The translations under genes and the position numbers were made by a program. From Caulochytrium protostelioides (taxonomy: Eukaryota > Chytridiomycota > Caulochytriomycetes > Caulochytriales > Caulochytriaceae), in contig ML014184.1 of the NCBI GenBank assembly GCA_003615045.1, positions 1 through 64,000 on the forward strand: DNA of 64,000 nt, in the 5' to 3' direction. The notes beneath the pieces were generated by a model, which had not been told where the DNA came from, searched no databases, and saw nothing but the letters and a program-made list of their open reading frames with translations. Shown piece after piece: positions 1 through 64,000 of the stretch. Every line of letters starts with the position of its first letter. The stretch's first letter is position 1.

Positions 1-858
1 GTCAGAGTCCGCGTCAGAGTCAGGGCCGGCACCAATGTCGGTGTCAGGGTTCGTGTCGGCATCGGGGTCGCTCATCATGCTGAATCCTCTGCCTTGGTCA
101 TCGCCCAGGAGCTGTTCCCCGGCATCACGCGCGTCAGCACAGCTTGTGAACGCGCCATAGGGAGCAAAGGCTTCGTTGAGACCGGCGGTGATCTGCGCAT
201 TCATATCGTCATACCATTGCTGAGTCGCCACGGTTGGCTTGGCGCACACTGTGATGTTGTACTGAATCTGGGTGATGGAGAAGGTGTCAGTAGCGCTTGA
301 TTCGGTGTAGCTAGGATCCGCGGCGACCAGAGCCTGCGTGTTGGTCTCCAGCGTGGGACTGCAGGGCGCCACCGTCACCTGCAAGACAGCCTTGGAGTTC
401 TCGCGGTCGGCGCTCACTGTTTTCCAGGTGTAGTAGGCCCAGTTCGCAGGATAACCGTAGGCATCTTTCTGGGTACCAGAGGTCGACGTGTCGTCCGTGA
501 GGGTGTTGCCCTGGTGCTGCACTTGCTCGGTCTCTTGCGAATCATCTAGCTCGTAGATGCGCTGGGTGCCGCTGATGCTTGTGGCAAGGCCAGCCCAGTC
601 GAGAGAGCTTGTGCCAATGGTCGCCCAGATGTCGATGATGCGCTGCTTGGGCACGTAGCTCGTGTAGGTGTAGAAGGCGGTCTTGTACCCCTGAGCGCAG
701 TCGGCGTTAGGCTGCGTGCCATCAAAGACGTGAGGGTAGGCAACCTGAGAGATCTGCGCGGGGGTGTCATCCGCTGCTAACACCGGACTGGTGAGCATCG
801 CGAGGGCACTCGTGCCGACGACCCATGCATGAGCCTTGCGGGTGATGAAGTAAGGCAT
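1..858 (-). CDS. Secreted acidic protein, partial (C-terminus beyond window)
   Basis: The frame is open from an ATG at 858 to the window edge, at least 286 codons. The N-terminus has a basic start followed by a hydrophobic stretch ending near residue 29 in an Ala-x-Ala-like site (SPVLAA), which is a plausible signal peptide. The mature part has few Cys residues (near NADCAQ, APCSP, TVCAK and TSCAD) and many Tyr, Thr and Asp. The last visible 25 residues become an Asp-rich run with alternating PD, TD and SD, probably the start of a repetitive acidic tail. I do not recognise the family. Codon use is less GC-rich than in the housekeeping genes nearby, as for the other secreted genes in this window. 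That it is a secreted or wall protein is inferred only from the signal peptide and composition. Confidence 0.6.
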   Translation of the reverse strand, partial: MPYFITRKAHAWVVGTSALAMLTSPVLAADDTPAQISQVAYPHVFDGTQPNADCAQGYKTAFYTYTSYVPKQRIIDIWATIGTSSLDWAGLATSISGTQRIYELDDSQETEQVQHQGNTLTDDTSTSGTQKDAYGYPANWAYYTWKTVSADRENSKAVLQVTVAPCSPTLETNTQALVAADPSYTESSATDTFSITQIQYNITVCAKPTVATQQWYDDMNAQITAGLNEAFAPYGAFTSCADARDAGEQLLGDDQGRGFSMMSDPDADTNPDTDIGAGPDSDADSD

Positions 859-3803
859 GGCGATGGCTGTATAACAAGTGTTTGGTGGGTAGCGGGAATA
901 TATGGCAGAGACGGATGCCGTAAACAGAGCAACGGCAGAAAAAAATAAGACAATAGAGCAATAGCGCAATAATGTAACAGGGTAACAACACGATAGACAA
1001 TACAGCAACAAAGCGATAGGGCTGCGAAGCTGAAGAGCTATGGAGCAAGAAGACGATCTAAGAGAAATGTGTAGAGCTGCGGAGCTGTAAGGGGGTGGTA
1101 CAGGAGAGCTGTAGGGTTGTAGAGCTGCAGAGATATACACCTGTGAGGCTGTAAGACTGCTGAGTGGGGAAGTTGTAGAGCTGTAGAGCTGTAGAGCTGT
1201 CGAGCTACCGAGCTGTAGAGCTGTAGAGTTGTAGGGCGGGCGGTGAGGTACCGAGTCCAGGCTGGAACTGTATAGATGAATCCACCCGGTTGGGAAAAAT
1301 CTGCCATGACTGTCCTGGCCCTGGTATATATACGGACGAGCCGGTGCGTCCTTATCGACAACTCATTGACTTTTCCAAGCAGCTGCAAGTCTCTCCAGCC
1401 AACCAGAAACTCGGTCGGGAACGGTAAGGATCAAGCTCGCCAAGCTATCTCAGGCATGAGGGCGGTGAGCTAGGCACGGTTTCCGCCGATCTGCATACTG
1501 GGAGCTGAGTTTGTAAAACGAAACAAACCAGAAGGCGGTTCAACCCCGCCGTGCTAATCGAGCTCGGCCCCTTCGCCAGCATGCCTTCAATCACTCTTTT
1601 TCATAACTATCCTTCGCAATGGTGCGTCTAGCGCGGTCCCTTCCGCACCATGCATGTATGTCCCTAGCTGCATCTACGGTTCCACTCATGCCGCCATTCT
1701 TCCTCAATGGGTGTTTTGGACTGGTCAACTGGTCCCACTCGCGAGGCGGCATAACGAGTTGCCTTGGCAACGGCGATATTTGTCACAGCGCTGTCACAAT
1801 GCACCATGGTTGCCTTCAGTGCATTGTTCTCGTCTCCGCTCCCATTGTCGGGGTTCATGTCAGAGCCGACCGGTGGTGAGTCGCTGCGGCGATTGGTCGC
1901 CCCGTCATGCACCCTCTGCACTCCCGCTTTTCTTCTACCGGCCCCTCTTTTCTTTTTCATTCGCGCACCTCCGGTTTCGGAGATTGAATGCACCCACTTT
2001 CATCCCCAGTTCGTTCTGTGACTGGCTGAGAGCGCTCTCTTGCCAAACAAACACGCACGCCCCAACACACGCCCAAACCCAACCCCTAACGCACGCCCTG
2101 CGGCAGGAACAATGGCGCTGGCAGCTCTGCGATTGCGACCCCATTAACACGTGCTGGAACAATGCATTCTGTGCATTGTCCAGAGGCCCGAGGCACGCGT
2201 GAACATCAGCATTCTCCGCCTCATATGGTTTACAACGTGTCGTCGCAGGTGGGCGCTCGGCCGGACTGATACTCTGTTGGTGATTCTGGTAGTGACGGTG
2301 GCCGCAGTGGTGGTGACAATGATGGCGGCGGCGGTGGGGGCGGCGGTGGGGGCGGCGGCCAGTGCCACAGCCGCAGCGGCAACGGCGGCGATGACGATGG
2401 CAGCAGCACCGATGCCGGCGGTACAACATGCCCCTGTGAAACAAGGGTCAAGAGGAGCACCAGCAGAGATTGTCGCACGCGATCTGCTTGGCCTTCGCGG
2501 TGACGGGTGGATCATCCGCACACCACGCGAGTGGTGGCGCGGCGACAGCAGTGCGAAGCGGCGTGGCTGTCATCATCGCCGGCATGGCATCTCGAGGGCA
2601 TCTGTCGCCGCCATCCGCCGTATACGTAAACACACGTGTCGGCATGATGGCCACTGCGCCCCTCCACCTGCAGTGTCACCGCTATTCTGGCGCCGCCAGG
2701 CATGTGCGTCGCTGTGCCGCCGCGGGGTTCCCGATCAGGCGCCGGACGTGAATGTGTCAGAGGAAGAGATGATCAGTAGGCTAGCCCCGTCTTTCATTCG
2801 TCTGCGCCGCAAGGGTGCGGATGTTGGCAGCGGAACAAACACAGGGGGCTACGCATCCTTCCCCAGCTAAGCTTTGATCGCCGACGGCTCAAGCCTCGCT
2901 TGACTAACAAGGTATGGCGTGCCTTCTGCAAACACTTAAATGACGTAGGGACTTCACCGCTGCTGTTTTGCCTGCCTGACACTCCGTGTCCAGGTGCGAG
3001 ATCCAATTACCCAATTCTCGTGAGCCTTTGCCTCAATATCTCCTTCGGCCACTTCACTGCATACATTGTAGTCATCGACTACATCCACATCTTTGTCATG
3101 GACTGAGATTCTCCGGTCGTTGCCTCAGGCAATGCTTGAGCCAACCAACCGCCGCGGAAGGCTCAAGTTCCCCCTTAACTTTGGCAATGTTTTGTCAATT
3201 TGATGGTCAAAAAAAGCTTTTGACCCTCTGTTGATTATCTTCCTTGTCCTTGTACATGGCGTACATCTTGTATATATGCAGCAAAACGCACAGCACTACG
3301 ACACCGGGACACTCACATCCAACCAGGGCCACGGTACATATGGCACACAACTGTACATTCTATTCGAGCTAGCCAGCAGCGCGAGCAACGAATTCAGTGC
3401 CCATTCTATGGGCATTCAGTGTGCATCCTTTGGTCCTTCCACCTCTTTCGTTCGGGGTAAGACCGAGGTCATACCAGGGAAGCAGATACCCAGATCTTTC
3501 GCAGGCAGTGCTATGCAGCCGTCACAAATGCACATGAATGGTTACTGCACTGGCTACGAGACAGGCATGACGCTTTAACGTATGGTGTACTCCATAAGCG
3601 GAAGAAGTCAGCAACATTGCTCGCGGTCTGACGACAAATGGGCTCGCTGACGCCTCATCACCATAGCATGAGCAGACATGACGATGTGATGCTTATCACC
3701 ATGTGACCCATAGATAGCACATAGACAAAGCAGCCCACCCCCGTCGAGGCCGCCGGCACGCCGCACGAGTCAAGCCAGGCGGTGCCCTCGCAAGTCACCA
3801 ACA
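859..3803. other. Intergenic stretch without a convincing gene
   Basis: Nothing here reads as a conserved protein. The part next to the secreted gene (about 930-1250) is rich in short direct repeats. A TATA-like tatatata lies near 1325. Between about 2300 and 2420 there is a GGC/GCA-rich low-complexity run. From about 2880 to 3720 the base composition becomes clearly more AT-rich, with stops in all frames apart from a 115-codon frame at 3231-3578 that I do not recognise. A short inverted repeat (gtcaaaa...ttttgac) lies at about 3204-3222. Confidence 0.5.
1085..1240. repeat. Degenerate AGCTGTAG-type tandem repeat
   Basis: An 8-bp unit of the form agctgtag recurs in perfect and slightly diverged copies, densest at about 1165-1235. 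It lies upstream of the secreted gene that starts at 858 on the minus strand. It looks like an ordinary minisatellite; a regulatory role is only possible. Confidence 0.6.
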
Positions 3804-5921
3804 TCAGGATGATGGACCAGGCTCCGCGGGTTGGTCTCGAGCTGGAGGCGTGCCCGCGCTTGCAGGCAGGAAGACCACGTCGGCCGAAGGCGAAGCAACC
3901 GTAGCCGAGATCGCTGTGGACCCCGAAGCCCCGGCAGCAGAAGGAAACGACCTGCTCGGCGCAAGCGGCATGGTAGCGCCGGTCGCCGACGGCGTCTTTT
4001 TAGTCAGCAGAGATTTGAAGAAGGAGGCGAGAACTTCGGTCTGGTTCTCTGGTGTCGTGGGCTTCCCATCTGCTGCTTGCTTCTTGGCCAAGACCGACGG
4101 GAGGGCCATCTATTAGAGACAACAGCATCATCATCATCATCAGTAGTAACAGCAACAGCAACAGCATTATCACGCCAAGTAGCATGTGCAAACGTCTCTC
4201 AAGGAACAGTGAGTCACCCATGTCGTTTGCTGAGGGCATGTGCCCTGAGTCTTTAAGCTGTCTGTAAGCCAATTTGTATCGTACTGTTCATTCGCGTAAC
4301 TTACCACACTGGGCGAGAACCGTGCACTGGAAGCCGATGTGGCAGCGGCGGCGCCTGCGAGCGACGCCGGGGCATTGAGGGCCGTCCCTGTCGATGCTGG
4401 GAATAGTGACGCGTCGCTGGTCTCGCCGGTTGGGCGCGATCCGCGGCCAAGCTCGACGAGCCGCGCGCTCATTTCGTTAAGCGCCATGGACGAGGCCGTC
4501 GCTGCCGCCAGCCGCGCCGGCGGCGTCTGCAGCGGCGCCTCGACGCCCCGGGCCGACGCGGCCGACGCTGTCGAGGCAGCGGCGGCGGTGCTGGTCGCAG
4601 GTGCGAGGCTGGCGGCCCGCTGGGAAGGCGGCGATGCGGTCGGGCTCGGACCCTGCGACAAGCGGGAACGCGCGAGCGCCGGCGACCCGCCGCTGTTGGG
4701 CGTGCCGATGCGGCTCGTGGCCATCGACGCGGCGCCCGAGGGCGCGTGGAGCGGCGCGTCGGCCGCCAGGAGGTCATGGAGCTTGGCGAGGAACCGGTGC
4801 TCGGGCTCCGGTCGGCGCTCGGCAGGGGTCACGCGGTGCGGCGGGTAACGGTTCTCCGGAAGCCGCGTCCCGACATACTCGAGCGGGTTGTCGAGGAAGC
4901 GGTCGGGATCAAAAGATTCGTTGAGCAGCTTGATTTTGGCGATCGAGTCCCATGCCGGTGGAATCACGATGGCGCTGCGATTGACGACATGGGGCACAGG
5001 CGCGTCGCGGTGGGACGCGGCGGGCACGCGTGTCTGCGGCATGAGCACCGACCAGACATAGTGCTGGACGCGTTGGAGCGAGGCGCGGGCGTGGGTCGAC
5101 GTGTAGAAGCACGCAGCACCATACTGCAAAGCCACGGTGCGCACGGCTTGCTGGATGAGGTCGAGATGCTCGTCACTCAGGTGGTAGCCGCGCTGGGTCG
5201 TGTCAATAACATCGGCCTTGTGGCACACAATCGCGAGCGGAATGCCCAAATTGACGGTGAGCATATGCGCGTCAAGAGGCAGCATTTGACTGTAGTCGGC
5301 CAGGTCAGGAGTCATGGATGGGGACGCAGCAGCCTCGTGTTCCATGCCCGACTGCAGCCAGCGCGTCGCCAAACTGCGCAGGGCGATCTCGTTCTGCTCA
5401 CGGCGCAACGCGCCGGCCGCGGGGTCCCCCGCGACGACGTCGTCCAACTCTTTTTCCAGGAACTGGAGCCATTTAAGGAGCGACGACACCATCGTGTAGG
5501 GTTTCGAAACATCGAGCACAAGCAGGGCCACCATCGTCTCCAGCTGCGGAGGGGCCAAGGCGCGCGCGAGCAGCGCGCGCGGGATGTGGTGGCCTGCCAG
5601 CTGGTAGAGGCCGAGCCGGACGGCGGGCTCGCCGTCGTCGTCCTGGACGTCGCACACATCATAGGCCATGGCGAGCGTCGGCGGGTCGCGTGCCGACGCG
5701 GTCGCGGCGCCGACGCCATGGGCGCCAGATGCGGCCCGCGCGACCCCCTCCGTGTGCATGAGCGCGTGGGCGATCGCCGACTTGCCGCTTTGCTCGTCGC
5801 CGAGGATCACGACGCGACGCACGGGCAGCGCGCGTGACGCCGCGACTTGCGCCAAGATCGACGACCACAGCGGCGTGTCCTTGGCGGCCGCCAGCGGCGC
5901 AGCAGACGATTGAGCGAGCAT
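3804..5921 (-). CDS. Cytoplasmic dynein light intermediate chain
   Basis: This is a GTPase-like subunit that binds the dynein heavy chain and links it to cargo adaptors. The gene has two exons, 5921-4305 and 4109-3804. The intron has a GTAAGT donor at 4304 and a CTAATAG acceptor ending at 4110, and the splice is in phase 0. The predicted protein is about 640 aa. From the ATG at 5921 the order is an LWSSIL motif (residues 18-23), typical of the family start, then a P-loop GDEQSGKS (41-48), then Ras-like strands including LLVLDVSKPY, a KADV-type base motif (CHKADVID), a WDS-I-KI-LNE segment and a low-complexity tail. The second exon supplies ENQTEVLASFFKSLLTKK, which matches the short C-terminal helix by which this family binds activating adaptors. 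The open frame extends upstream to an ATG at 6281, but the extra sequence is not family-like. A protein-like antisense frame at 4746-5837 is a shadow. Confidence 0.85.
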
Positions 5922-6644
5922 CGCCAGCGCTTGCTGGCCAGGGCTGAAAGGCCGGCGGCGAACAGGCCAAAATGCTTCGTGGGAACAGGCAAGATCGGGG
6001 CATTCGTCCCCTTGGAAAATCACGGCTCCGAGCGTATCGACAATGGGATTGCTGCTGCGAAGCCGCGACGATGGCGCCGCAACGGGCCGAGCGATCGAGG
6101 CGAGACGAGGCGAGTACGACGCTGCCGGAGCGGCGCGTGCTGCCACAACCCGCTGGCTGTGGTCCTCGCATCCGCTTCCGATACCATGGAACGATGTTCC
6201 ATTGCCGTATAGAGGATTCGCGAGGGCGTTGCTGCGACGCCATCGAATGATACCCCCTTTGGCGAGGTGAAGCGGCAACACACCCGGTCGCCAGCGCCGC
6301 TGCCGCGTTGATCGATGGGGGCCGCCCTCCCGAGATGTGGCGCATGTGTGGCGCTCGCGTGACTTAAGAGAGTCATGCTGTCACGCTTCGCTGTGCCAAG
6401 GCCTGAGGCGTTGTACAAAGCGCCCAATTAACTGTTCGGCTCGACTCACGTCGACTTGCCTGGACTCGTCGCTTCGCGCTTCTGCTCGTGATCATTGCCC
6501 CGTCCCGTTGGTTCCGCCAGCGGTCCCGTCTTCCGCTTGGCTTCATTCGCGCGCGTTGGCGCTCTCTTGACCATCGATCGAGCCATCGATCAACCATCGA
6601 ATCGGCGTGTGATACGCCGCCTCCACGTGGGATACGCCGCCGCC
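5922..6644. promoter_or_regulatory. Shared upstream region of two divergent genes
   Basis: This stretch separates the start of the dynein light intermediate chain gene from the small plus-strand gene. It should hold both promoters, but I see no distinctive element. The part up to 6281 is open in frame with the dynein gene and could encode extra N-terminal residues if the upstream ATG is used. Confidence 0.35.
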
Positions 6645-6911
6645 ATGCTGAACAAGCTCATCGACACGATGTCTGGGTATGACGCGACGCCCGACCGGTT
6701 CTTTACGCAGCCGTCGCTCTCGGCTGATGCGGGCGCCGCGCCGGCCGCCGGCGGGCCCGAGATGGCTGCGTTGCGCGACGAGAACTCCAGCCGCGCTGGC
6801 AAGCACCACCGAGACCCCATGGCGTTTGAGTACCGCCACGTGCAGGACATCAAGACGCCCGCAGCCATCCTCGCGAACAAGTACGATCGCCGCGTGACGG
6901 TGCTGCGCTGA
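6645..6911 (+). CDS. Small conserved-looking protein of unknown function, 88 aa
   Basis: The ATG at 6645 sits in a good context (gccgccatg). It opens an 88-codon frame that starts MLNKLIDTMSGYD, has an Ala/Gly-rich middle and ends in a charged segment with FEYRHVQDIKTP and LANKYDRRV. There is no signal peptide, membrane helix or recognised domain. The non-random ends around a variable middle look like a real small soluble protein rather than chance, but I do not recognise it. It is divergent from the dynein light intermediate chain gene. It could also be the last exon of a longer gene. Confidence 0.45.
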   Translation: MLNKLIDTMSGYDATPDRFFTQPSLSADAGAAPAAGGPEMAALRDENSSRAGKHHRDPMAFEYRHVQDIKTPAAILANKYDRRVTVLR

Positions 6912-7542
6912 GTCGCCAATCAGCCAACACCGTGGCTTGCTCGGTCGGTTGATCATCGGGTTGCTCTCGGATCCCAGGAAAAGCAGAAGCACCAATCTGT
7001 CCAGAGCCAACGATGCGTTGGTATCACCGCACCACCTATCTCTTCCGGGTCGCCGAACCACCTGCCAAAGAACTCGACCATTTCCAGCTGAATGGTGCGT
7101 GACTCGAGGGCTCGCCTCTCGCCACAGCCACAGCGCCCACACCCGCGTTTCCATGACACGGGCGCCGGCAGTCTGGCCGGAAGCCTTGGTGGGACTGCGG
7201 CTGACGTCTCTTCATCATGCGGCTCCCCCGCCTGCCGCAGAACGTCGTCTTGCCCAGCTTGACGGCGCCGGACGCGGGTTCGGCGCGGGAGAGGGCGGGA
7301 GGAGGCTCTCCACGCGTACCCCCTTTGCCAGCAGCATCGCTGGAGCGCTGGAGGTCGAAACCACCTTCAGGCCTAGCGCTTTGCGTGCTTGGCAGAATGA
7401 CTCACGTGATCGTGGACACCCCTGCTCCTGCACGGCGCGGCACTCATCAGATGAGTGGGCCTGCCACAACGGATGCTGTGTCGGATTTAGAGAACGTCAA
7501 TGTAGAGCAGTATCAAGAGCCGTAAAGACATGAGGGGTAGGC
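6912..7542. other. Convergent 3' region, no gene seen
   Basis: The 3' ends of the small plus-strand gene and the uroporphyrinogen decarboxylase gene face each other across this stretch. Frames of up to about 200 codons cross it on both strands, but none shows domain-like sequence. Confidence 0.4.
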
Positions 7543-8700
7543 TTACAGTGCGGAGCGGCACATCTCGGTGGACAGCGTATGGACGGCGTTCAGGTAGTAC
7601 CCGAGATGCTCGGGGTCGTGGTCCGGATACATGCCGTGGCCGAGGTTCGCGATATAGCGTGATGCGGGCCCGAAGCCCTCGAGCATCGTCTGGGTGACGG
7701 CACGGATCGCCGGCTCGTCGGCATACAGCACACACGGGTCGGCGTTGCCCTGCAGCGTCTTTTCGGGGCCCGCGAGGACGCGCGCGTCCTGCGGCGTGAC
7801 AGTCCAGTCAACCTGGAGACAGTCATAGGCGGACGAGCGGAGCCAGGGGAGGGCTGACGCGGCGCCTTTGGGGAAGTAACACAGCGGCACGTCGCTGCCA
7901 ACGGCGGCACGGACGCGGGCGGCGAGCTGCGTTGCATACGGCAGCGCGAACTGCTGGTACTGCGCTGGGGAGAGCTCGCCAGCCCACGAGTCAAAGACTT
8001 GCAGCAGCTGCGCGCCGGCCTTGACCTGCGCCACGAGGAAGTCGACACAAAGATCGGTGATGCGCTGGAGCAGCCGGTGGCTGGCATCCGGGTAGCGGTA
8101 GAGCCATCGCTTGGCCTTGCTGAGCGTCTTGGAGCCACCGCCCTCAATCATGTAGGCCATCAGGGTCCATGGGGCACCGGCGAACCCGTAGAGCGGGACG
8201 GCGCCGTCCAGCGCATGGCGCGTCAGCGTGATGGCGTCCATGACATACGCGAGGGCCTCGTCCACGTCGACGTCGACCGCGAGCCGCGCCAGGTCGTCCG
8301 GCGTCACGAGCGGTTCCGGGAACACGGGGCCCTTGCCGGGCACCATCTGGACCTCCATCCCGAGTGCCTGCGGTACGACGAGGATATCTGAGAAAATGAT
8401 ACTCGCGTCGAGCTGCGGATAGCGCCGGATCGGCTGGAGGGTCACCTCGCACGCAAGCGCCGGGGTCCGTACCACGGTGAAGAAATCGTGGGCTGCGCGG
8501 CCGGAGCGGTACTCGGGGAGGTACCGGCCGGCCTGGCGCATAATCCAGACCGGGCTGCGCTCGAGCCGCTCGCCGCGCGCCGCGCGGAGCACCAGATCAT
8601 TGCGCAGCGGCGGGAACGGCCGACGCACGTCGATGCCCTCAACAGCCCCGGGCTCCGCCACGCGACCCACGGAAGCCATCGTGCGATGGCTACGATGCAC
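7543..8700 (-). CDS. HEM12: Uroporphyrinogen decarboxylase (haem biosynthesis)
   Basis: Catalyses the four-fold decarboxylation of uroporphyrinogen III to coproporphyrinogen III in the cytosol. The protein is 385 aa, close to the usual length, from a single exon. The first signature [16 protein letters not shown] is at about residues 50-65. The substrate-binding Asp lies in [15 protein letters not shown]. The second signature region [20 protein letters not shown] is intact, and the C-terminal [14 protein letters not shown] motif is present. Translation may start at the first ATG (8700) or at the eighth codon (8679); the fold begins near residue 28, so the two cannot be told apart. The gene is divergent from the DNA polymerase gamma gene. 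Confidence 0.95.
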
Positions 8701-9504
8701 GGTGGATGGGGATGGTCGGCCGATAACGCTTTAATCGGAGGCGACAGCGGCGGCAGCGGCGACGCTTGGGCGGGGTGGAATGCGAGTCGGGTTCCGAGTC
8801 AGAGGAGCCCACGACAAAAAAAAAATGGGAGGAACGCGCAGCCCAAAAAATTGTTCGGAAATAGACTCTCAGCGCACGCGACGCGATGTGCTGAGAGTCT
8901 GTCGCTTCAATTCGCTTCTCAAGGGGTTGAGGTGTTTCTGCTTCGGATGCGACCAACTGCGCCAACGCTTGCAACGGCGGCGGGTGTTCACGGCGGCGGA
9001 TCGCCATGGTCCACGCCACCGCTCCGGGAGAGCCCTCCCGACGCCGCCACGCGTGCTTGCCGCCGTTGTCAAACTCCGCCATCGTCGTCGGAGGGACCTA
9101 GACCCGCGTCACTCACCGCCGCCACCCGCGGGAGGCCCCTCCCTCCGAGTCACCCCTTTGACTCGACGCAAAGGCTGAACACGGACCAGAGGCCGACCTC
9201 AACCTCCGAAACCCTCGCTGGAGATCATCAACCACGCATCATGACATTGATCTCTCTCCATCAAGCCGCAGCCCCCACAGATGCCGATGGACCATGCGTG
9301 TGCCACTGCGGCGCCTACAAGACTGCTGATCCTTTTGCCCATCGGTCGACGCGGCATCCCGGCCGTCCATCCCGCTCGCCCGCTGCCTGATTTCAGCCGA
9401 GTGCTCTTGTGCCTAGCGCCATCCCGCCATCCCCTCATGCGGTCGCTGTCTGTCGGCCGGATCACTTCGGCACCCGCTTCGGCTTCATCCTAAGCCGTTG
9501 CAGC
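8701..9504. promoter_or_regulatory. Divergent upstream region of HEM12 and the mitochondrial polymerase gene
   Basis: An 0.8-kb spacer between two divergent housekeeping genes. It has an A-rich tract at about 8815-8826 but no distinctive operator. A long plus-strand frame crosses it, with no recognisable protein. Confidence 0.35.
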
Positions 9505-12500
9505 ATGACGGCGGCGGCGGCGGCAGCGAGGGTCGTCCCCACCGCTCGGAGCGGCTGGCATTTCCCGGCACGCATCTCGTCGCCATGTCTCCGCCAACCC
9601 TGTCCATGTCCACGGCCGCGCCACCCCCGCTCTTTCGCGGCCACGGCGCGACCGGCCGCCGAGGCGCCAAGCATCAACATCAACGGCACGGGCATCCAGG
9701 TCCTCGGCGACCGCCTGCATCGGCAGATCTTCGGCGACCGCCCGAAACGCCGCGTGCCTGACGAAGTGCAGTCGCTCTCACATACGATCCTGCAGCACCA
9801 CGGCCTGCGCGGTAAAACCCTCGCGCCGCTGCCCGATGTCGAGATGGCGCTGCCGCCGCTGCAGGGTGCCACGATTGCCGACCACTTCGAGCAGATCGGG
9901 CGACAGGCGGCGGAGCCCTACCGACAGATGGCCGCTGAGCTCGCGCAGGTCCGCCTGCCGCCCGCGCCGTCTACGGCCACGTGGCAGCGGCGGCCCGGAT
10001 GGACGCGATATGCGCCCGACGGGACGTGGGAAGCGGTGCCGTTCCCACGGGAGCGCGCCATCGTGTTCGATACCGAGGTGCTGTATAAGAAGAGCCTGTT
10101 CCCCGCGATGGCGACGGCCGCGAGCGCCGAGGCGTGGTACGCGTGGTGCAGCCCCGCACTCTTCTCCCGCGACATCAAGGACCTGTCGACGCTTATTCCG
10201 ATGTGCAGCGAGGGCGACGCGGTCGCGGGGCCCGATGCCGATGTGCAGCTCGTCGTTGGTTTTCATGTCGGCTATGACCGCGCCCGCGTCAAGGAGGAGT
10301 ACTGGTTTGAGCGGACGCGGACCGCCTTCCTCGATCTCATGTCGATGCATGTCGCCATTGGCGGATTCACCTCGGTCCAGCAGACGAGGTATCGCAAGAG
10401 CCGGCGGGCCGATGCCGATGCCGCCGCCGCTGCCGCCGTCAACGAGGGCGTCGCCATGGCCAGGCAGATAGAGAGCACTTTGGATGACGACGACGACGGG
10501 CTCGACACTTCCTCATCTTCATCCTCCTCCTCATTGTTATCCGGACGATCGCGCCGGCCATCGCCCGTGCGGCCGGACGAAGACCAGTGGCAGACATTCG
10601 GGACCCTGAATAGTCTCGCCGATATCACCGAGCACTATCTCGGCCGCTCTCTCGACAAGACGGCCCGTGAAGCCTTCAGCAGCGAGTCGCTCGACGAGAT
10701 AGCTGACGCCGTGCCCGAGCTGCTCTCCTACTGCGCTTTGGATGTCGCCGCCACACATGAATGTTTCCGCGTCGTTTGGCCGCGGTTCGTGGTGCACTGC
10801 CCCCATCCGGTCTCGTTTGCGGGCCTCATCGAGCTGGGCCGCACCTACCTGCCTATCACGGAGACATGGGACGACTACATCGCCGCCGCCGAGTCGCAGT
10901 ATGCCGCGATTGCCAACGAGACCGAGAAGCTCTTTCTCGATCTGGCGGAAAAGACGCTGGGCGACGAAGAACACAAGGCCACGGATGTCTGGCTCGCCGC
11001 CCTCGATTGGACCCGCAAACCCACGCCGCCGGCATTGAAGAAGGACGGCACACCGCGCAAGGCCGTGGGCAACCCGCTGTTGCGCGGGAAGCCCGCGTGG
11101 TACCGCGATCTGTGGGACTCCAAAAAGAAGCGCATCCATATCACGCCCGCTAAGCGCGCCGCCGGCCTGATGCTTAAGCTCAAGTGGGGCGATTTCCCCA
11201 TCATCTATGCCGAAGGCCGGGGTGGATGGTCTTGTCTCGTGCCGCGCGACCGGCCTCTTGATGGGCTCGATGACTGGCTCCACAGTGCCGTGCGGTCGCA
11301 GGCCCATCTGGCCCCCATCACGCTGCCACCGCCGCGAGCGGCCGCGGCAGCGGCGGACTGCGACGGCGCGGCGGCTGACCAGGACCCCTTTGCCGGCTAC
11401 TACATCTGCCCGCTGCCCAACAACCGGCAGCACGGCCGCCAGGTGGGCAACCCGTTGTCCAAGACGTTCGCGAGCGACATCGCCTCGGGCCTCATGCATT
11501 CGGACATTGCCGAAACGAAAGAACTGATGCGTCTGCGCAGTATGATCAGCTACTGGACCGGCAGCCGCCGACGCATCATGAATCAATGGGTGGTGAAGCC
11601 GGAGTCGGTGCTCGAGGACCCTACAGCGAATGCCGCTCGCCTGATGCCCAGCGCCGTGATTCTGCCGCAAGTCATTGCGATGGGCACGGTGACGCGACGC
11701 GCGGTCGAGCCCACGTGGATGGTGGCCTCCAATGCTAAAAAGGACCGGTTGGGGTCGGAGCTGAAGTGTCAGGTCCGCGCTCCGCCCGGGTATGCGTTCG
11801 TGGGCGCCGATGTCGACAGTGAAGAGCTCTGGATCGCGTCGCTCTTCTCGGACTCGGACTTCGGCATGGTCGGATCCACCGCACTGAGCTTCATGACGCT
11901 GCAGGGCACGAAGGCCAACAAAACCGATCTGCATTCCATGACCGGCTCGCTGCTCTCGATTTCTCGCGACGAAGCGAAGGTTTTCAACTACAGCCGCATC
12001 TATGGCGCCGGCTATGCGCATTCGCAGCGGCTCCTGCAGCAGTGCAACCCGTCACTGCGGCCCCAGGACGCCGCCGTTCTAGTTCGCCAGCTCTTTCAAT
12101 CAACGAAGGGCAGCAAAATCGATGCGGTGAAGCTGCAGCGGTTGCGCGCGCGCGGCCTGCTGCCCGAGGGCTGTCCCGCCACCGGGTTCTACTACGGCGG
12201 CACCGAGTCGTTTCTGTTCAATAAGCTCGAGGCGGTCGCCTATGACGCCGTGCCCGCGACGCCTGTGCTCCACTGCAGTATCCCGCAGACGCTGCTTCCC
12301 GAAAACGTCCGCACCCAGTTCCTGACATCGCGCGCCAACTGGGTCGTCCAGTCGTCAGGCGTGGACTACTTGCATCTGCTGCTTGTGGCCATGCAGTGGC
12401 TCATGAAAGCGATGGGACTGCGCGGCCGCCTCTGCATCACGATCCACGACGAGGTCCGCTTCCTGGTAGCCGAAGCGGACACCCTCCGCGCCGTGTATGC

Positions 12501-12999
12501 GATGCAAGTCGCCAACCTGTGGGTCCGCGCTATGTTCTCTTACCGCTTCGGCATTGAAGAATTGCCCCTGAACGCGGCTTTCTTTTCCGCGGTCGACGTC
12601 GACCACGTCCTGCGCAAAGAAGTCGATATGCCCTGCGTGACGCCGTCTAACCCGGTCCCGATCCCGCCGGGGCGCGCTCTGGATATCTACGACACCCTGC
12701 GTGAGCTGGAGGCCTGGAAGCAGCAGCATCACGAAGACCCTCTTACCTGGCAGATCCCGCCCCAACTGCCTCCCGCACCATCCGCAGACGAGCCCTCGGT
12801 CGAACGCAGTGCCAAAAGCGAATCCAGCGAAGCGGTCACAATGGCCGTCAAGCCGCCCGACGAATTGTATGCCAAGCTGACGTATCTGCAAGTGCAACAT
12901 TCAGGTCTGCCCGATGCAGCGATGAACTTGGCCAATGACGGTCCGCGGCCCTCAGCATGGCCGACACGCAAGAAGCATCCAGGCTACATCCGCTGCTAA
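9505..12999 (+). CDS. MIP1: Mitochondrial DNA polymerase gamma, catalytic subunit
   Basis: Family A polymerase that replicates the mitochondrial genome. The protein is 1164 aa from the ATG at 9505, in a single exon. The first 50 residues are rich in Ala, Arg and Ser and poor in acids, as in a matrix-targeting presequence, which favours this start over an in-frame ATG at 9409. Exonuclease motif I reads VFDTEV (Asp about 189), motif II GFHVGYDRARVKEEY (about 253-267) and motif III YCALDVAATHE (Asp about 412). The polymerase motifs are A, GADVDSEELW (first catalytic Asp about 769); B, SRDEAKVFNYSRIYGAG (about 820-836); and C, ITIHDEVRF (about 978-986). All catalytic residues are present, so both activities look intact. 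There is an acidic/Ser insert at about residues 325-345 and a C-terminal tail after about residue 1080. Confidence 0.95.
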   Translation: MTAAAAAARVVPTARSGWHFPARISSPCLRQPCPCPRPRHPRSFAATARPAAEAPSININGTGIQVLGDRLHRQIFGDRPKRRVPDEVQSLSHTILQHHGLRGKTLAPLPDVEMALPPLQGATIADHFEQIGRQAAEPYRQMAAELAQVRLPPAPSTATWQRRPGWTRYAPDGTWEAVPFPRERAIVFDTEVLYKKSLFPAMATAASAEAWYAWCSPALFSRDIKDLSTLIPMCSEGDAVAGPDADVQLVVGFHVGYDRARVKEEYWFERTRTAFLDLMSMHVAIGGFTSVQQTRYRKSRRADADAAAAAAVNEGVAMARQIESTLDDDDDGLDTSSSSSSSSLLSGRSRRPSPVRPDEDQWQTFGTLNSLADITEHYLGRSLDKTAREAFSSESLDEIADAVPELLSYCALDVAATHECFRVVWPRFVVHCPHPVSFAGLIELGRTYLPITETWDDYIAAAESQYAAIANETEKLFLDLAEKTLGDEEHKATDVWLAALDWTRKPTPPALKKDGTPRKAVGNPLLRGKPAWYRDLWDSKKKRIHITPAKRAAGLMLKLKWGDFPIIYAEGRGGWSCLVPRDRPLDGLDDWLHSAVRSQAHLAPITLPPPRAAAAAADCDGAAADQDPFAGYYICPLPNNRQHGRQVGNPLSKTFASDIASGLMHSDIAETKELMRLRSMISYWTGSRRRIMNQWVVKPESVLEDPTANAARLMPSAVILPQVIAMGTVTRRAVEPTWMVASNAKKDRLGSELKCQVRAPPGYAFVGADVDSEELWIASLFSDSDFGMVGSTALSFMTLQGTKANKTDLHSMTGSLLSISRDEAKVFNYSRIYGAGYAHSQRLLQQCNPSLRPQDAAVLVRQLFQSTKGSKIDAVKLQRLRARGLLPEGCPATGFYYGGTESFLFNKLEAVAYDAVPATPVLHCSIPQTLLPENVRTQFLTSRANWVVQSSGVDYLHLLLVAMQWLMKAMGLRGRLCITIHDEVRFLVAEADTLRAVYAMQVANLWVRAMFSYRFGIEELPLNAAFFSAVDVDHVLRKEVDMPCVTPSNPVPIPPGRALDIYDTLRELEAWKQQHHEDPLTWQIPPQLPPAPSADEPSVERSAKSESSEAVTMAVKPPDELYAKLTYLQVQHSGLPDAAMNLANDGPRPSAWPTRKKHPGYIRC

Positions 13000-13084
13000 A
13001 AGACCATTTGAATTGGTTTCTGAGTTGAATTGGCTCTGGGTCTACCCCACGGTGAGCCAACCCAACACCGGACAGCGACCTTTC

Positions 13085-13540
13085 CCAAGTCCTCAAGAGG
13101 GCAGTCCGCATTGAGTTCGTCTTCCTCCATGGTTGGTGCTCAGCGACGGATGGACCAGCTGACCCCCGACGGCGAAGTGCTCCGCAACGCGGCACAACGC
13201 AGCAAGCCTCGCGGGCGAGGCCAGGCAGTGTAGGGCATTCGAGGCGGCATTCAGCTCGCAGTTCACAAACTTGCTGTAAATGAGGAAATCACACCCCATC
13301 AAGCCACCTGGCCACGGCCTTCTTGGGTCAGCTTCACACTTGCTTCAAGATCGTAACAATCGAATCACCATGTTTCTACGTTATGGAATCGCATAAGTAT
13401 GGCTATCGGGGAGTACTCTGGAGTCATCAGGCATGTTGAGCCCGCGCTCGCCGCTGGAAAATCTCTGCCCGATGTGACGATGGGCAAAGCCGTGATGAGA
13501 TGGTGCTTTTTGCGCGATTCCGATGACGACTCTGTTGGAT
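13085..13540 (-). pseudogene. Fanzor (eukaryotic TnpB-like) relic A
   Basis: Fanzors are RNA-guided DNA endonucleases of eukaryotic transposons, related to TnpB. Read on the minus strand, the better-preserved block (about 13300-13150) contains SKFVNCELNAASNALHC, followed by LASPARLAALCRV. This aligns with the RuvC-III motif of the other copies here, but the catalytic Asp of DLNAA has become Glu. Further upstream, about 13540-13420, NRVVIGIAQKAP and GQRFSSGERG align with the segment before the last zinc-knuckle region of relic B. The region between them, including the TT-x-x-H segment, is missing, and the frame is broken. The relic is convergent with the DNA polymerase gamma gene and begins about 90 bp beyond its stop. 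Confidence 0.6.
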
Positions 13541-15918
13541 TCGTCGTTTCGACGTCGACAGGTGGTCAACCCGGTAATCACGGGCGGAACATGGGAATTG
13601 TGCCTTCGAGATTTTGATCTGATGGTCACCGTGATGGGATCATCGTCATCCTCTGCCACCCGCCGTCAGGACCGCTGGCAACCACCGGGGGCCGAGGCGG
13701 CGGTCGATCGCATCAGACCTATCGCGCTGTCGCTCGTTCGATACCTCCCCGACGGAGTCTCGTCTCGCTCCTCTCACGATCGCCCGAGCTCTCCCCGCCA
13801 CACGCCCCGCTACGCCACGGGGCGGACCACATGCCGCCCACGCTGTGCGCTCGGCTGAATCCGGCGCCTTCCGAGAGGCCCAACGGTATGCCGGATCTGG
13901 CACAGACGTGGTGCAGCGCCGTCGGATGCGAATCGCGTGACAGCGACGCGGACGCCGCCGCCCGCAACGCCCGGGAAGGCCGCGGGTCATCCGCCGCCGT
14001 GGAGAGCGGCGCTCGCGCGGATCATCGCGTCCACCATGCCGCAGGTGGCACGGATCATGGCACGCGGCGCTGGCCACGCGGGCTGACATGGGTGGCACGA
14101 CCGCCGTCCTTGCCGTTGTCGTCGCTGTTGCCGTCGCTGCTACCGGCGCTGCCATCGTCGACCCGGAGGCTGTCCGAACGACGCCGTGGCTGGAATGGTG
14201 GCGGCGCCATCCCCGACGCCACCGTGGCTTCGACGGTCCGAACGGATCCGAAGCGCATGCGCATGTCCGCGGGCAAGCGCATGGCCCGGCCAACGAGCCT
14301 GCGGGCCTGCGCATTGCTGGCGCCGTGTGCTGGATCCTTCCACGGCGCGTCGAGCGTCGCCACGAATCGAGCCATGATCGCGTCATCCACCCGGTCCGCG
14401 CCGTGCCCGTGACCGCGAGACGAGGGGGGCTTGTGGCCGCGGCTGTTGGGCCGTCAGCCGGCCTACCTCGCCAGCCCACCGAGCGCTCGGGCACGATGAT
14501 GGCCAGCGCGCCGCCGGTCCGTGGCCTCGTCCTCTTTCCGACGCCGGTGTGGGGAAGCGTAGGGGGAGTCGTCAACAGGGCGGCGGCGGCGGCAGCGGCG
14601 GCAGCGGCGGCAGCGGCGGCGGCGGCGGCGGCGGCGGCCTAGCCGCAGACCGACCCAGTGGTCCATCACACACCACGCCGCGGCAAGATGTGGCGCCCGT
14701 GCTCGACGGACACCCCCGATACCGGTCTGTGGGGGGTGTGGCACTCGAGCGCCTTTTCTTGAGCAAAAAAAAAAAAGAGAGAAGGGGCTGATGCTGGCGG
14801 CAACCGTCGCTGCCGTTTGTTTGGCGGGGCCCGCGTCGACGCCAAATTGGAGTGACCTCGCGCGATCGGTGTGCGGCCGTGCGGTCCATCGCGCGAGAGA
14901 CCGTGATGGGTGGCATCATGGCGCGGCAGCATCGGCCGCCAGCTCGGCATCTCCGGCACGGCGGCGAGCCAAGGCCCGCCCAGGACTCATCGTGCATTGG
15001 CCAGCGCGCCAATGCCATCTCCATGTTGGCCGTTCGGGCGGGGCCGGGAGCCATGGCGAGCGGCGAAGCGGCGACCTGACGAAACGGCATCATACCACCA
15101 AGAACAGCGTGTCAACACGCATCGTGCTGTCGGCGACGCCATCCGTCGCAGCAAAGGCCCACACAGGCATGTCCAAACAGGTGGTGCGGACGTCACGATG
15201 GCTCGGCATATCCCTCCGCCGTTTTGCCAAAATGCCGTGCTGGGCCAGATCGGGAGTATCGCTAAAAAAAAGTGGTTTGTCTTTCGGGCCACTCGTGAGC
15301 GGGCCACGCTCGCCTAGACCTTGGCATCATATGCCTCGACGCGAGGGCCGAAGCATCGGCACCCGTCTGTCGCGCGGGACCGCCATCATGGATGTCGACC
15401 GATACATATACCGCCAAAATCTCGACAGGCTGGGTTCAACGTGCAACGCATGCTGATGAGGCGTGTACCCCCATGGTTGTCTCATGCCTGGTACCCATTG
15501 TGTATCGTGGTCAGTACTCGATCTGACGCGCTGATTAATCACCTGCTGCTTAATAACCTCCGCCCTGCCGCCTGACCGCCTGACACACCCTCGTCATACC
15601 GTCAACTGACTCCAAACCTCACGACTTGCCATTCACAGAAGAGCCGCCTTCCCGTCGGCCACCGATCCGTTCCACACGTCTGCTGCTTGCCGTCGCTGTC
15701 TGCCTCGGCGCCCGTCTCTGGACGCGTCCTCATCCGTGATCGGTCTCGCACGCCGCGCCGCGCCGCGCCGCGCTGCCACCGCCAATACGGCCGTCCAAAC
15801 GCGCCGCCCGCGCCGTGCGTCGTCCACGGCCGCCGACCGCTGCGCCCTGCTCCGGCCGCGCCGCGCCGCTCGCGCGGTCTCGCCTCCGACTCGCCGTCTC
15901 GCGCCGCTCGCGTGCATC
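13541..15918. other. Long intergenic stretch, no supported gene
   Basis: Frames of 100-300 codons occur on both strands, but all are compositionally monotonous (Arg, Ala, Pro, Gly) and none shows a domain. One minus frame at 14055-14390 has a more mixed composition and could be an exon, without any family signal. A (GGC)n/(GGCAGC)n microsatellite lies at 14578-14640 and an A12 tract at about 14766-14777. Confidence 0.4.
14578..14640. repeat. GGC / GGCAGC microsatellite
   Basis: An uninterrupted run of ggc and ggcagc units, flanked by unique sequence. No associated gene was found. Confidence 0.8.
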
Positions 15919-17466
15919 ATGACCCATGTCATGACGCTCGATCTGCTGGCCGCTCAGCTCACCGCCTCGCCGAAATCACCCTATCACTGCGGCGCCGCCG
16001 CCGCGTTGTCGCCGGCCGCGCCGGTCTCGCCGAGCCCATCGACAACGGGCCCCTCGCCGCGCCACGCCGCCGCCGCCACTGCCGCTCCAGCCATGTCGGT
16101 CGTGACCGCCGTCGCCATCGTCGCGACGCCCGCTGCGGGCAAGCTGTCCGCCGACGCCATGAGCCTCGACATGCCGCGGCGGAGCGCCGGCCTCGTGAGC
16201 GCCGACATGAGTCTGGTGAGCCCCGCGTGCAGCCCCTGCGGTGCCGCGGCCAAGCATGCGTCCTCGCCGATCCTGTCGCCCGTCTCGCCGGCGTCCGAGT
16301 CGGCTTCCGAGTCGCCGTCGGTCGCGCCGGCCGCCGTGCCTGAGCCCACCGCGCCCACAATGACCGTCACCGCGGCTGCTGCCACAACTCCTTCGACGAC
16401 GCCTTCGACGACGGCGACGCCAACGACGCCCACATCGCTGTCCGCGCTGCCGCCGCTGCCGACCCTGCAGCCGGCCTCGACGCCGCCACGGTCCCGCCGT
16501 CGCTCCTCCATCGTCGTCGCCGCCGTCGCGTGCTTCTCGGCCGCCGCCGCCGCAACGTCCTCCGTCGCGCAACGCATGGCCAGCGTCACCCACAGCCACG
16601 CCAGCGCTTCCGCCGCCGCGTCGCCTACCGCCACCGCCGCCGCGGGCGTCCACGACGCCGCCGCCGGCTCGCCACTCGCGGCTAAACCGGCAGGCCGTAA
16701 GGCCCGGTTCGGTCGCGGCCTCGGCCTGCGGCTGCCGCTCGCCGCGCTGAAAGGCCGGTCATCGTCGGACCATGGCCCGCCATCCGCCGCGACCCCGGCG
16801 GCGGCGGCGGCGGCGGCGGCGCCCGCGCAAGCGTCGACGCTGCTCGCGACGCCGCGACTGACCATGGCGCCCTGCGGCAGCGAAGCCAACGCGGCGAATC
16901 CGGACATCTATGTCACGGGCCCGCGCGCGATCCTGCCGGGGCTCTACCTGGGCTCGGCAGCCAACGCCACCGACCAGGCGCACCTGGCCACGCTCGGCGT
17001 CTCGTTTGTCGTCAACGTGGCCAAGGAGCTCGGTCCCGGCGGCGACGGCGAGCACGCGGCGGCAATCGCGGCGGCCGTCGGGCAGAATGCTCACGAAACG
17101 CTCCACGTGCCGTGGACGCACGCGGGGCCGCTCGAGCCCTCGCTGACGGCCACGCTGGACGCGCTCCACCGCGCTCACGCGACCGAGGGCCGCACCGTCC
17201 TGGTGCACTGTGCCCAGGGCGTCAGCCGCAGCGCGACACTCGTGGTCGCGTATGTGATGCTCAAAGAGAACTGGCCGTGGGCCCGAGCCTATGCCTACGT
17301 GAAGAGCCGCAGCGAGAGCGTCTGCCCGAATGTCGGCCTCGTCGGGGAAGTCCTCGCCTGGGATGCCGAGCGCCGTGAATCGCCCGCCGCTGGGCCCGCC
17401 GCTGGGCCCGCCGCTGTGACCGCCGCTGGGCCCGCCGCCGTGCACGCCACCCCCCTCGAGCCGTAG
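15919..17466 (+). CDS. Dual-specificity-phosphatase-like protein
   Basis: A 515-aa protein from the ATG at 15919 with two parts. Residues 1 to about 325 are low-complexity Ala/Ser/Thr/Pro sequence with a basic stretch near the end. From about 335 comes a compact dual-specificity phosphatase domain: ILPGLYLGSAANATDQ, then LGVSFVVNVAKEL, then the active site VLVHCAQGVSRSATLVVAYVM with the nucleophilic Cys near residue 431 and the Arg in HCx5R. The following WPWARAYAYVKSRSESVCPN fits the usual helix. Active members carry a general-acid Asp before this loop; here the matching segment reads LHVPWTHAGPLEPSL without an Asp, so activity may be reduced or substrate binding changed. The tail after about residue 495 is a short AGPAAGPA repeat. 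The substrate cannot be told. Confidence 0.8.
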   Translation: MTHVMTLDLLAAQLTASPKSPYHCGAAAALSPAAPVSPSPSTTGPSPRHAAAATAAPAMSVVTAVAIVATPAAGKLSADAMSLDMPRRSAGLVSADMSLVSPACSPCGAAAKHASSPILSPVSPASESASESPSVAPAAVPEPTAPTMTVTAAAATTPSTTPSTTATPTTPTSLSALPPLPTLQPASTPPRSRRRSSIVVAAVACFSAAAAATSSVAQRMASVTHSHASASAAASPTATAAAGVHDAAAGSPLAAKPAGRKARFGRGLGLRLPLAALKGRSSSDHGPPSAATPAAAAAAAAPAQASTLLATPRLTMAPCGSEANAANPDIYVTGPRAILPGLYLGSAANATDQAHLATLGVSFVVNVAKELGPGGDGEHAAAIAAAVGQNAHETLHVPWTHAGPLEPSLTATLDALHRAHATEGRTVLVHCAQGVSRSATLVVAYVMLKENWPWARAYAYVKSRSESVCPNVGLVGEVLAWDAERRESPAAGPAAGPAAVTAAGPAAVHATPLEP

Positions 17467-17998
17467 CGGCTGCCCCGAGCCGTCGTGTAACAACTCTCTC
17501 CGTTTTCTCGGACCGCGCTTTGTGCGCTCTCTTTTGTTCTACATGGGCCTCTTCTTGTGTGAGTCATATTTTATTTGCAGGCTTGCCAAGCACCCCTTCT
17601 AACGGAGTCGAAACAATGTGTCACGCTTACGAGCCAGCGGCGACGAGGCCGCTGCTCGGTAAAGGGGGGACGGTCTATGGACGGTCGACTGGCACGATAG
17701 ATGGGACGTCCATACCATGGGCAGAAGTCGGAGCCCAGGGCTGATTGCGAAACCGTCAGAGCCGATCAGCGGAATCGATGTCGGTACTCATGTGTCACGG
17801 ACACCGTTGCTCCCACCTTGATGTCGCGATACTCTACCACGCTGACTGATCCGGAGCCTCGGTGCCCCCGTGGCCCCCGTTGACACTGTTCATTGTTTTC
17901 CGGGGCCCGCCCGTTCGTCTCATACGACTTCCTCTCAACCCTTCCTCCTCTCCCCGCCTGCCAGTCTCGTTCGGTGGCCCACCATTAGCCGTGCCACC
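17467..17998. other. Spacer before a secreted-protein gene
   Basis: The base composition drops from very GC-rich to mixed just after the phosphatase gene and stays so through the next gene and the Fanzor relic behind it. No repeat or gene was seen in the spacer. Confidence 0.35.
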
Positions 17999-19591
17999 AT
18001 GCAGCTCCTCATACAGGGTCGGAACGGGCTGCTGCCCATCCTGCTTCAGGCATCTCTCATGTGCCTGCTCGTCACGGCCATCCCACCCGGAGGCCAAAAA
18101 AGAAAGCGGGATCCCCAAGAAGACCATGAAGTTGCGCGACGTCGCCCCCTCCTACCGGCCATCAGGAATCCAAACGATTTCTTGGTGGCCTCTTTGCCTG
18201 GACAGTTCCAGGTGTACCAGCCAGACATGGTCTATCAGTCCGGCGCGAGTCATTGGGCGCCGAATCAGCCCTTGTTGCCATCTACGGCAATGGGTCTACC
18301 CGAGCAACAGATTGACTGGGTCGCGTCTAAAAAAAATCCCAAATACACTTTGGAACGCGACATGCCCCCAAAACTTCCTGACCCAAGCACTGCCCGTCCA
18401 TACAAAAATCTACTTCGTCGAATTTGCCAACCAGCGATTGCAGGTGCTGCTAAGATGCTTCTTGCCACCGAATCTCCGTCATTTGACGATTTCGTGGACA
18501 AGTTCTATGGGTCGATCAAGAAGCTGCCCCGAATAGATGGCCATGTCGAGGTCCCGTTGATCATCTTTCTTCACCACGCGTTGATCGGGTTCTGTGAGTC
18601 ACCCCCCTCTCAATTTCAAACTCTTGTTCAAAGGTCGGAGGAGAGCGCTGGGACCGCTGTCAGCCAATATTTTCTTCTTCTCGAGTCATACGCCAAGGAG
18701 ACGAACCACCTGTATGAACACTGGTGGAGGTTAACAGACCTTCGTTGGCGAACCGCGGATGTTATTCATGACATGGCGGCCATCTGGCTGTACCTCATTT
18801 GGTTTGTGCGAAAAGGCCCCGAACACGTTCCATACAGAGCAAGTTATGATCAATCTTTCACTCGTCCCGACAGATATCCTGAACTGCAAGAGCTCGAAAT
18901 GGTCTACCGACGAGATCTGATAGAAGCACTGAGGAATTCCGGGGTCCTCGATCACGGGAAAAGTGGTCATGAACATAGCAATCCCGAGACCGTCGATCTG
19001 GATCTCTACGCGATGATACAGAGTTTTGTCGAAAAAAGCAGAAACTGGGACACTCTAGCCAATGAAATCCTGGAGATCCTTCATAAGGATCCAATCGATG
19101 ATCTGATTGATGATGTCATGACCGAGCAAATGGTAACACACGTGGCCATATCTTCCGTCAGGCGGAGATACCTAATCGCCGGTAAGAAAATAAGCACCTC
19201 GGTCAGTCACCATTTCCTTTTTTATCGATACCACCACCCCGCCACTGAACTGAAGAAATTGCCATCGCTGGTCTGGGATTTGCAGTCGACCCTGGAAAAA
19301 CAGACAATAGCCTTTGAATCGTTTTGCAAGGCAGCTAAACAGTTCAATAACTTCCTCAAATCAAGTTGGCCAAAGTCTTCTTCCATCGACAAACTTCCTG
19401 TCGGGATTATCACGGATATCGATGCTGCTGCTGAGGATTTCTCTCTGTTACATCGTGCCAAACTCTTCAAAGCCTGGAATAAGTCCACGGCGCCTATCCA
19501 TATACTAAAGGTCCCCAGGGTTCTCTCGGGTATCGTCGAACCTCCATTTCACCAATTCAAGCCTGATTTCAATTTTGCGAGTGTACTCTAG
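17999..19591 (+). CDS. Predicted secreted protein, 530 aa, unknown family
   Basis: The ATG at 17999 has a good context (gccaccatg). It is followed by a hydrophobic segment (LLPILLQASLMCLLVTAI, about residues 11-28), a likely signal peptide, and then a dibasic KRKR cluster that could be a processing site. The rest is mostly helical-looking sequence rich in aromatic and charged residues, with no second membrane segment that stands out. No known domain is recognised. Codon use is far less GC-rich than in the housekeeping genes, with many A- or T-ending codons. Its design resembles the secreted protein at 44716-46248: similar length, signal peptide, helical body, a DLY/DIY segment and a later FCKA segment, so the two may be distant paralogues. 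A Fanzor fragment begins about 36 bp after the stop on the same strand. Confidence 0.7.
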   Translation: MQLLIQGRNGLLPILLQASLMCLLVTAIPPGGQKRKRDPQEDHEVARRRPLLPAIRNPNDFLVASLPGQFQVYQPDMVYQSGASHWAPNQPLLPSTAMGLPEQQIDWVASKKNPKYTLERDMPPKLPDPSTARPYKNLLRRICQPAIAGAAKMLLATESPSFDDFVDKFYGSIKKLPRIDGHVEVPLIIFLHHALIGFCESPPSQFQTLVQRSEESAGTAVSQYFLLLESYAKETNHLYEHWWRLTDLRWRTADVIHDMAAIWLYLIWFVRKGPEHVPYRASYDQSFTRPDRYPELQELEMVYRRDLIEALRNSGVLDHGKSGHEHSNPETVDLDLYAMIQSFVEKSRNWDTLANEILEILHKDPIDDLIDDVMTEQMVTHVAISSVRRRYLIAGKKISTSVSHHFLFYRYHHPATELKKLPSLVWDLQSTLEKQTIAFESFCKAAKQFNNFLKSSWPKSSSIDKLPVGIITDIDAAAEDFSLLHRAKLFKAWNKSTAPIHILKVPRVLSGIVEPPFHQFKPDFNFASVL

Positions 19592-19627
19592 CTCTCTTAT
19601 TTAATCTTCGTTGTGTCGTTATATGTC

Positions 19628-20350
19628 AGTATCGGGCTCACCAGCGCCTGCGGCTGAACAGTGGCAAACAGCGCGTGTTTGCCTAGTTCCTGAACCGCGT
19701 CGCCAACAGGGCAGCCACGGAGATGGCGCCCGTGGCCGCTGAAGTGGTTGCCTTTGGGACCTCCAAGTTGGCGCCTGGGGGCAACGGCGAGATCGCCGTC
19801 CCGACACCTCGCGCGTACCAGGCGTGCGCCCACCGGTTCCGCTCCATCCTAGTCGACGGGTTCCGGACGACCCAGCTGCATGCCGAGACGAACGAGATCC
19901 TGACCCAGGTAATACCCGCGGGACCCGACGACCGTGTCGATCGCTGGTACGTCCCGGGCGGGTGCCCGCTCGACCGAGCCGACACGGGTCAACCCGGCCC
20001 GTAGGACTGGGGTGCTCCCCCCGACTGAACCGATGGCCGTCAACCGGGTCCGCAAGACCGGGGTAAACGCCCGGACCGATGTGGTCCTGAAATCCCGGCC
20101 AAGCCGGCGCCAGGGGAGCGTGGTCTGAGGTTGGCTGTGGTGTGATGCCACCAACGGCAAGGTTGTGAACGGCGATCTCAATGCCGCGTAGAGTATCCGA
20201 CGCTGTCGGGCCTTGCCCGCCAGACCGATAGCGGTGTGCCGCAACCGGGAGCAAACCAAGCTGCAGACTGTCGTCAACAAGCTCATCAGACACGGAACCG
20301 AATGCGCTTCGGCCTCGGTGGGGGGGTCCCCTGGGGGGCGCCATAGAGGT
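19628..20350 (+). pseudogene. Fanzor (eukaryotic TnpB-like) relic B
   Basis: The fragment starts just after the secreted gene. It shows, in order, a segment around GKQRVFA and FLNRVANRAA (interrupted by a stop); VVAFGTSKLAPGGNGEIAVP (about 19744-19803); RAYQACAHRFRSILVDGF followed by RTTQLHAETNEILTQV (to about 19910); a degenerate linker; then GWLWCDATNGKVVNGDLNAA (to about 20187) and SIRRC. The last block is the RuvC-III region of TnpB/Fanzor. A TAG stop replaces the residue after DLNAA and other stops separate the blocks. The Glu expected in the VDE segment is Gly here. Everything N-terminal of the middle of the nuclease, including RuvC-I, is absent. The element cannot encode an active nuclease. 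Confidence 0.75.
20330..20349 (+). other. Shared 3' end motif of Fanzor relic B
   Basis: The sequence cctggggggcgccatagagg lies 157 bp after the RuvC-III Asp codon. Sixteen of its 20 bases match the motif at 56157-56176 behind relic E. Weaker forms follow the other relics, so it may mark the element's right end or guide-RNA region. Confidence 0.5.
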
Positions 20351-20648
20351 GTTCGCGTGTGGTAAGGAAAGATATAGACGAGAAGCTCGTGAAAAAAGAT
20401 CGTTTGCCTACACGCATGGCACGAGTGCATGCCCGCGATGTGTGCACCCCCTGCGTCGATCGATCCAGATCGATCGAGTGATGAATCCAGAATCAGTCTC
20501 ATTGCTGTGGGGGCGTCTCGAGGTCGCGCGTTGTTGACAGGGAGGGTGACGACGCCTCGCGTCGGTGATGAGTATCTCGCGTCTCGATCAGCCGCGAAGC
20601 AGCGCGGAGGAGGACCAGAGCAGATACGATGGCCATCCCGAAGGGCGG

Positions 20649-22295
20649 TCAGAAGTCGAGGGGATTCGCGGCCGCCTGGGGCGGCGCGGTGCCGAACGAC
20701 GGCGCCGACGGCCGCGCCAATGCGGGGGCCGCAGCGGACGACGGCGGTCCGGGGGCCGATGCCGATGAGGACGACGCCGATGAGGGCGCTGCGTCTTCGG
20801 GCGGCGTGTTCAGGACTTCCATGACGATGCGCTTGCGGTACACGCGAAAGCCGAGACTGGCGATCTCCATGGGGCCCCAGACGTCGGTCGCGCGGTCGCC
20901 GGCGCCGACGTCCGCGGCGCGCAGCGCGCTGCCGTACTGGCCCATCCGCAACCGCCGCACGACGCGCACGAGCCCGTGGTACTCGGCCGCATACGGGCTC
21001 GGGGCGCCGTTGGGCAGCGACGCCAGCGCAGCCAGCTCGATGATGGCCGCGGGCAGCGTCGCTTCCCACGCGACGACGGCGGGGTGCCACCGCTCCGGGT
21101 CGGCGGCGGCGGCGGCCGCGCCGGCGGCCAGGGACGCCAGCGCAGACGTCGCGGGCGGCGCCAGCGCGTACAGGTGCGCGGGCATCGTCGCCGTGAGGGC
21201 CATCGCGGGGCCGTCCGACGCGGGTGCCGCGCTCGTGGCCAGCAGCGCCTTGAGCGTCCCGGCGAGACGGCGCATCGCGCGCGGCGTCACGTGCCAGCGG
21301 GGTCCGCCCACGCCGAGCAGCACGATGCGCACGAAGGGCGGCGGCGCGGCGCGCGGGCGCGGGGCGGCGGCGACGGCGCGGACGGCGTCCTGGACGGCAC
21401 GGCCCACGGCGTCCGCGACCTCGTCGCCATGTGCGTGCGCGTCCTGCCGCAGCGCGAGCAGCGGCACGACGGACAGCCGTCCGCTCTGGACCGCCGCGTC
21501 CAGCAAGTCGCTCGGGAACGGCCGCGTCAGGTCCAGCGCCGAGCAGAAGGGGCCCGCGTCCGCAGCGGCGGCGGCGGCAGCGGCGGCGCCGTCGTCGCGG
21601 TCGCGGTCGCGGCCGTGCTGCCGCGGCAGGTTGGCGTACCGCCAAGCGATCTGGAGATCGGCGGCGGGCGACGGCGCCGCGCGCGGTCGCAGCAGGCCCA
21701 TGGACCGGGCGGCGCCGGCGCCGGCGCCGCGCGCCGGCAGCTCCATATCAATCTCGACCGCCTTGACACCCGCCACGAGCCGGGCCGCCGAAGCGGCTGC
21801 GCCCGATGCCGACGCCGCGGACGTCGCGTCGCCCATCAACCCAGCGCCGAGGGCGGCGGCGTCCTCGGCGCCGCCCAGCACGACGCAGTGCTGGCCGGCG
21901 AGCAGACCGTGCGCGATGCCCATGCGGGCGAGCAGCGCCACGTAGCCCGTGCCGCGGTCCTCGCGCAGCGAGAGGCACGCGCCGCTGGGGAGGCCGCCGC
22001 CCAGCAGCCGGTCGAGCGCCGGCACGCCGGTCGAGGTGAGCGGCAGCGCGGAGGCGGCCGTGCGGCGGGTCCCGACGGGGAGCATGGCCGCGGAGGCCGC
22101 CGCATGGGTCGACGACGACGACGACGACGCAGCGGGAGACGGGGACGGTGGACCGCGGCCGAGGTCGCGCCGCAGCGCGGGCGGTGCCGTGCCGGGCGTC
22201 GCGCGTACGAAAGGCATGCGGAGCGCCGTCTGTGTTGGAACGAGCACGTCGCGGCGCTGAGGTACGCGCGAAGCAGAGCGAAGCCGCGGCGTCAT
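20649..22295 (-). CDS. ELP4: Elongator subunit 4 (PAXNEB family)
   Basis: Elp4 forms, with Elp5 and Elp6, the hexameric RecA-like ring of Elongator, which modifies wobble uridine in tRNA. The protein is 548 aa from the first ATG; a second ATG at 22217 is an alternative and the first 90 residues are disordered-looking. The family fold begins at STGVPALDRLLGGGLPSGA (about residue 88) and continues with VALLARMGIAHGLLAGQHCVVLGG. The conserved LQIAWRYANLPR, the Arg/His-rich stretch after it and the late YHGLVRVVRRL strand are all present. The position of a P-loop is occupied by DRGTGY, without Lys. The tail after about residue 500 is Ala/Ser/Pro-rich. The upstream region faces that of the Rib3 fusion gene. 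Confidence 0.88.
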   Translation of the reverse strand: MTPRLRSASRVPQRRDVLVPTQTALRMPFVRATPGTAPPALRRDLGRGPPSPSPAASSSSSSTHAAASAAMLPVGTRRTAASALPLTSTGVPALDRLLGGGLPSGACLSLREDRGTGYVALLARMGIAHGLLAGQHCVVLGGAEDAAALGAGLMGDATSAASASGAAASAARLVAGVKAVEIDMELPARGAGAGAARSMGLLRPRAAPSPAADLQIAWRYANLPRQHGRDRDRDDGAAAAAAAAADAGPFCSALDLTRPFPSDLLDAAVQSGRLSVVPLLALRQDAHAHGDEVADAVGRAVQDAVRAVAAAPRPRAAPPPFVRIVLLGVGGPRWHVTPRAMRRLAGTLKALLATSAAPASDGPAMALTATMPAHLYALAPPATSALASLAAGAAAAAADPERWHPAVVAWEATLPAAIIELAALASLPNGAPSPYAAEYHGLVRVVRRLRMGQYGSALRAADVGAGDRATDVWGPMEIASLGFRVYRKRIVMEVLNTPPEDAAPSSASSSSASAPGPPSSAAAPALARPSAPSFGTAPPQAAANPLDF

Positions 22296-23082
22296 GGCCG
22301 AGCGCGCCGGGAGGGAGGCGCGAGGGCGGCCGGTGCTGACGCGCGTGCGCCCGGCCGGGCACGTGGCCGCCGCGTGGCCGTCGCCGTCTTGTGCCCGTCG
22401 TGATCATGATCAGCAGCCGACGCGAGGGTCGCCGACGCCGCCTCGAGAGCGGCCGTTCCAGCCGCCGACGCCGACGCCGACGCCGCCGCCGATGCCGCCG
22501 CCGACGCCGACGCCGCGGCGACCACCCCGTCTGGGGCCCTGGTGGCGACGTGGCGGGGGGCGGCTCCGCTTGCGCCGCAAGCGCTCCCGTCGCGCACACG
22601 CGGCCGGGTGGGATCGAGCACGCCGCAGGGGTCCAGCTGGCCGATGGACGGACGACGGATGGACCCGGCGGAGGGTCAGATCCCGCCAGCGGCCGTCGCG
22701 CGCGGAGATGGCCGATGCCTCAGCGATCGCGAGGGCGGGTCGGGTGCGCGGCGAGACGCGTCGCGCCACGGTCTGCGGGACTCCCAAGGATCCTGCGGTC
22801 CACTACGACGGCTGGTCGAGCCGCGCGCTTTCATCCCACCGTGGCCCGTCCCGACGACCGCCTTGCCGACTGGCCCGCCGTCCCTTCCTCGCCAGCCTTG
22901 TTGGCCCTCATTGGACCCCACAGGCCAGCTGCTGGGCGTCGACGCGCTCGAACGCCGCTCGCCTGGGCTGACCGCTTGTTGTCGCCTGTCCCTGCCGTCC
23001 CGCAGTCGCTCCGTCTCATCCCGCCGGTGGGTGCGTGGTCAGCTTCGGTCTGCATTGCCGATCCTGCGGAGCGGCGACCACG
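22296..23082. promoter_or_regulatory. Divergent upstream region of ELP4 and the Rib3 fusion gene
   Basis: An 0.8-kb GC-rich spacer holding a GCCGAC/GCC microsatellite at about 22455-22520. Several long frames cross it on both strands without any domain. It should contain the two promoters. Confidence 0.35.
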
Positions 23083-23472
23083 ATGGCCGCCTCCTTAACA
23101 GCGCTGACGCGCGTCTGGCTGCTGACGCCTGACACGACGCGTGCCGAACCCGTGCGCCGGCTGGAGCTCCGCGATGGCCGAATCGCCGCGATCCACCGCT
23201 CGCCTGCCGCGGGCGCCGCCCGCGACGACGACGCGCCCGCCGACGGCGCCGTCATCGATGGCCACTGGCAGCTCCTCGTCGCGCCCGGCCTGACGCTGGC
23301 GCGCGCCCACTGGCGGTGCGGGCCCGGCGACGACGCTGACGCGCTCGCAGCCCCGCGGCTGCTGCTGACGCGGCTCGCGCGCGCCGGCGTCGTCCGCATC
23401 GACCGCACCTGCGCGGCGCCCGCCATGCCGCCCTTCGCGGCGCCATCGACCGACGGCGTCTGGCGTCTCCTG

Positions 23473-23511
<39 letters not shown>

Positions 23512-24768
23512 TCACCTGCAGCAACAGCTGCAGCCGCAACGGCAACAGAAGTATCACCCGCCGCTGCCACTGCCGCTGCCACTGCCGCTGCCGAGGTCGA
23601 AGTCGACCTGCTCGCGGATGCTTGGGACGTCTGGGCCAGGGACCGCGCCGCGCTGCTGGCGGCGCCGCGCGCCACGGCGGGTATCGACCCCGCGCTCGTG
23701 GATCCACCCGTCGTCGCGCGATGGCGCCTGCAGGCGCGCGCGCGTCCCGTCCAGCAGGGCGCCCACGCGTCCTTCGTGCTGCTCCGCTTGAGCACGCACG
23801 ACGCCATGGACGCCGCCGCCGCCGACAGCGAGCGCCCCGACGGCGCCGCGCAGAGCGCGCTGCCGGCCGACGGCGCGCTGGTCACCGACCTCGCGGATCT
23901 CTGGCTGCGGCCCTTCGACCCGGCGAGCACGCTGACGAACGTCGTCGCGACTGTCGTCGGCGGCCACCTCGTGGCGCACGCCTTGGCCGACGCCTCCACC
24001 GAGACCCCGGCCGTCCAGCGCCTGGTCCCCCGCGCGCCGCCGTCGGCGTTGCTCGCGCCGCTCGAGCCGCCGCTCACAATGGACACCATCGAGGCGGCCG
24101 TCGCCGACATGGCGCAGGGCCGGTTCGTCATCGCCGTCGACAACGAGGACCGCGAGAACGAGGGCGACCTCATCCTCGCCGCGGCGCATGCGACGCCCGC
24201 CGCGCTCGCGTTCCTGATCCGCTACTCCTCCGGCTACGTCTGCGCGCCCATGCTCGGCGGCGTCCTCGACCGCCTCCAGCTGCCGCTCATGGTCGCGCGC
24301 GACGGCAACGCCGACCACTTCGGCACCGCGTACACCGTCACCGTCGACGCGCGCGACGGCACGACCACCGGCATCAGCGCCCACGACCGCGCCACGACGC
24401 TCCGTGCGCTCGCCGCCGCCGCCGCCGCTGTCGCCGCCTCCGCCGCCGCGACCGCGACCGCGACCGCGACCGCCGACCCGCTGCCGGCCTTCCGCCGCCC
24501 CGGCCACGTCGTGCCCTTGCGCTACCACCCGCGCGGCGTGCTCGCGCGGCCGGGCCACACCGAGGCCTCGGTGGACCTGTGCCGGCTCGCCGGGCTGCCG
24601 CCCGTCGCGGCGATCGGCGAGGTCGTGCTGGACAACGGCGCGATGGCGCGGCGCGACGCGCTGCTCCGCTTTGGCCGGCGCCACGGCATCCGCGTCATCA
24701 CCATCGCGGCGCTCGCCGACTACATCAGGCAGCACCCGCTGCCTGCCGATGCCGCCGAGACGGCGTAG
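23083..24768 (+). CDS. RIB3: 3,4-dihydroxy-2-butanone 4-phosphate synthase with degenerate amidohydrolase-like N-terminus
   Basis: Rib3 makes the four-carbon precursor of riboflavin from ribulose 5-phosphate. The protein is 561 aa from the ATG at 23083, whereas stand-alone Rib3 is a little over 200 aa. The enzyme occupies about residues 335-561 and is intact: VDNEDRENEGDLILAA (metal and substrate binding), FLIRYSSGYVCAPM, DHFGTAYTVTVDARDGTTTGIS, FRRPGHVVPLR and RPGHTEASVDLCRLAGLPPV. An Ala-rich insert sits at about 445-465. The N-terminal 330 residues begin LTRVWLLTPD, LELRDGRIAAI and LLVAPGLTLARAHWRCGPG, and end TNVVATVVGGHLVAH. This is the pattern of the split beta-sandwich of an amidohydrolase, but the metal-binding HxH reads HWR and most of the barrel is replaced by Ser and Ala runs. 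The amidohydrolase origin is an inference; the Rib3 call is firm. Confidence 0.85.
23479..23512. repeat. (TCG)n microsatellite inside the Rib3 fusion gene
   Basis: About eleven TCG units encode a poly-Ser run in the middle of the degenerate N-terminal half of the Rib3 fusion protein. Length variation would change only this linker. Confidence 0.8.
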
Positions 24769-25041
24769 CGCGCCACGCCCAGCGAACGAGCGACCCCGGA
24801 GTTTGAAGAAAAAGAAAGCATTAGTAACGGCACAAAAAAAAAGAAAGAAGAGAGTAGGTGTGTGAGATAGTGGGTGTGAGATGATGTGGAGGCGCGTGGG
24901 TGTGGGTGGGTGGGTGAGAGAGAGCCGCAAAAGCGATGGAGGCAGCGAGCCTCCACCGTGAAGGACGGACATCGCCCCGAGAAAAAAAAAAGAGAGAGCA
25001 CGATCGACCAAGCCCATCGGGCGTGTCCAAGCAAGCATGCG
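24769..25041. other. Short convergent 3' spacer
   Basis: It separates the stops of the Rib3 fusion gene and the zinc-finger gene. It contains A-rich and AG-rich runs at about 24805-24850 and 24981-24998 and a GTGGGTG-type repeat near 24895-24915. Confidence 0.5.
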
Positions 25042-26563
25042 CTACGCCTGGCCCGGATGCTTCCACGTCTTGCGGTGGTACCGCAGCCCAGCGCTGGTGC
25101 TGTAGATCTTGTCGCAGCCTTCGATGGGGCACTTGTGCACGCAGGGCTTGCGCGTGACCTTCGGATGCGGCACAAGCGCGAGACGGTGGTGGTTGCGCAA
25201 GTGGTAGCGCAGCCCGGCGCTCGTCGAGTAGGTCTTGTCGCACTCCGTCTGCTGGCAGACCCACAGCCGCGTGCCGTCCGGGTTGCGGATGTACGTCGCG
25301 TACGCGCCGCCGCGCGACGGCGGCGGCGCGTTCGCCGTCGAGATGACGCCGGGCACCAGGGCGTGCGGGTGGCTCGGCGCGGTGCGCGACGACGGCGAGC
25401 TCTTGCTACTGCTGCTGGTGCTGCTCGCGGCCGCCGACGCCGACGGCGACGCCTTGGCCGACGACGGGTCCGCCTTGATCATCGGAAGCGGCGGCGGTGC
25501 CGACGCGCCCACGGCGGCCGCCGCCGCCGCCGCGGCGGCGGCCGCGGCCGCCGTCGTCGTCGTGACAGGGCCGCCGCTCCCGAGCGGGGACGGCGACGCC
25601 AGCCCTGAGGCGAGGGAGGCCGGGTTCGGGTGCAGGGCGCCCGGCGGCGTGTGCATGCCCGCCATGCCGCCCGGGTGGCCCATCGACGCGTGCATGCCCG
25701 CCATGCCGTGCATGCCCATGGCGCTGTGCATGCTCGTCGCGTGCGAGATGCTCATGGCGCCCGCGGCCGCCGCAGCGGCGGCCGCCGCGGCTGCCGCCGC
25801 GTGATGCGGGTGGTGCGGGTGGTGCGTCACCGCGCCGTTCGCGCCGTTCGCACCGACCGTGCCCGGCTGCGAGGTGGCGTGCGCATGGTAGGGGTTCGTC
25901 ATGGCTTGCTGCGAGCTCTGGCTCTGCTGGGCGGCAGCGGCATACGGGTGCTGCGAGGCAGGCGCGCCGTACGGCGTGCCCGGGTGCGCGCCGTAGGCGC
26001 CATAGGCTGCCGCGGCCGCCGCCGCTGCAGCCGCAGCCGGGTGCTGGTGCTGCGGCTGGTGGTGGTGCTGCGGCTGATGGTGCTGTTGTTGGTGCTGCTG
26101 CTGCTGCTGCTGCTGTTGATGGTGCTGATGGTGTTGCTGCTGCGAGTGCTGATGCTGCGCGTATGCCGCGACCGCTTGAGCCTGCGCTTGAGCGACGGCA
26201 TGGGCCTGCGCATGCGCAATGACCTGAGCCTGCGCCTGGGTGGCACGGATCTTGTGTGCCATCGCTGCCGCTGCCGCATTGTTGGACTGCGCGGCCGCCG
26301 CATCCGAAGCATCGGATCCACCGGGCGTTGACGGCGCATGAGACGGTGACGGCATCGGGCTCTGCTGGTTGCCCAGGTGCGCCATCATCAAGTGCTGGTT
26401 GTCCTGCTGCTGTTGCTGCTGGTGGTGGTGGTGTTGCTGGTGCTGCTGGTGCTGCTGCTGTGAATGTTGCTGCTGCGAGTGCTGCTGCTGCTGCTGTTGG
26501 TGGTGCTGGTGCTGCTGCTGCTGGTGCTGCTGCTGCTGCTGCTGCGAATGTTGCTGCTGCGAG

Positions 26564-26624
<61 letters not shown>

Positions 26625-27848
26625 AGGGCGTGGACGCGCCGCTGGCAGGCACGCTCCGCTGTGGACTGCTGCGGGTGCTGCCCGGCACGCTCCCGGCCAA
26701 GCTAGCGTTGGCGCCGGTATCGATGCGATTCGGGCTGCCGCCGACGGAGGACCCCGCCGAGGAGGAACCCGTCGACGACACGAGCGCCGGCATCGTGCCG
26801 ACGGCGCCGTTCACCGCCGGTGACGAGGTCGCGAGCGACGCGGTCAGCGACGCCGCAACGCCCGTGGTGGCGGACGTGGTGGCCGCGCCGGTGGTGTGCG
26901 CGGGCAAGCCGGCCATTCCGCCGACGCCCATCGTCATCGGCACGCCCATACCCGCCATGCCGGCCATCCCGGCCATGCCGGCCATCCCGGCCATCCCGGC
27001 CATCCCCATCGCGGCGGCGGCCTGAGCTTGAGCTTGAGCTTGAGCTTGGGCTTGGGCTTGGGCCTGAGCGTGCTGGTGGGCGGCGACGGCGTAAGCGGCG
27101 CGCTGGGCGGCCGCCGAGGCCGGGAAGTAGGCGGCCGACACGGCGTCGGTGTCGGCGTGGGGCGGCGGCTTCGCCGGAACGCTGTCGGTCGCGCCGTGGG
27201 ACGGCGCAGCGACGTGCGGCTGCGGCGGCACGCCGTTGACGGGCGAATACATGTTCCAGTCCAAGGCTTCGTGAGACGCCAGGCGCTGCGGCTGCGGCGA
27301 CGGCTGCGGCACGTACGCGGCGGCGAGGGCGTGCGGCGGCAGCTGCCGGTGGTACGGCGACACGGGCGTCGAGCCGCGAAGGGAAGCGGCGAGCACCGAG
27401 TCAGCGCTCGAAGCGGACGACGCGACGACGGCCGTGGCAGTCCCAGCGGCGACGGCGGCGGCGGCGGCGGGGCTCGATTTCAACGTCGGAGGCGGCGTCG
27501 GCGTCGGCGCGAACAGGGCTGCGGGCAGAGGGCTTGCGGACAACCCAGCGGCCGAGGCAGCAGCCGTGACGGGCGGGGTGGCGTTGTACAGTTGCTGCGT
27601 GTAGCTCACGTAGCCTGCACCGGGCGAGGGGACCGTGGTCAAGGGCGACGGAATCGAGTGCACCAACGGCGACGGCGTCTGATGGGAGCGCGACGGGTGG
27701 TGATGGTGTTGTTGTGGTTGCTGTTGCTGTTGCTGCTGCGGCTGTGGCTGCTGCGGCTGCTGCGAGTAAACGTGCGGCGGATCGATCACGTGCGGCTGCG
27801 GTTGCTGCGAGTGTTGGTGAGCATACGGCAGCGACGGGTGAGGGTGCA

Positions 27849-27895
<47 letters not shown>

Positions 27896-28197
27896 AGCGC
27901 TGGGGTCGGTGATGGTGACACGGCGGCAGATCGGTGGTCGGGTGACGTGGACGCGGTCTTGAATGGATGGCCGCGGAGGCCGAGGCTGGCGGAGGCCGCG
28001 GTCGGGGGCGTGGCCGCGCCGGCGGGGGGCGGCGGCGGCGGCGGCGGCGGCGGCGTGGGCGTGGACGACGGCACGTGGGAGGGCGACGGCGGCGACGGCG
28101 ACGGCGGCGACGACGCGAACGGCACGGCGACGGCGACGGCGACGGCGGCAAGCGGATCTCCCTGGCGGCGAGCTGGCGGCGGGCTGGAGCGCATCAC
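25042..28197 (-). CDS. Poly-Gln/His C2H2 zinc-finger protein, putative transcription factor
   Basis: A 1051-aa single-exon protein. Almost all of it is low complexity: Pro/Ser-rich at the start, then long Gln, Gln-His and Ala runs, a (GMA)n stretch, and Ser/Lys near the end. The only folded part is the C-terminus, about residues 977-1047, with two C2H2 fingers: WVCQQTECDKTYSTSAGLRY with a following HLRNHH, and HKCPIEGCDKIYSTSAGLRY with a following HRKTWKH. The fingers share CDK-YSTSAGLRYH, so they look like a duplication. A sequence-specific regulator with glutamine-rich activation regions is the natural reading; the target is unknown. The codon runs are mostly CAG, so the gene is prone to repeat-length change. 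Its start at 28197 is the first ATG of the frame. Confidence 0.75.
26560..26625. repeat. (CTG)n run encoding poly-Gln
   Basis: A near-perfect CTG repeat on the plus strand, read as CAG on the coding strand of the zinc-finger gene. A second run lies at about 27850-27892 in the same gene. Confidence 0.85.
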
Positions 28198-30199
28198 CTA
28201 GCGCGACCCGTCGCGGCCGGTCGGATCGATGCGGCTCGCGGCTGTGGCGGAGCACCCGAGCGATTGGCACAGCGGCCGCAGCACGTGGACACTCCGACGG
28301 TCCAGCAATCCAGCGGTCGGGCCGTCCGGGCAGGACGATCGACACCGGCGGCGTGGCGACGGCACAGAGACCAGCGGCTCACGCGGGATCAGCACCCACC
28401 GAGGGCGGCAACGATGGCAACGATGGCAACGATGGCAACGATGGCAACGATAAAACGGAGGTGGCCACGCACCCGAGGCGAAGCGAGGCGAGGCGAGGCG
28501 AGACGATCGGCGGCACGAGCACGAGCCGAGATCAGGCGAGATCAGGCGAGTCCCCACGGAGCGCCGGGACCTCAGCCACTCGGGCGTCGACACAGCAGGT
28601 AGGAGCACCCGCGACGTCCGCGGAGATAGGCCGAGGATGACGAGACGTTGGTCCTCGTGGTATAATCCGCCGGCAAGAGCGATGGACGGCGGCGTGGACG
28701 GCGGCGGCGTGGACGGCGTGGACGGCGGCGGCGACAGCAGACCTGTCGGTGAATGCGGGGGACGGGCGCGGGAAGGGGGCGTCGGATGATGAGCAATGAC
28801 ACGTCGGACCGGTAGGGGCGGACGCGGCGTGGCCGTGACAGGCGACGACCAGAAAGGGACGCCCACCAGCGACAACGGGTCCCAGCGATGCGCACCGAGC
28901 GTGGGTGCGATGGATCCGTGCGCAAGCGTCGCGCGCGCCTGTATACTCGGCGTCGTCGCCGCGGGACTCGAGAGGCGGGAACCAGCGGCGGCGAGGGCGC
29001 CCGAGAGCGAGCGACCAGCGGCGCGGCGCGGCGCGGGGAAGCAGGGAGCGGTGCCCGAATCCAGGAAGGTTCGTACGGGACGACGTACGGGAGGGAGCCT
29101 GGCCGAGCGGAGACGCCGAGCGGAGGTTGAGCGAGCGCGCACCTCGACATTCGCTGGGACGTGCGCCGACGCCGTCGTCCCGTCTCAGCCGCACGACGTC
29201 CGAGCGGCCGACGCGAGCGCATCCCCGTTGCCGGAGCCGGCGGGTCGCCGAGCGCGGGTGCGGAGATGCGCTGCGCGGGGTCTTTTCTTGGTTGGGTTGT
29301 TGTGGCGACCTCTACGGCGATGGGTGCGCCTCGTTCCTGGCGGCCTGGGCCGGCCGGCCGGCCGGCCGGCCGGAGCCTCACGCCGCTCACGACCGGTCCG
29401 CCGGCCGCGAGAGGGGTGCCGCGAAGGGCCGGCGCGGCAGGCCGCCGCCGGCATCGACGCCCCTGGCCGGACGCCTGCGCCGGGTGCTGGGCGGCGCGTC
29501 GGAACGAGGCCGCCGCTGCCGCCGCCGTCGCAACGCGGGCAGCTGAAACGTCGGCCAAAGGGTGTCGGAGCCGTCCCGAGCGGCGCCTCGAACACCGACG
29601 CGGCTGCGGCGTCCCGCTCGTCCAAGCGACGCGCGGGACGCCCGGCCGCCCGGCTCGGGCCTCGCTCCCGCGGCCTGGCGCCCACCCACACCCACCGCGG
29701 GCGCGGCCGGGACGACGCCCGTCGCACCGGCGCTGCGGACGGACGTCGCGGCTGCTTCGCACCGGGTCGCGGGCGGCGGCAGCGGCGGGCGGCAGCGGCG
29801 GGCGGCAGCGCAGGCGGCAGCGCGGGCGCTGTCGCCGGCCGGCCGGCCTCGACGACGGCACCCGGCCCAGCCAGCTAGCTCCCCCCCCCCGGCGCTCGGG
29901 CCGCCGCGCGCGAAGCCGCAAGGACACGATGGCATTCTCGCCCGCCGCGCGGCCCCGGCGCGGCCGTACTGTCCACAGGTCGCCGCGGCCGCGGCACGAC
30001 CGGTCACGCCAGGCCACGCCAGGCCACGCCAGCATCGGCTCTCGCGGGCCAGCACAGCGGCCACGGCGTCAACTCAGCATGGCCCAGCCGGCCCTCCATT
30101 TTTTCTTTTTGTCGTCGTCGTGGTCATGGCGGCCGCGGCATTGGCGCGCCTTCGCGCCCCCGGACCCGGCGCCTGCGGCGGCCACCTCACCCGGGGGGT

Positions 30200-30233
<34 letters not shown>

Positions 30234-30521
30234 GCGGCGGCGGCGGCGCCCGCGCTGGGGCCGCGCGTGGAGGCCGCGGCCCACCCGGACCACCGGACCG
30301 CCGAAATAAAAAAACTGCCGCCCGCGGCGGCCGCGGGCGTCCCCTCGCCCGTCGCCATCGGCCCACGACGCGCACACCCCGTCCGCCCCGCGCCGAGGGG
30401 CGGAGACGGTCCCCGCCGGACCCACGGCGCGCGCGCAGGCGGACTCGGCAGCGCGGCCACCTCAGGACCGCCGGACCGCGGCGTCGTTCGCGTCGAAGCC
30501 CGTGCGCGGCGGCGTGCGCAG

Positions 30522-30582
30522 CGCGGTCGCGGTCGCGGTCGCGGTCGCGGTCGCGGTCGCGGTCGCGGTCGCGGTCGCGGCG
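30522..30582. repeat. (CGGTCG)n hexanucleotide repeat
   Basis: About nine nearly perfect cggtcg units in a region without a gene. Confidence 0.85.
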
Positions 30583-31866
30583 GGCGGCGGCCGCCCCGGC
30601 GAGTCCCGCCGCACGTCATCATCGATCGCGCCGCCGCGCTCGGCACGGCGACGACGCGGCCGCAGCAGTCGCGATGATGGACCCGCGCAAGGGTCGGACA
30701 GCGACGCGGCGCGTCGGGCGCGTGGGGCTCTGGCTCGGACCCCGGGCCCACGGCGGGACCACCCGAGCCAGACGCCGGAGCGCGCCTGCCCGGCGGTCCA
30801 GCGGCCCAGCGCTCGAGGGCGTCATGACCCTTGCGAGAGGCTGTCGGAAGCCAACCGCGCCATGCAACGGCAGAACCGGCGCATCGTTCGTCGCTGAGCG
30901 GCGATCGGCGGTCCGCGGTCGTCTCACTCCGCAGCGCCACGCAACGACCAGAAAAGGAGAAAGGATGCGAGGAAGGACACCCAGGAAGAAAGAAAGGAAC
31001 GCAGGAAGCGACCGAGTATGCTGTTCATGCCATGCCAAGCACACGGGCCACCACCCCACGTGGCCGTGGGCGAGCCGTGAGCACCGAGCAGCAAGGAAAA
31101 AAGGGAGACGCTCCGGCGTCTTTTCCGATGGGGCCCAATCCGGCCCGTGACGCAGTCTCCCCGAGGGTGGGTCAGGCCCGCCGTGGGGAAGCCATGAAAG
31201 TCCTACGCGGTGAGTCATCGATACCGACACGGTGGCGCTGGTGCCTGTCTCCTTGTGCCGTCTGACTGTTGGAGGCGAAAACACGGCTTCAATCAACGTG
31301 ACCTGAACCGAAGACTGCCACTGGCCTCCCCTGGCGAGCCATGCGCGGATGGCGTCTGCGAGGCTGCAGCTGCTCCTGGCGGGAACCACTGCGATCGCCT
31401 CCAGCAGGCGTAGGCCCATGAATGAAATACCATGATGCAGAGAAACCAGCCACGCAGGTGGACCCCATCGATCATTCGCTCAGCGTCAGAGAGAGAGAGA
31501 GAACGCCACTTCCCGTGGGTCACCTTGTCGTTATTAGCTGCGAGCGACCGCTGGTCTTTCTCATCCACGAGTCGAAGCATCCACGTCGCCAGTAGCCCGA
31601 TCACCATCACGGGTTCACGCGACGTGTCGGATCGAGCCGCATCGGTTGGATCGCCATGGGCCGCGACGAGCGATGATAGTGGCCCTTGGGCTTGAGCGAC
31701 CGGATCGGGGGGGCCCCGTCCTGTCGAGGGCGGAGCGGCGCCGGTCTGGCGTGCTTGCTGGATCCTGGCGGGCTGGCCGATGCGGGGAGCTCGCTGGATC
31801 TCGGGGATACTAGCGTGATCGCGCGAGCCCCTGCATCGGCCCGCCGCCGCCGCCCGCCGCCGCCGC

Positions 31867-31901
<35 letters not shown>

Positions 31902-32279
31902 CCCGTGACCGCCCTCGAGGGGCTCGAGGCCCCCCCGCCGCACCGGTCCGCGCTGACGCTGTGGGAGGACGGGCGACAGCACGCCGGTGGCCGCGCCCGT
32001 CCGCTCGCGGGCACGCCGGCCGACGGCGCCAGCATGCGCGGCATGCCACGGCGCGTCCGGGCGGCCCGGACGCGCCGTGGGTGCAGCGCGAGACCCCGCG
32101 GGAAGCCCCCCCGGGGTCGCGCATGACGCGCCGGCCGCCAGCGCAGCGGTGCGTCCACGCGTCGGCATCGCGCGCGCCGGCACCGTCAGCAGGCGCCGGC
32201 CAGGCCGAGGCGCCAGCGATGGGATCAGGCGCTGCCGTATGCGTGGCGCCCAGCACGCCGTGCGAGGCGACGCCCCGAG

Positions 32280-32360
32280 CGATGAGCGATGAGCGATGAG
32301 CGATGAGCGATGAGCGATGAGCGATGAGCATGGCGCATGGCGCATGGCGCATGGCGCATG
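32280..32360. repeat. (GATGAGC)n followed by (ATGGCGC)n
   Basis: Seven-base units: about seven copies of gatgagc pass into about four copies of atggcgc. Two related 7-mers side by side suggest repeated slippage at one site. Confidence 0.85.
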
Positions 32361-32952
32361 AAGCATGGAGCATGGAGCATGGAGCCATAGGCCATGAGCC
32401 ATGGGCATGGAGCATTGAGCGATACGGTGGATCGTCCACGCTGGGAGACAACACGCGAGCGAGCGAGCGAGCGAGCGGGAAGGCCCCACGCACGGCATGG
32501 CGTGGCATGGCATGGCACAGCCGAGCCGAGCCGAGCCGACCATGCAACCCCCCAGGTCGCCGGCCCTCCGGCGACGCTCGCGAAGGGGCCGCTGGCGAAC
32601 ACCCGGGGCTCGCCCAAGACCCCCGTTTCTGGGGTCGACGCTGGGGGAGATGAGGCGCTTCGAGATTCAAGGGGGCGCCGGCGTGGGGGAAACGGACGGA
32701 CCGCGTTGCGACGCCTGGCCACCCCCGTCGCCATATATCGTGCATCGAGCGTCTCCTCCGTGAATCGCTCGGATATCACGTATCAGGACTCGTCGTCGTC
32801 GTCGTCGATATCGAAACCACGGAACCGTCGCGTGTTCTTTTGCTACGCTATCCTATCTTCCCATCCGACCTCTTCCCCCTCCTCCGTTGGTGTCCCGAGA
32901 CGCCAGGCCCGTGTCCTTCCCCTCCATCCTTCCCCTCGATCCGCATCCCACC

Positions 32953-34991
32953 ATGAACCCGATGATGCAGCCCCAGATTATCGTCCTGCGCGAGGGCACC
33001 GACTCGTCGCAGGGCCGCCCCCAGCTCTTGAGCAACATCAACGCGTGCCTCGCGGTCGCCGATGCCATCCGCACGACCCTCGGCCCCCGCGGCATGGACA
33101 AGCTCGTCGTCGGCGGCGGCGGCCAGCAGGCCAACTCGGGTAGGTGGCATACGTCCTTGACGGCCTCGTGGCTGCCGACAAGACGGCGGCTCAAGCCGAT
33201 CGGTGCCGTATGGGCTCGTCGGCGCGCCCAGGCCCTGTGGCGAGACCGCGTCGTCCCGGCCTCCAGAGAGATCCACGCGACCTGACGCGCGCTACCGACT
33301 CGGTCCCTCGGCGAGCCCACAGGAGGGCCCCCTTCGTCGATGCTCCGCGACTTCTGGACTCACCCATCTTCATCTTTTTTTTTTGCATGCTTCGTACGGA
33401 TGCCCGCTCGGATGCGTGCGCCTGCGGGGGTTCGACCATGACTCGGCGGATACGATGGGTAGTCACGATCTCCAACGATGGCGCGACGATCCTGAAGCTG
33501 TTGGACATCGTCCACCCGGCCGCCAAGGCGCTGGTCGACATCTCGCGCGCGCAGGACGCCGAGGTCGGCGACGGCACGACGTCCGTGACGCTGTTCGCGG
33601 GCGAGATCCTCCGCGAGATGAAGGCGCACATCGAGGAAGGCGTGGCGCCGCAGATCGCGATCCGGGGTCTGCGCACCGCGTGCGAGCTCGCCGTCAACTA
33701 CATCAAGGAGACGGCCGTGGTCGTCGAGCGCAAGGACGAAGCCGAGTTCCGTGATCTGCTCGAGAAGTGCGCGTCGACGGCGATGTCCTCCAAGCTCATC
33801 CACTCGCACAAGCCCTTCTTTACCAAGATGGTCGTCGACGCCGTGCTGTCGCTGGACCAGAACGAGCTGAACGAGAACCTCATCGGCATGAAGAAGGTCG
33901 CGGGCGGCGCCATGCAGGACTCGGCGCTGATCGACGGTGTCGCGTTCAAGAAGACGTTTGCGTACGCTGGCTTCGAGCAGCAGCCCAAGCACTTCAAGAA
34001 CCCCAAGATCCTGAGCTTGAACGTCGAGCTCGAGCTGAAGGCCGAGCGCGACAACGCCGAGGTCCGGATCGAGGAGGTGTCCGAATACCAGAACATTGTG
34101 GATGCCGAGTGGTCGATTATCTACGACAAGCTCGAGAAGATCGTCGCGACGGGCGCCAAGGTCGTGCTCTCGCGCCTGCCCATCGGTGATCTGGCGACGC
34201 AGTACTTTGCCGACCGCGACATCTTCTGCGCCGGCCGTGTGGCCACGGACGATCTGCAGCGCGTCGTCAACGCCGTCGGCGGCGCCGTCCAGACGACGGT
34301 CAACGACATCAAGGCCGAGCACCTCGGCACGTGCGCCGTGTTCGAGGAGCGCCAGATCGGCAACGAGCGCTTCAACCTCTTCACGGGCTGCCCGCAGGCC
34401 AAGACCTGCACCCTCGTCCTCCGCGGCGGTGCCGAGCAGTTCATCGCCGAGGTCGAGCGCTCCCTGCACGATGCCATCATGATTGTGCGCCGCGCCATCA
34501 AGAACAAGGCCGTGGTGGCCGGCGGCGGCGCCGCCGAGATGCGCTTGAGCGCCTACCTGCGCAACTACGCGCGCACCATCCAGGGCAAGAGCCAGCTGAT
34601 CATCAGCTCGTTCGCCAAGGCCCTCGAGGTGATCCCCCGCCAGCTCTGCGACAACGCCGGCTTCGACGCCACCGACCTGCTCAACCAGCTGCGCATGCGC
34701 CACGCCGCCGCCCTCCACGCCGCCCAGACGGCCACCAAGAAGCCGACCCCGGGCTCGATCCACGGCTGCTGGTACGGCATCGACATGACCTCCGAGTCCA
34801 TCGGCGACAACTTTGCCTCCTTTGTCTGGGAGCCCGCGCTCGTCAAGACGAACCTCCTGTCCAGCGCGACGGAGGCCGCGTGCCTGATCCTCTCGGTCGA
34901 CGAGACGGTCAAAAACCCGCAGTCCGAAAAGCCGGGCGCCCAGCCCGTCCGCGGCATGGGTGGCCGCGGCCGCGGCCGCGGTCGTCGTTAA
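32953..34991 (+). CDS. CCT7: T-complex chaperonin subunit eta (CCT7)
   Basis: One of eight paralogous subunits of the cytosolic CCT/TRiC chaperonin, which folds actin and tubulin. Two exons, 32953-33139 and 33463-34991, are joined across a 323-bp intron with a GTAGGT donor and GGGTAG acceptor in phase 1. The predicted protein is 571 aa. Exon 1 gives [20 protein letters not shown] and [10 protein letters not shown]. Exon 2 continues with [20 protein letters not shown] and the nucleotide-binding [14 protein letters not shown]. Eta-specific features include [31 protein letters not shown] and [30 protein letters not shown] and the late WYGIDM segment are intact. The tail ends in a [12 protein letters not shown] repeat, longer than in most relatives. 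Reading through the intron instead gives a frame without the N-terminus, so splicing is needed. Confidence 0.95.
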
Positions 34992-36412
34992 ATCGGGACG
35001 TGGGGCGTCCGCCCGTCCGCCTGCGCGTGCGGGGTGACCGTCCCGCGGCATCCGTTGTGCTGCTCGCTGATCATGCGTTCGCTGCACGGCCATGGCGGCT
35101 CGCTCCAGGACCCTCCCTCTTTGCCTATGTTTCGTTTCCTCCTCTGTTTGAATATTCGCCCACCGCTTGTATGTTTTTCTGTCTAATGGCCCATGTCTCC
35201 CTCATGCTTCCCGACCCCATCAGTCGTTGTCCAGCGCGGACGGCGCGCATCGTGCCTGAGCCCGATGCCGCGGCGCTCGTGGCCGCCGGAGATCGCTCGC
35301 CGCCACCGTTGTGGCGCGCGGTCGCTCTCGCGTCTCGCTGCAGGAGCTGCCACGATCCTGAACGCTGGTCGCTGGGATGGGGCGTTTTGTGGCCAATGGG
35401 AGCATTGATTGGGGGTCAGCGACGCGCCAAGCGCCCCATGGGATCCGACCAAGGGCCGTCCTGAGCCGTGCGGCGCGCTGGCCATCCGAGACGACGCGCC
35501 GGTCCGAGACGACGCGCCGTCAGCCCGTCCACTACGGAGGCTTCGCTTGACCGGCGGACGGACGGACGGACGGACGGATGCCGCTCTCGCCTGGGCCGCC
35601 TTGCGGGCCAGCGACGCCGTGGCCGCCGTCGGCGCCCCCCGTGTTCACGCTGACGCGCGGCGCTCTGTTCCCTGGCGCGCCCGAAGGACACCCGCGGAGC
35701 CGCGGCGCCCCCCTCCAGCGCCCGCCTCCTTGATGCGTTTTATCGGTCACGCTTGAGGTTTCCGCCACAGGTGCCCAACCGGGTGCGACGCCTCCTGGTA
35801 CGCCGGCGGTCGTGGTCGCCATCGCGCCATCGTCCACCGACGGTGGGAGGACCGTGATGCCGCGGCGAGATCGTCTGGTGCCCGCGCCCGCTCCGGGAAC
35901 CGCTGGTCGTGCCTGGCCGTGCCTGCCGGTGTGTCCGGCGGCGACAGCGAGGGCTGCTGCCATGGCTGCCGTGGACCACGAACGACCCTTTTCCGGCGTT
36001 CGGGGGGTGCCGCGGCACACTTCCGGACATCCTGGCGCTGTCGGTTCGCGCTGTCGGTTACGTGCGGTTCGCCGCCTCCCGTGCCCTGCCGCCAGCACCC
36101 CCGCCGCGGCGATGTCTGGCGCGACGCGCATGGAACAGCGGCGCCGGGGGATGGGCGCCCGGCCGGGGACGCGGCGGCGGCGCTCCGGTGCGGGGGGAGG
36201 CGACCCTCATGAGGGCCGAGCGCCTCGGGGAGCCTCCCGCGGGCTCAGGGACTGTGCGGAGGCCGCAGGGAGGCCGCGTCACCGGCGCCCGGAGGCGGTG
36301 GTCCTCCCGTCGCGCCTGCGACCAGCAGCGGGGATCCGATGCCGCGCCGCGCTGGCGGCGAGCGGCGCGGCCGCTCCGGGCATCCCCAGGGACGTCGTGC
36401 CCGCCCGCTCGG

Positions 36413-36460
36413 TGGACGGACGGACGGACGGACGGACGGACGAACGGACGGACGGACGGA
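36413..36460. repeat. (GGAC)n tetranucleotide repeat
   Basis: About eleven ggac units with one ggac-to-gaac change. A shorter run of the same unit lies at about 35558-35578, 0.85 kb away. Confidence 0.85.
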
Positions 36461-37179
36461 CCACGCGGCGATGGATCGCTCGGTAAGGATGGAGCGACGG
36501 AGGGATGGGCCGAGGAGGGCCTTGTGACACACCTGTGCGACGCCGGGCCAGCGGCCGCCGCCACCAGGACGGTGGAACCCCCGACCGCTGGCGCGTGCCC
36601 GCGTCGACCCAGCGGCGCCCGACCGTCCGCGGACGCGTTGGGCGACGGCGCGCTGTCCCGGGATCGGAGGGCGACCGCGCGGCGTAGCGCTTCATGGCGG
36701 CATGCTGCGGCCACCGGCAACAGCGCTCCGGCACGTCCGTCGCGTCTGCGGCCCGCGCCGTTCCATGAAGGCCGGATCGCGGCCGCGGCCGACTGGGCGA
36801 CCCCACCACCCCGTCGCCTGCCACCCTCCGAGGTCACGCGCCGTCACGCCGCGCTGCACGTTTGCTGGGCTCAACGCGGGAAGCGGCGATCTCGTCCTTG
36901 CTCCGCGCCTCGTGCTGCAAGCCGCGCTGGCGCAACGCCCTCGCCCGCCGCCACCCCGCTGCTCGACGATCCGGCTGCCGGCCGGGGTCGCCGTCACGGG
37001 AGCTCCTGCGAAACGGCGGCGGCCGACCACGGATCGACGTCGAAGCGGCAGAGAGCCGTCGTCGTCGCCGTTACCGCTGATTTCCGTCATTCCGCCATCC
37101 CTCCGTCGGGTCTGCGATCGAAAAGCGGACCGTCTTCCACGGCAGTCTCTTCCTTTCGGCGCCCCTCCGCCGATCCCTC

Positions 37180-37180
37180 G

Positions 37181-37252
<72 letters not shown>
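37180..37252. repeat. (CTG)n microsatellite, about 24 units
   Basis: A pure CTG run outside any supported gene. The CAG/CTG runs elsewhere in this window lie partly inside the zinc-finger gene, so an unannotated exon cannot be ruled out, but no flanking coding sequence supports one. Confidence 0.9.
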
Positions 37253-38711
37253 TGCAGACCAATACTCGGAACCGGCTCCCTTCTCGTGCGAGGGGCCGCC
37301 ACGGGCCACTGGCGGATCGGTGGGGTGCGGGAGGCCGGCTTCCGCCATTTTCGCGCGGCCGCTGTGTGATACCTGCTCGGACCCCTTTCGGTTCTTGTTC
37401 CCGCGTCCCTGGTCTCAGCCGCTGGTATTCTCCTCCTGAGGGGACACACGCGCAGGCAGACAGGTCGCCGGTCCTTCGAACGCCGTCAGAAGCTGGATCA
37501 GTGCCGCCGCGTCACGACCGACGTCTCTCTGCCGACGGCCGTCGCTGTCCCGTGGCGGAGGGATCCGTGGCGGCCTCTCGGCCCATCTAGCACCGCGCTG
37601 CAAGCCCACCGACCGCGCCGGCCATCGCCCGCGGACGATCTGCAAGCGACCGCTACGACGCGGACCAGCGCCGCGCGAATACCGCGGACCGGTCGCGTTC
37701 GAGCTCGCACATCGTGCAGCAGCGAGACGGAGCTCCTCAGGCCCTGGACATCCCATTGACGGTGGGCCCGACGTCCAGAAATCCAGAACCCATCGCGTTT
37801 CATCCGTCGGGACGAAGGCAGGGCGGCAGTGGCCTTTCTGATAGGGTCGGTTGCACTCGCTCGTTGGACGCGAACACGGCCTTCCCTGGCCGTCCATCGG
37901 GGCGCCCCCCCGTCTTCCGCCCTCCTCGCCACGTATCGGCGCTGCCGTGAGGGCGTGATCCCGGTGGCCTGCCCCGCGGCCGACGTCGGCCGCATGGACA
38001 GGTCCATCCCTGGGGCCGTTGCCGAGTTCTGATGACAGAGAACATCGAGTGAGTGTACCCTCTTCGTGCAGGCCGAACCTAGGCCACGACGCGCCCGCCG
38101 AGAAGACCAAGAAGACCCCGCAGGACCCGATAAAGCAGGACAGGACAAGACGAGACAAGACAAGCCAAGCTAGGCCTGGACGTGTCGTCCGCATCCACGG
38201 CCTTCGTTGCGTCACCCCGTGCGGCGCCATCCGCGCCATCGTGCCTGGTTTCGGGAGACGTTGTTGTGGCACGGGCCACGCGTGTGCAAGTTTACAACGC
38301 CGAACCCTCGCGGCACAGCGCGGGGTCCGGGACTAACCACCGCCTGTGTAAAGCACCGGCGACTCTGGCCGACGAGTCAGCGACAACATTCACCGACCGC
38401 GGAGACGCCGGCCCGTGAGGAGCACGGCGCCCAGCAGCGGGTGAGAGCGTCGGGGCGTTTTGGAATCCCACTCCGACGTCCACGCTGCGTGTGGCTGTCC
38501 ACGGGCAAAAAAAACCCGATTGAGCGCTCGGCGCGGGAAGCGGGTGGGAGCGCATTGATCGTGCCCGTGCCCTGGACGGCCGGCAAGAACACGGTGCTGC
38601 CAACCGACTATGGTCCTGACTGAATCAGACCGCACGGCACATCTGAAGTGAGGCCATTTCCTGCCCTGTCCCGCCGTCTCCTTTCATCGTAATTCAGTTC
38701 CGACGCACGCC

Positions 38712-41700
38712 GTGCGCGAATGCCGCATGCCCGTGTCGATGCTCTGTCTCCAGGACGGGCCGCGGGTCCCCGCGGCTGCCGCAACGGCTGCCGCCGCGCC
38801 GTTCGCGCCTGCCGCGCTGGCCCCGTCTCCGTCGCCCCCGGCCTCACGGCCCTACTTAAAAGGCTGGCTGGCGGACCAGAACCAGCTGTGGGGCATGATC
38901 GCCCAGGCCGAAGCGTCGCCGATCAGCGAAGCGTCGGGCATGCCACCGTCGCTGATGCCCACGCTGACACCGCCGCCGACGCCGCGGCGAGAACTCGGCC
39001 GATCGGCATCCGGCTCAGCGGCGTATTCGTCCCCGTCCGTGGTTTCAGGGTTCTCCGTAGCCTCTGCATCCTCCTGTCCCTCCCCATCTCCATCTCCTTC
39101 CGTTTCCTCTTCCGTCTCACCTTCCTTCATGACCTCATCCTCCGGTGGTCCCAGCCGGCCTGTAACGCAGGGGCCGTCTTCGTCTATGGCTTCGTCTTCG
39201 TCGCCGTATCGGCCGCCGCCGTCGCCGTATCCGCTAGCGCAGGCGTTGGATCTCGGATCGACAACGAAGCAGTACCACCGACGGTCGAGTCTGTTGCATG
39301 GCCACGTCTTCCCCTTCGACGCCTACCAGCGCCTGCGCGACCATGCGTCATCGGCGCTGCCCTCAACCGTGACGGATGCCTCTGCCGCGTCCGACGAACC
39401 GCGCTGGATCGCGGAACTCGCCGCCTTGGCACGCCATCTCCAGACCTGGCGCCAGCAGCAGCAGGAGCAGCAGGAGCAGGAGCAGAGTCGTCGCCACGTT
39501 TACCGGCAACAACAGCTCCAGCATGCAAGCAAGTATGGGGAAGCCAGTGCATTCACTGGTTCGCCGCTGCCCACTCCGGCGAGCTCTCGCGCCACATCGC
39601 CCCAGCGCGCTGCTGCGGGCCTGATCGAGGAGGCCACGCCGCGGTCCCGTGCGGGACTGCCTCTGGTTCCAATCACGCCCGGTGCCTTGTCAGCCTCCCC
39701 CGCTTCCGCGCGCAAAGCTTCGCTTACCCCGTCCACAGGCTCCCTCTTCTCGCTGAGCTCCTACCGCTCGCTCGTCCCCGATCCGAGCGCTGCCTCACTG
39801 CGGGGGAGTCTCCGCTCGCGGCCCGCGACCGCGCCCACCTCGCCGCGTCAGCCTCACAGCCTGCCGCGGTCGATGCCGGCGCGCCACCACCCCCGCCGCC
39901 ATGGCTCCTCCTTCTGCGGCCACGGGCACGGCCACGGCGCCGATGCGCATTCCCTGCCGCGGCAGATGTGGCCGGGCATGGAAGAAGGCGAGTCGGGCAC
40001 GACCGACGACGACAGCGGGTTCGGTGACGGCGCCACGCTGCGCAGTCGGGGCGACCTGTCCACCCATGGCGCCAGCTTGGCCGCGTACGGCAAGAGCGGC
40101 GGGAGCGGCGCGTCGTCGCTGATGGGCGCCACGATGGTCGTGACGCCGTCGGCGCCGAAACCGGCGCTCCGGACGTACGCGGTGCCGCGGTCACGTGACT
40201 ACCCGTGCGCCGGCACGTGCCACCCCGTGCCGCTGGCGCACGGCCTCACCTGCACGTGCCCGCCGCCGAAACTCCCCGCGTGCCTCGTCACGCCGGACGC
40301 CTTCCGGCCTGCGTATCACGACCAGCGCTCGGGCGCCTCAGTCGCTGAAGTCCTGGCGCGCCAGCGCCAGCGCCGCCTGCAGGAGCAGCAGGCGCGCCAG
40401 GCCATGGAGACGGGAATTCACCCGCCGGACGCGACAGCCGTGGCGTCGGCATCAGTATCAGCCTCAGCATCGGCGCCGACCACGAAGGCCGCAACATCAA
40501 CGACGTCGGCGGCGGCGGCGGCGCCGTGGGTCCCGCACGATGCCACGACCGTGAGCGCGGTCAGCGCTGACTTCTCGGCGAGTCCTGGTGATCATGACGG
40601 TCTCGGCAGCGACGGCCGCCCCGTCGACCGTTTCAGGGACGGCGGCTGTGTCGGCGAGCGCCATGCCAGCGGCGATTCGGTCTCCATGGCGCGGTCAGAA
40701 GCTTCGAGGGCCCAGGACGCCGCTGCGAACGCCGTCGCCGTCGCGACCCGCCGGCCTTCGGACGCCTCGGGCGGCGCCGGTGAAAGTGGCGGCGATGGCG
40801 TCGCCGTGAGCGCGCCGCGGCAGCCCTCCGGGTGGCGCCACGCGCGATCGCTCATGAAGCAGCGGTCGCAACGACTCCTCAAGGGCACGCCAGGCACTTC
40901 CAGCGCCTCGGGCGGCTCTGCGGTATCCGCTCTGGACCTCGACGTGCGGTCGCTTGGCAAAGACGCGGTCTTGGAGATGCCACCAGCAGCGTCACGGCTA
41001 CCCCGTCCGCCGCTGCCGCGCAACTCCTATTCGGACGACTCGGCGACGCGCTCGGCGGTTTGGTACCAGGCTCAGGCGGCCCGCGCCACCCGTGCCGCTT
41101 CCATCGCTTCGCAGCACTCGCGCAACGGGTGCCACTCGCCCGCGTCGGTCGTCGCGTCCCAGCACCCTATCCACTTGAGTGCCACGGCCGTCGCCACGGC
41201 TACTCTCGCCACGGCTACTGTCGCCACGGTCGCCTCCAGCACGGATGACGCGATCGATCGGTTGCTCTCGGAAAGCGACCATGAGACGTCTGGACGCCGC
41301 TGCCGCGATCCAGCACGCCGTGTGTCGAAGCCGGGCCTGGCGGGCGACCCTCTCTTCGACCTGCTGGAGCGCCTTCCTGCCCGCTTGGCGGACCAGCGCG
41401 CTGTCCTCCCGCCGCCACGTCGCGGCGCGGCGCCGCTGCGTGCGACGCTTGCGCCGACGGCCGACGTACTCGATGCGGACGATCTGTTACGCGTGTACGA
41501 GTCCGCTACGAAGGACAAGGACAAGGACAAGGACAAGGCGTCGTCCGCGTCGTCGCGTCGGTTCAGCCTGCTCTCGGTCGCGCTGTCGACGGTGCGCCAC
41601 AGCACCGACAGCGGTCCGGCGACGTCCACGAGCCTGGAGGCCGTGCTCGAGCGCCCGAGCGCCCCCGTCCGTGCGGCGTCCGCGTCTGCGTCCACATCGC

Positions 41701-42230
41701 AGTTGTCGCTGCCGCTGACGGCGATGTCGATGGCGCCCATGTCTATGCCGACGACGTGCAATGTGCTTTCGTGCCCCGCGCCCGCTGGCGGGCGGGCGTC
41801 ACGGGATACGTCGGGACCAGGAGGCCTCGTGGATGGCTTGACGCGCGATAGGAGGGGCGGCGGCGCCGACCGCACCGCCGCCGGGGACGCCGATGCCGCT
41901 AGCCAGCGCCGCAGCGCGAGCGCGAGCCCCGGGCTCGGGGTGGGGTCTGGCATGCGCCGGCTCAAGCAGCGGCTGCTCAAGCGCCAGCCAAGTGATGGCC
42001 CCGGCGGCGTGAGCGCCGTGGCCAGCGCGACAAGGGTCCCTGGGATGGCCGAGGCGGATGATGCGGTGGCCAACCCCGCATGGCCGTCCTGCCTGCCGTC
42101 GCTCGTCGGAACATGCGTTTCGACGTCCGCCGAGACGACAGCGTCCAGCGTTCCACAGGGCGTGCTGGCTGCGTCCTCGTGGCCGCTGCAGCCTGAATTG
42201 AAGGTTGCGACCGACGGGGTCGACGGTTGA
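38712..42230 (+). CDS. Large Ser/Ala-rich protein of unknown function
   Basis: A 1172-codon open frame from an ATG at 38712; 38730 is an alternative start. Its length, the clear dominance of this frame and its mixed non-repetitive segments support a real gene. Most of the protein is Ser, Ala, Thr and Pro-rich and probably disordered. Islands that look constrained are SRPYLKGWLADQNQLWGMI (about residues 45-63), FPFDAYQRLRDHASSAL (about 200), the Cys/Pro stretch from RDYPCAGTCHPVPLAHG to LTCTCPPPKLPACL (about 495-525), and RQRQRRLQEQQARQA, a short charged helix. There is a KDKDKDKDK run near residue 935 and a basic patch GMRRLKQRLLKRQ near 1080. No signal peptide or membrane helix is evident. 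A regulatory or scaffold protein is possible but not shown. Fanzor relic C is convergent, about 0.25-0.3 kb downstream. Confidence 0.6.
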   Translation: MRECRMPVSMLCLQDGPRVPAAAATAAAAPFAPAALAPSPSPPASRPYLKGWLADQNQLWGMIAQAEASPISEASGMPPSLMPTLTPPPTPRRELGRSASGSAAYSSPSVVSGFSVASASSCPSPSPSPSVSSSVSPSFMTSSSGGPSRPVTQGPSSSMASSSSPYRPPPSPYPLAQALDLGSTTKQYHRRSSLLHGHVFPFDAYQRLRDHASSALPSTVTDASAASDEPRWIAELAALARHLQTWRQQQQEQQEQEQSRRHVYRQQQLQHASKYGEASAFTGSPLPTPASSRATSPQRAAAGLIEEATPRSRAGLPLVPITPGALSASPASARKASLTPSTGSLFSLSSYRSLVPDPSAASLRGSLRSRPATAPTSPRQPHSLPRSMPARHHPRRHGSSFCGHGHGHGADAHSLPRQMWPGMEEGESGTTDDDSGFGDGATLRSRGDLSTHGASLAAYGKSGGSGASSLMGATMVVTPSAPKPALRTYAVPRSRDYPCAGTCHPVPLAHGLTCTCPPPKLPACLVTPDAFRPAYHDQRSGASVAEVLARQRQRRLQEQQARQAMETGIHPPDATAVASASVSASASAPTTKAATSTTSAAAAAPWVPHDATTVSAVSADFSASPGDHDGLGSDGRPVDRFRDGGCVGERHASGDSVSMARSEASRAQDAAANAVAVATRRPSDASGGAGESGGDGVAVSAPRQPSGWRHARSLMKQRSQRLLKGTPGTSSASGGSAVSALDLDVRSLGKDAVLEMPPAASRLPRPPLPRNSYSDDSATRSAVWYQAQAARATRAASIASQHSRNGCHSPASVVASQHPIHLSATAVATATLATATVATVASSTDDAIDRLLSESDHETSGRRCRDPARRVSKPGLAGDPLFDLLERLPARLADQRAVLPPPRRGAAPLRATLAPTADVLDADDLLRVYESATKDKDKDKDKASSASSRRFSLLSVALSTVRHSTDSGPATSTSLEAVLERPSAPVRAASASASTSQLSLPLTAMSMAPMSMPTTCNVLSCPAPAGGRASRDTSGPGGLVDGLTRDRRGGGADRTAAGDADAASQRRSASASPGLGVGSGMRRLKQRLLKRQPSDGPGGVSAVASATRVPGMAEADDAVANPAWPSCLPSLVGTCVSTSAETTASSVPQGVLAASSWPLQPELKVATDGVDG

Positions 42231-42469
42231 GGATCTGGACCAGAGAACGGTCGCACCGGCGGTAGCCGCGACGACGGTCTTCCTGACATGCGCCCGCTTC
42301 CGCGACTGCCCGTGCCCTTCCGTCCCCACGATTTGCGTCCCCAATCAAACAATCTTCGTTCCCGCCAGCATGCGCAGGCGCTGCCGAGCGGGGCGGGTAG
42401 GGGCAGGTTGGAAGCGTCTTGTTTCGGCTTCCATCCAAGCTGGAATGATACCTTGTTGCACTTTCTTGT

Positions 42470-43110
42470 AATGTCAAGTGACAGCGTATAAAGGCTCTTC
42501 CTTGAGACGACCTAACACGCACATCATCCCCTCCATGGTGCCTTCCAGCCGTACCCACAGAGGCAATACACATACGGTTCAGTGTCGGATGAGCTTGCCG
42601 ACCATGGGCTGCAGCCGAGCTTGCCCGGGGTTGTGGCACACCGCCTCCGGTCTGACGGGTACGGCCAGGCAGCGTCGGATGTTCAGCGCGGCATGGAGAT
42701 CGCGGTTCACCGACTTGTCGTTGGTAGCTTCACGCCACAGCAAACCTGGGACCACTGCCGCCGGCGTTGACAGGGTTTCAGGACCGCATGCGTCTGGGCA
42801 TACACCCGGATCCTGCCGACCCGGTCGATGGACCTCGGCGCGGTCGGGCGGGCCCCCGCCCTGCGCGCGACGTTAACACTGCCGTCGTGTCCCCGATTTT
42901 CGCCTTTGTCAGGACCTGATTCGCCTCGGCATGCACCTGGGTCGTCCCGAACTCGTCGACCAGGATGGTGCGGAGCCGCTGAGCGCATGCCTGGTATGCC
43001 CGCGATGTTAGAACCGAGATTACGCCCTTGCCCTCGGTGGCTTCATCGTCAAATGCCTGATATAAGAGTATGTCTACCAACGCCCTGTTTGTCTTGGGGA
43101 TTATCCCAGG
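42470..43110 (-). pseudogene. Fanzor (eukaryotic TnpB-like) relic C
   Basis: On the minus strand the frame from about 43110 to 42850 reads KTNRALVDILLYQAFDDEA, then EGKGVISVLTSRAYQACAQR and LRTILVDEFGTTQVHAEANQVL. After a degenerate linker, another frame gives WREATNDKSVNRDLHAALNI followed by RRCLAVPVRPEAVCHNPGQA. This copy keeps both the Glu in VDEF and the Asp in RDLHAA, so it is the least damaged at these two sites, but one Asn of the motif is His, frames are broken between blocks and the N-terminal half is missing. A motif shared with the other relics (ggctggaaggcaccatggag, minus strand) lies 149 bp after the Asp codon, at 42531-42550. Confidence 0.75.
42531..42550 (-). other. Shared 3' end motif of Fanzor relic C
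   Basis: The minus-strand sequence ggctggaaggcaccatggag matches the gg-caccatggag core behind relics E and B. It is a candidate element right end or guide-RNA segment. Confidence 0.45.
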
Positions 43111-44715
43111 GCGTGCACATTGTCGGCAGCTTTCTTGAAATGGGCTTGGCTTCAGGACTTTGTTTCACATTTGAGTCACCGCCGTCGATTATTTGGGCCA
43201 GGCGAAGGCGACGCCCTATGGGGCGCTGTGGGACAAGTTGAACGTGATATCTGTGGGAGGCGGTTTTGGTGCGGCAAGATAGGCGATGTTATGCTTTGGC
43301 TTGGTACGTTCTTACGCGGCGTCGCTAGCGGCGTCGCTACCTCAGCGTTGTGTAATCAAGAGCCTTCCACCGGCACCCGGACTCATGGGGGAACCAGAGC
43401 AATGACGACACTATCCTTCGACACTATCGATGCCGAAGACGTGGCTTGCCGAACTCATGATGGGCTCCGGAATTTCAGTGGGTAGGGGTCTGTCCAGGTC
43501 CCACACTGCACAGCACCGCTATATGCAAACCTGGGTGGCTCCTCCTCTTCTATCGTGGAAAGTCACGGCATCGCGGTCGGCCACCCGAGACTACTACTCC
43601 TTTTCCCCGTAAAGCAGACTGAAGGTGAGGACCTCAATCGCTTCGGCCGAGCGTTGTTTCCAGAGCAAGCCTGCCTGATAAATGGATAAATGGACCCCCA
43701 AACTCCGTTGGGCGTCACATTGACGCCCCATGGGCGCAGTTCTTGGTCACGTTGAGCTCGTTCAGGAAAAGTTCCCCCGAGGCCTCCTCCCCTTAACTCC
43801 GCTCCGTTATCTTTTATATCTTTTCACCAAAAAAAAAAAAAAATAGTAAGACATGTGTAAACTTAGTGGTCCTAAAACTTAGTGACTTGGCAGCGACGCG
43901 ACGACGGTGTCGAAGCGGCAGCTCTGCTGCCCGCGTGATAATGAGCCGGAATTTTTTTTGGACATCAGTTTTGGACAGCAGTTCTTTCGAGCTGGGGCTC
44001 CAGCGATGTGGCGATGCCCCCATGCCTAGACCGAAGCCGGCGATCATGCTTTGACCGAAGCCGGCGAGAAGTCCTCGCTTTTCAGACAGACATTTCTTGG
44101 GGATCGCTATCTGCATGGAGCCCAAGTGAGGGTCGTGATAAGGCCTACGCCCGCCGATGGCATCCTGGACGGTGGGGCCCACTCTTGCAGGCGACACGTC
44201 GCAGTTCTCCGATCATGTCGTCGGGCAGCACAGGGTGCTGCCTCATGATTAGATGGCCAACGTCCGGATGGGCACGGGCGTCGTGCATGCCGCTCGGCTG
44301 GCCGCGATCGGCCTATATAAAGACTTCTAGGGTGGTTTCTGAGTGACTCGTATTCGACAAGTCGTGAACAAGCCATGCACGCGCTGTGGTTACCCGTGCC
44401 AGATGGATCCTTCCCTCCCGGTGGGTCATGCAGCCTACAGCATTCACATGTAGCGCCCTGACTCACATTGGCATCATCGGCATCATCTCTGCAGCTTGGA
44501 ACGCGTGGGCTAATCTAACTTTCTTACGGCTAATACGGCTCGGTCTGCCTTTTCCGGTGCGCTCCCTGCCGTACGCTTCGTCTGCTCGTTCACGCTCCTA
44601 CCGCGCTCCTACCGCGTCCGTCTGACTTTCGTCGCCGCGACATTCGTTCATCTCCCCGGCTTCCCTGCTAGCGCCGTCGCCCCAGCCCACCTCGGACCCC
44701 CCCCATCATCGCATC
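43111..44715. other. AT-richer stretch between a Fanzor relic and a secreted-protein gene
   Basis: Composition is clearly lower in GC than the window average. A 121-codon plus frame (43120-43485) and a 127-codon minus frame (43814-44197) are the only longer ones and neither is recognised. An A15 run at about 43829-43843 precedes tag. A short direct repeat (gaccgaagccggcga) occurs twice at about 44030-44070. It may be decayed mobile DNA. Confidence 0.4.
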
Positions 44716-46248
44716 ATGCGGCGCCACTATGGGCTGCTGCTCGCCCTCTGGTCAGTCTTGTGTTTGTGTCACATAGTCCATGCCATCGAGCGATCGCAGA
44801 GCGACTCCTCGGAATCGGCCTTCGTCACCGACTATATCGAGCGCACCGATCAGGACGTTTTGTCCAAGGAATCCGCCGAATTTCTCTCCACTGTGTGGCC
44901 TCTACCGCCACACGTGGCACCATCCACGTCGCGAAGCAAAAACGTGCTGCGAACCACACACGGACTTCACCGATACGATCTGGCCGATTTGGCTCCGAAA
45001 CAGGTCCTAGCTGACCAGTGGCACGCCCATCTGAATGAGGTGATGAACAAGTTAGATACCCTTCTCGATGGCAAACCGGAGGTGGTCGGGGCGCGTATCA
45101 TCTCCAGCCTCTTCGACATCATCGGAGATCTCTTGCAACCGTCGTTTATCATGTCCCGTACGGAGACCCTTGTTCCCGCGATTTTCGCGTTTAATTCGTG
45201 GTTGCGCACCCCAACTGATCGAAAGGATTCGCCCTGGAATGACTTGAACGCGGCACTGACGAGGATCAACGAGCAGCGACCGCTCCAAGCCTTCCCAGAG
45301 ATCGAACGGACGATGCAGATTTACGTGGACTATATAGGCGCCCTGCAGACGCGCTGGTTAGCAGCGCATCGGATCCGGTATTACGATACTCATACCGACG
45401 AGCTGTCCTTCACCGCTCAACGTTTGGGTGTCGCGTTGAGCCATCTCCAAATCCTGGCGTCAGATGCCGGAGAGACACTCGTCGCCAACAAGGCTGGTTG
45501 GCCACGCTCATTGCCTTTTCCCGCTAGGACGGAGGGTCTTAGCGAGGACTATATCAACCTTGATCGCGTTTTCGTCGGATCGCGGCTCTACAAGCTGGGG
45601 CCGGCGGAGTCGCTGAGGTCTGAGCCTGAGTACGCGCCCCAAGATGAGTTTGAATTTCGTGAGCCTGATCATCGGATCGATATCTACGATTTTGCGGAGA
45701 AGATGCGGAAGGCAACACCTTTCGATGCGTTTGAACTGATCCTGAACGACGTCTTCCCGCTTGCCTCGGTTCCGAAAGACACGGACATCACTTATGACTT
45801 GGTCCGTGACCTTGCTAAGGCGATCATTGGATTGATCATGCCGCTCTACGAATTGGCGGACGCTCAGAGCGTCACGTTGCGACAAAAGGACTACACCACT
45901 GTTTACACGACAGCCGAGAAACAGTTCTGTAAAGCCAGCGGGAGAATACAGAAATGTATCGACCAAATTCTGAAATTCGATCGAGTTTCACCGGTATTTG
46001 GGCAGCAGAGCATGTTTGTCTCGACGATGGTCCACCGGTTGCCGCTGATGAATGTCTCAGGCAATCGCTATGACCACCGGTCCTTTTTCGCGAAAGCCAC
46101 CGGCACTCGTTATACGACCCCCGCAAGGAGCACGATCGCACGTCACGCTCCCACCCGTTCCCTCTCCTCACCTGAAGTAGCCGCATTGACAGCGCCCTCA
46201 GCGAGGTCGATCTTCAAGGCGACATCGATTGAAAACCTTCACTTCTAA
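44716..46248 (+). CDS. Predicted secreted protein, 510 aa, unknown family
   Basis: The ATG at 44716 opens a single frame. The first 23 residues, RRHYGLLLALWSVLCLCHIV and HA, form a clear signal peptide, with cleavage plausible after VHA. The mature protein is helical-looking, with many Asp, Arg, Leu and Tyr residues and only two Cys in the body (FCKA and KCID). No second membrane helix or known domain is seen. A segment HRIDIYDFAEKMRKA and a later FCKASGRIQKCID lie in the same order as DLDLYAMIQSFVEK and FCKAAKQFNNFL in the secreted protein at 17999-19591, which suggests remote paralogy. Codon use is less GC-rich than in the housekeeping genes. Fanzor relic D begins about 22 bp after the stop on the same strand. 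Confidence 0.7.
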   Translation: MRRHYGLLLALWSVLCLCHIVHAIERSQSDSSESAFVTDYIERTDQDVLSKESAEFLSTVWPLPPHVAPSTSRSKNVLRTTHGLHRYDLADLAPKQVLADQWHAHLNEVMNKLDTLLDGKPEVVGARIISSLFDIIGDLLQPSFIMSRTETLVPAIFAFNSWLRTPTDRKDSPWNDLNAALTRINEQRPLQAFPEIERTMQIYVDYIGALQTRWLAAHRIRYYDTHTDELSFTAQRLGVALSHLQILASDAGETLVANKAGWPRSLPFPARTEGLSEDYINLDRVFVGSRLYKLGPAESLRSEPEYAPQDEFEFREPDHRIDIYDFAEKMRKATPFDAFELILNDVFPLASVPKDTDITYDLVRDLAKAIIGLIMPLYELADAQSVTLRQKDYTTVYTTAEKQFCKASGRIQKCIDQILKFDRVSPVFGQQSMFVSTMVHRLPLMNVSGNRYDHRSFFAKATGTRYTTPARSTIARHAPTRSLSSPEVAALTAPSARSIFKATSIENLHF

Positions 46249-46269
46249 CCATCTTTACCTAAAAACGCG

Positions 46270-46820
46270 TTCCTGTTTGTCCACGGAGGGAACGGCAAGA
46301 TCGGGGCGCTACCCTCTCGGGCCTACCAGGCGTGGGCCCAACGCTTGCGTACCGTCTTGGTCGACGGTCGAGGTCCGGGCGACCCTGGTGCATGCCGGGA
46401 CGAACGAAATGCTGGCCGTGCCGATCACTCGCGCGTCCTGGGCCGGCGCGTCCCGGCGCGAGCCGAGGGTCGATCCACCGGGTCCGCAGGCCTCGGGCAA
46501 GCGTTCCCTCCACCGGGCCTCCGGTCAACCCGGCCCGCAGGATCCAGGTGTCTGCCCCGACGACCGTCGTCCTGAAATCCAGTCAACGCCGCCGCCAGGA
46601 GACCGTGGTCCGAGGGTCGCTGGGGTGTGATGCCATCCACGGCAAGCTTGCGACCGGCGATCTCAATGCCGCATTGAACATCCGGCGCTGCCTAGCGTTA
46701 CCCGCGAGACCGATCGCGCGGTGCCGCCACCAGGTGGCAGCAACATTGTCACGCTCATCCTGATGCCTCGCGCGCGCTGCCTCGATGGGCGACCCCTCGG
46801 GGGGCACCCCCCTGGGTGGG
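46270..46820 (+). pseudogene. Fanzor (eukaryotic TnpB-like) relic D
   Basis: Right behind the secreted gene the plus strand reads FVHGGNGKIGALPSRAYQAW, then AQRLRTVLVDG (about 46273-46370). A frameshift follows, and the adjacent frame continues ATLVHAGTNEMLAVP. After a degenerate linker comes GCDAIHGKLATGDLNAALNI and then RRCLALPARPIARCR (about 46622-46727). The RuvC-III DLNAALNI block is well preserved, the Glu of the VDE segment is lost, and nothing N-terminal of the GNGKI segment remains. It is shorter at the 5' side than relic B, so the junction with the secreted gene differs. A weak form of the shared 3' motif follows at 46795-46814. Confidence 0.7.
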
Positions 46821-48271
46821 GTTGGGTGGGGGGGATGGCGGGCGCGTGAGGATGGGCCGCCAAAGATGAGCACACGTCGGTTGATCGAAAATGGCGTCGC
46901 TGGCTTGAGGACTCGGCGATGGCGCTGCATGCGCGTCTGAGCCGCCCACGGCCGCGCGTGGCCGTGGGCGGATCCGCTGGGCCGTCGCAGCAGCGGACGG
47001 ACTCCATTCGACACCGGCTTCGACGCTGCGTCTGCTGCCATACGGCGCGGCGTGTTTCCTCGCGGTTGCCTTAATTTTCTCTTTTCTCTCTATTTTTTCG
47101 CGGTGGCGGCGCGGGGTAGCTGGAGGCGTCCGTCCCATCGATCCCGTCGGCGCTGCTGCTGCTGCTGCTGCTGCTGCCGCGGCCACGACCACCGCCGAGC
47201 CGAGAAGAAAGCACCACTGGTACTCGACGCCGGCGCGAGGAAAAAAAGGGCCAAGCCGACGGGGAGGGCCGACTCGCCCGCCTCGGGCCAGCAGGCCGAC
47301 AACGCCCGCCGGCATGCGGGCGGGGCCTTCATGCACCGAGGCGCGCGGACGGCGCCCGGCGTGGAGGGGCGTCGCGCTCGCCTGCTCGCCGCGCTGCAGG
47401 GCGCTGCAGGGCGCGCCTTCCTCGCTCGATGCCTCGCTGGCCCGGCCTCGCGCGCGCTCGCTCGCGCGCTCGCTCGGCGGACCGCCCTGATGCCGCCGCG
47501 GCGGGCGGAATCTGAAACGCTCGCGAGGCCGTTGATGTCGCCGCGATGGGCCGCGGCCGCCGCCGCCGCCGCGCCAGGCGACCGACGGCGTCGCGGCGGT
47601 GAGGCGTGGTGCGATGGCGGTGCCTGCCCGCCGGGTGCCTGCCCGCCGGGTGCCTGCCGGGGTCGGGCCACAGCGCCGCTCACGACGGCCGCGGCCGCAG
47701 GGGAGGATGCACGGCATCGCGCAATGGCATCGTCGGCCGGGGCCGGTCGTCCCTCGTCGAGGGGCCACGGGAGGCGCAGGGCCGGGCCTCGTTCCCAGCG
47801 ACGGCGGTGGCGCCCGTGCCCAGGAGGCCCGGGCGAGTATGCCGGCAGCGAGGGCGACGCATCGCCCGCGCACGAGGCGTTGCCCATGGTACCCGCGGTA
47901 CCCGCGGTACCCCAGGACCGCTCGGACCGCTAGGACCGCGGCGAGGATGCCGACAGAGACCTCGGAAACCCTAAAGCGACGACGCCGCTGCCCGTAGCAA
48001 GACGGATGGCCCGGTCGCCGGCTGGCTCGGCGTGCCCCGTCGCACCCACACCCCACGTGCGCACAAGGCCCCATGGTCCCACCGCCAACAACCGCCATCG
48101 GCACTCTCAGTCCGTCCTGACGCTCGTTTCACTCGCGCTGGTTCAACGCCGTCCGAGGTTCCCTGAGACTCATCCGATTGGTGCTGACTCCCGCGCCAGC
48201 GTTCCTCGCCTGCCTCGCAGTTCTCTCTCATCCGCCGCCGCGCCGTCTCTTTCCTTTTTCTTGATTTCGCC
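46821..48271. other. GC-rich spacer without a supported gene
   Basis: Overlapping frames of up to 449 codons (minus) and 293 codons (plus) occupy the region, all Arg/Ala/Gly/Pro-rich. A (CTG)n run of about eight units sits at 47153-47176, and a tandem of gcgggcctgcc-like units at about 47620-47655. The end should contain the promoter of the membrane protein gene. Confidence 0.4.
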
Positions 48272-48787
48272 ATGGGTGAAGCCGTGAAGAAGCAGTGGTG
48301 GGCCCGCCGGGCCTACTTCGGCCTGTTTTCGTTGCGCATCGGCGCGCTGATTTCGGCCTTGCTGAACATCCTGATTGACATTCTGATGATCGTGCTCGCG
48401 ATTGTCGGCATTGAGGCCTGGAAGTCGGGCAAGATTCAGCCCCGCGTTTTCGAGCAGCTGAACATCGACCCGCTCGATAACTCGATGTCCAAATACCTGT
48501 GGTCGACCTTCGCCGTCTTCCTGGCGGACCTCGCGTTCAACATCACCGGCCTCGTGGGCGCGTGGAAGCGCGTGTTCATGGCTAACATCTGCTGGATCGC
48601 GTGGCAGTGGTTCCGCACGGCGATTCTCTTTGTCGCCTCGATTGTCCTGCTGGCCAACCACAAGTGGGCCTTCGGCGCCACCGCCCTCGCCTTGTCCTTT
48701 ATCTTCTTCTACTTCACCATTGTCGCCACTGCCTTTGGCCAAGAGATGGATCTCAAGAAGAAGGCCCACAAGAAAATCCACTACTAA
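48272..48787 (+). CDS. Four-helix membrane protein, unknown function
   Basis: The ATG at 48272 follows a pyrimidine-rich leader and gives a 171-aa protein. Four hydrophobic segments are visible: about residues 24-44 (ISALLNILIDILMIVLAIVG), 75-96 (STFAVFLADLAFNITGLVGA), 103-127 (WIAWQWFRTAILFVASIVLL) and 132-153 (GATALALSFIFFYFTIVA). The N-terminus (EAVKKQWWARRAYFG) and the C-terminus (DLKKKAHKKIHY) are basic, so both ends probably face the cytosol. The tail resembles, but does not exactly match, a dilysine retrieval signal. I do not recognise the family. Its strong codon bias matches that of the housekeeping genes. Confidence 0.75.
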   Translation: MGEAVKKQWWARRAYFGLFSLRIGALISALLNILIDILMIVLAIVGIEAWKSGKIQPRVFEQLNIDPLDNSMSKYLWSTFAVFLADLAFNITGLVGAWKRVFMANICWIAWQWFRTAILFVASIVLLANHKWAFGATALALSFIFFYFTIVATAFGQEMDLKKKAHKKIHY

Positions 48788-49564
48788 GCGACGCGGCTCG
48801 GGCGAAGGCCCCTTTCACCGTCCTATCGTGGCCCGGCCGTCCGGCGTGCCCCCTTCCGCGCCACCAGCTGCCGGTGAGCTCCGGCGCCCTCGCCGGTATC
48901 AGCACGTCCAAGAGCCCGACGGCAAAGCAGGCCACTGCCGCTGTTGGCTTCGAGCCGTCATTCGCCCATCGCTGCCGCCAGTCGCCCATCGCCGCCGCTG
49001 CTGCAGCCGAGCGACGGGGCAGAGCCGCTCCTTCGCCGCCAGCAGGATGGTGATGTCGTCGAGTGGCCGCCGTCCGATGCATGCTGTCCCGTGGTGCCAT
49101 TTCTGCTGTGCGCTTCCTCGGTGATATTGATGTCCATCCCCTGTCGCTCCTCGCTGCCGCTCCGCGGCACGGTTGTTTCATTTTTGTTGTTGTTGTTGTT
49201 GTTGCTTTCCCCGCATCCTCCTATTTATAGACTGACGTCGCTCGCGGCCGTATCTTTGACGCTCGGGCTGACGGCCTGAACGCCGTTCTACGCCCACGTG
49301 ACCTCACTCCGTTGTCGTTTCCTCATTGTCGCCCCCTTCCTCCTTATATCTATCGCGTCCTACCTCATCGAACCACGTGCCATTCTAAAAAACTCTGTGA
49401 TACTTGACGACCCATGGTCTCACAACCCTGCGCGGGTGTGCAGGGCAGCCATGCCCTGTTGAGAAAGAGGGGATGCCTCGGGCTGTGGGGCCGTGATCGC
49501 GTGGGTCCCGATGCATTCATGAAAAGAGACCGGTACATGTGGGTTGACCCCCTAAAGTAGAACA
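48788..49564. other. Convergent 3' region
   Basis: It lies between two convergent genes. It contains a (TTG)n run at about 49180-49204. No gene is supported. Confidence 0.4.
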
Positions 49565-52150
49565 TCACGCGTGGAGATGCAACGGCTCGCCCATCGAGCC
49601 CATCATCCCGTAGAATGAGCGGGGCGGCGGCGGCGGCGGCGGCGGTGTGGCATCTTCCGGCACCGCCGAGTCGTCGCGGACCTCGGCCCCGTCGTCGCCG
49701 TCGCCGTCGCTGTCCGCCGCCGAAGGGTGATAGGGATGCCGCGCGGCGCTCGTCCGATGCGGGTGATGGTGCTGCGGGTGGTGGTGCGTCTCGGGCGGTG
49801 GCCGGTGGCGGGGCGGCAGGTGCGGGCGGCGCTGATACGGCGGGTAGGCGCCGACCAGCGCGTCGGCCTGCAGGGTCGCTTCGTAGCTCGGCGGGTCGTA
49901 CGTGAGGACCGCGAGCAGTTCGCGCGCACGCTCGGCCAGGTCGATTGCCGGCAGGGGCGTTGAGGGCGACGGCGGCGACGGCCGGGAGGGCGACGACGAG
50001 GCCACGGCGGGCGCGGCCTCCGCCTCCGGCCTCGACAACGGAGGTGGTGGGGCGGGACCGGCAACGGCCGTGGCAGCCGCGGCGGCGACGATAGCGGAGG
50101 TCGGGAGCTGGGACACGGCGCCAGGGGCCGGGGCCGGAGCCGGGGGCTGCGCGGCGGAGCCGCCCGAGCTCGCGAAAACGCGCGCCAGGCGGTACCAGAA
50201 GCCCGAGGGCGCCGATGTGGCGAGCGGGTTCGTGGGCAACGCACCGGATGGACGCGCCGTGCGTGGCGGCGGCGGCGATGCCGGTCGGGCCGTCGGCACG
50301 GCCAGGGGCGGCCAGGGCGTGTCGGCGTCGAGCGCGGCCGTCATGCCGGGCAGGGGGGTCAATGCTGATGGCGGCACGGTCATCTCGACCATGTAGTGGT
50401 GGGCCGCTGTCAGCGCATGGGGCGCGGGCACCAGCTGCGGCGGACCGGCGTCCAGCTCGGGCTCGCTGTTCGCGTCGATGTCGCTCGGCGTCTGTGCCAC
50501 GGGGTCGAGCGATCGAGCAATATCTGCGTCGTCGGGTCGCTGCGCATGCGCATGCGATGGGGACGAGAACACTCGGTCGTGTGGACGCATGGCGGGATCG
50601 ATTGTCGGCGACAACGAACGGCGACGCACCGCGTTGCGCACTGACATCGGTGCGTTCAGCGACTCTGGGTCCGAGTGGACCTCACCGGTGCCCGTCACAA
50701 CAGCCTCATCGGCATCGGCCTCGACATCAGCATCATCATCAGCATCAGTCTCGGTATCGACATCAGAATCGATGACGGGGCGGGTGACCGGGAACGACGG
50801 CAGGAAAGGCGGAGGTCGCCACGCGAGCCCATTAGACACGAGCTGAGGCAAGGCCGCCCGTGGACGGGAGGCGGAGCCAAGCCCATCGGCGCTGACCGCG
50901 CTGCGGCCGGCCACCGATCGCATCGACCCGCGGGTCTGCAACAGCGGCGTCCCGTCGGGCGCCACGGCATCCGTGGGCGTAGGGCCGGCGCCCACCGACG
51001 CCCGGCGCAGCACCCGCGACAGCGGCCGCGGCGGTGACGGGGATGCGGACGCGGTCGACGCGGACGACGCGGTCGACGCGGACGACGCGCCGTCGAAGGA
51101 CGCGGCGGTGGAACGCGCAGCGGTCGAGGGCCGGCTCACGTAGCTCGGGGCCGAGTACCAGCTGGCATAGCGGGGCAGTGGCCCTCGGGGCGTGGCAGCG
51201 GCCGCGGCGCGCGCGGTCCGGCGCGCACCTCGCCCGTCGGCGCCGAACCCGTCGTGGTCGGCGGCGCCATCGTGAGCCTCGCGGCCGGCCGCGTCGCCCT
51301 CGTCGCTGTCCATGGCATCGTCATCAAAGCGGTCGGGCCGCGGGCCGTGCAGCGCGAGGTTGAGCCCGAGCGGCGCGACGGCGAGGGCGTTGCGCACGCC
51401 ATGGCGGGGATGCGCGGCGCGGCGGGCGGCGACGCGGCGGCGCCGGTCACGGCGGAGGCGCGACGCGGGGCCCTCGGTCGCGTTGCCCGCGCCGCCCGCT
51501 GTGCCGCCCTGGGAGCGCGAGCGGAAGTCGAGGTGCCAGCCGCGGATGGAGAAGGGCCGCTTGGTGTAGCGCCAGATGACGGCGATGCCGATCCCCGTGA
51601 CGGCGGCCAGGCAGATGGAGACGGCGACGTAGATGGCGTTGCTGGCACGGGAGGAGGAAGCGCCTGTGTCGTCGTTTTCGGCAGAGTTGGCCGAGTCGAC
51701 GGTGTCGACGGTGTCGGCGTGGGGCGCGGCCGTCTGGCGGCCGCTGGCGTCGGCGTCGGCGTCGACCTCGGCGCTGGAGGCATGCGACAGCGCGGACGTC
51801 GCGGCGGGGGCGGCCGACCGGGTATTGGAGACGCAGACGCGGCTGGTCGCATGGCAGACAAAGCTACCGCCGGGCGTGCACTCGGCCGTGGTCAGGCACA
51901 TGGCGCCGTTCGGGCCATTCGCGCTGCAGAGCCCGGCCTGGCACCAGTAGAAGGCGGGGTCGTTGCAGTCGGACGAGGTCATGCAGATGCCCGACGATGC
52001 GGCCGCCAGGGCCGCGGGCGAGGGCCGTGCGGCCGTCCGCGCCACGTGGCCTGCGAGCGCCGCGACGAGGAGCAGCAGCAGCCAGGGGGCCTGCCCGAGG
52101 GGATGCCATGCGAGGGGACGGCCCGCCGATCGCCGCGGCGCGCGCGCCAT
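49565..52150 (-). CDS. Type I membrane protein with Cys-rich ectodomain and PPxY tail
   Basis: The ATG at 52150 gives 861 aa; the frame is open further upstream, but this start places a signal peptide (WLLLLLVAALAGHVA, residues 23-37) at the N-terminus. The ectodomain has eight Cys (56, 62, 70, 75, 85, 91, 99, 106) as two similar four-Cys modules, CMTSSDCNDPAFYWCQAGLC and CLTTAECTPGGSFVC with a later VC. After an acidic Ser-rich stalk there is one membrane helix (about 172-193) followed by basic RYTKRPF. The long cytosolic tail is low-complexity, with an Asp-rich stretch, a poly-Pro run and LTYDPPSYEATL, a PPxY motif of the kind bound by WW-domain ubiquitin ligases. It reads as a surface sensor or adhesion-type protein whose turnover could be controlled by ubiquitination; ligand and partner are unknown. 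Confidence 0.7.
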   Translation of the reverse strand: MARAPRRSAGRPLAWHPLGQAPWLLLLLVAALAGHVARTAARPSPAALAAASSGICMTSSDCNDPAFYWCQAGLCSANGPNGAMCLTTAECTPGGSFVCHATSRVCVSNTRSAAPAATSALSHASSAEVDADADASGRQTAAPHADTVDTVDSANSAENDDTGASSSRASNAIYVAVSICLAAVTGIGIAVIWRYTKRPFSIRGWHLDFRSRSQGGTAGGAGNATEGPASRLRRDRRRRVAARRAAHPRHGVRNALAVAPLGLNLALHGPRPDRFDDDAMDSDEGDAAGREAHDGAADHDGFGADGRGARRTARAAAAATPRGPLPRYASWYSAPSYVSRPSTAARSTAASFDGASSASTASSASTASASPSPPRPLSRVLRRASVGAGPTPTDAVAPDGTPLLQTRGSMRSVAGRSAVSADGLGSASRPRAALPQLVSNGLAWRPPPFLPSFPVTRPVIDSDVDTETDADDDADVEADADEAVVTGTGEVHSDPESLNAPMSVRNAVRRRSLSPTIDPAMRPHDRVFSSPSHAHAQRPDDADIARSLDPVAQTPSDIDANSEPELDAGPPQLVPAPHALTAAHHYMVEMTVPPSALTPLPGMTAALDADTPWPPLAVPTARPASPPPPRTARPSGALPTNPLATSAPSGFWYRLARVFASSGGSAAQPPAPAPAPGAVSQLPTSAIVAAAAATAVAGPAPPPPLSRPEAEAAPAVASSSPSRPSPPSPSTPLPAIDLAERARELLAVLTYDPPSYEATLQADALVGAYPPYQRRPHLPPRHRPPPETHHHPQHHHPHRTSAARHPYHPSAADSDGDGDDGAEVRDDSAVPEDATPPPPPPPPRSFYGMMGSMGEPLHLHA

Positions 52151-55100
52151 ACCGCGCTGCCGCCCAGCGGTGGCGCGGGCGACGCTGGCGTCGTCAGGCA
52201 CAGCCGGGGTCGCGCGCGCCAGGCGCAGCGGTCGTAAACCCGGTGGTGGCGGCGGCGGTGGCCGTTGCCCTGGACGGGGTCGTGGTGGGGGTATCGTGGC
52301 GGGGAGGGGCAGGCACCGCGGCGGCGAGGATCGGGAGGCGCTGCGGGGCCGCAGGGATGGCCGCTGTCGTCGCGGCGACCATGGCGCTGGGCACGAGCAC
52401 GGGCAGGCGGCGGCGGCGGCGGCGGCCGAGGAAGACGCGGCAGACGGCGTGATCCGGACGCGGATCTGTCGCGGCGCCGCGGCGTCTGGCCGCATGCCCA
52501 TGGGCGCACTCGTCGGCGTCGGCGTCGGCGTCGGGCCGGCCGCGAGTAGCGCTGCAGGCACGCCAGCGCTGGCGCAGGCGTGACGCGCCCGCGAGCGGGC
52601 GGGAGGCTTCGGCGGGCGGGACGCGGCCGAGCCCGTCGCGGGTTCCCCGGTCCACGAAAGCCCGCGCCGTGGGCGGAAAGGCGAGCGATCGAGAGCAATC
52701 GGGGAGGTGATGCAAAACGATGCAAAACGATGCAAAACGATGCAAAACGATGCAAAACGATGCGATGCAATGCGATGCGATGCGATGCAATGCGAGGCGA
52801 GGCGATGCAATGCGAGGCGAGGCGAGGCAATGCGATGCGAGGCGATGTGGGAGGGCGGGGAGAGGCGGGCGGTCGGTCGGTCGGGGACGGGGCCACCGCA
52901 CCGCACCGCAAGGCTCTGCACCGTACTGCACCGTACTGCACCGCACCGCACCGCACCACACAGAGGCAAGGCGAGACGATAGGAGGCGTTGTGATGCCGA
53001 GAGGCCCCAGCGGCAAGTCTCCGCAAGCCGCAAGCGGATGCGGGCGATGGGTGGCCGGGCCGATGCGTCGACGTCCGCGGCAGGCGCACGGATGAATTCC
53101 AGGTATGGCACAGGACGGCGACAGCGATGTGCCGGCTTTTCAGGAGCGCCGCACCTACTGGCTGGACCAGGCTTCCTGCGGCCGCCAGGCCGTGTCGGCG
53201 GCCACCGAGCGTCTTAGGGCTGAAGCGGGCAGGCACGGCGGCGCCACCACACCGACCCGAGGTGGGAAAGAGGGGCTGCGGCTGAGCCGCGCTTGGCGAT
53301 GGCCAATGCGCAAGGCGAGGGGCCGGGAGCGGGGCGAGCAGCCCAGCGCGCAGACGACCGGAGGGCCACGACGAGGGATGGGAATCAGGGCTAGGGGACG
53401 CGGATCTGCGGGAGGCGATGCCGACAGGCCCATGTGGCGCACCCGTGGTGATGGCGTGAAGACCGTGCCAGCAAGGCGACGCCTGTGTGCGATCGTGGTT
53501 GCTCACGGATGCCGGACGGTGGACGGCGGACGGCCAACGGCGGCCAATGGCGATTGGCGGCAACCCGCTCTCCTCCGAAAGACAATGCGATGCCGTGCGG
53601 ATGCGCGGGCGTATGGATCCCTATGTTCTTATCCTGACGCGCCGGAAGACGCGTCGCCGACGTCCTCGCAGTCACCGTCATCGACGTCGACGTGGTCGTC
53701 GGCGTGGTCGTCGTTGTCGGCCGACCGAGAAGCGGTGTCGCGACGCGCTTCGCCCTTCCTTGAGGAGAGCGCGGGCCATTCCACCCGAGCGCACGCCACG
53801 GCCGCCTGGGTGCCACCGAGTCTGTCGTGGGCCTTGCGCTTGCCGCTGTTTGTATGGGCCGACGGGCATTTTGGCATTTTGGCATTTAGGGCATCCGCAG
53901 GTGGTTGAAGCCGTGCCCAGCGTGCGCCCCCGCCATCGCCTTCGCCCCTTTTTCAGGCCTTTTCGGGATGATGCTGTTCGCCTGGTGGGCCAAACCGCGC
54001 GACTGCAGCTGACCGCCCACATCCGGGCAAGCTGTCGGCCTCCGAGTCCCCGTCGGGCCTGGACGGAGCGCGCGCCGCGACGGCCGGGCTGACGCGGCTC
54101 AAAACCCAAGTTTATACGGCCGTGACGCGCGGCATCGACGTGCAGCACGGCCCACGGCCCACGGCATACGGCGGGTGCTGCGCATGTGCTGCGCATCGCA
54201 TTGCCACCGCATCGCGTCGCATCCTGCCGGCGTCCCGTCGCTGCAGGGCGGCGGGATGTGGCTTTGCGGGCTGACGCCGCCTTCGCGCGAGACGGAACGA
54301 AAGCCGGCCGGGGCGTCAGCAGCAGCAACGACGAAGACCCTACGCGCCGGATCGAGCCCCACCGGCCCTCCTGACGCGTGCATCGCGCGGCGCATCCGCA
54401 CAAAGGGGCGATCCCGCTTCAGCGCCCAAGCCCCTCCCCGGACGCGAGCCATCGCCGTCCTGGTGGCGAAAGAGCCTTAGCGGCAGGTCGTTTCAGGATA
54501 CCGGTCTGGCCGGTCCTGGCCGCTCTTGGTGCACACGCGCCGCGCGGCAGGATCCCACACGCCGCAGACGCGACCTGCAAGCGCCAGCGCACCTCCGGGC
54601 CAACATCTCCGAGACGGCGCCCGCAGGGGGCACCCACACGGACAGGAACCAAAACAGGGCGAGGCGCGTGGCATACGTTCCCCCCAGCACGAAGTCTCCT
54701 GACACCTACGTTCGACACGCTGGACTGCGGTGTTGATGATTGCCGCTGCACTTAACGCGGAGGTGGCACGGTGAGGGTGGCATATTCTTTCTCGGCTGGA
54801 CCGTCGGGGCCCCGTTTTCATGCCTACGGGATGTCGATGTGAACGCGTTTAGAGCCTTATTTATTTTATTTCATTTTTGGAAAAATGCATCAGCGTCGGC
54901 AGCCCGAAGCGCCGTCGACTCGACCGCTCCGAGAAGCCGCAACGTCGAAACGGAGACGGTGGTCTGGCTGCGCCGCTGAAACACCATGCTGGGCGTCGCG
55001 GACACCGCCAAATCATATCCCGGCGTGGGCGACCACTATCGGGACTATCCGTTACTGGCCGCCAGATTGCCCACGCAGCGCCACCTCGGCGACCGCAGCA

Positions 55101-55489
55101 TTTATATTTATTACTGCCGGCGTCATCGAGTACCATACCAATCTGAACAGTCATTCAATGCTTAGCTTCGAGGCGCGGGTCAAAAGTACCTGCGCGTCTT
55201 CCAGAGAATCAACGATCTGACGGGTCCGCAGCGCCTCTGGATGCTACGTCGGATCTGGGGATGGACGCCACGTGGATCCGGAAGCCGTGAAGTGGTTGCG
55301 GGTCATGGAGCAGTCGACGGCTGCGCACTGCAGTGTGCAAGGTCTCGAGGCGGAAAAAAACGCGCCGCCTCACGAGCTGAACAGCAAGGACACCTTGCAT
55401 CATCTCGTGGGCCGCACTTTGCTCGTCTGGCGACAGCCAGGAGGCCACTGAGCCGCCGGCCGTCAAAGTAATGCCAGTGCGCCCTCTCT
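52151..55489. other. Upstream region and long spacer without a supported gene
   Basis: Up to about 53563 the frame of the membrane protein gene remains open but reads as low-complexity sequence. Simple repeats occur at 52708-52860 and 52915-52960. From about 54840 the composition becomes AT-richer and stays so to about 56700, across Fanzor relic E. The part from about 55150 to 55490 may be decayed N-terminal Fanzor sequence, but I cannot show it. Confidence 0.4.
52708..52850. repeat. ATGCAAAACG decamer tandem array passing into GATGC/AGGCG repeats
   Basis: About five perfect copies of the 10-bp unit atgcaaaacg are followed by irregular five-base units (gatgc, aatgc, aggcg). A second array of ctgcaccgta/ccgca units follows at about 52915-52960. 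Confidence 0.85.
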
Positions 55490-56180
55490 ATCACCGTCGA
55501 CATCAGCGTATTCTACGGCTTGCTGAAGGAATTCAAGGTGGTCTGCGACTGAGCGGCATTCAAGATTATAGCCACAGAGCCGTGGGCGGCCACTGTGGCG
55601 TCCCGTAAGCTGGAAGGCAAGGACCACACGTTCTCTCATAGCAGCGACGGCGACGGCATCTGCGCATGCGTGCCTGTTTTTCTGGCGCGAGGAAAAGGTG
55701 GCCGACGCCGTGCCTACTATCAAGGCTGCCTCCGAGACAAAGAAACCCTTGGCAGGCAGCTTGGATGAGTACCGCATCCTCGGAAAAGACCCCCGGCAGA
55801 ACTAATATTCTTATGGCTAAAGCAGTTCGACGGCCAATCGTCAGCTGGAAGCTGACCAGAAAAAAAGAAACCCCTGGTGGTCGCCTATGGCGCATCCAAG
55901 TTTACCCCCGGAGACAAGGGCGAGATCGCCGTTGCCGGGTCGTGAAACAAGGGCAACACCGGCGCTAGGGGATGTGATTCGAGGGTTGCTATGGTGTGGT
56001 CCCACTAACAGCAAGTTTGCGCGATCTCAATGCCGCGTTGAACATCGGATGCTGCCTGGCCTCACCCGTCAGAACTGCGGCGCTGTGCCGCATTCCCGGG
56101 CAAGCCCCCTGCAGCCCGTGGTCAGCAGGCTCAACCGGCCTCATGCGCTGCTGCCTCCTGGGGGGTACCATGGATGATTG
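55490..56180 (+). pseudogene. Fanzor (eukaryotic TnpB-like) relic E, retains RuvC-I
   Basis: This copy keeps the most domains. In order: SVDISVFYGLLKEF-like sequence; HTFSHSSDGDGICACV (about 55624-55671), matching the TDG segment before RuvC-I; LDEYRILGKDPRQN (about 55761-55802), matching the RuvC-I DPG region with Asp at 55788; a large deletion; KPLVVAYGASKFTPGDKGEI (about 55870-55927); a second deletion that removes the zinc-knuckle region; then GLLWCGPTNSKFA and RDLNAALNI (RuvC-III Asp codon at 56023), followed by CCLASPVRTAALCR. Frameshifts and stops separate the blocks, so it is a pseudogene. It ends about 90 bp from the stop of the convergent small secreted gene. Confidence 0.75.
56157..56176 (+). 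other. Shared 3' end motif of Fanzor relic E
   Basis: The sequence cctggggggtaccatggatg lies 134 bp after the RuvC-III Asp codon and matches the motif of relic B at 16 of 20 positions. Confidence 0.5.
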
Positions 56181-56268
56181 TAATGAATTGCCCCCAGACC
56201 CTTATTTGTTAGTGAATCAGTTATCAGTCATCTAAGTCAGTTATATAAAAGGAAAGAAAGAAACGGAA

Positions 56269-56691
56269 TCAGGGGATACGACGTAAAGCACCAGAGAGTC
56301 CAGTATTAAAATGGATCCGAACCGTATCCGCCGACGCGCGCGGAATCGAAGGCCTCGCAGAAGAAGGAGGCTCCGGACCAGTAGCTCCAGAGGCTGTCCG
56401 GGAGTCTGAGGTTGATGGCGAGGGAGAAGATGCCGAGGGTCCAACTGAATTAGCGTCTTGGCGACGCATCGTAGGGGCCAACCTGTCCGCCGTACGCCGA
56501 GGATGATTACGATTCACAGGGGCAGGCCTAAAATCATCTAGTTGTGCCGGTGCTTGATCAGTTTCGGAAGGCTTCTCGCGATAGCGGGGAAAGGGGGTTG
56601 CTTCTGCGGCGGACCCGAAGAGGGCGCTGACAAGGATGGTCAGCAGCAGGAAGGGCAACAGCCCCGGCAGGCGTGTGACGTGGATGTACAT
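56269..56691 (-). CDS. Small predicted secreted protein, 140 aa
   Basis: The ATG at 56691 is followed by LPGLLPFLLLTILVSALFGS (residues 8-27), a strong signal peptide with likely cleavage near AEA/T. The mature part is about 110 aa, hydrophilic, Ser/Pro/Arg-rich and without Cys, so it is probably unfolded. The frame extends upstream, but the signal peptide argues for this start. No family is recognised. It lies in the same AT-richer island as Fanzor relic E, with which it is convergent. Confidence 0.55.
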   Translation of the reverse strand: MYIHVTRLPGLLPFLLLTILVSALFGSAAEATPFPRYREKPSETDQAPAQLDDFRPAPVNRNHPRRTADRLAPTMRRQDANSVGPSASSPSPSTSDSRTASGATGPEPPSSARPSIPRASADTVRIHFNTGLSGALRRIP

Positions 56692-58274
56692 GGCGCGGCA
56701 AAAACAACGAATGCGGACTTTGGAAATCGGAGTTCGGGACAAGGATGGCCGACCACGGTCGTCTGGCTGTTCTGATGGGAATCTGCGGAGCTCGTGGATG
56801 CAGAACCAGCTTATCGATCCGTCCCGCATCCCTTCATGCGCCGACCGTCCGTCACGCGGCGGGCGATCCCATCCAGTCGCAGCCTGACCTCCCCTTTTAT
56901 AGGTGTCGGCCGCGCCATGTACTCGAGTCCATGGCATCCATCCAAGTCAGTGGCGGACACCCGGCAGGAAGCCTTCCCGAGGATATGCGACCAATGCGAA
57001 AGGACGTCAGGACATCAGCGCTCTGCTTCTACCGTAGCGCGCATCGTGGACCACTGCCATCGTGTGGAAGCAGCGCTGCAGACGCGCGATGCCCTGCATG
57101 GGCACGGCGCACGCTTGGACTTTCCATGAGTGAGCTGATGCTGCTGATGCTGCGGCGGTGGGCGGCGCCACGCAGGTTTCCCGAATTTTCGAGCAGGTCT
57201 AGTCCGCAGCCGCTGCAGGAGGTCCCCACAGGAGGCAGCGATGCGTGCCCGCTGCAAACCCCTGAAATCCAACCCCTGGCGTTTGGAGCGGCCCCACCCA
57301 GCCCCCACACCCGGCACCCTGCTCATCCCACCGCCGTGGATGCTGCAGGCCCGAGTGGCCGGCGTCGACGCCGCAGCAGGGAAGGGAGACAGAGACGCAC
57401 ACGTGATGTGTGCTGCGCTGCGACTCCGAAGGAAAGAACGATGACGGCGCGAAGGCCGATCCGGACGTCAGACCGCGGAGGGTCCGCATCTCCGGGCGAC
57501 GCGCCTGCGCCCGCGGGACGCCTCGCTGGTTCGCCAGGCCAGGCGGGCTACCGTGGCTTGGGCGCGTCGGCGGGGACGGGTTCCCCCCTGTCCATGCCCA
57601 TGTCCAAGCAGGCCCGGAGTTTCGATCGGAGTTTCGCTGGGTGCCCGCAGACAACGCAACGCCACACGGCGCTTGGCGCTCGACGTTCGACGCTCGCCGG
57701 ACGGCGGTCAAGGGACCGCTCGTGCACACACGGCGACCCAGCATGGGCACGGCGGTCGCAAGCGCCACACCCAACCGTCGCCATCACAGGGGGGAAGCGA
57801 TACACCGACGGCCGGGTGTAAGCGCGCCATGCCGCGGTGCGGATCACGCGCCCTCCCCGAAAGCCAAAGCCTTGCCCATCCACCGCTGCGATGCGATCGG
57901 GCGTCTCCATCGTCTTCCCTATCGCCGTCCGCGTGGACGTCCACGTCTACATCCTCGCTAGCCGTTAGACTTCAGAAAGACGGCGCTTCTGTCGCATCGC
58001 CCTTTTATCTCATTTGGTGAACGCTCGCCACGATTCCTGGCGTATTTCGATCATCCGCCGAGGCCTTTCGCGCTTTTCCGTACTGCCAGCTCGGGGAGCG
58101 GAGAGAAGGCGCGAGGACGACGCCTTGACCGGATCGCGCTCCAAGCGTCGGCCGGGCCAGCTTGGTGGTTGCGCTCACGCGGGGTTCGTCGTCAGGAGGC
58201 AGCCGCCCTCACGCGAGGTCTGAGCGCGCGACCTGCGCTCCGCGCCCTTCCTTGCGGCGGCGGGACCTTCGGCC
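56692..58274. other. Spacer upstream of SPB4, no supported gene
   Basis: A 358-codon plus-strand frame (56745-57821) and several minus frames run through it, but none has recognisable sequence. The last few hundred bases should contain the SPB4 promoter. Confidence 0.4.
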
Positions 58275-61001
58275 ATGCCGTCGCCGGGGAGCGCGGTGGG
58301 GTCCCTGACCCCGGCGTGGACCGAGCTGCCTGTCGCACTGCATCCGACGACGCTGCACACCCTCAGCGTGCTGGGCTTTGAGCGGTGTACGCCGGTCCAG
58401 ACGGCGACGATTCCCCTTTTCCTGGAGCACAAGGACGTCGTCGCGGAGGCCGTGACGGGGTCCGGCAAGACGCTGGCGTTCGTGATTCCGATTCTGGAGC
58501 TGCTGCTGCGCCGCGGCACCACGGCCGAGGCGGCTGAGGCCGGCGCCGCCGCCCGGCGCCTCGGGGGCAAGCAGCCCACCCGCCACGTAGGCGCGATGAT
58601 CATCACCCCGACGCGCGAGCTGGCCAAGCAGATCCACGCCGTCTTCCAGCCGTTCCTCGATACCTTGCGCCTGCCCCAGTTCCGGGACGATCCGCTCGTC
58701 AAGCCGCTGTCCTGCCAGGTGTTTGTCGGCGGCGAGGCGACCATGGACCACAATCTGGCGAGCATCAAGGCGGCCCGCCGGCTCGACGTGGTCATTGGGA
58801 CGCCCGGCCGCGTCCAAGAGCTGCTGGCGCGCACGTGCCCGACGCAGCTCGTGTCGCTCAAGCACCTCGAGATGCTCGTGCTCGATGAGGGCGACCAGCT
58901 GCTGGACCTCGGTTTTGATGTGAGTATCCGCGCCATCCTGCACTGGCTGCCGAAGCAGCGGCGCACGGGGCTGTTCAGCGCCACCATGACCGATGGCGTA
59001 CAACACCTCGTTAAGGCCGGGCTGCGCAACCCGCACCGCGTCCAAGTGACCGTCGAGCGTCAGCACGTGGACAGCGCCACCGGCCACGTGGTTGCGAGCA
59101 GCAAGGTCCGTGAGCAGCGGATCCCGACGACGCTCGACGCCCGGTTCCTGACCTGCCGCTTGGACGAGAAGCTCCCCGCCTTGATCCAGCTGTTGCTGGA
59201 TCCAGACGCCGCGTCGCGCGACGCACCGCCCGACCCGCTCACGCTGAGCGCCGCCACGCGCAAAACGATCGTGTTTATGAGCACCTGTGCCCAGGTCGAG
59301 CATTGGGGACGCGTGCTCCGTCTGCTCGCGCAGGACCCCGCGGGCCTCACCCACGCCGACGGCTCGCCGCGGCGCTTGCCGCCCCTGCCCGCCGGGTTGT
59401 GGGAGCGCCTGGCATCGTTCCATGTCGCCGCGCTCCACGGCCAGCTCGAGCCGGTCAAGCGCACCAAGATCTACGCCAGCTTCATCGCCCATATGACGGG
59501 CCCCGCGGTGCTGCTGTGCACCGACGTCGCCGCCCGTGGCCTCGATCTCGACGATGTCGACCAGGTCATCCAGGTCGATCCGCCCCACGACCCGGCCCAG
59601 TTTGCGCATCGCTGCGGCCGTGCCGCCCGCGGCGGCCGGACCGGCTCCGCCGTCGTCATGCTCACGCCCGAGGAGGCCGTCTATGTGCCCTTCATGAAGA
59701 ACCGCGGCGTGCCCTTGCGGCCCTTTGTCACGCCGGCCTGGGACGCCTGGGTCGCCACGGCCACGGCCACGGCCACGGCCACGGCCACGGCTTCGGCCTC
59801 GGCAGACCTCCCCGATCCCAACCATGGCGCCGTCGTGACGGCGCCTCAGCGGCCGACGGCTTGGCGCGAGCTGATCCCAGCCGATGCGGCGCCCTGGGAC
59901 GCCGCGGCCGCGGCGGCGGCCGAGGAGGCCGTGCGCGACGCGCTGCCGACGGATGCGGTGATCCTCGCGCCGGACTTCGCCGCCGACCCCGATCCGCTCG
60001 CGACCACGGCTGACCCAGCCGCGGCGGCGTTGACCCAGTCGGCGCCGATCCTAGGCGCGCTGCGGGCCGTCGTGAGCCCGTGGCTGTATGCGGCCACCCG
60101 GACCGACCGAGACCTGCTCGACCGCAGCGTCCGCGCCCTGGTCAGCTGGACCCGCGCTTACAAAGAGCACCAAGCCACCTTCATTTTCCGCCTCAAGAAC
60201 ATTCATGTGGGCACCTTGGCCCGCGGCTTCGGCCTGATTCGGCTGCCCAAGATGCCAGAATGGAGCGACGCCGCTCTGCCCGCGACCTTCTTTGGCCGTG
60301 CCCAGGCCACGCTGTCCAGTACCGGTACCGGTACCGATGCTGATGCCGATGCGAATGCTGATGCGAATGCTGGTGCTGATACCGATGCCCAGACTCACAC
60401 GGATGCCGTAGCGCCACGTCGCCACGGAGCGAAGGGGACACCGCGCCGCTGCGTCCACTTTGTCGACACGCTCCGCGTGCCCTACGTCGACCCAAAGCGC
60501 GAAAAGCAGCGGCTCTACAATTTGGCGCGCAAGGCTGCGGACGCCGCGACGGCGGCGGCCGCGGCCGCGGCGGCCGGGCAGCCCGACGCGGTCCCGGCGG
60601 CCGGCACCAAGCGCCGGCGTCCCGACGCCGCGGCGCGGCTTGCACAGACCGCGTGGAGCGAGCAGAAGGCCAAAAAGGCCGTGCGCGCGGCGAAGCGGAC
60701 CCTGCGCGAGCAGCGCGAGGCGACGCGCGACCGCGCGTCCATGGAGGCCCTGAAGGAAGCGCGCGCGACGCTGGCGGCGCACGGGGGCGTGGATGCGCCT
60801 GGCGCGGCGGCCCGCGCGCGCGCGGCCGCCGTCGCCGCTGCGGCGCAGACGATGACGGACAAGGAGCGCAAGCGCGCCGCCGTCCTCGAGGCCAAGGAAG
60901 CCGTCGCCGACTGGAAAGAGCTCGTCGCGTCGCGCAAGCGGTCCTCAGGCGTCGTCGATGACAGCCAGGGCAAAGGCTGTTCCTTCGATGGCCTCGACTA
61001 A
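58275..61001 (+). CDS. SPB4: ATP-dependent RNA helicase Spb4/DDX55, ribosome biogenesis
   Basis: A nucleolar DEAD-box helicase for 60S pre-ribosome maturation. The protein is 908 aa, longer than usual because of low-complexity inserts. The Q motif segment FERCTPVQTATIPLFL, motif I AVTGSGKTLAF (about residues 58-68), PTRELAKQIH, GTPGRVQELL, SATM and the late motifs CTDVAARGLDLDDVDQVIQ and FAHRCGRAARGGRTGSA are all present. Motif II reads DEGD (204-207) rather than DEAD; the metal-binding Asp-Glu pair is kept. The sequence DLLDRSVRALVSWTRAYKEH and the following HVGTLARGFGLIRLPKMPEW are typical of the Spb4 C-terminal domain and separate it from Dbp9 and other relatives. The C-terminus is a long basic coiled-coil-like tail rich in Ala and Lys. 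Inserts such as (TA)n repeats at about residues 495-507 look recent. Confidence 0.92.
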   Translation: MPSPGSAVGSLTPAWTELPVALHPTTLHTLSVLGFERCTPVQTATIPLFLEHKDVVAEAVTGSGKTLAFVIPILELLLRRGTTAEAAEAGAAARRLGGKQPTRHVGAMIITPTRELAKQIHAVFQPFLDTLRLPQFRDDPLVKPLSCQVFVGGEATMDHNLASIKAARRLDVVIGTPGRVQELLARTCPTQLVSLKHLEMLVLDEGDQLLDLGFDVSIRAILHWLPKQRRTGLFSATMTDGVQHLVKAGLRNPHRVQVTVERQHVDSATGHVVASSKVREQRIPTTLDARFLTCRLDEKLPALIQLLLDPDAASRDAPPDPLTLSAATRKTIVFMSTCAQVEHWGRVLRLLAQDPAGLTHADGSPRRLPPLPAGLWERLASFHVAALHGQLEPVKRTKIYASFIAHMTGPAVLLCTDVAARGLDLDDVDQVIQVDPPHDPAQFAHRCGRAARGGRTGSAVVMLTPEEAVYVPFMKNRGVPLRPFVTPAWDAWVATATATATATATASASADLPDPNHGAVVTAPQRPTAWRELIPADAAPWDAAAAAAAEEAVRDALPTDAVILAPDFAADPDPLATTADPAAAALTQSAPILGALRAVVSPWLYAATRTDRDLLDRSVRALVSWTRAYKEHQATFIFRLKNIHVGTLARGFGLIRLPKMPEWSDAALPATFFGRAQATLSSTGTGTDADADANADANAGADTDAQTHTDAVAPRRHGAKGTPRRCVHFVDTLRVPYVDPKREKQRLYNLARKAADAATAAAAAAAAGQPDAVPAAGTKRRRPDAAARLAQTAWSEQKAKKAVRAAKRTLREQREATRDRASMEALKEARATLAAHGGVDAPGAAARARAAAVAAAAQTMTDKERKRAAVLEAKEAVADWKELVASRKRSSGVVDDSQGKGCSFDGLD

Positions 61002-61734
61002 GCGTTGTTCGACGCGCGTCTCTGCATTGCATCGACATCACTTCGGCATCGTCACTGTATCAGCTCTGTATCACCATGAATATTTATGATTGAGAAGGAC
61101 CGCGTGACGCTTGGCGATGGTAACGAATCATCGTAGGCCTGGCGGGGAAAGCGTGGGCACTGGTGAAGTGCGCGATAGGTGCGCCGCGGCCGGCGGCCCC
61201 CGACGGGCGGCACCAGCGCGGCACCAGCGCCACCCGCTCGAAAGTCCAAGCAAAGGCGAAAGGAAAAGGCTGCCGCGGTGCGCGTCGCCGCGTCGCGCCG
61301 CATCGCACGCTGCTGAGGGTCGGTCTCGGCGCATGACGGCACGGCCTGCCGATCGCTGTTGGCGCTGCAGGCGGTCTCAACGGCGTGAGCCATGTCGGCC
61401 GTCGTAGCGCGTCCGCTGCGGTGATTTCGGCGCCTGCGCCACGCGGCGTCGATGCGGGCCAGGGCCAGCGTCTGCCGCGGCGTCCGGACGAGGTCGGGCA
61501 GCCTCCCCTCGGGTCAGAACACGGACTTCGCCAGACCGCGGAGTATGATGGCCGCACCATCGCACCACGTCTAACCTCCGCGCTCCGACCATTCACTCCG
61601 ACGATTGGAGCCGACGCTTTCGTTGCCGGCCTCCTTACCGGCAGCGTCGCTGCTATCCTTGCTGGCATCGTCGCTGCGGTGGCCGCCGCGCCGCGCCGTT
61701 CGTCAGCCGCCTCGCCGACCCGCGCCAGACCCGC
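61002..61734. other. Spacer between SPB4 and the coiled-coil gene
   Basis: The first 100 bp after SPB4 are AT-richer, with aatatttatga near 61079, likely its 3' untranslated region. No gene is supported in the remainder. Confidence 0.4.
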
Positions 61735-63360
61735 ATGACGCGCGCCATCGCATCGACGACCTTTCTGGCGCACCGACCGGCCGTCGCCGCCGGCGCCGCG
61801 GCCAGCACGACGGATCCCACCAGGCGGCGGCCGCCCGGTCGTCCCGCGGCCGCTCCTCCCACGGCGACCGACGCGCGGTCCCGCCGGTCGGGGTCACCGA
61901 CGGCTACGGACGTGGATCGGATGGACGCAGCGAGCGTCGGTTCAGCGGCGATGGCGGCGGCGGCGGCACGATGCCCCGTGGACACGGGCCGGCCAGCGGC
62001 GCCGACGGGGGCCACGTGGATTGAGAACTCGCCCAACGAGATCGCCCGGCTGCAGGCCGACCAGGCCCGCCAGCAACGCGTGGCGCGGCTCTGTGCCGTG
62101 CGTGCGGCGGCGAAGCAGGAGGCCGCGGCGCGCCGTCAGAAGGCCCGGGCGGCGGTGGCCGAGCAGTGGTCGGAGATCCTCTCCGCCGAAGAGGTAAGCG
62201 GCTTTTCTCAGCTCGGCAATGGCCAGGGATGTCGCACCATCCGTGGCAACCACAACAATGGCAATGGCGATGCCATTCAGCATGTCTTCACGGACACCCG
62301 ACGCTCGTGTGCTCATTCTTGGATTGGTTGGATGGGATTCGACCTGATCATACTCCTTTTTTTCTTTTCTTGGCATGATGGCCTTTTCTGTGGTGGTTCA
62401 TAGTCGCGGTGGCGAGAGGCGCAGCAGCGCGAAGTCGAGCGCTTGCGCGCCGAGTGGCTCGCCTCGGAATCGGCGTTTGGCCGTGCACACTTGGATGCGA
62501 TGCAGGGCGAGCACCAGTATGATGTACGCCTCCAGCAGGAACGTGCCGCGTGGACCGCGCGCGCGCACCTCGAAAATGGCCGGAGCACGGACGCCGCGGC
62601 CGCCATGGACGCCGCGACCCTTACGCGGATGGCCCCGCGGCTCACGCGCCTGGCACACCAGTCCCAGGCCCGCGAGGCGGCCGACGTTCGCGCCCGCCAG
62701 GTCGTCGCGGCCTGGCAGCGCGCGGCGCCGCTCCGCGCCACGGCGCCCCAGAACGCCCTGGATGCCGACGCCGCCACGCCGGGCCGGACGGTCCCGCGCG
62801 AGCGCCGCCATCCCTTCTCGTACGACGATTCGCACTTCCACCGCGACTACCTCGTGGTGCGCGCGGAGCCGGGCGTGCCGGCGCGAAACGCGGCCGAGGC
62901 GGCGGCGGCGGCGGCGGCGGCGACGGCGCGACAGCAGGCGCGGCAGCAGGCGCGAGCGGCGGCTGCGGCGCAGCGGACCGCGGCGCGGTATGCGGACGCG
63001 GCGGCCGCCGACGCGATGCAGCGCGCCCGCGACCAGATGCTGCGCGACCTGGAGCAGATCGCGCGGATGGACCGCGCGCGGCGCAACACGGCCACCCGGG
63101 CGCTCGCCCACGCGAAGCCCGCGAACCGCCCGGCGGAGCTCGAGACGGTCTTTGAGCGCACGTTCCACGTCCCGGAGTCGACGGGGATTCTGCAGTATGA
63201 AACGCCGCGGACGGCGGTGACGGGGCCGACCAGCCGCGCTCGTCATGGCCTCCGTGATGGGCCCGTGTTGGGCGGCTTGGTCACGGACGATCCATCGCGC
63301 AGCGTGTCGCTCGACTCGGTCTTCTTTGCGCCGGCCAGCGAAAGCGGGATGCTTGGATGA
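61735..63360 (+). CDS. Coiled-coil protein, possibly cytoskeletal
   Basis: Two exons are inferred: 61735-62193 and 62404-63360, with a 210-bp intron (GTAAGC donor, pyrimidine-rich tract and CATAG acceptor) in phase 0. The product is about 471 aa. After a disordered Ala/Thr-rich start, IARLQADQARQQRVARLCAV begins a long charged helix that continues across the splice into SRWREAQQREVERLRAEWLA. A second coiled coil rich in Ala, Arg and Gln runs from about residue 325 to 400. Between them lies HPFSYDDSHFHRDYLVVRAE, and near the end FERTFHVPESTGILQYETP; both look conserved. This architecture is seen in proteins bound to microtubules or axonemes, but I cannot assign a family. The stop is 17 bp from the stop of the convergent RING gene. 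The exact start is uncertain. Confidence 0.65.
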
Positions 63361-63377
63361 ACGCGCTCTCTGGCGGA

Positions 63378-64000
63378 TTAGCCACCATCACGACTGTCCG
63401 TGAGCAGGACACTCTCGAGGTCCTTCATCCAGTCGAGAATCAGTGTGGTTTCTTCCTTGCGTTTGTTGAAGGACTCCGCAAAGGCTTCGAGCGCCTCGTT
63501 GCGGATCGTGGCCGTCGCGACGGTCCCGCACTCCTGACACTGCAGCTTGCTGAAGTTCTCTTCCTGCATGACGTGGACGCAGTCATGGCAGAACGTATGG
63601 CCACACGGCACCAGTGTCGTGGGCTTGTGCAACAGCATGAGGTCCCGCGGACAGGTCAGCCGCACCGTGGCCTGGACGTCGGCCATGATGTAGCGCTCGA
63701 GGCGGTTGTGCAGATCCTGCTCGAGCTTTTTAAGTCGTTCCATGCGCGGGTAGTGCTGCCGTGCAGTGAGGTGCTCGACCGTTTTGATATGCGCAGCGAT
63801 CTGCTCTTCCTGCTGCTTAATCGTATTCGTGAGTTTTCGAATCTCGTTCTGGAACCCGCGCTCTTTCGACTGGAAACGGCGCTCGACTTCGGTCTCGCCG
63901 TCGGCGCCGTCCTTAGCGGAGACGACGCCGTGCGCCCGCGTCGCGCGCTCGCTCATCTCCTTCGCTTCCTGCAGCTGCATGTTGATGACCCAGATCTGCT
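63378..64000 (-). CDS. Coiled-coil RING-type protein, partial (N-terminus beyond window)
   Basis: The frame is open from the right edge to a stop at 63378, at least 206 codons, so the N-terminus lies outside the window. The visible part starts with a long charged coiled coil (LQEAKEMSERATRA to EQDLHNRLERYIM). It then has a RING-like domain: LTCPRDLMLLHKPTTLVPCG, HTFCHDCVHVMQEE and LQCQECG. The second zinc-ligand position, usually Cys, is occupied by the CPRD segment, so that site may use Asp or be lost. A helical C-terminal tail (NKRKEETTLILDWMKDLESV) follows. RING domains usually recruit ubiquitin-conjugating enzymes. The coiled coil suggests dimerisation. The family is not recognised. Confidence 0.75.
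   Translation of the reverse strand, partial: QIWVINMQLQEAKEMSERATRAHGVVSAKDGADGETEVERRFQSKERGFQNEIRKLTNTIKQQEEQIAAHIKTVEHLTARQHYPRMERLKKLEQDLHNRLERYIMADVQATVRLTCPRDLMLLHKPTTLVPCGHTFCHDCVHVMQEENFSKLQCQECGTVATATIRNEALEAFAESFNKRKEETTLILDWMKDLESVLLTDSRDGG

Follow-up and report, generated by a model that had tools for sequence, protein, structure and literature searches.

Five blocks within 43 kb of the genome of the chytrid fungus Caulochytrium protostelioides end in the same protein pattern, and we asked what these blocks are, whether they descend from one element and how that element spread. They lie in the first 64,000 nucleotides of contig ML014184.1 (assembly GCA_003615045.1), here called the window. 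A sequence-only reading had taken them for relics of one Fanzor transposon family that was once active in this genome. The repeated pattern is indeed present at all five places (copies A to E, Table 1), and every one of the ten pairwise DNA comparisons gave an alignment, the aligned stretches being 67.8–78.6% identical (E 1e-60 to 9e-5). All five regions were also matched in tblastn by relatives longer than 550 residues, with best E values from 4e-7 (A) to 1e-33 (E). Chance similarity among the copies is ruled out by these DNA alignments and tblastn matches. They are the only regions of the window matched by at least four of the family loci fetched. Copy B matched best an annotated protein of the host itself (P0008, 1e-24); its best foreign match reached 2e-18.

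Upstream blocks had been read as recurring in the same order. TTQ.HAE is found in copies B and C and, blurred, in D; VVAFG-K-APG-NGEI can be made out clearly in just two copies, B and E. The start of copy E, formerly placed at 55.5 kb, moves to near 54.9 kb with the recognition of its N-terminal half. Among the window copies only E was found to keep the RuvC-I place, as KTPGRTN, where relatives have G.DPGR.NI.

Table 1. Family features in the window, with supporting matches and start positions of recognizable motifs.
Copy	Feature	Position	Strand	Evidence	Motifs
A	Scrap of ~150 bp, C-terminal RuvC-III region	13150..13305	-	tblastn to P0005 (13305-13177, aa 563-605, 3.8e-7); blastn to B, C, D, E	ELNAASNA, weak RuvC-III-like block (13257, -)
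B	Frameshifted RuvC half, helix before VVAFG to C-terminus	19600..20290	+	tblastn to P0008 (19636-19899, 1.2e-24) and P0005 (20039-20290, 2.1e-18)	VVAFG (19744); TTQ.HAE (19867); DLNAA, then stop (20174, +)
B	Conserved non-coding 3' block, putative scaffold of an omega RNA or right end of the element	20273..20412	+	nhmmer 3.4e-23	
C	Frameshifted RuvC half	42585..43050	-	tblastn to P0011 aa 518-630, two pieces, 3.5e-19	TTQ.HAE (42945); DLHAALNI, within RDLHAALNI (42701, -)
C	Conserved non-coding 3' block	42434..42604	-	nhmmer 1.2e-32	
D	Frameshifted RuvC half	46250..46754	+	tblastn to P0002 (aa 533-600, 1.2e-12) and P0005 (reaching 46754); blastn to B (187 bits, starting 46285)	ATLVHAGTNE (46379); DLNAALNI (46659, +)
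D	Decayed non-coding 3' block, weak	46775..46874	+	nhmmer 6.7e-5	
E	Frameshifted N-terminal (REC/WED) half	54900..55811	+	tblastn to P0005 aa 102-372, 1.2e-33, and P0007 to 55811; matched stretch 54986-55811	EKTPGRTNI, RuvC-I remnant (55780)
E	RuvC-II/III remnant	55814..56106	+	tblastn to P0005	VVAYG (55877); DLNAALNI, within RDLNAALNI (56023, +)
E	First part of non-coding 3' block (partial)	56120..56174	+	nhmmer 8.6e-7	

The evidence supports the five blocks as relics of a Fanzor1 family, Fanzors being the eukaryotic relatives of the CRISPR-Cas12 nucleases. In the PDB, a profile built from 29 relatives had no matches other than Fanzor1 structures (PpFz1, 6.7e-17; SpuFz1, 2.8e-10; GtFz1, 0.034); this profile was needed, since one copy alone (the L004 frame) gave no PDB match at E values up to 10. 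For an intact relative, a structure model of high confidence (pLDDT 89.6) shares the overall fold of the solved Fanzor1 proteins, with its highest Z, 26.5, to PpFz1 (PDB 9cf0). The similarity might instead belong to another RuvC, TnpB or Cas12 lineage, and Foldseek does list Cas12 proteins and one Fanzor2 as well (E 4e-6 to 9e-4); however, three Fanzor1 species stand at least 9 Z units above all else listed, with the Fanzor2 9b0l at 10.1 and TnpB at 10.0–10.3, which makes another lineage very improbable.

Fanzor1 marks are also found in the sequences. DPGR stands at RuvC-I in 63 of 66 measurable relatives (from the first 77), and two copies from the host genome, L022 and L025, read NDPGRTN there. 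For the rearranged RuvC-II glutamate, G508 is invariant and E542 nearly invariant across the 29 relatives; in SPu-1 the same mark lies at G500 (the glycine in the old place) and E536, before the TNB domain. The spacing from the glycine to the rearranged glutamate is 34 in 46 of 66 relatives, takes other values in 12 and was not found in eight. Both [TS][TS] after the glutamate and RD..NAA..NI at RuvC-III are present. TDG of the WED domain appears in the majority line of the 29-relative alignment (A1), and the loose pattern [TS]D[GA], allowed anywhere before RuvC-I, in 63/66 relatives. With the profile and fold matches, the DPG, rearranged-glutamate and TDG marks bear out the Fanzor assignment and narrow it to Fanzor1; family membership and the fold class of the intact relative are directly supported. 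A viral origin was considered and set aside: with the A1 profile, 316 pattern stretches in viral contigs yielded no confirmed relative, nor did 369 in bacterial and archaeal genomes, and because the search patterns were short and exact, a miss in such DNA is no proof of absence.

The nuclease departs from the described Fanzor1s in having no zinc ribbon between RuvC-II and RuvC-III. CxxC was found at the ribbon place in none of the 103 measurable relatives (119 in total); P0111, one of the 16 outside the measurable set, does show ribbon cysteines. A precomputed PF07282 label is attached to five relatives; the four of them whose ribbon place was read lack CxxC. Across the whole genome, the Pfam zinc-ribbon model gave no match from four candidates, while 6 of 14 control genomes were positive. 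When two copies were scanned with Pfam, one had a PF07282 match of 15.2 bits (cut-off 26.3) and the other none; among seven relatives scanned, PF07282 was sub-threshold in four and without a match in three, and PF26935, precomputed on many relatives, was absent. The proposed check against TnpB profiles thus failed with Pfam, both in the genome and in the copies, as a lost ribbon would predict. The sequence-only reading had not foreseen the loss. The Fanzor motif described in 2013 includes the ribbon (PMC3627910), and a 2023 paper gives a C4 zinc ribbon to "many", not all, Fanzors. Since the family is ribbon-less, we file it as a variant branch departing from the 2013 motif and not as a standard Fanzor1.

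At the ribbon place, the eight readable C. protostelioides copies have a longer insert. Lag counts gave an 18-residue period in four of the five inserts tested; in the L005 insert lag 20 was best and lag 18 second, and the L025 insert may be partly out of frame. The best-lag scores of the five were reached by 248, 42, 0, 0 and 1 of 1000 shuffles. A tandem repeat finder returned nothing on the insert, so the period rests on lag counts, which suggest that repeats of about 18 residues, variable in number, make up at least part of the insert. Identity figures from the same analysis leave out alignments above 97%, so very young pairs are uncounted.

A conserved non-coding block follows the stop codon in four of the five window copies and in 75 copies by nhmmer (the profile used 37 of 38 alignment rows, copy A being dropped). 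A terminal hairpin stands just before an A-rich end, and the stem at this one position differs between copies, several forms being present. Percentage paired, number of both-side cells and score are all higher than in every slid version of the structure, although these percentages lean towards the structure, which was hand-drawn from the same rows, the 40 of 66 references having been picked for an alignable terminal hairpin. The 12 pairs with both-side change (slid versions 8–14) and the 34 further pair types (20–36) are no better than slid versions. A separate hairpin test with simple shuffles, which also supported the 3' hairpin, covered 49 of the 75 copies, as 23 lacked the anchor motif and three were too short. 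RNAalifold gave no consensus structure for the block, and an Rfam search no match. With its covarying stems, the block is a candidate for an omega RNA or for a hairpin at the transposon's end.

The five window copies are a small sample of the genome-wide set, which the sequence-only reading had likewise not foreseen: positions 19700-20300 (copy B) as query found 44 genome matches besides itself, and family matches are spread over many contigs. High copy number and decay are directly supported, and since the copies also share ends and include internally deleted forms, past activity in this genome is well supported, as had been proposed. Two loci, C155 and C230, are of the same length and score almost alike, and could represent a single duplicated place. 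If a host gene had been duplicated locally or segmentally, with no mobile element, five copies within 43 kb would fit, but the matches lie on many contigs, homology ends at set places with differing flanks, and the fetched loci included no intact host gene; we give this explanation hardly any credence. Spread by reverse transcription, as LINE-like or processed copies, would account for 5' truncation and the A-rich stretch after the terminal hairpin, and the genome has 19 RVT_1 matches. A transcript copy, however, would lack both the TATA-like stretch and the sharp left end upstream of it, which are part of the repeat, and some copies keep the left end and C-terminal sequence with the middle gone; we judge this route very improbable.

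A stronger alternative, to which we assign about one chance in three, is that the 3' block is a DNA-level transposition signal and not an omega RNA, a Helitron2-like end with a subterminal hairpin and no TIR, as in CRe-1, CRe-2 and CRe-3, the Chlamydomonas elements that carry Fanzor1. The varying stems before the A-rich end fit this, as do the internal deletions and the one copy examined with both ends, in which the TIR/TSD search found only an unconvincing 6-base match. Matches to the 3' end (40, 175-base query) exceed those to the 5' end (23, 421-base query), and in CRe-1/2/3, too, copies are truncated at the 5' side or internally deleted and 3' ends are over-abundant (PMC3627910); the match numbers found here, however, vary with the query words and with several 5' types. 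Against it, an asymmetric inverted repeat was borderline at six left ends (0, 1, 4, 12, 19 and 24 of 60 shuffles reach the observed score), no consistent 5' hairpin was found there, and a genome search for RepHel with Helitron_like_N gave no match, though the control genomes were silent too. Genome searches tied no transposase to the element. The sharp left end is supported in some copies; in C14 and C70 its position was set by offset, and the second of these has no ACTG start. In the 5' end search, the match in C107 lies upstream of the proposed left end.

For the omega RNA reading, we propose that the living element made a RuvC nuclease of about 600 residues, with a REC/WED half and a RuvC half, which would have bound an omega RNA read from the element's own 3' block. 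DNA immediately outside the right end would have supplied its guide, and the nuclease would have cut DNA at matching sites. Cutting may have helped the element to persist or spread, moved by a transposase supplied elsewhere. The reading of the copies as dead members of one ribbon-less Fanzor1-type element family of C. protostelioides is one we hold with good confidence. A broader synthesis is tentative and rather doubtful: a ribbonless Fanzor1 branch across eukaryotic metagenomes, its ribbon replaced in Caulochytrium by a varying count of 18-residue repeats, would travel in TIR-less, hairpin-ended carriers whose 3' hairpin block serves as both transposition signal and omega RNA scaffold, and would have reached hundreds of copies here before extinction.

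Searches of the open-licence PMC literature turned up no report of this Fanzor family from Caulochytrium; new here are the absence of the ribbon, the longer insert with its putative 18-residue period and the conserved covarying 3' block. Searches with zinc-ribbon profiles miss or barely touch this branch, so Fanzors may be more abundant in fungi and metagenomes than current estimates suggest. Should living relatives prove to function with no ribbon, it would be dispensable for RNA-guided cutting, and they would offer a natural variant for comparison. In addition, a large dead Fanzor family documents how such nucleases multiply in a genome and are lost from it.

Among known systems, SpuFz1 (SPu-1 of Spizellomyces punctatus, PDB 8gkh) has the ribbon cysteines CPRC and GLLGCTNPNC, unlike the Caulochytrium family. 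SPu-1 also has 33-bp TIRs, putative TA duplications and intact copies (PMC3627910), whereas in Caulochytrium no TIR was found and no intact copy seen. PpFz1 of Parasitella parasitica, which gave both the best profile match (6.7e-17) and the highest Z (26.5), has ribbon cysteines too, in contrast to this family; its RuvC insertion binds cyclophilin (PMC11423790), while the Caulochytrium insert, with its 18-residue period, is placed between RuvC-II and RuvC-III. The relatives include a protein of Chlamydomonas eustigma (P0053). The CRe elements of Chlamydomonas reinhardtii, in which Fanzor1 is carried in Helitron2, insert after TTTT or T-rich tetranucleotides, contain exons, carry asymmetric inverted repeats at their termini and often show TSDs that vary, none of which is established for the Caulochytrium element; in both, a hairpin immediately precedes the right end and some copies are internally deleted (PMC3627910).

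All five related blocks claimed by the sequence-only reading were found by pattern search and three-frame reading, and the five broken relics that contain them (copies A–E) are inter-related as DNA, with 10 of 10 pairs aligning at 67.8–78.6% identity. When relatives longer than 550 residues were compared with the window by tblastn, each of the five regions was matched at 4e-7 to 1e-33; nowhere else in the window was hit at E 1e-5 or by four or more of the family loci fetched. Stops and frameshifts interrupt the copies. At the RuvC-I place, a catalytic site, copy E has KTPGRTN where DPGR.N is expected; copy B has VDGFRTT instead of VDEFRTT at its catalytic place, and its RuvC-III block runs into a stop. 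The interpretation as relics of a Fanzor family was right in substance. The block of copy E lies within the proposed 55.5–56.2 kb, but the start does not hold, as the N-terminal half reaches back to ~54.9 kb.

None of the relics lies in any of the eight long frames that were searched with Pfam, and copies B and D start 10 bases or fewer from the ends of two of them. A RuvC-III lookalike, DLNAALTR at 45241 (+) in the 44626–46248 frame, was without family support by tblastn and was attributed to chance. The window also holds an array with a ~10-bp unit, GATGCAAAAC, passing into GATGC/GAGGC repeats (52709–52850), and, between the limits of a large open frame on the opposite strand (25042–28197), a long CTG-rich array (26020–26667).

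RuvC-III-like blocks and neighbouring genes in the window
Feature	Position	Strand	Basis
Dynein light intermediate chain gene	4170-6380	-	Pfam scan of long frames
POLG-like gene, adjoining relic A	9391-12999	+	mitochondrial DNA polymerase exonuclease domain (9.2e-88) and DNA_pol_A
RuvC-III-like block, copy A	13257	-	pattern search, three-frame reading
Dual-specificity phosphatase gene	15610-17466	+	Pfam scan of long frames
RuvC-III-like block, copy B	20174	+	pattern search, three-frame reading
RuvC-III-like block, copy C	42701	-	pattern search, three-frame reading
RuvC-III-like block, copy D	46659	+	pattern search, three-frame reading
RuvC-III-like block, copy E	56023	+	pattern search, three-frame reading
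DEAD-box rRNA helicase gene	58224-61001	+	Pfam scan of long frames

The Fanzor1 family in this chytrid, described as mycoparasitic in PMC6784888, is a large dead population. Against the host genome (20.9 Mb, 337 contigs), a 601-bp piece of copy B had at least 45 matches, its own among them (40 scored of 535 candidates), the N-terminal half of one relative at least 127 (117 of 212), and a 320-residue frame on contig C43, one of the two longest uninterrupted family frames seen, at least 167 (125 of 1171). Since no window copy is among the matches listed for the C43 frame, the window copies belong to the weaker family members and the true family number exceeds the number scored. No intact full-length copy was seen among the genome candidates scored, a minority of all candidates; the other of the two longest frames, a 526-residue open frame on C37, has family sequence in its RuvC half only. 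With alignments above 97% identity excluded, 2700 alignments among fetched loci had a median identity of 75.7%, a maximum of 92.7% and a ts/tv of 1.24. Contig-end copies on C155 and C230 have equal lengths and near-equal scores, and are perhaps one place assembled twice. Locus L022 (C6, near 206900–207500) encodes 141 residues of the annotated NCBI protein CXG81DRAFT_23488 (P0008) of Caulochytrium protostelioides letter for letter, and a further 54 exactly in another frame. In this gene model a Fanzor relic is fused to downstream sequence, read in another frame, that is unlike Fanzor; the model is probably a mis-annotation.

A non-coding block of ~150 nt that follows the stop codon is conserved: its 82 hits represent 75 distinct copies, and four of the five window copies are among them. 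Its features are a long stem (CCTCGGTGG ... CCACCGAGG, with variants) and a terminal hairpin whose stem differs between copies (ATGAGC/GCTCAT, ACGAGC/GCTCGT, GAGCATACGT/ACGTATGTTC); an A-rich stretch follows, where resemblance between copies ends. In 40 selected copies, with rows and structure chosen by hand, 76.3% of cells pair versus 36–54% when slid, and 40 cells show changes on both sides versus 21.2 ± 4.2 in shuffles (0/500) and 13–24 in slid versions; two other measures of this count were no higher than in slid versions. The clearest pairs are 33/65 (G-C 6, C-G 5, U-G 4, U-A 1; 23 unpaired) and 140/188 (U-A 12, C-G 9, U-G 6; 13 unpaired). When 49 of the 75 copies were put to another stem test, the result was 5.53 versus 4.73 bp (p 0.0046), with the flank control at p 0.18 (8 versus 0 copies at p 0.05). 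RNAalifold found no structure in the block and Rfam no match. The block is probably an omega RNA scaffold, by which the nuclease would have been RNA-guided; the main rival is a hairpin used in transposition, and it may have been both. Two block hits each, in the same or opposite direction, occur at L002, L008, L022, L031, L032, L036, L038, L043, L049, L051 and L054; these are either insertions that lie nested or in clusters, or single hits that were split.

Six of seven left ends inspected start at ACTGCACAGG-like sequence, upstream of a TATA-like stretch, and 4 of 22 non-self matches in the left-end search begin at query 64–65. On C19, C252 and C14 the left end lies near C-terminal coding sequence, indicating internal deletions. 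Two or more further 5' sequence types precede the same coding region (L075 and L080; L074, L076 and L079), which means that the family comprised several subfamilies differing in their left parts. A match at C107:28482–28531 covers sequence immediately before the proposed left end of the C315 copy (query 10–59). No convincing TIR or TSD was found in the one copy with both ends examined, and asymmetric inverted repeats were borderline. A Helitron search of the genome gave no match, the control genomes being silent too; reverse-transcriptase matches numbered 19. We infer the mode of transposition; the overall pattern resembles that of the Helitron2-borne Fanzor1 elements CRe-1/2/3 of Chlamydomonas, as described in PMC3627910.

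Between the glutamate and RuvC-III, a CxxC pair was present in 0 of 103 measurable relatives (of 119). P0111, not measurable by the pattern used, still has the cysteines and resembles an intermediate form; four relatives other than P0111 that carry a precomputed PF07282 label lack the pair. Absence of the ribbon probably explains why the Pfam zinc-ribbon model gives no signal in this genome. The glutamate-to-RuvC-III distance is 39–69 residues (median 45) in 93 relatives and 87–132 in eight readable C. protostelioides copies. In a lag test on five of these eight inserts, lag 18 was best in four; a DNA tandem-repeat finder detected nothing in the inserts. Fanzor1 elements in chytrids were already known; a zinc-ribbonless Fanzor1 branch with a repeat-like insert is new, and differs from the solved Fanzor1 proteins SpuFz1 and PpFz1, whose ribbon cysteines are visible in the alignment.
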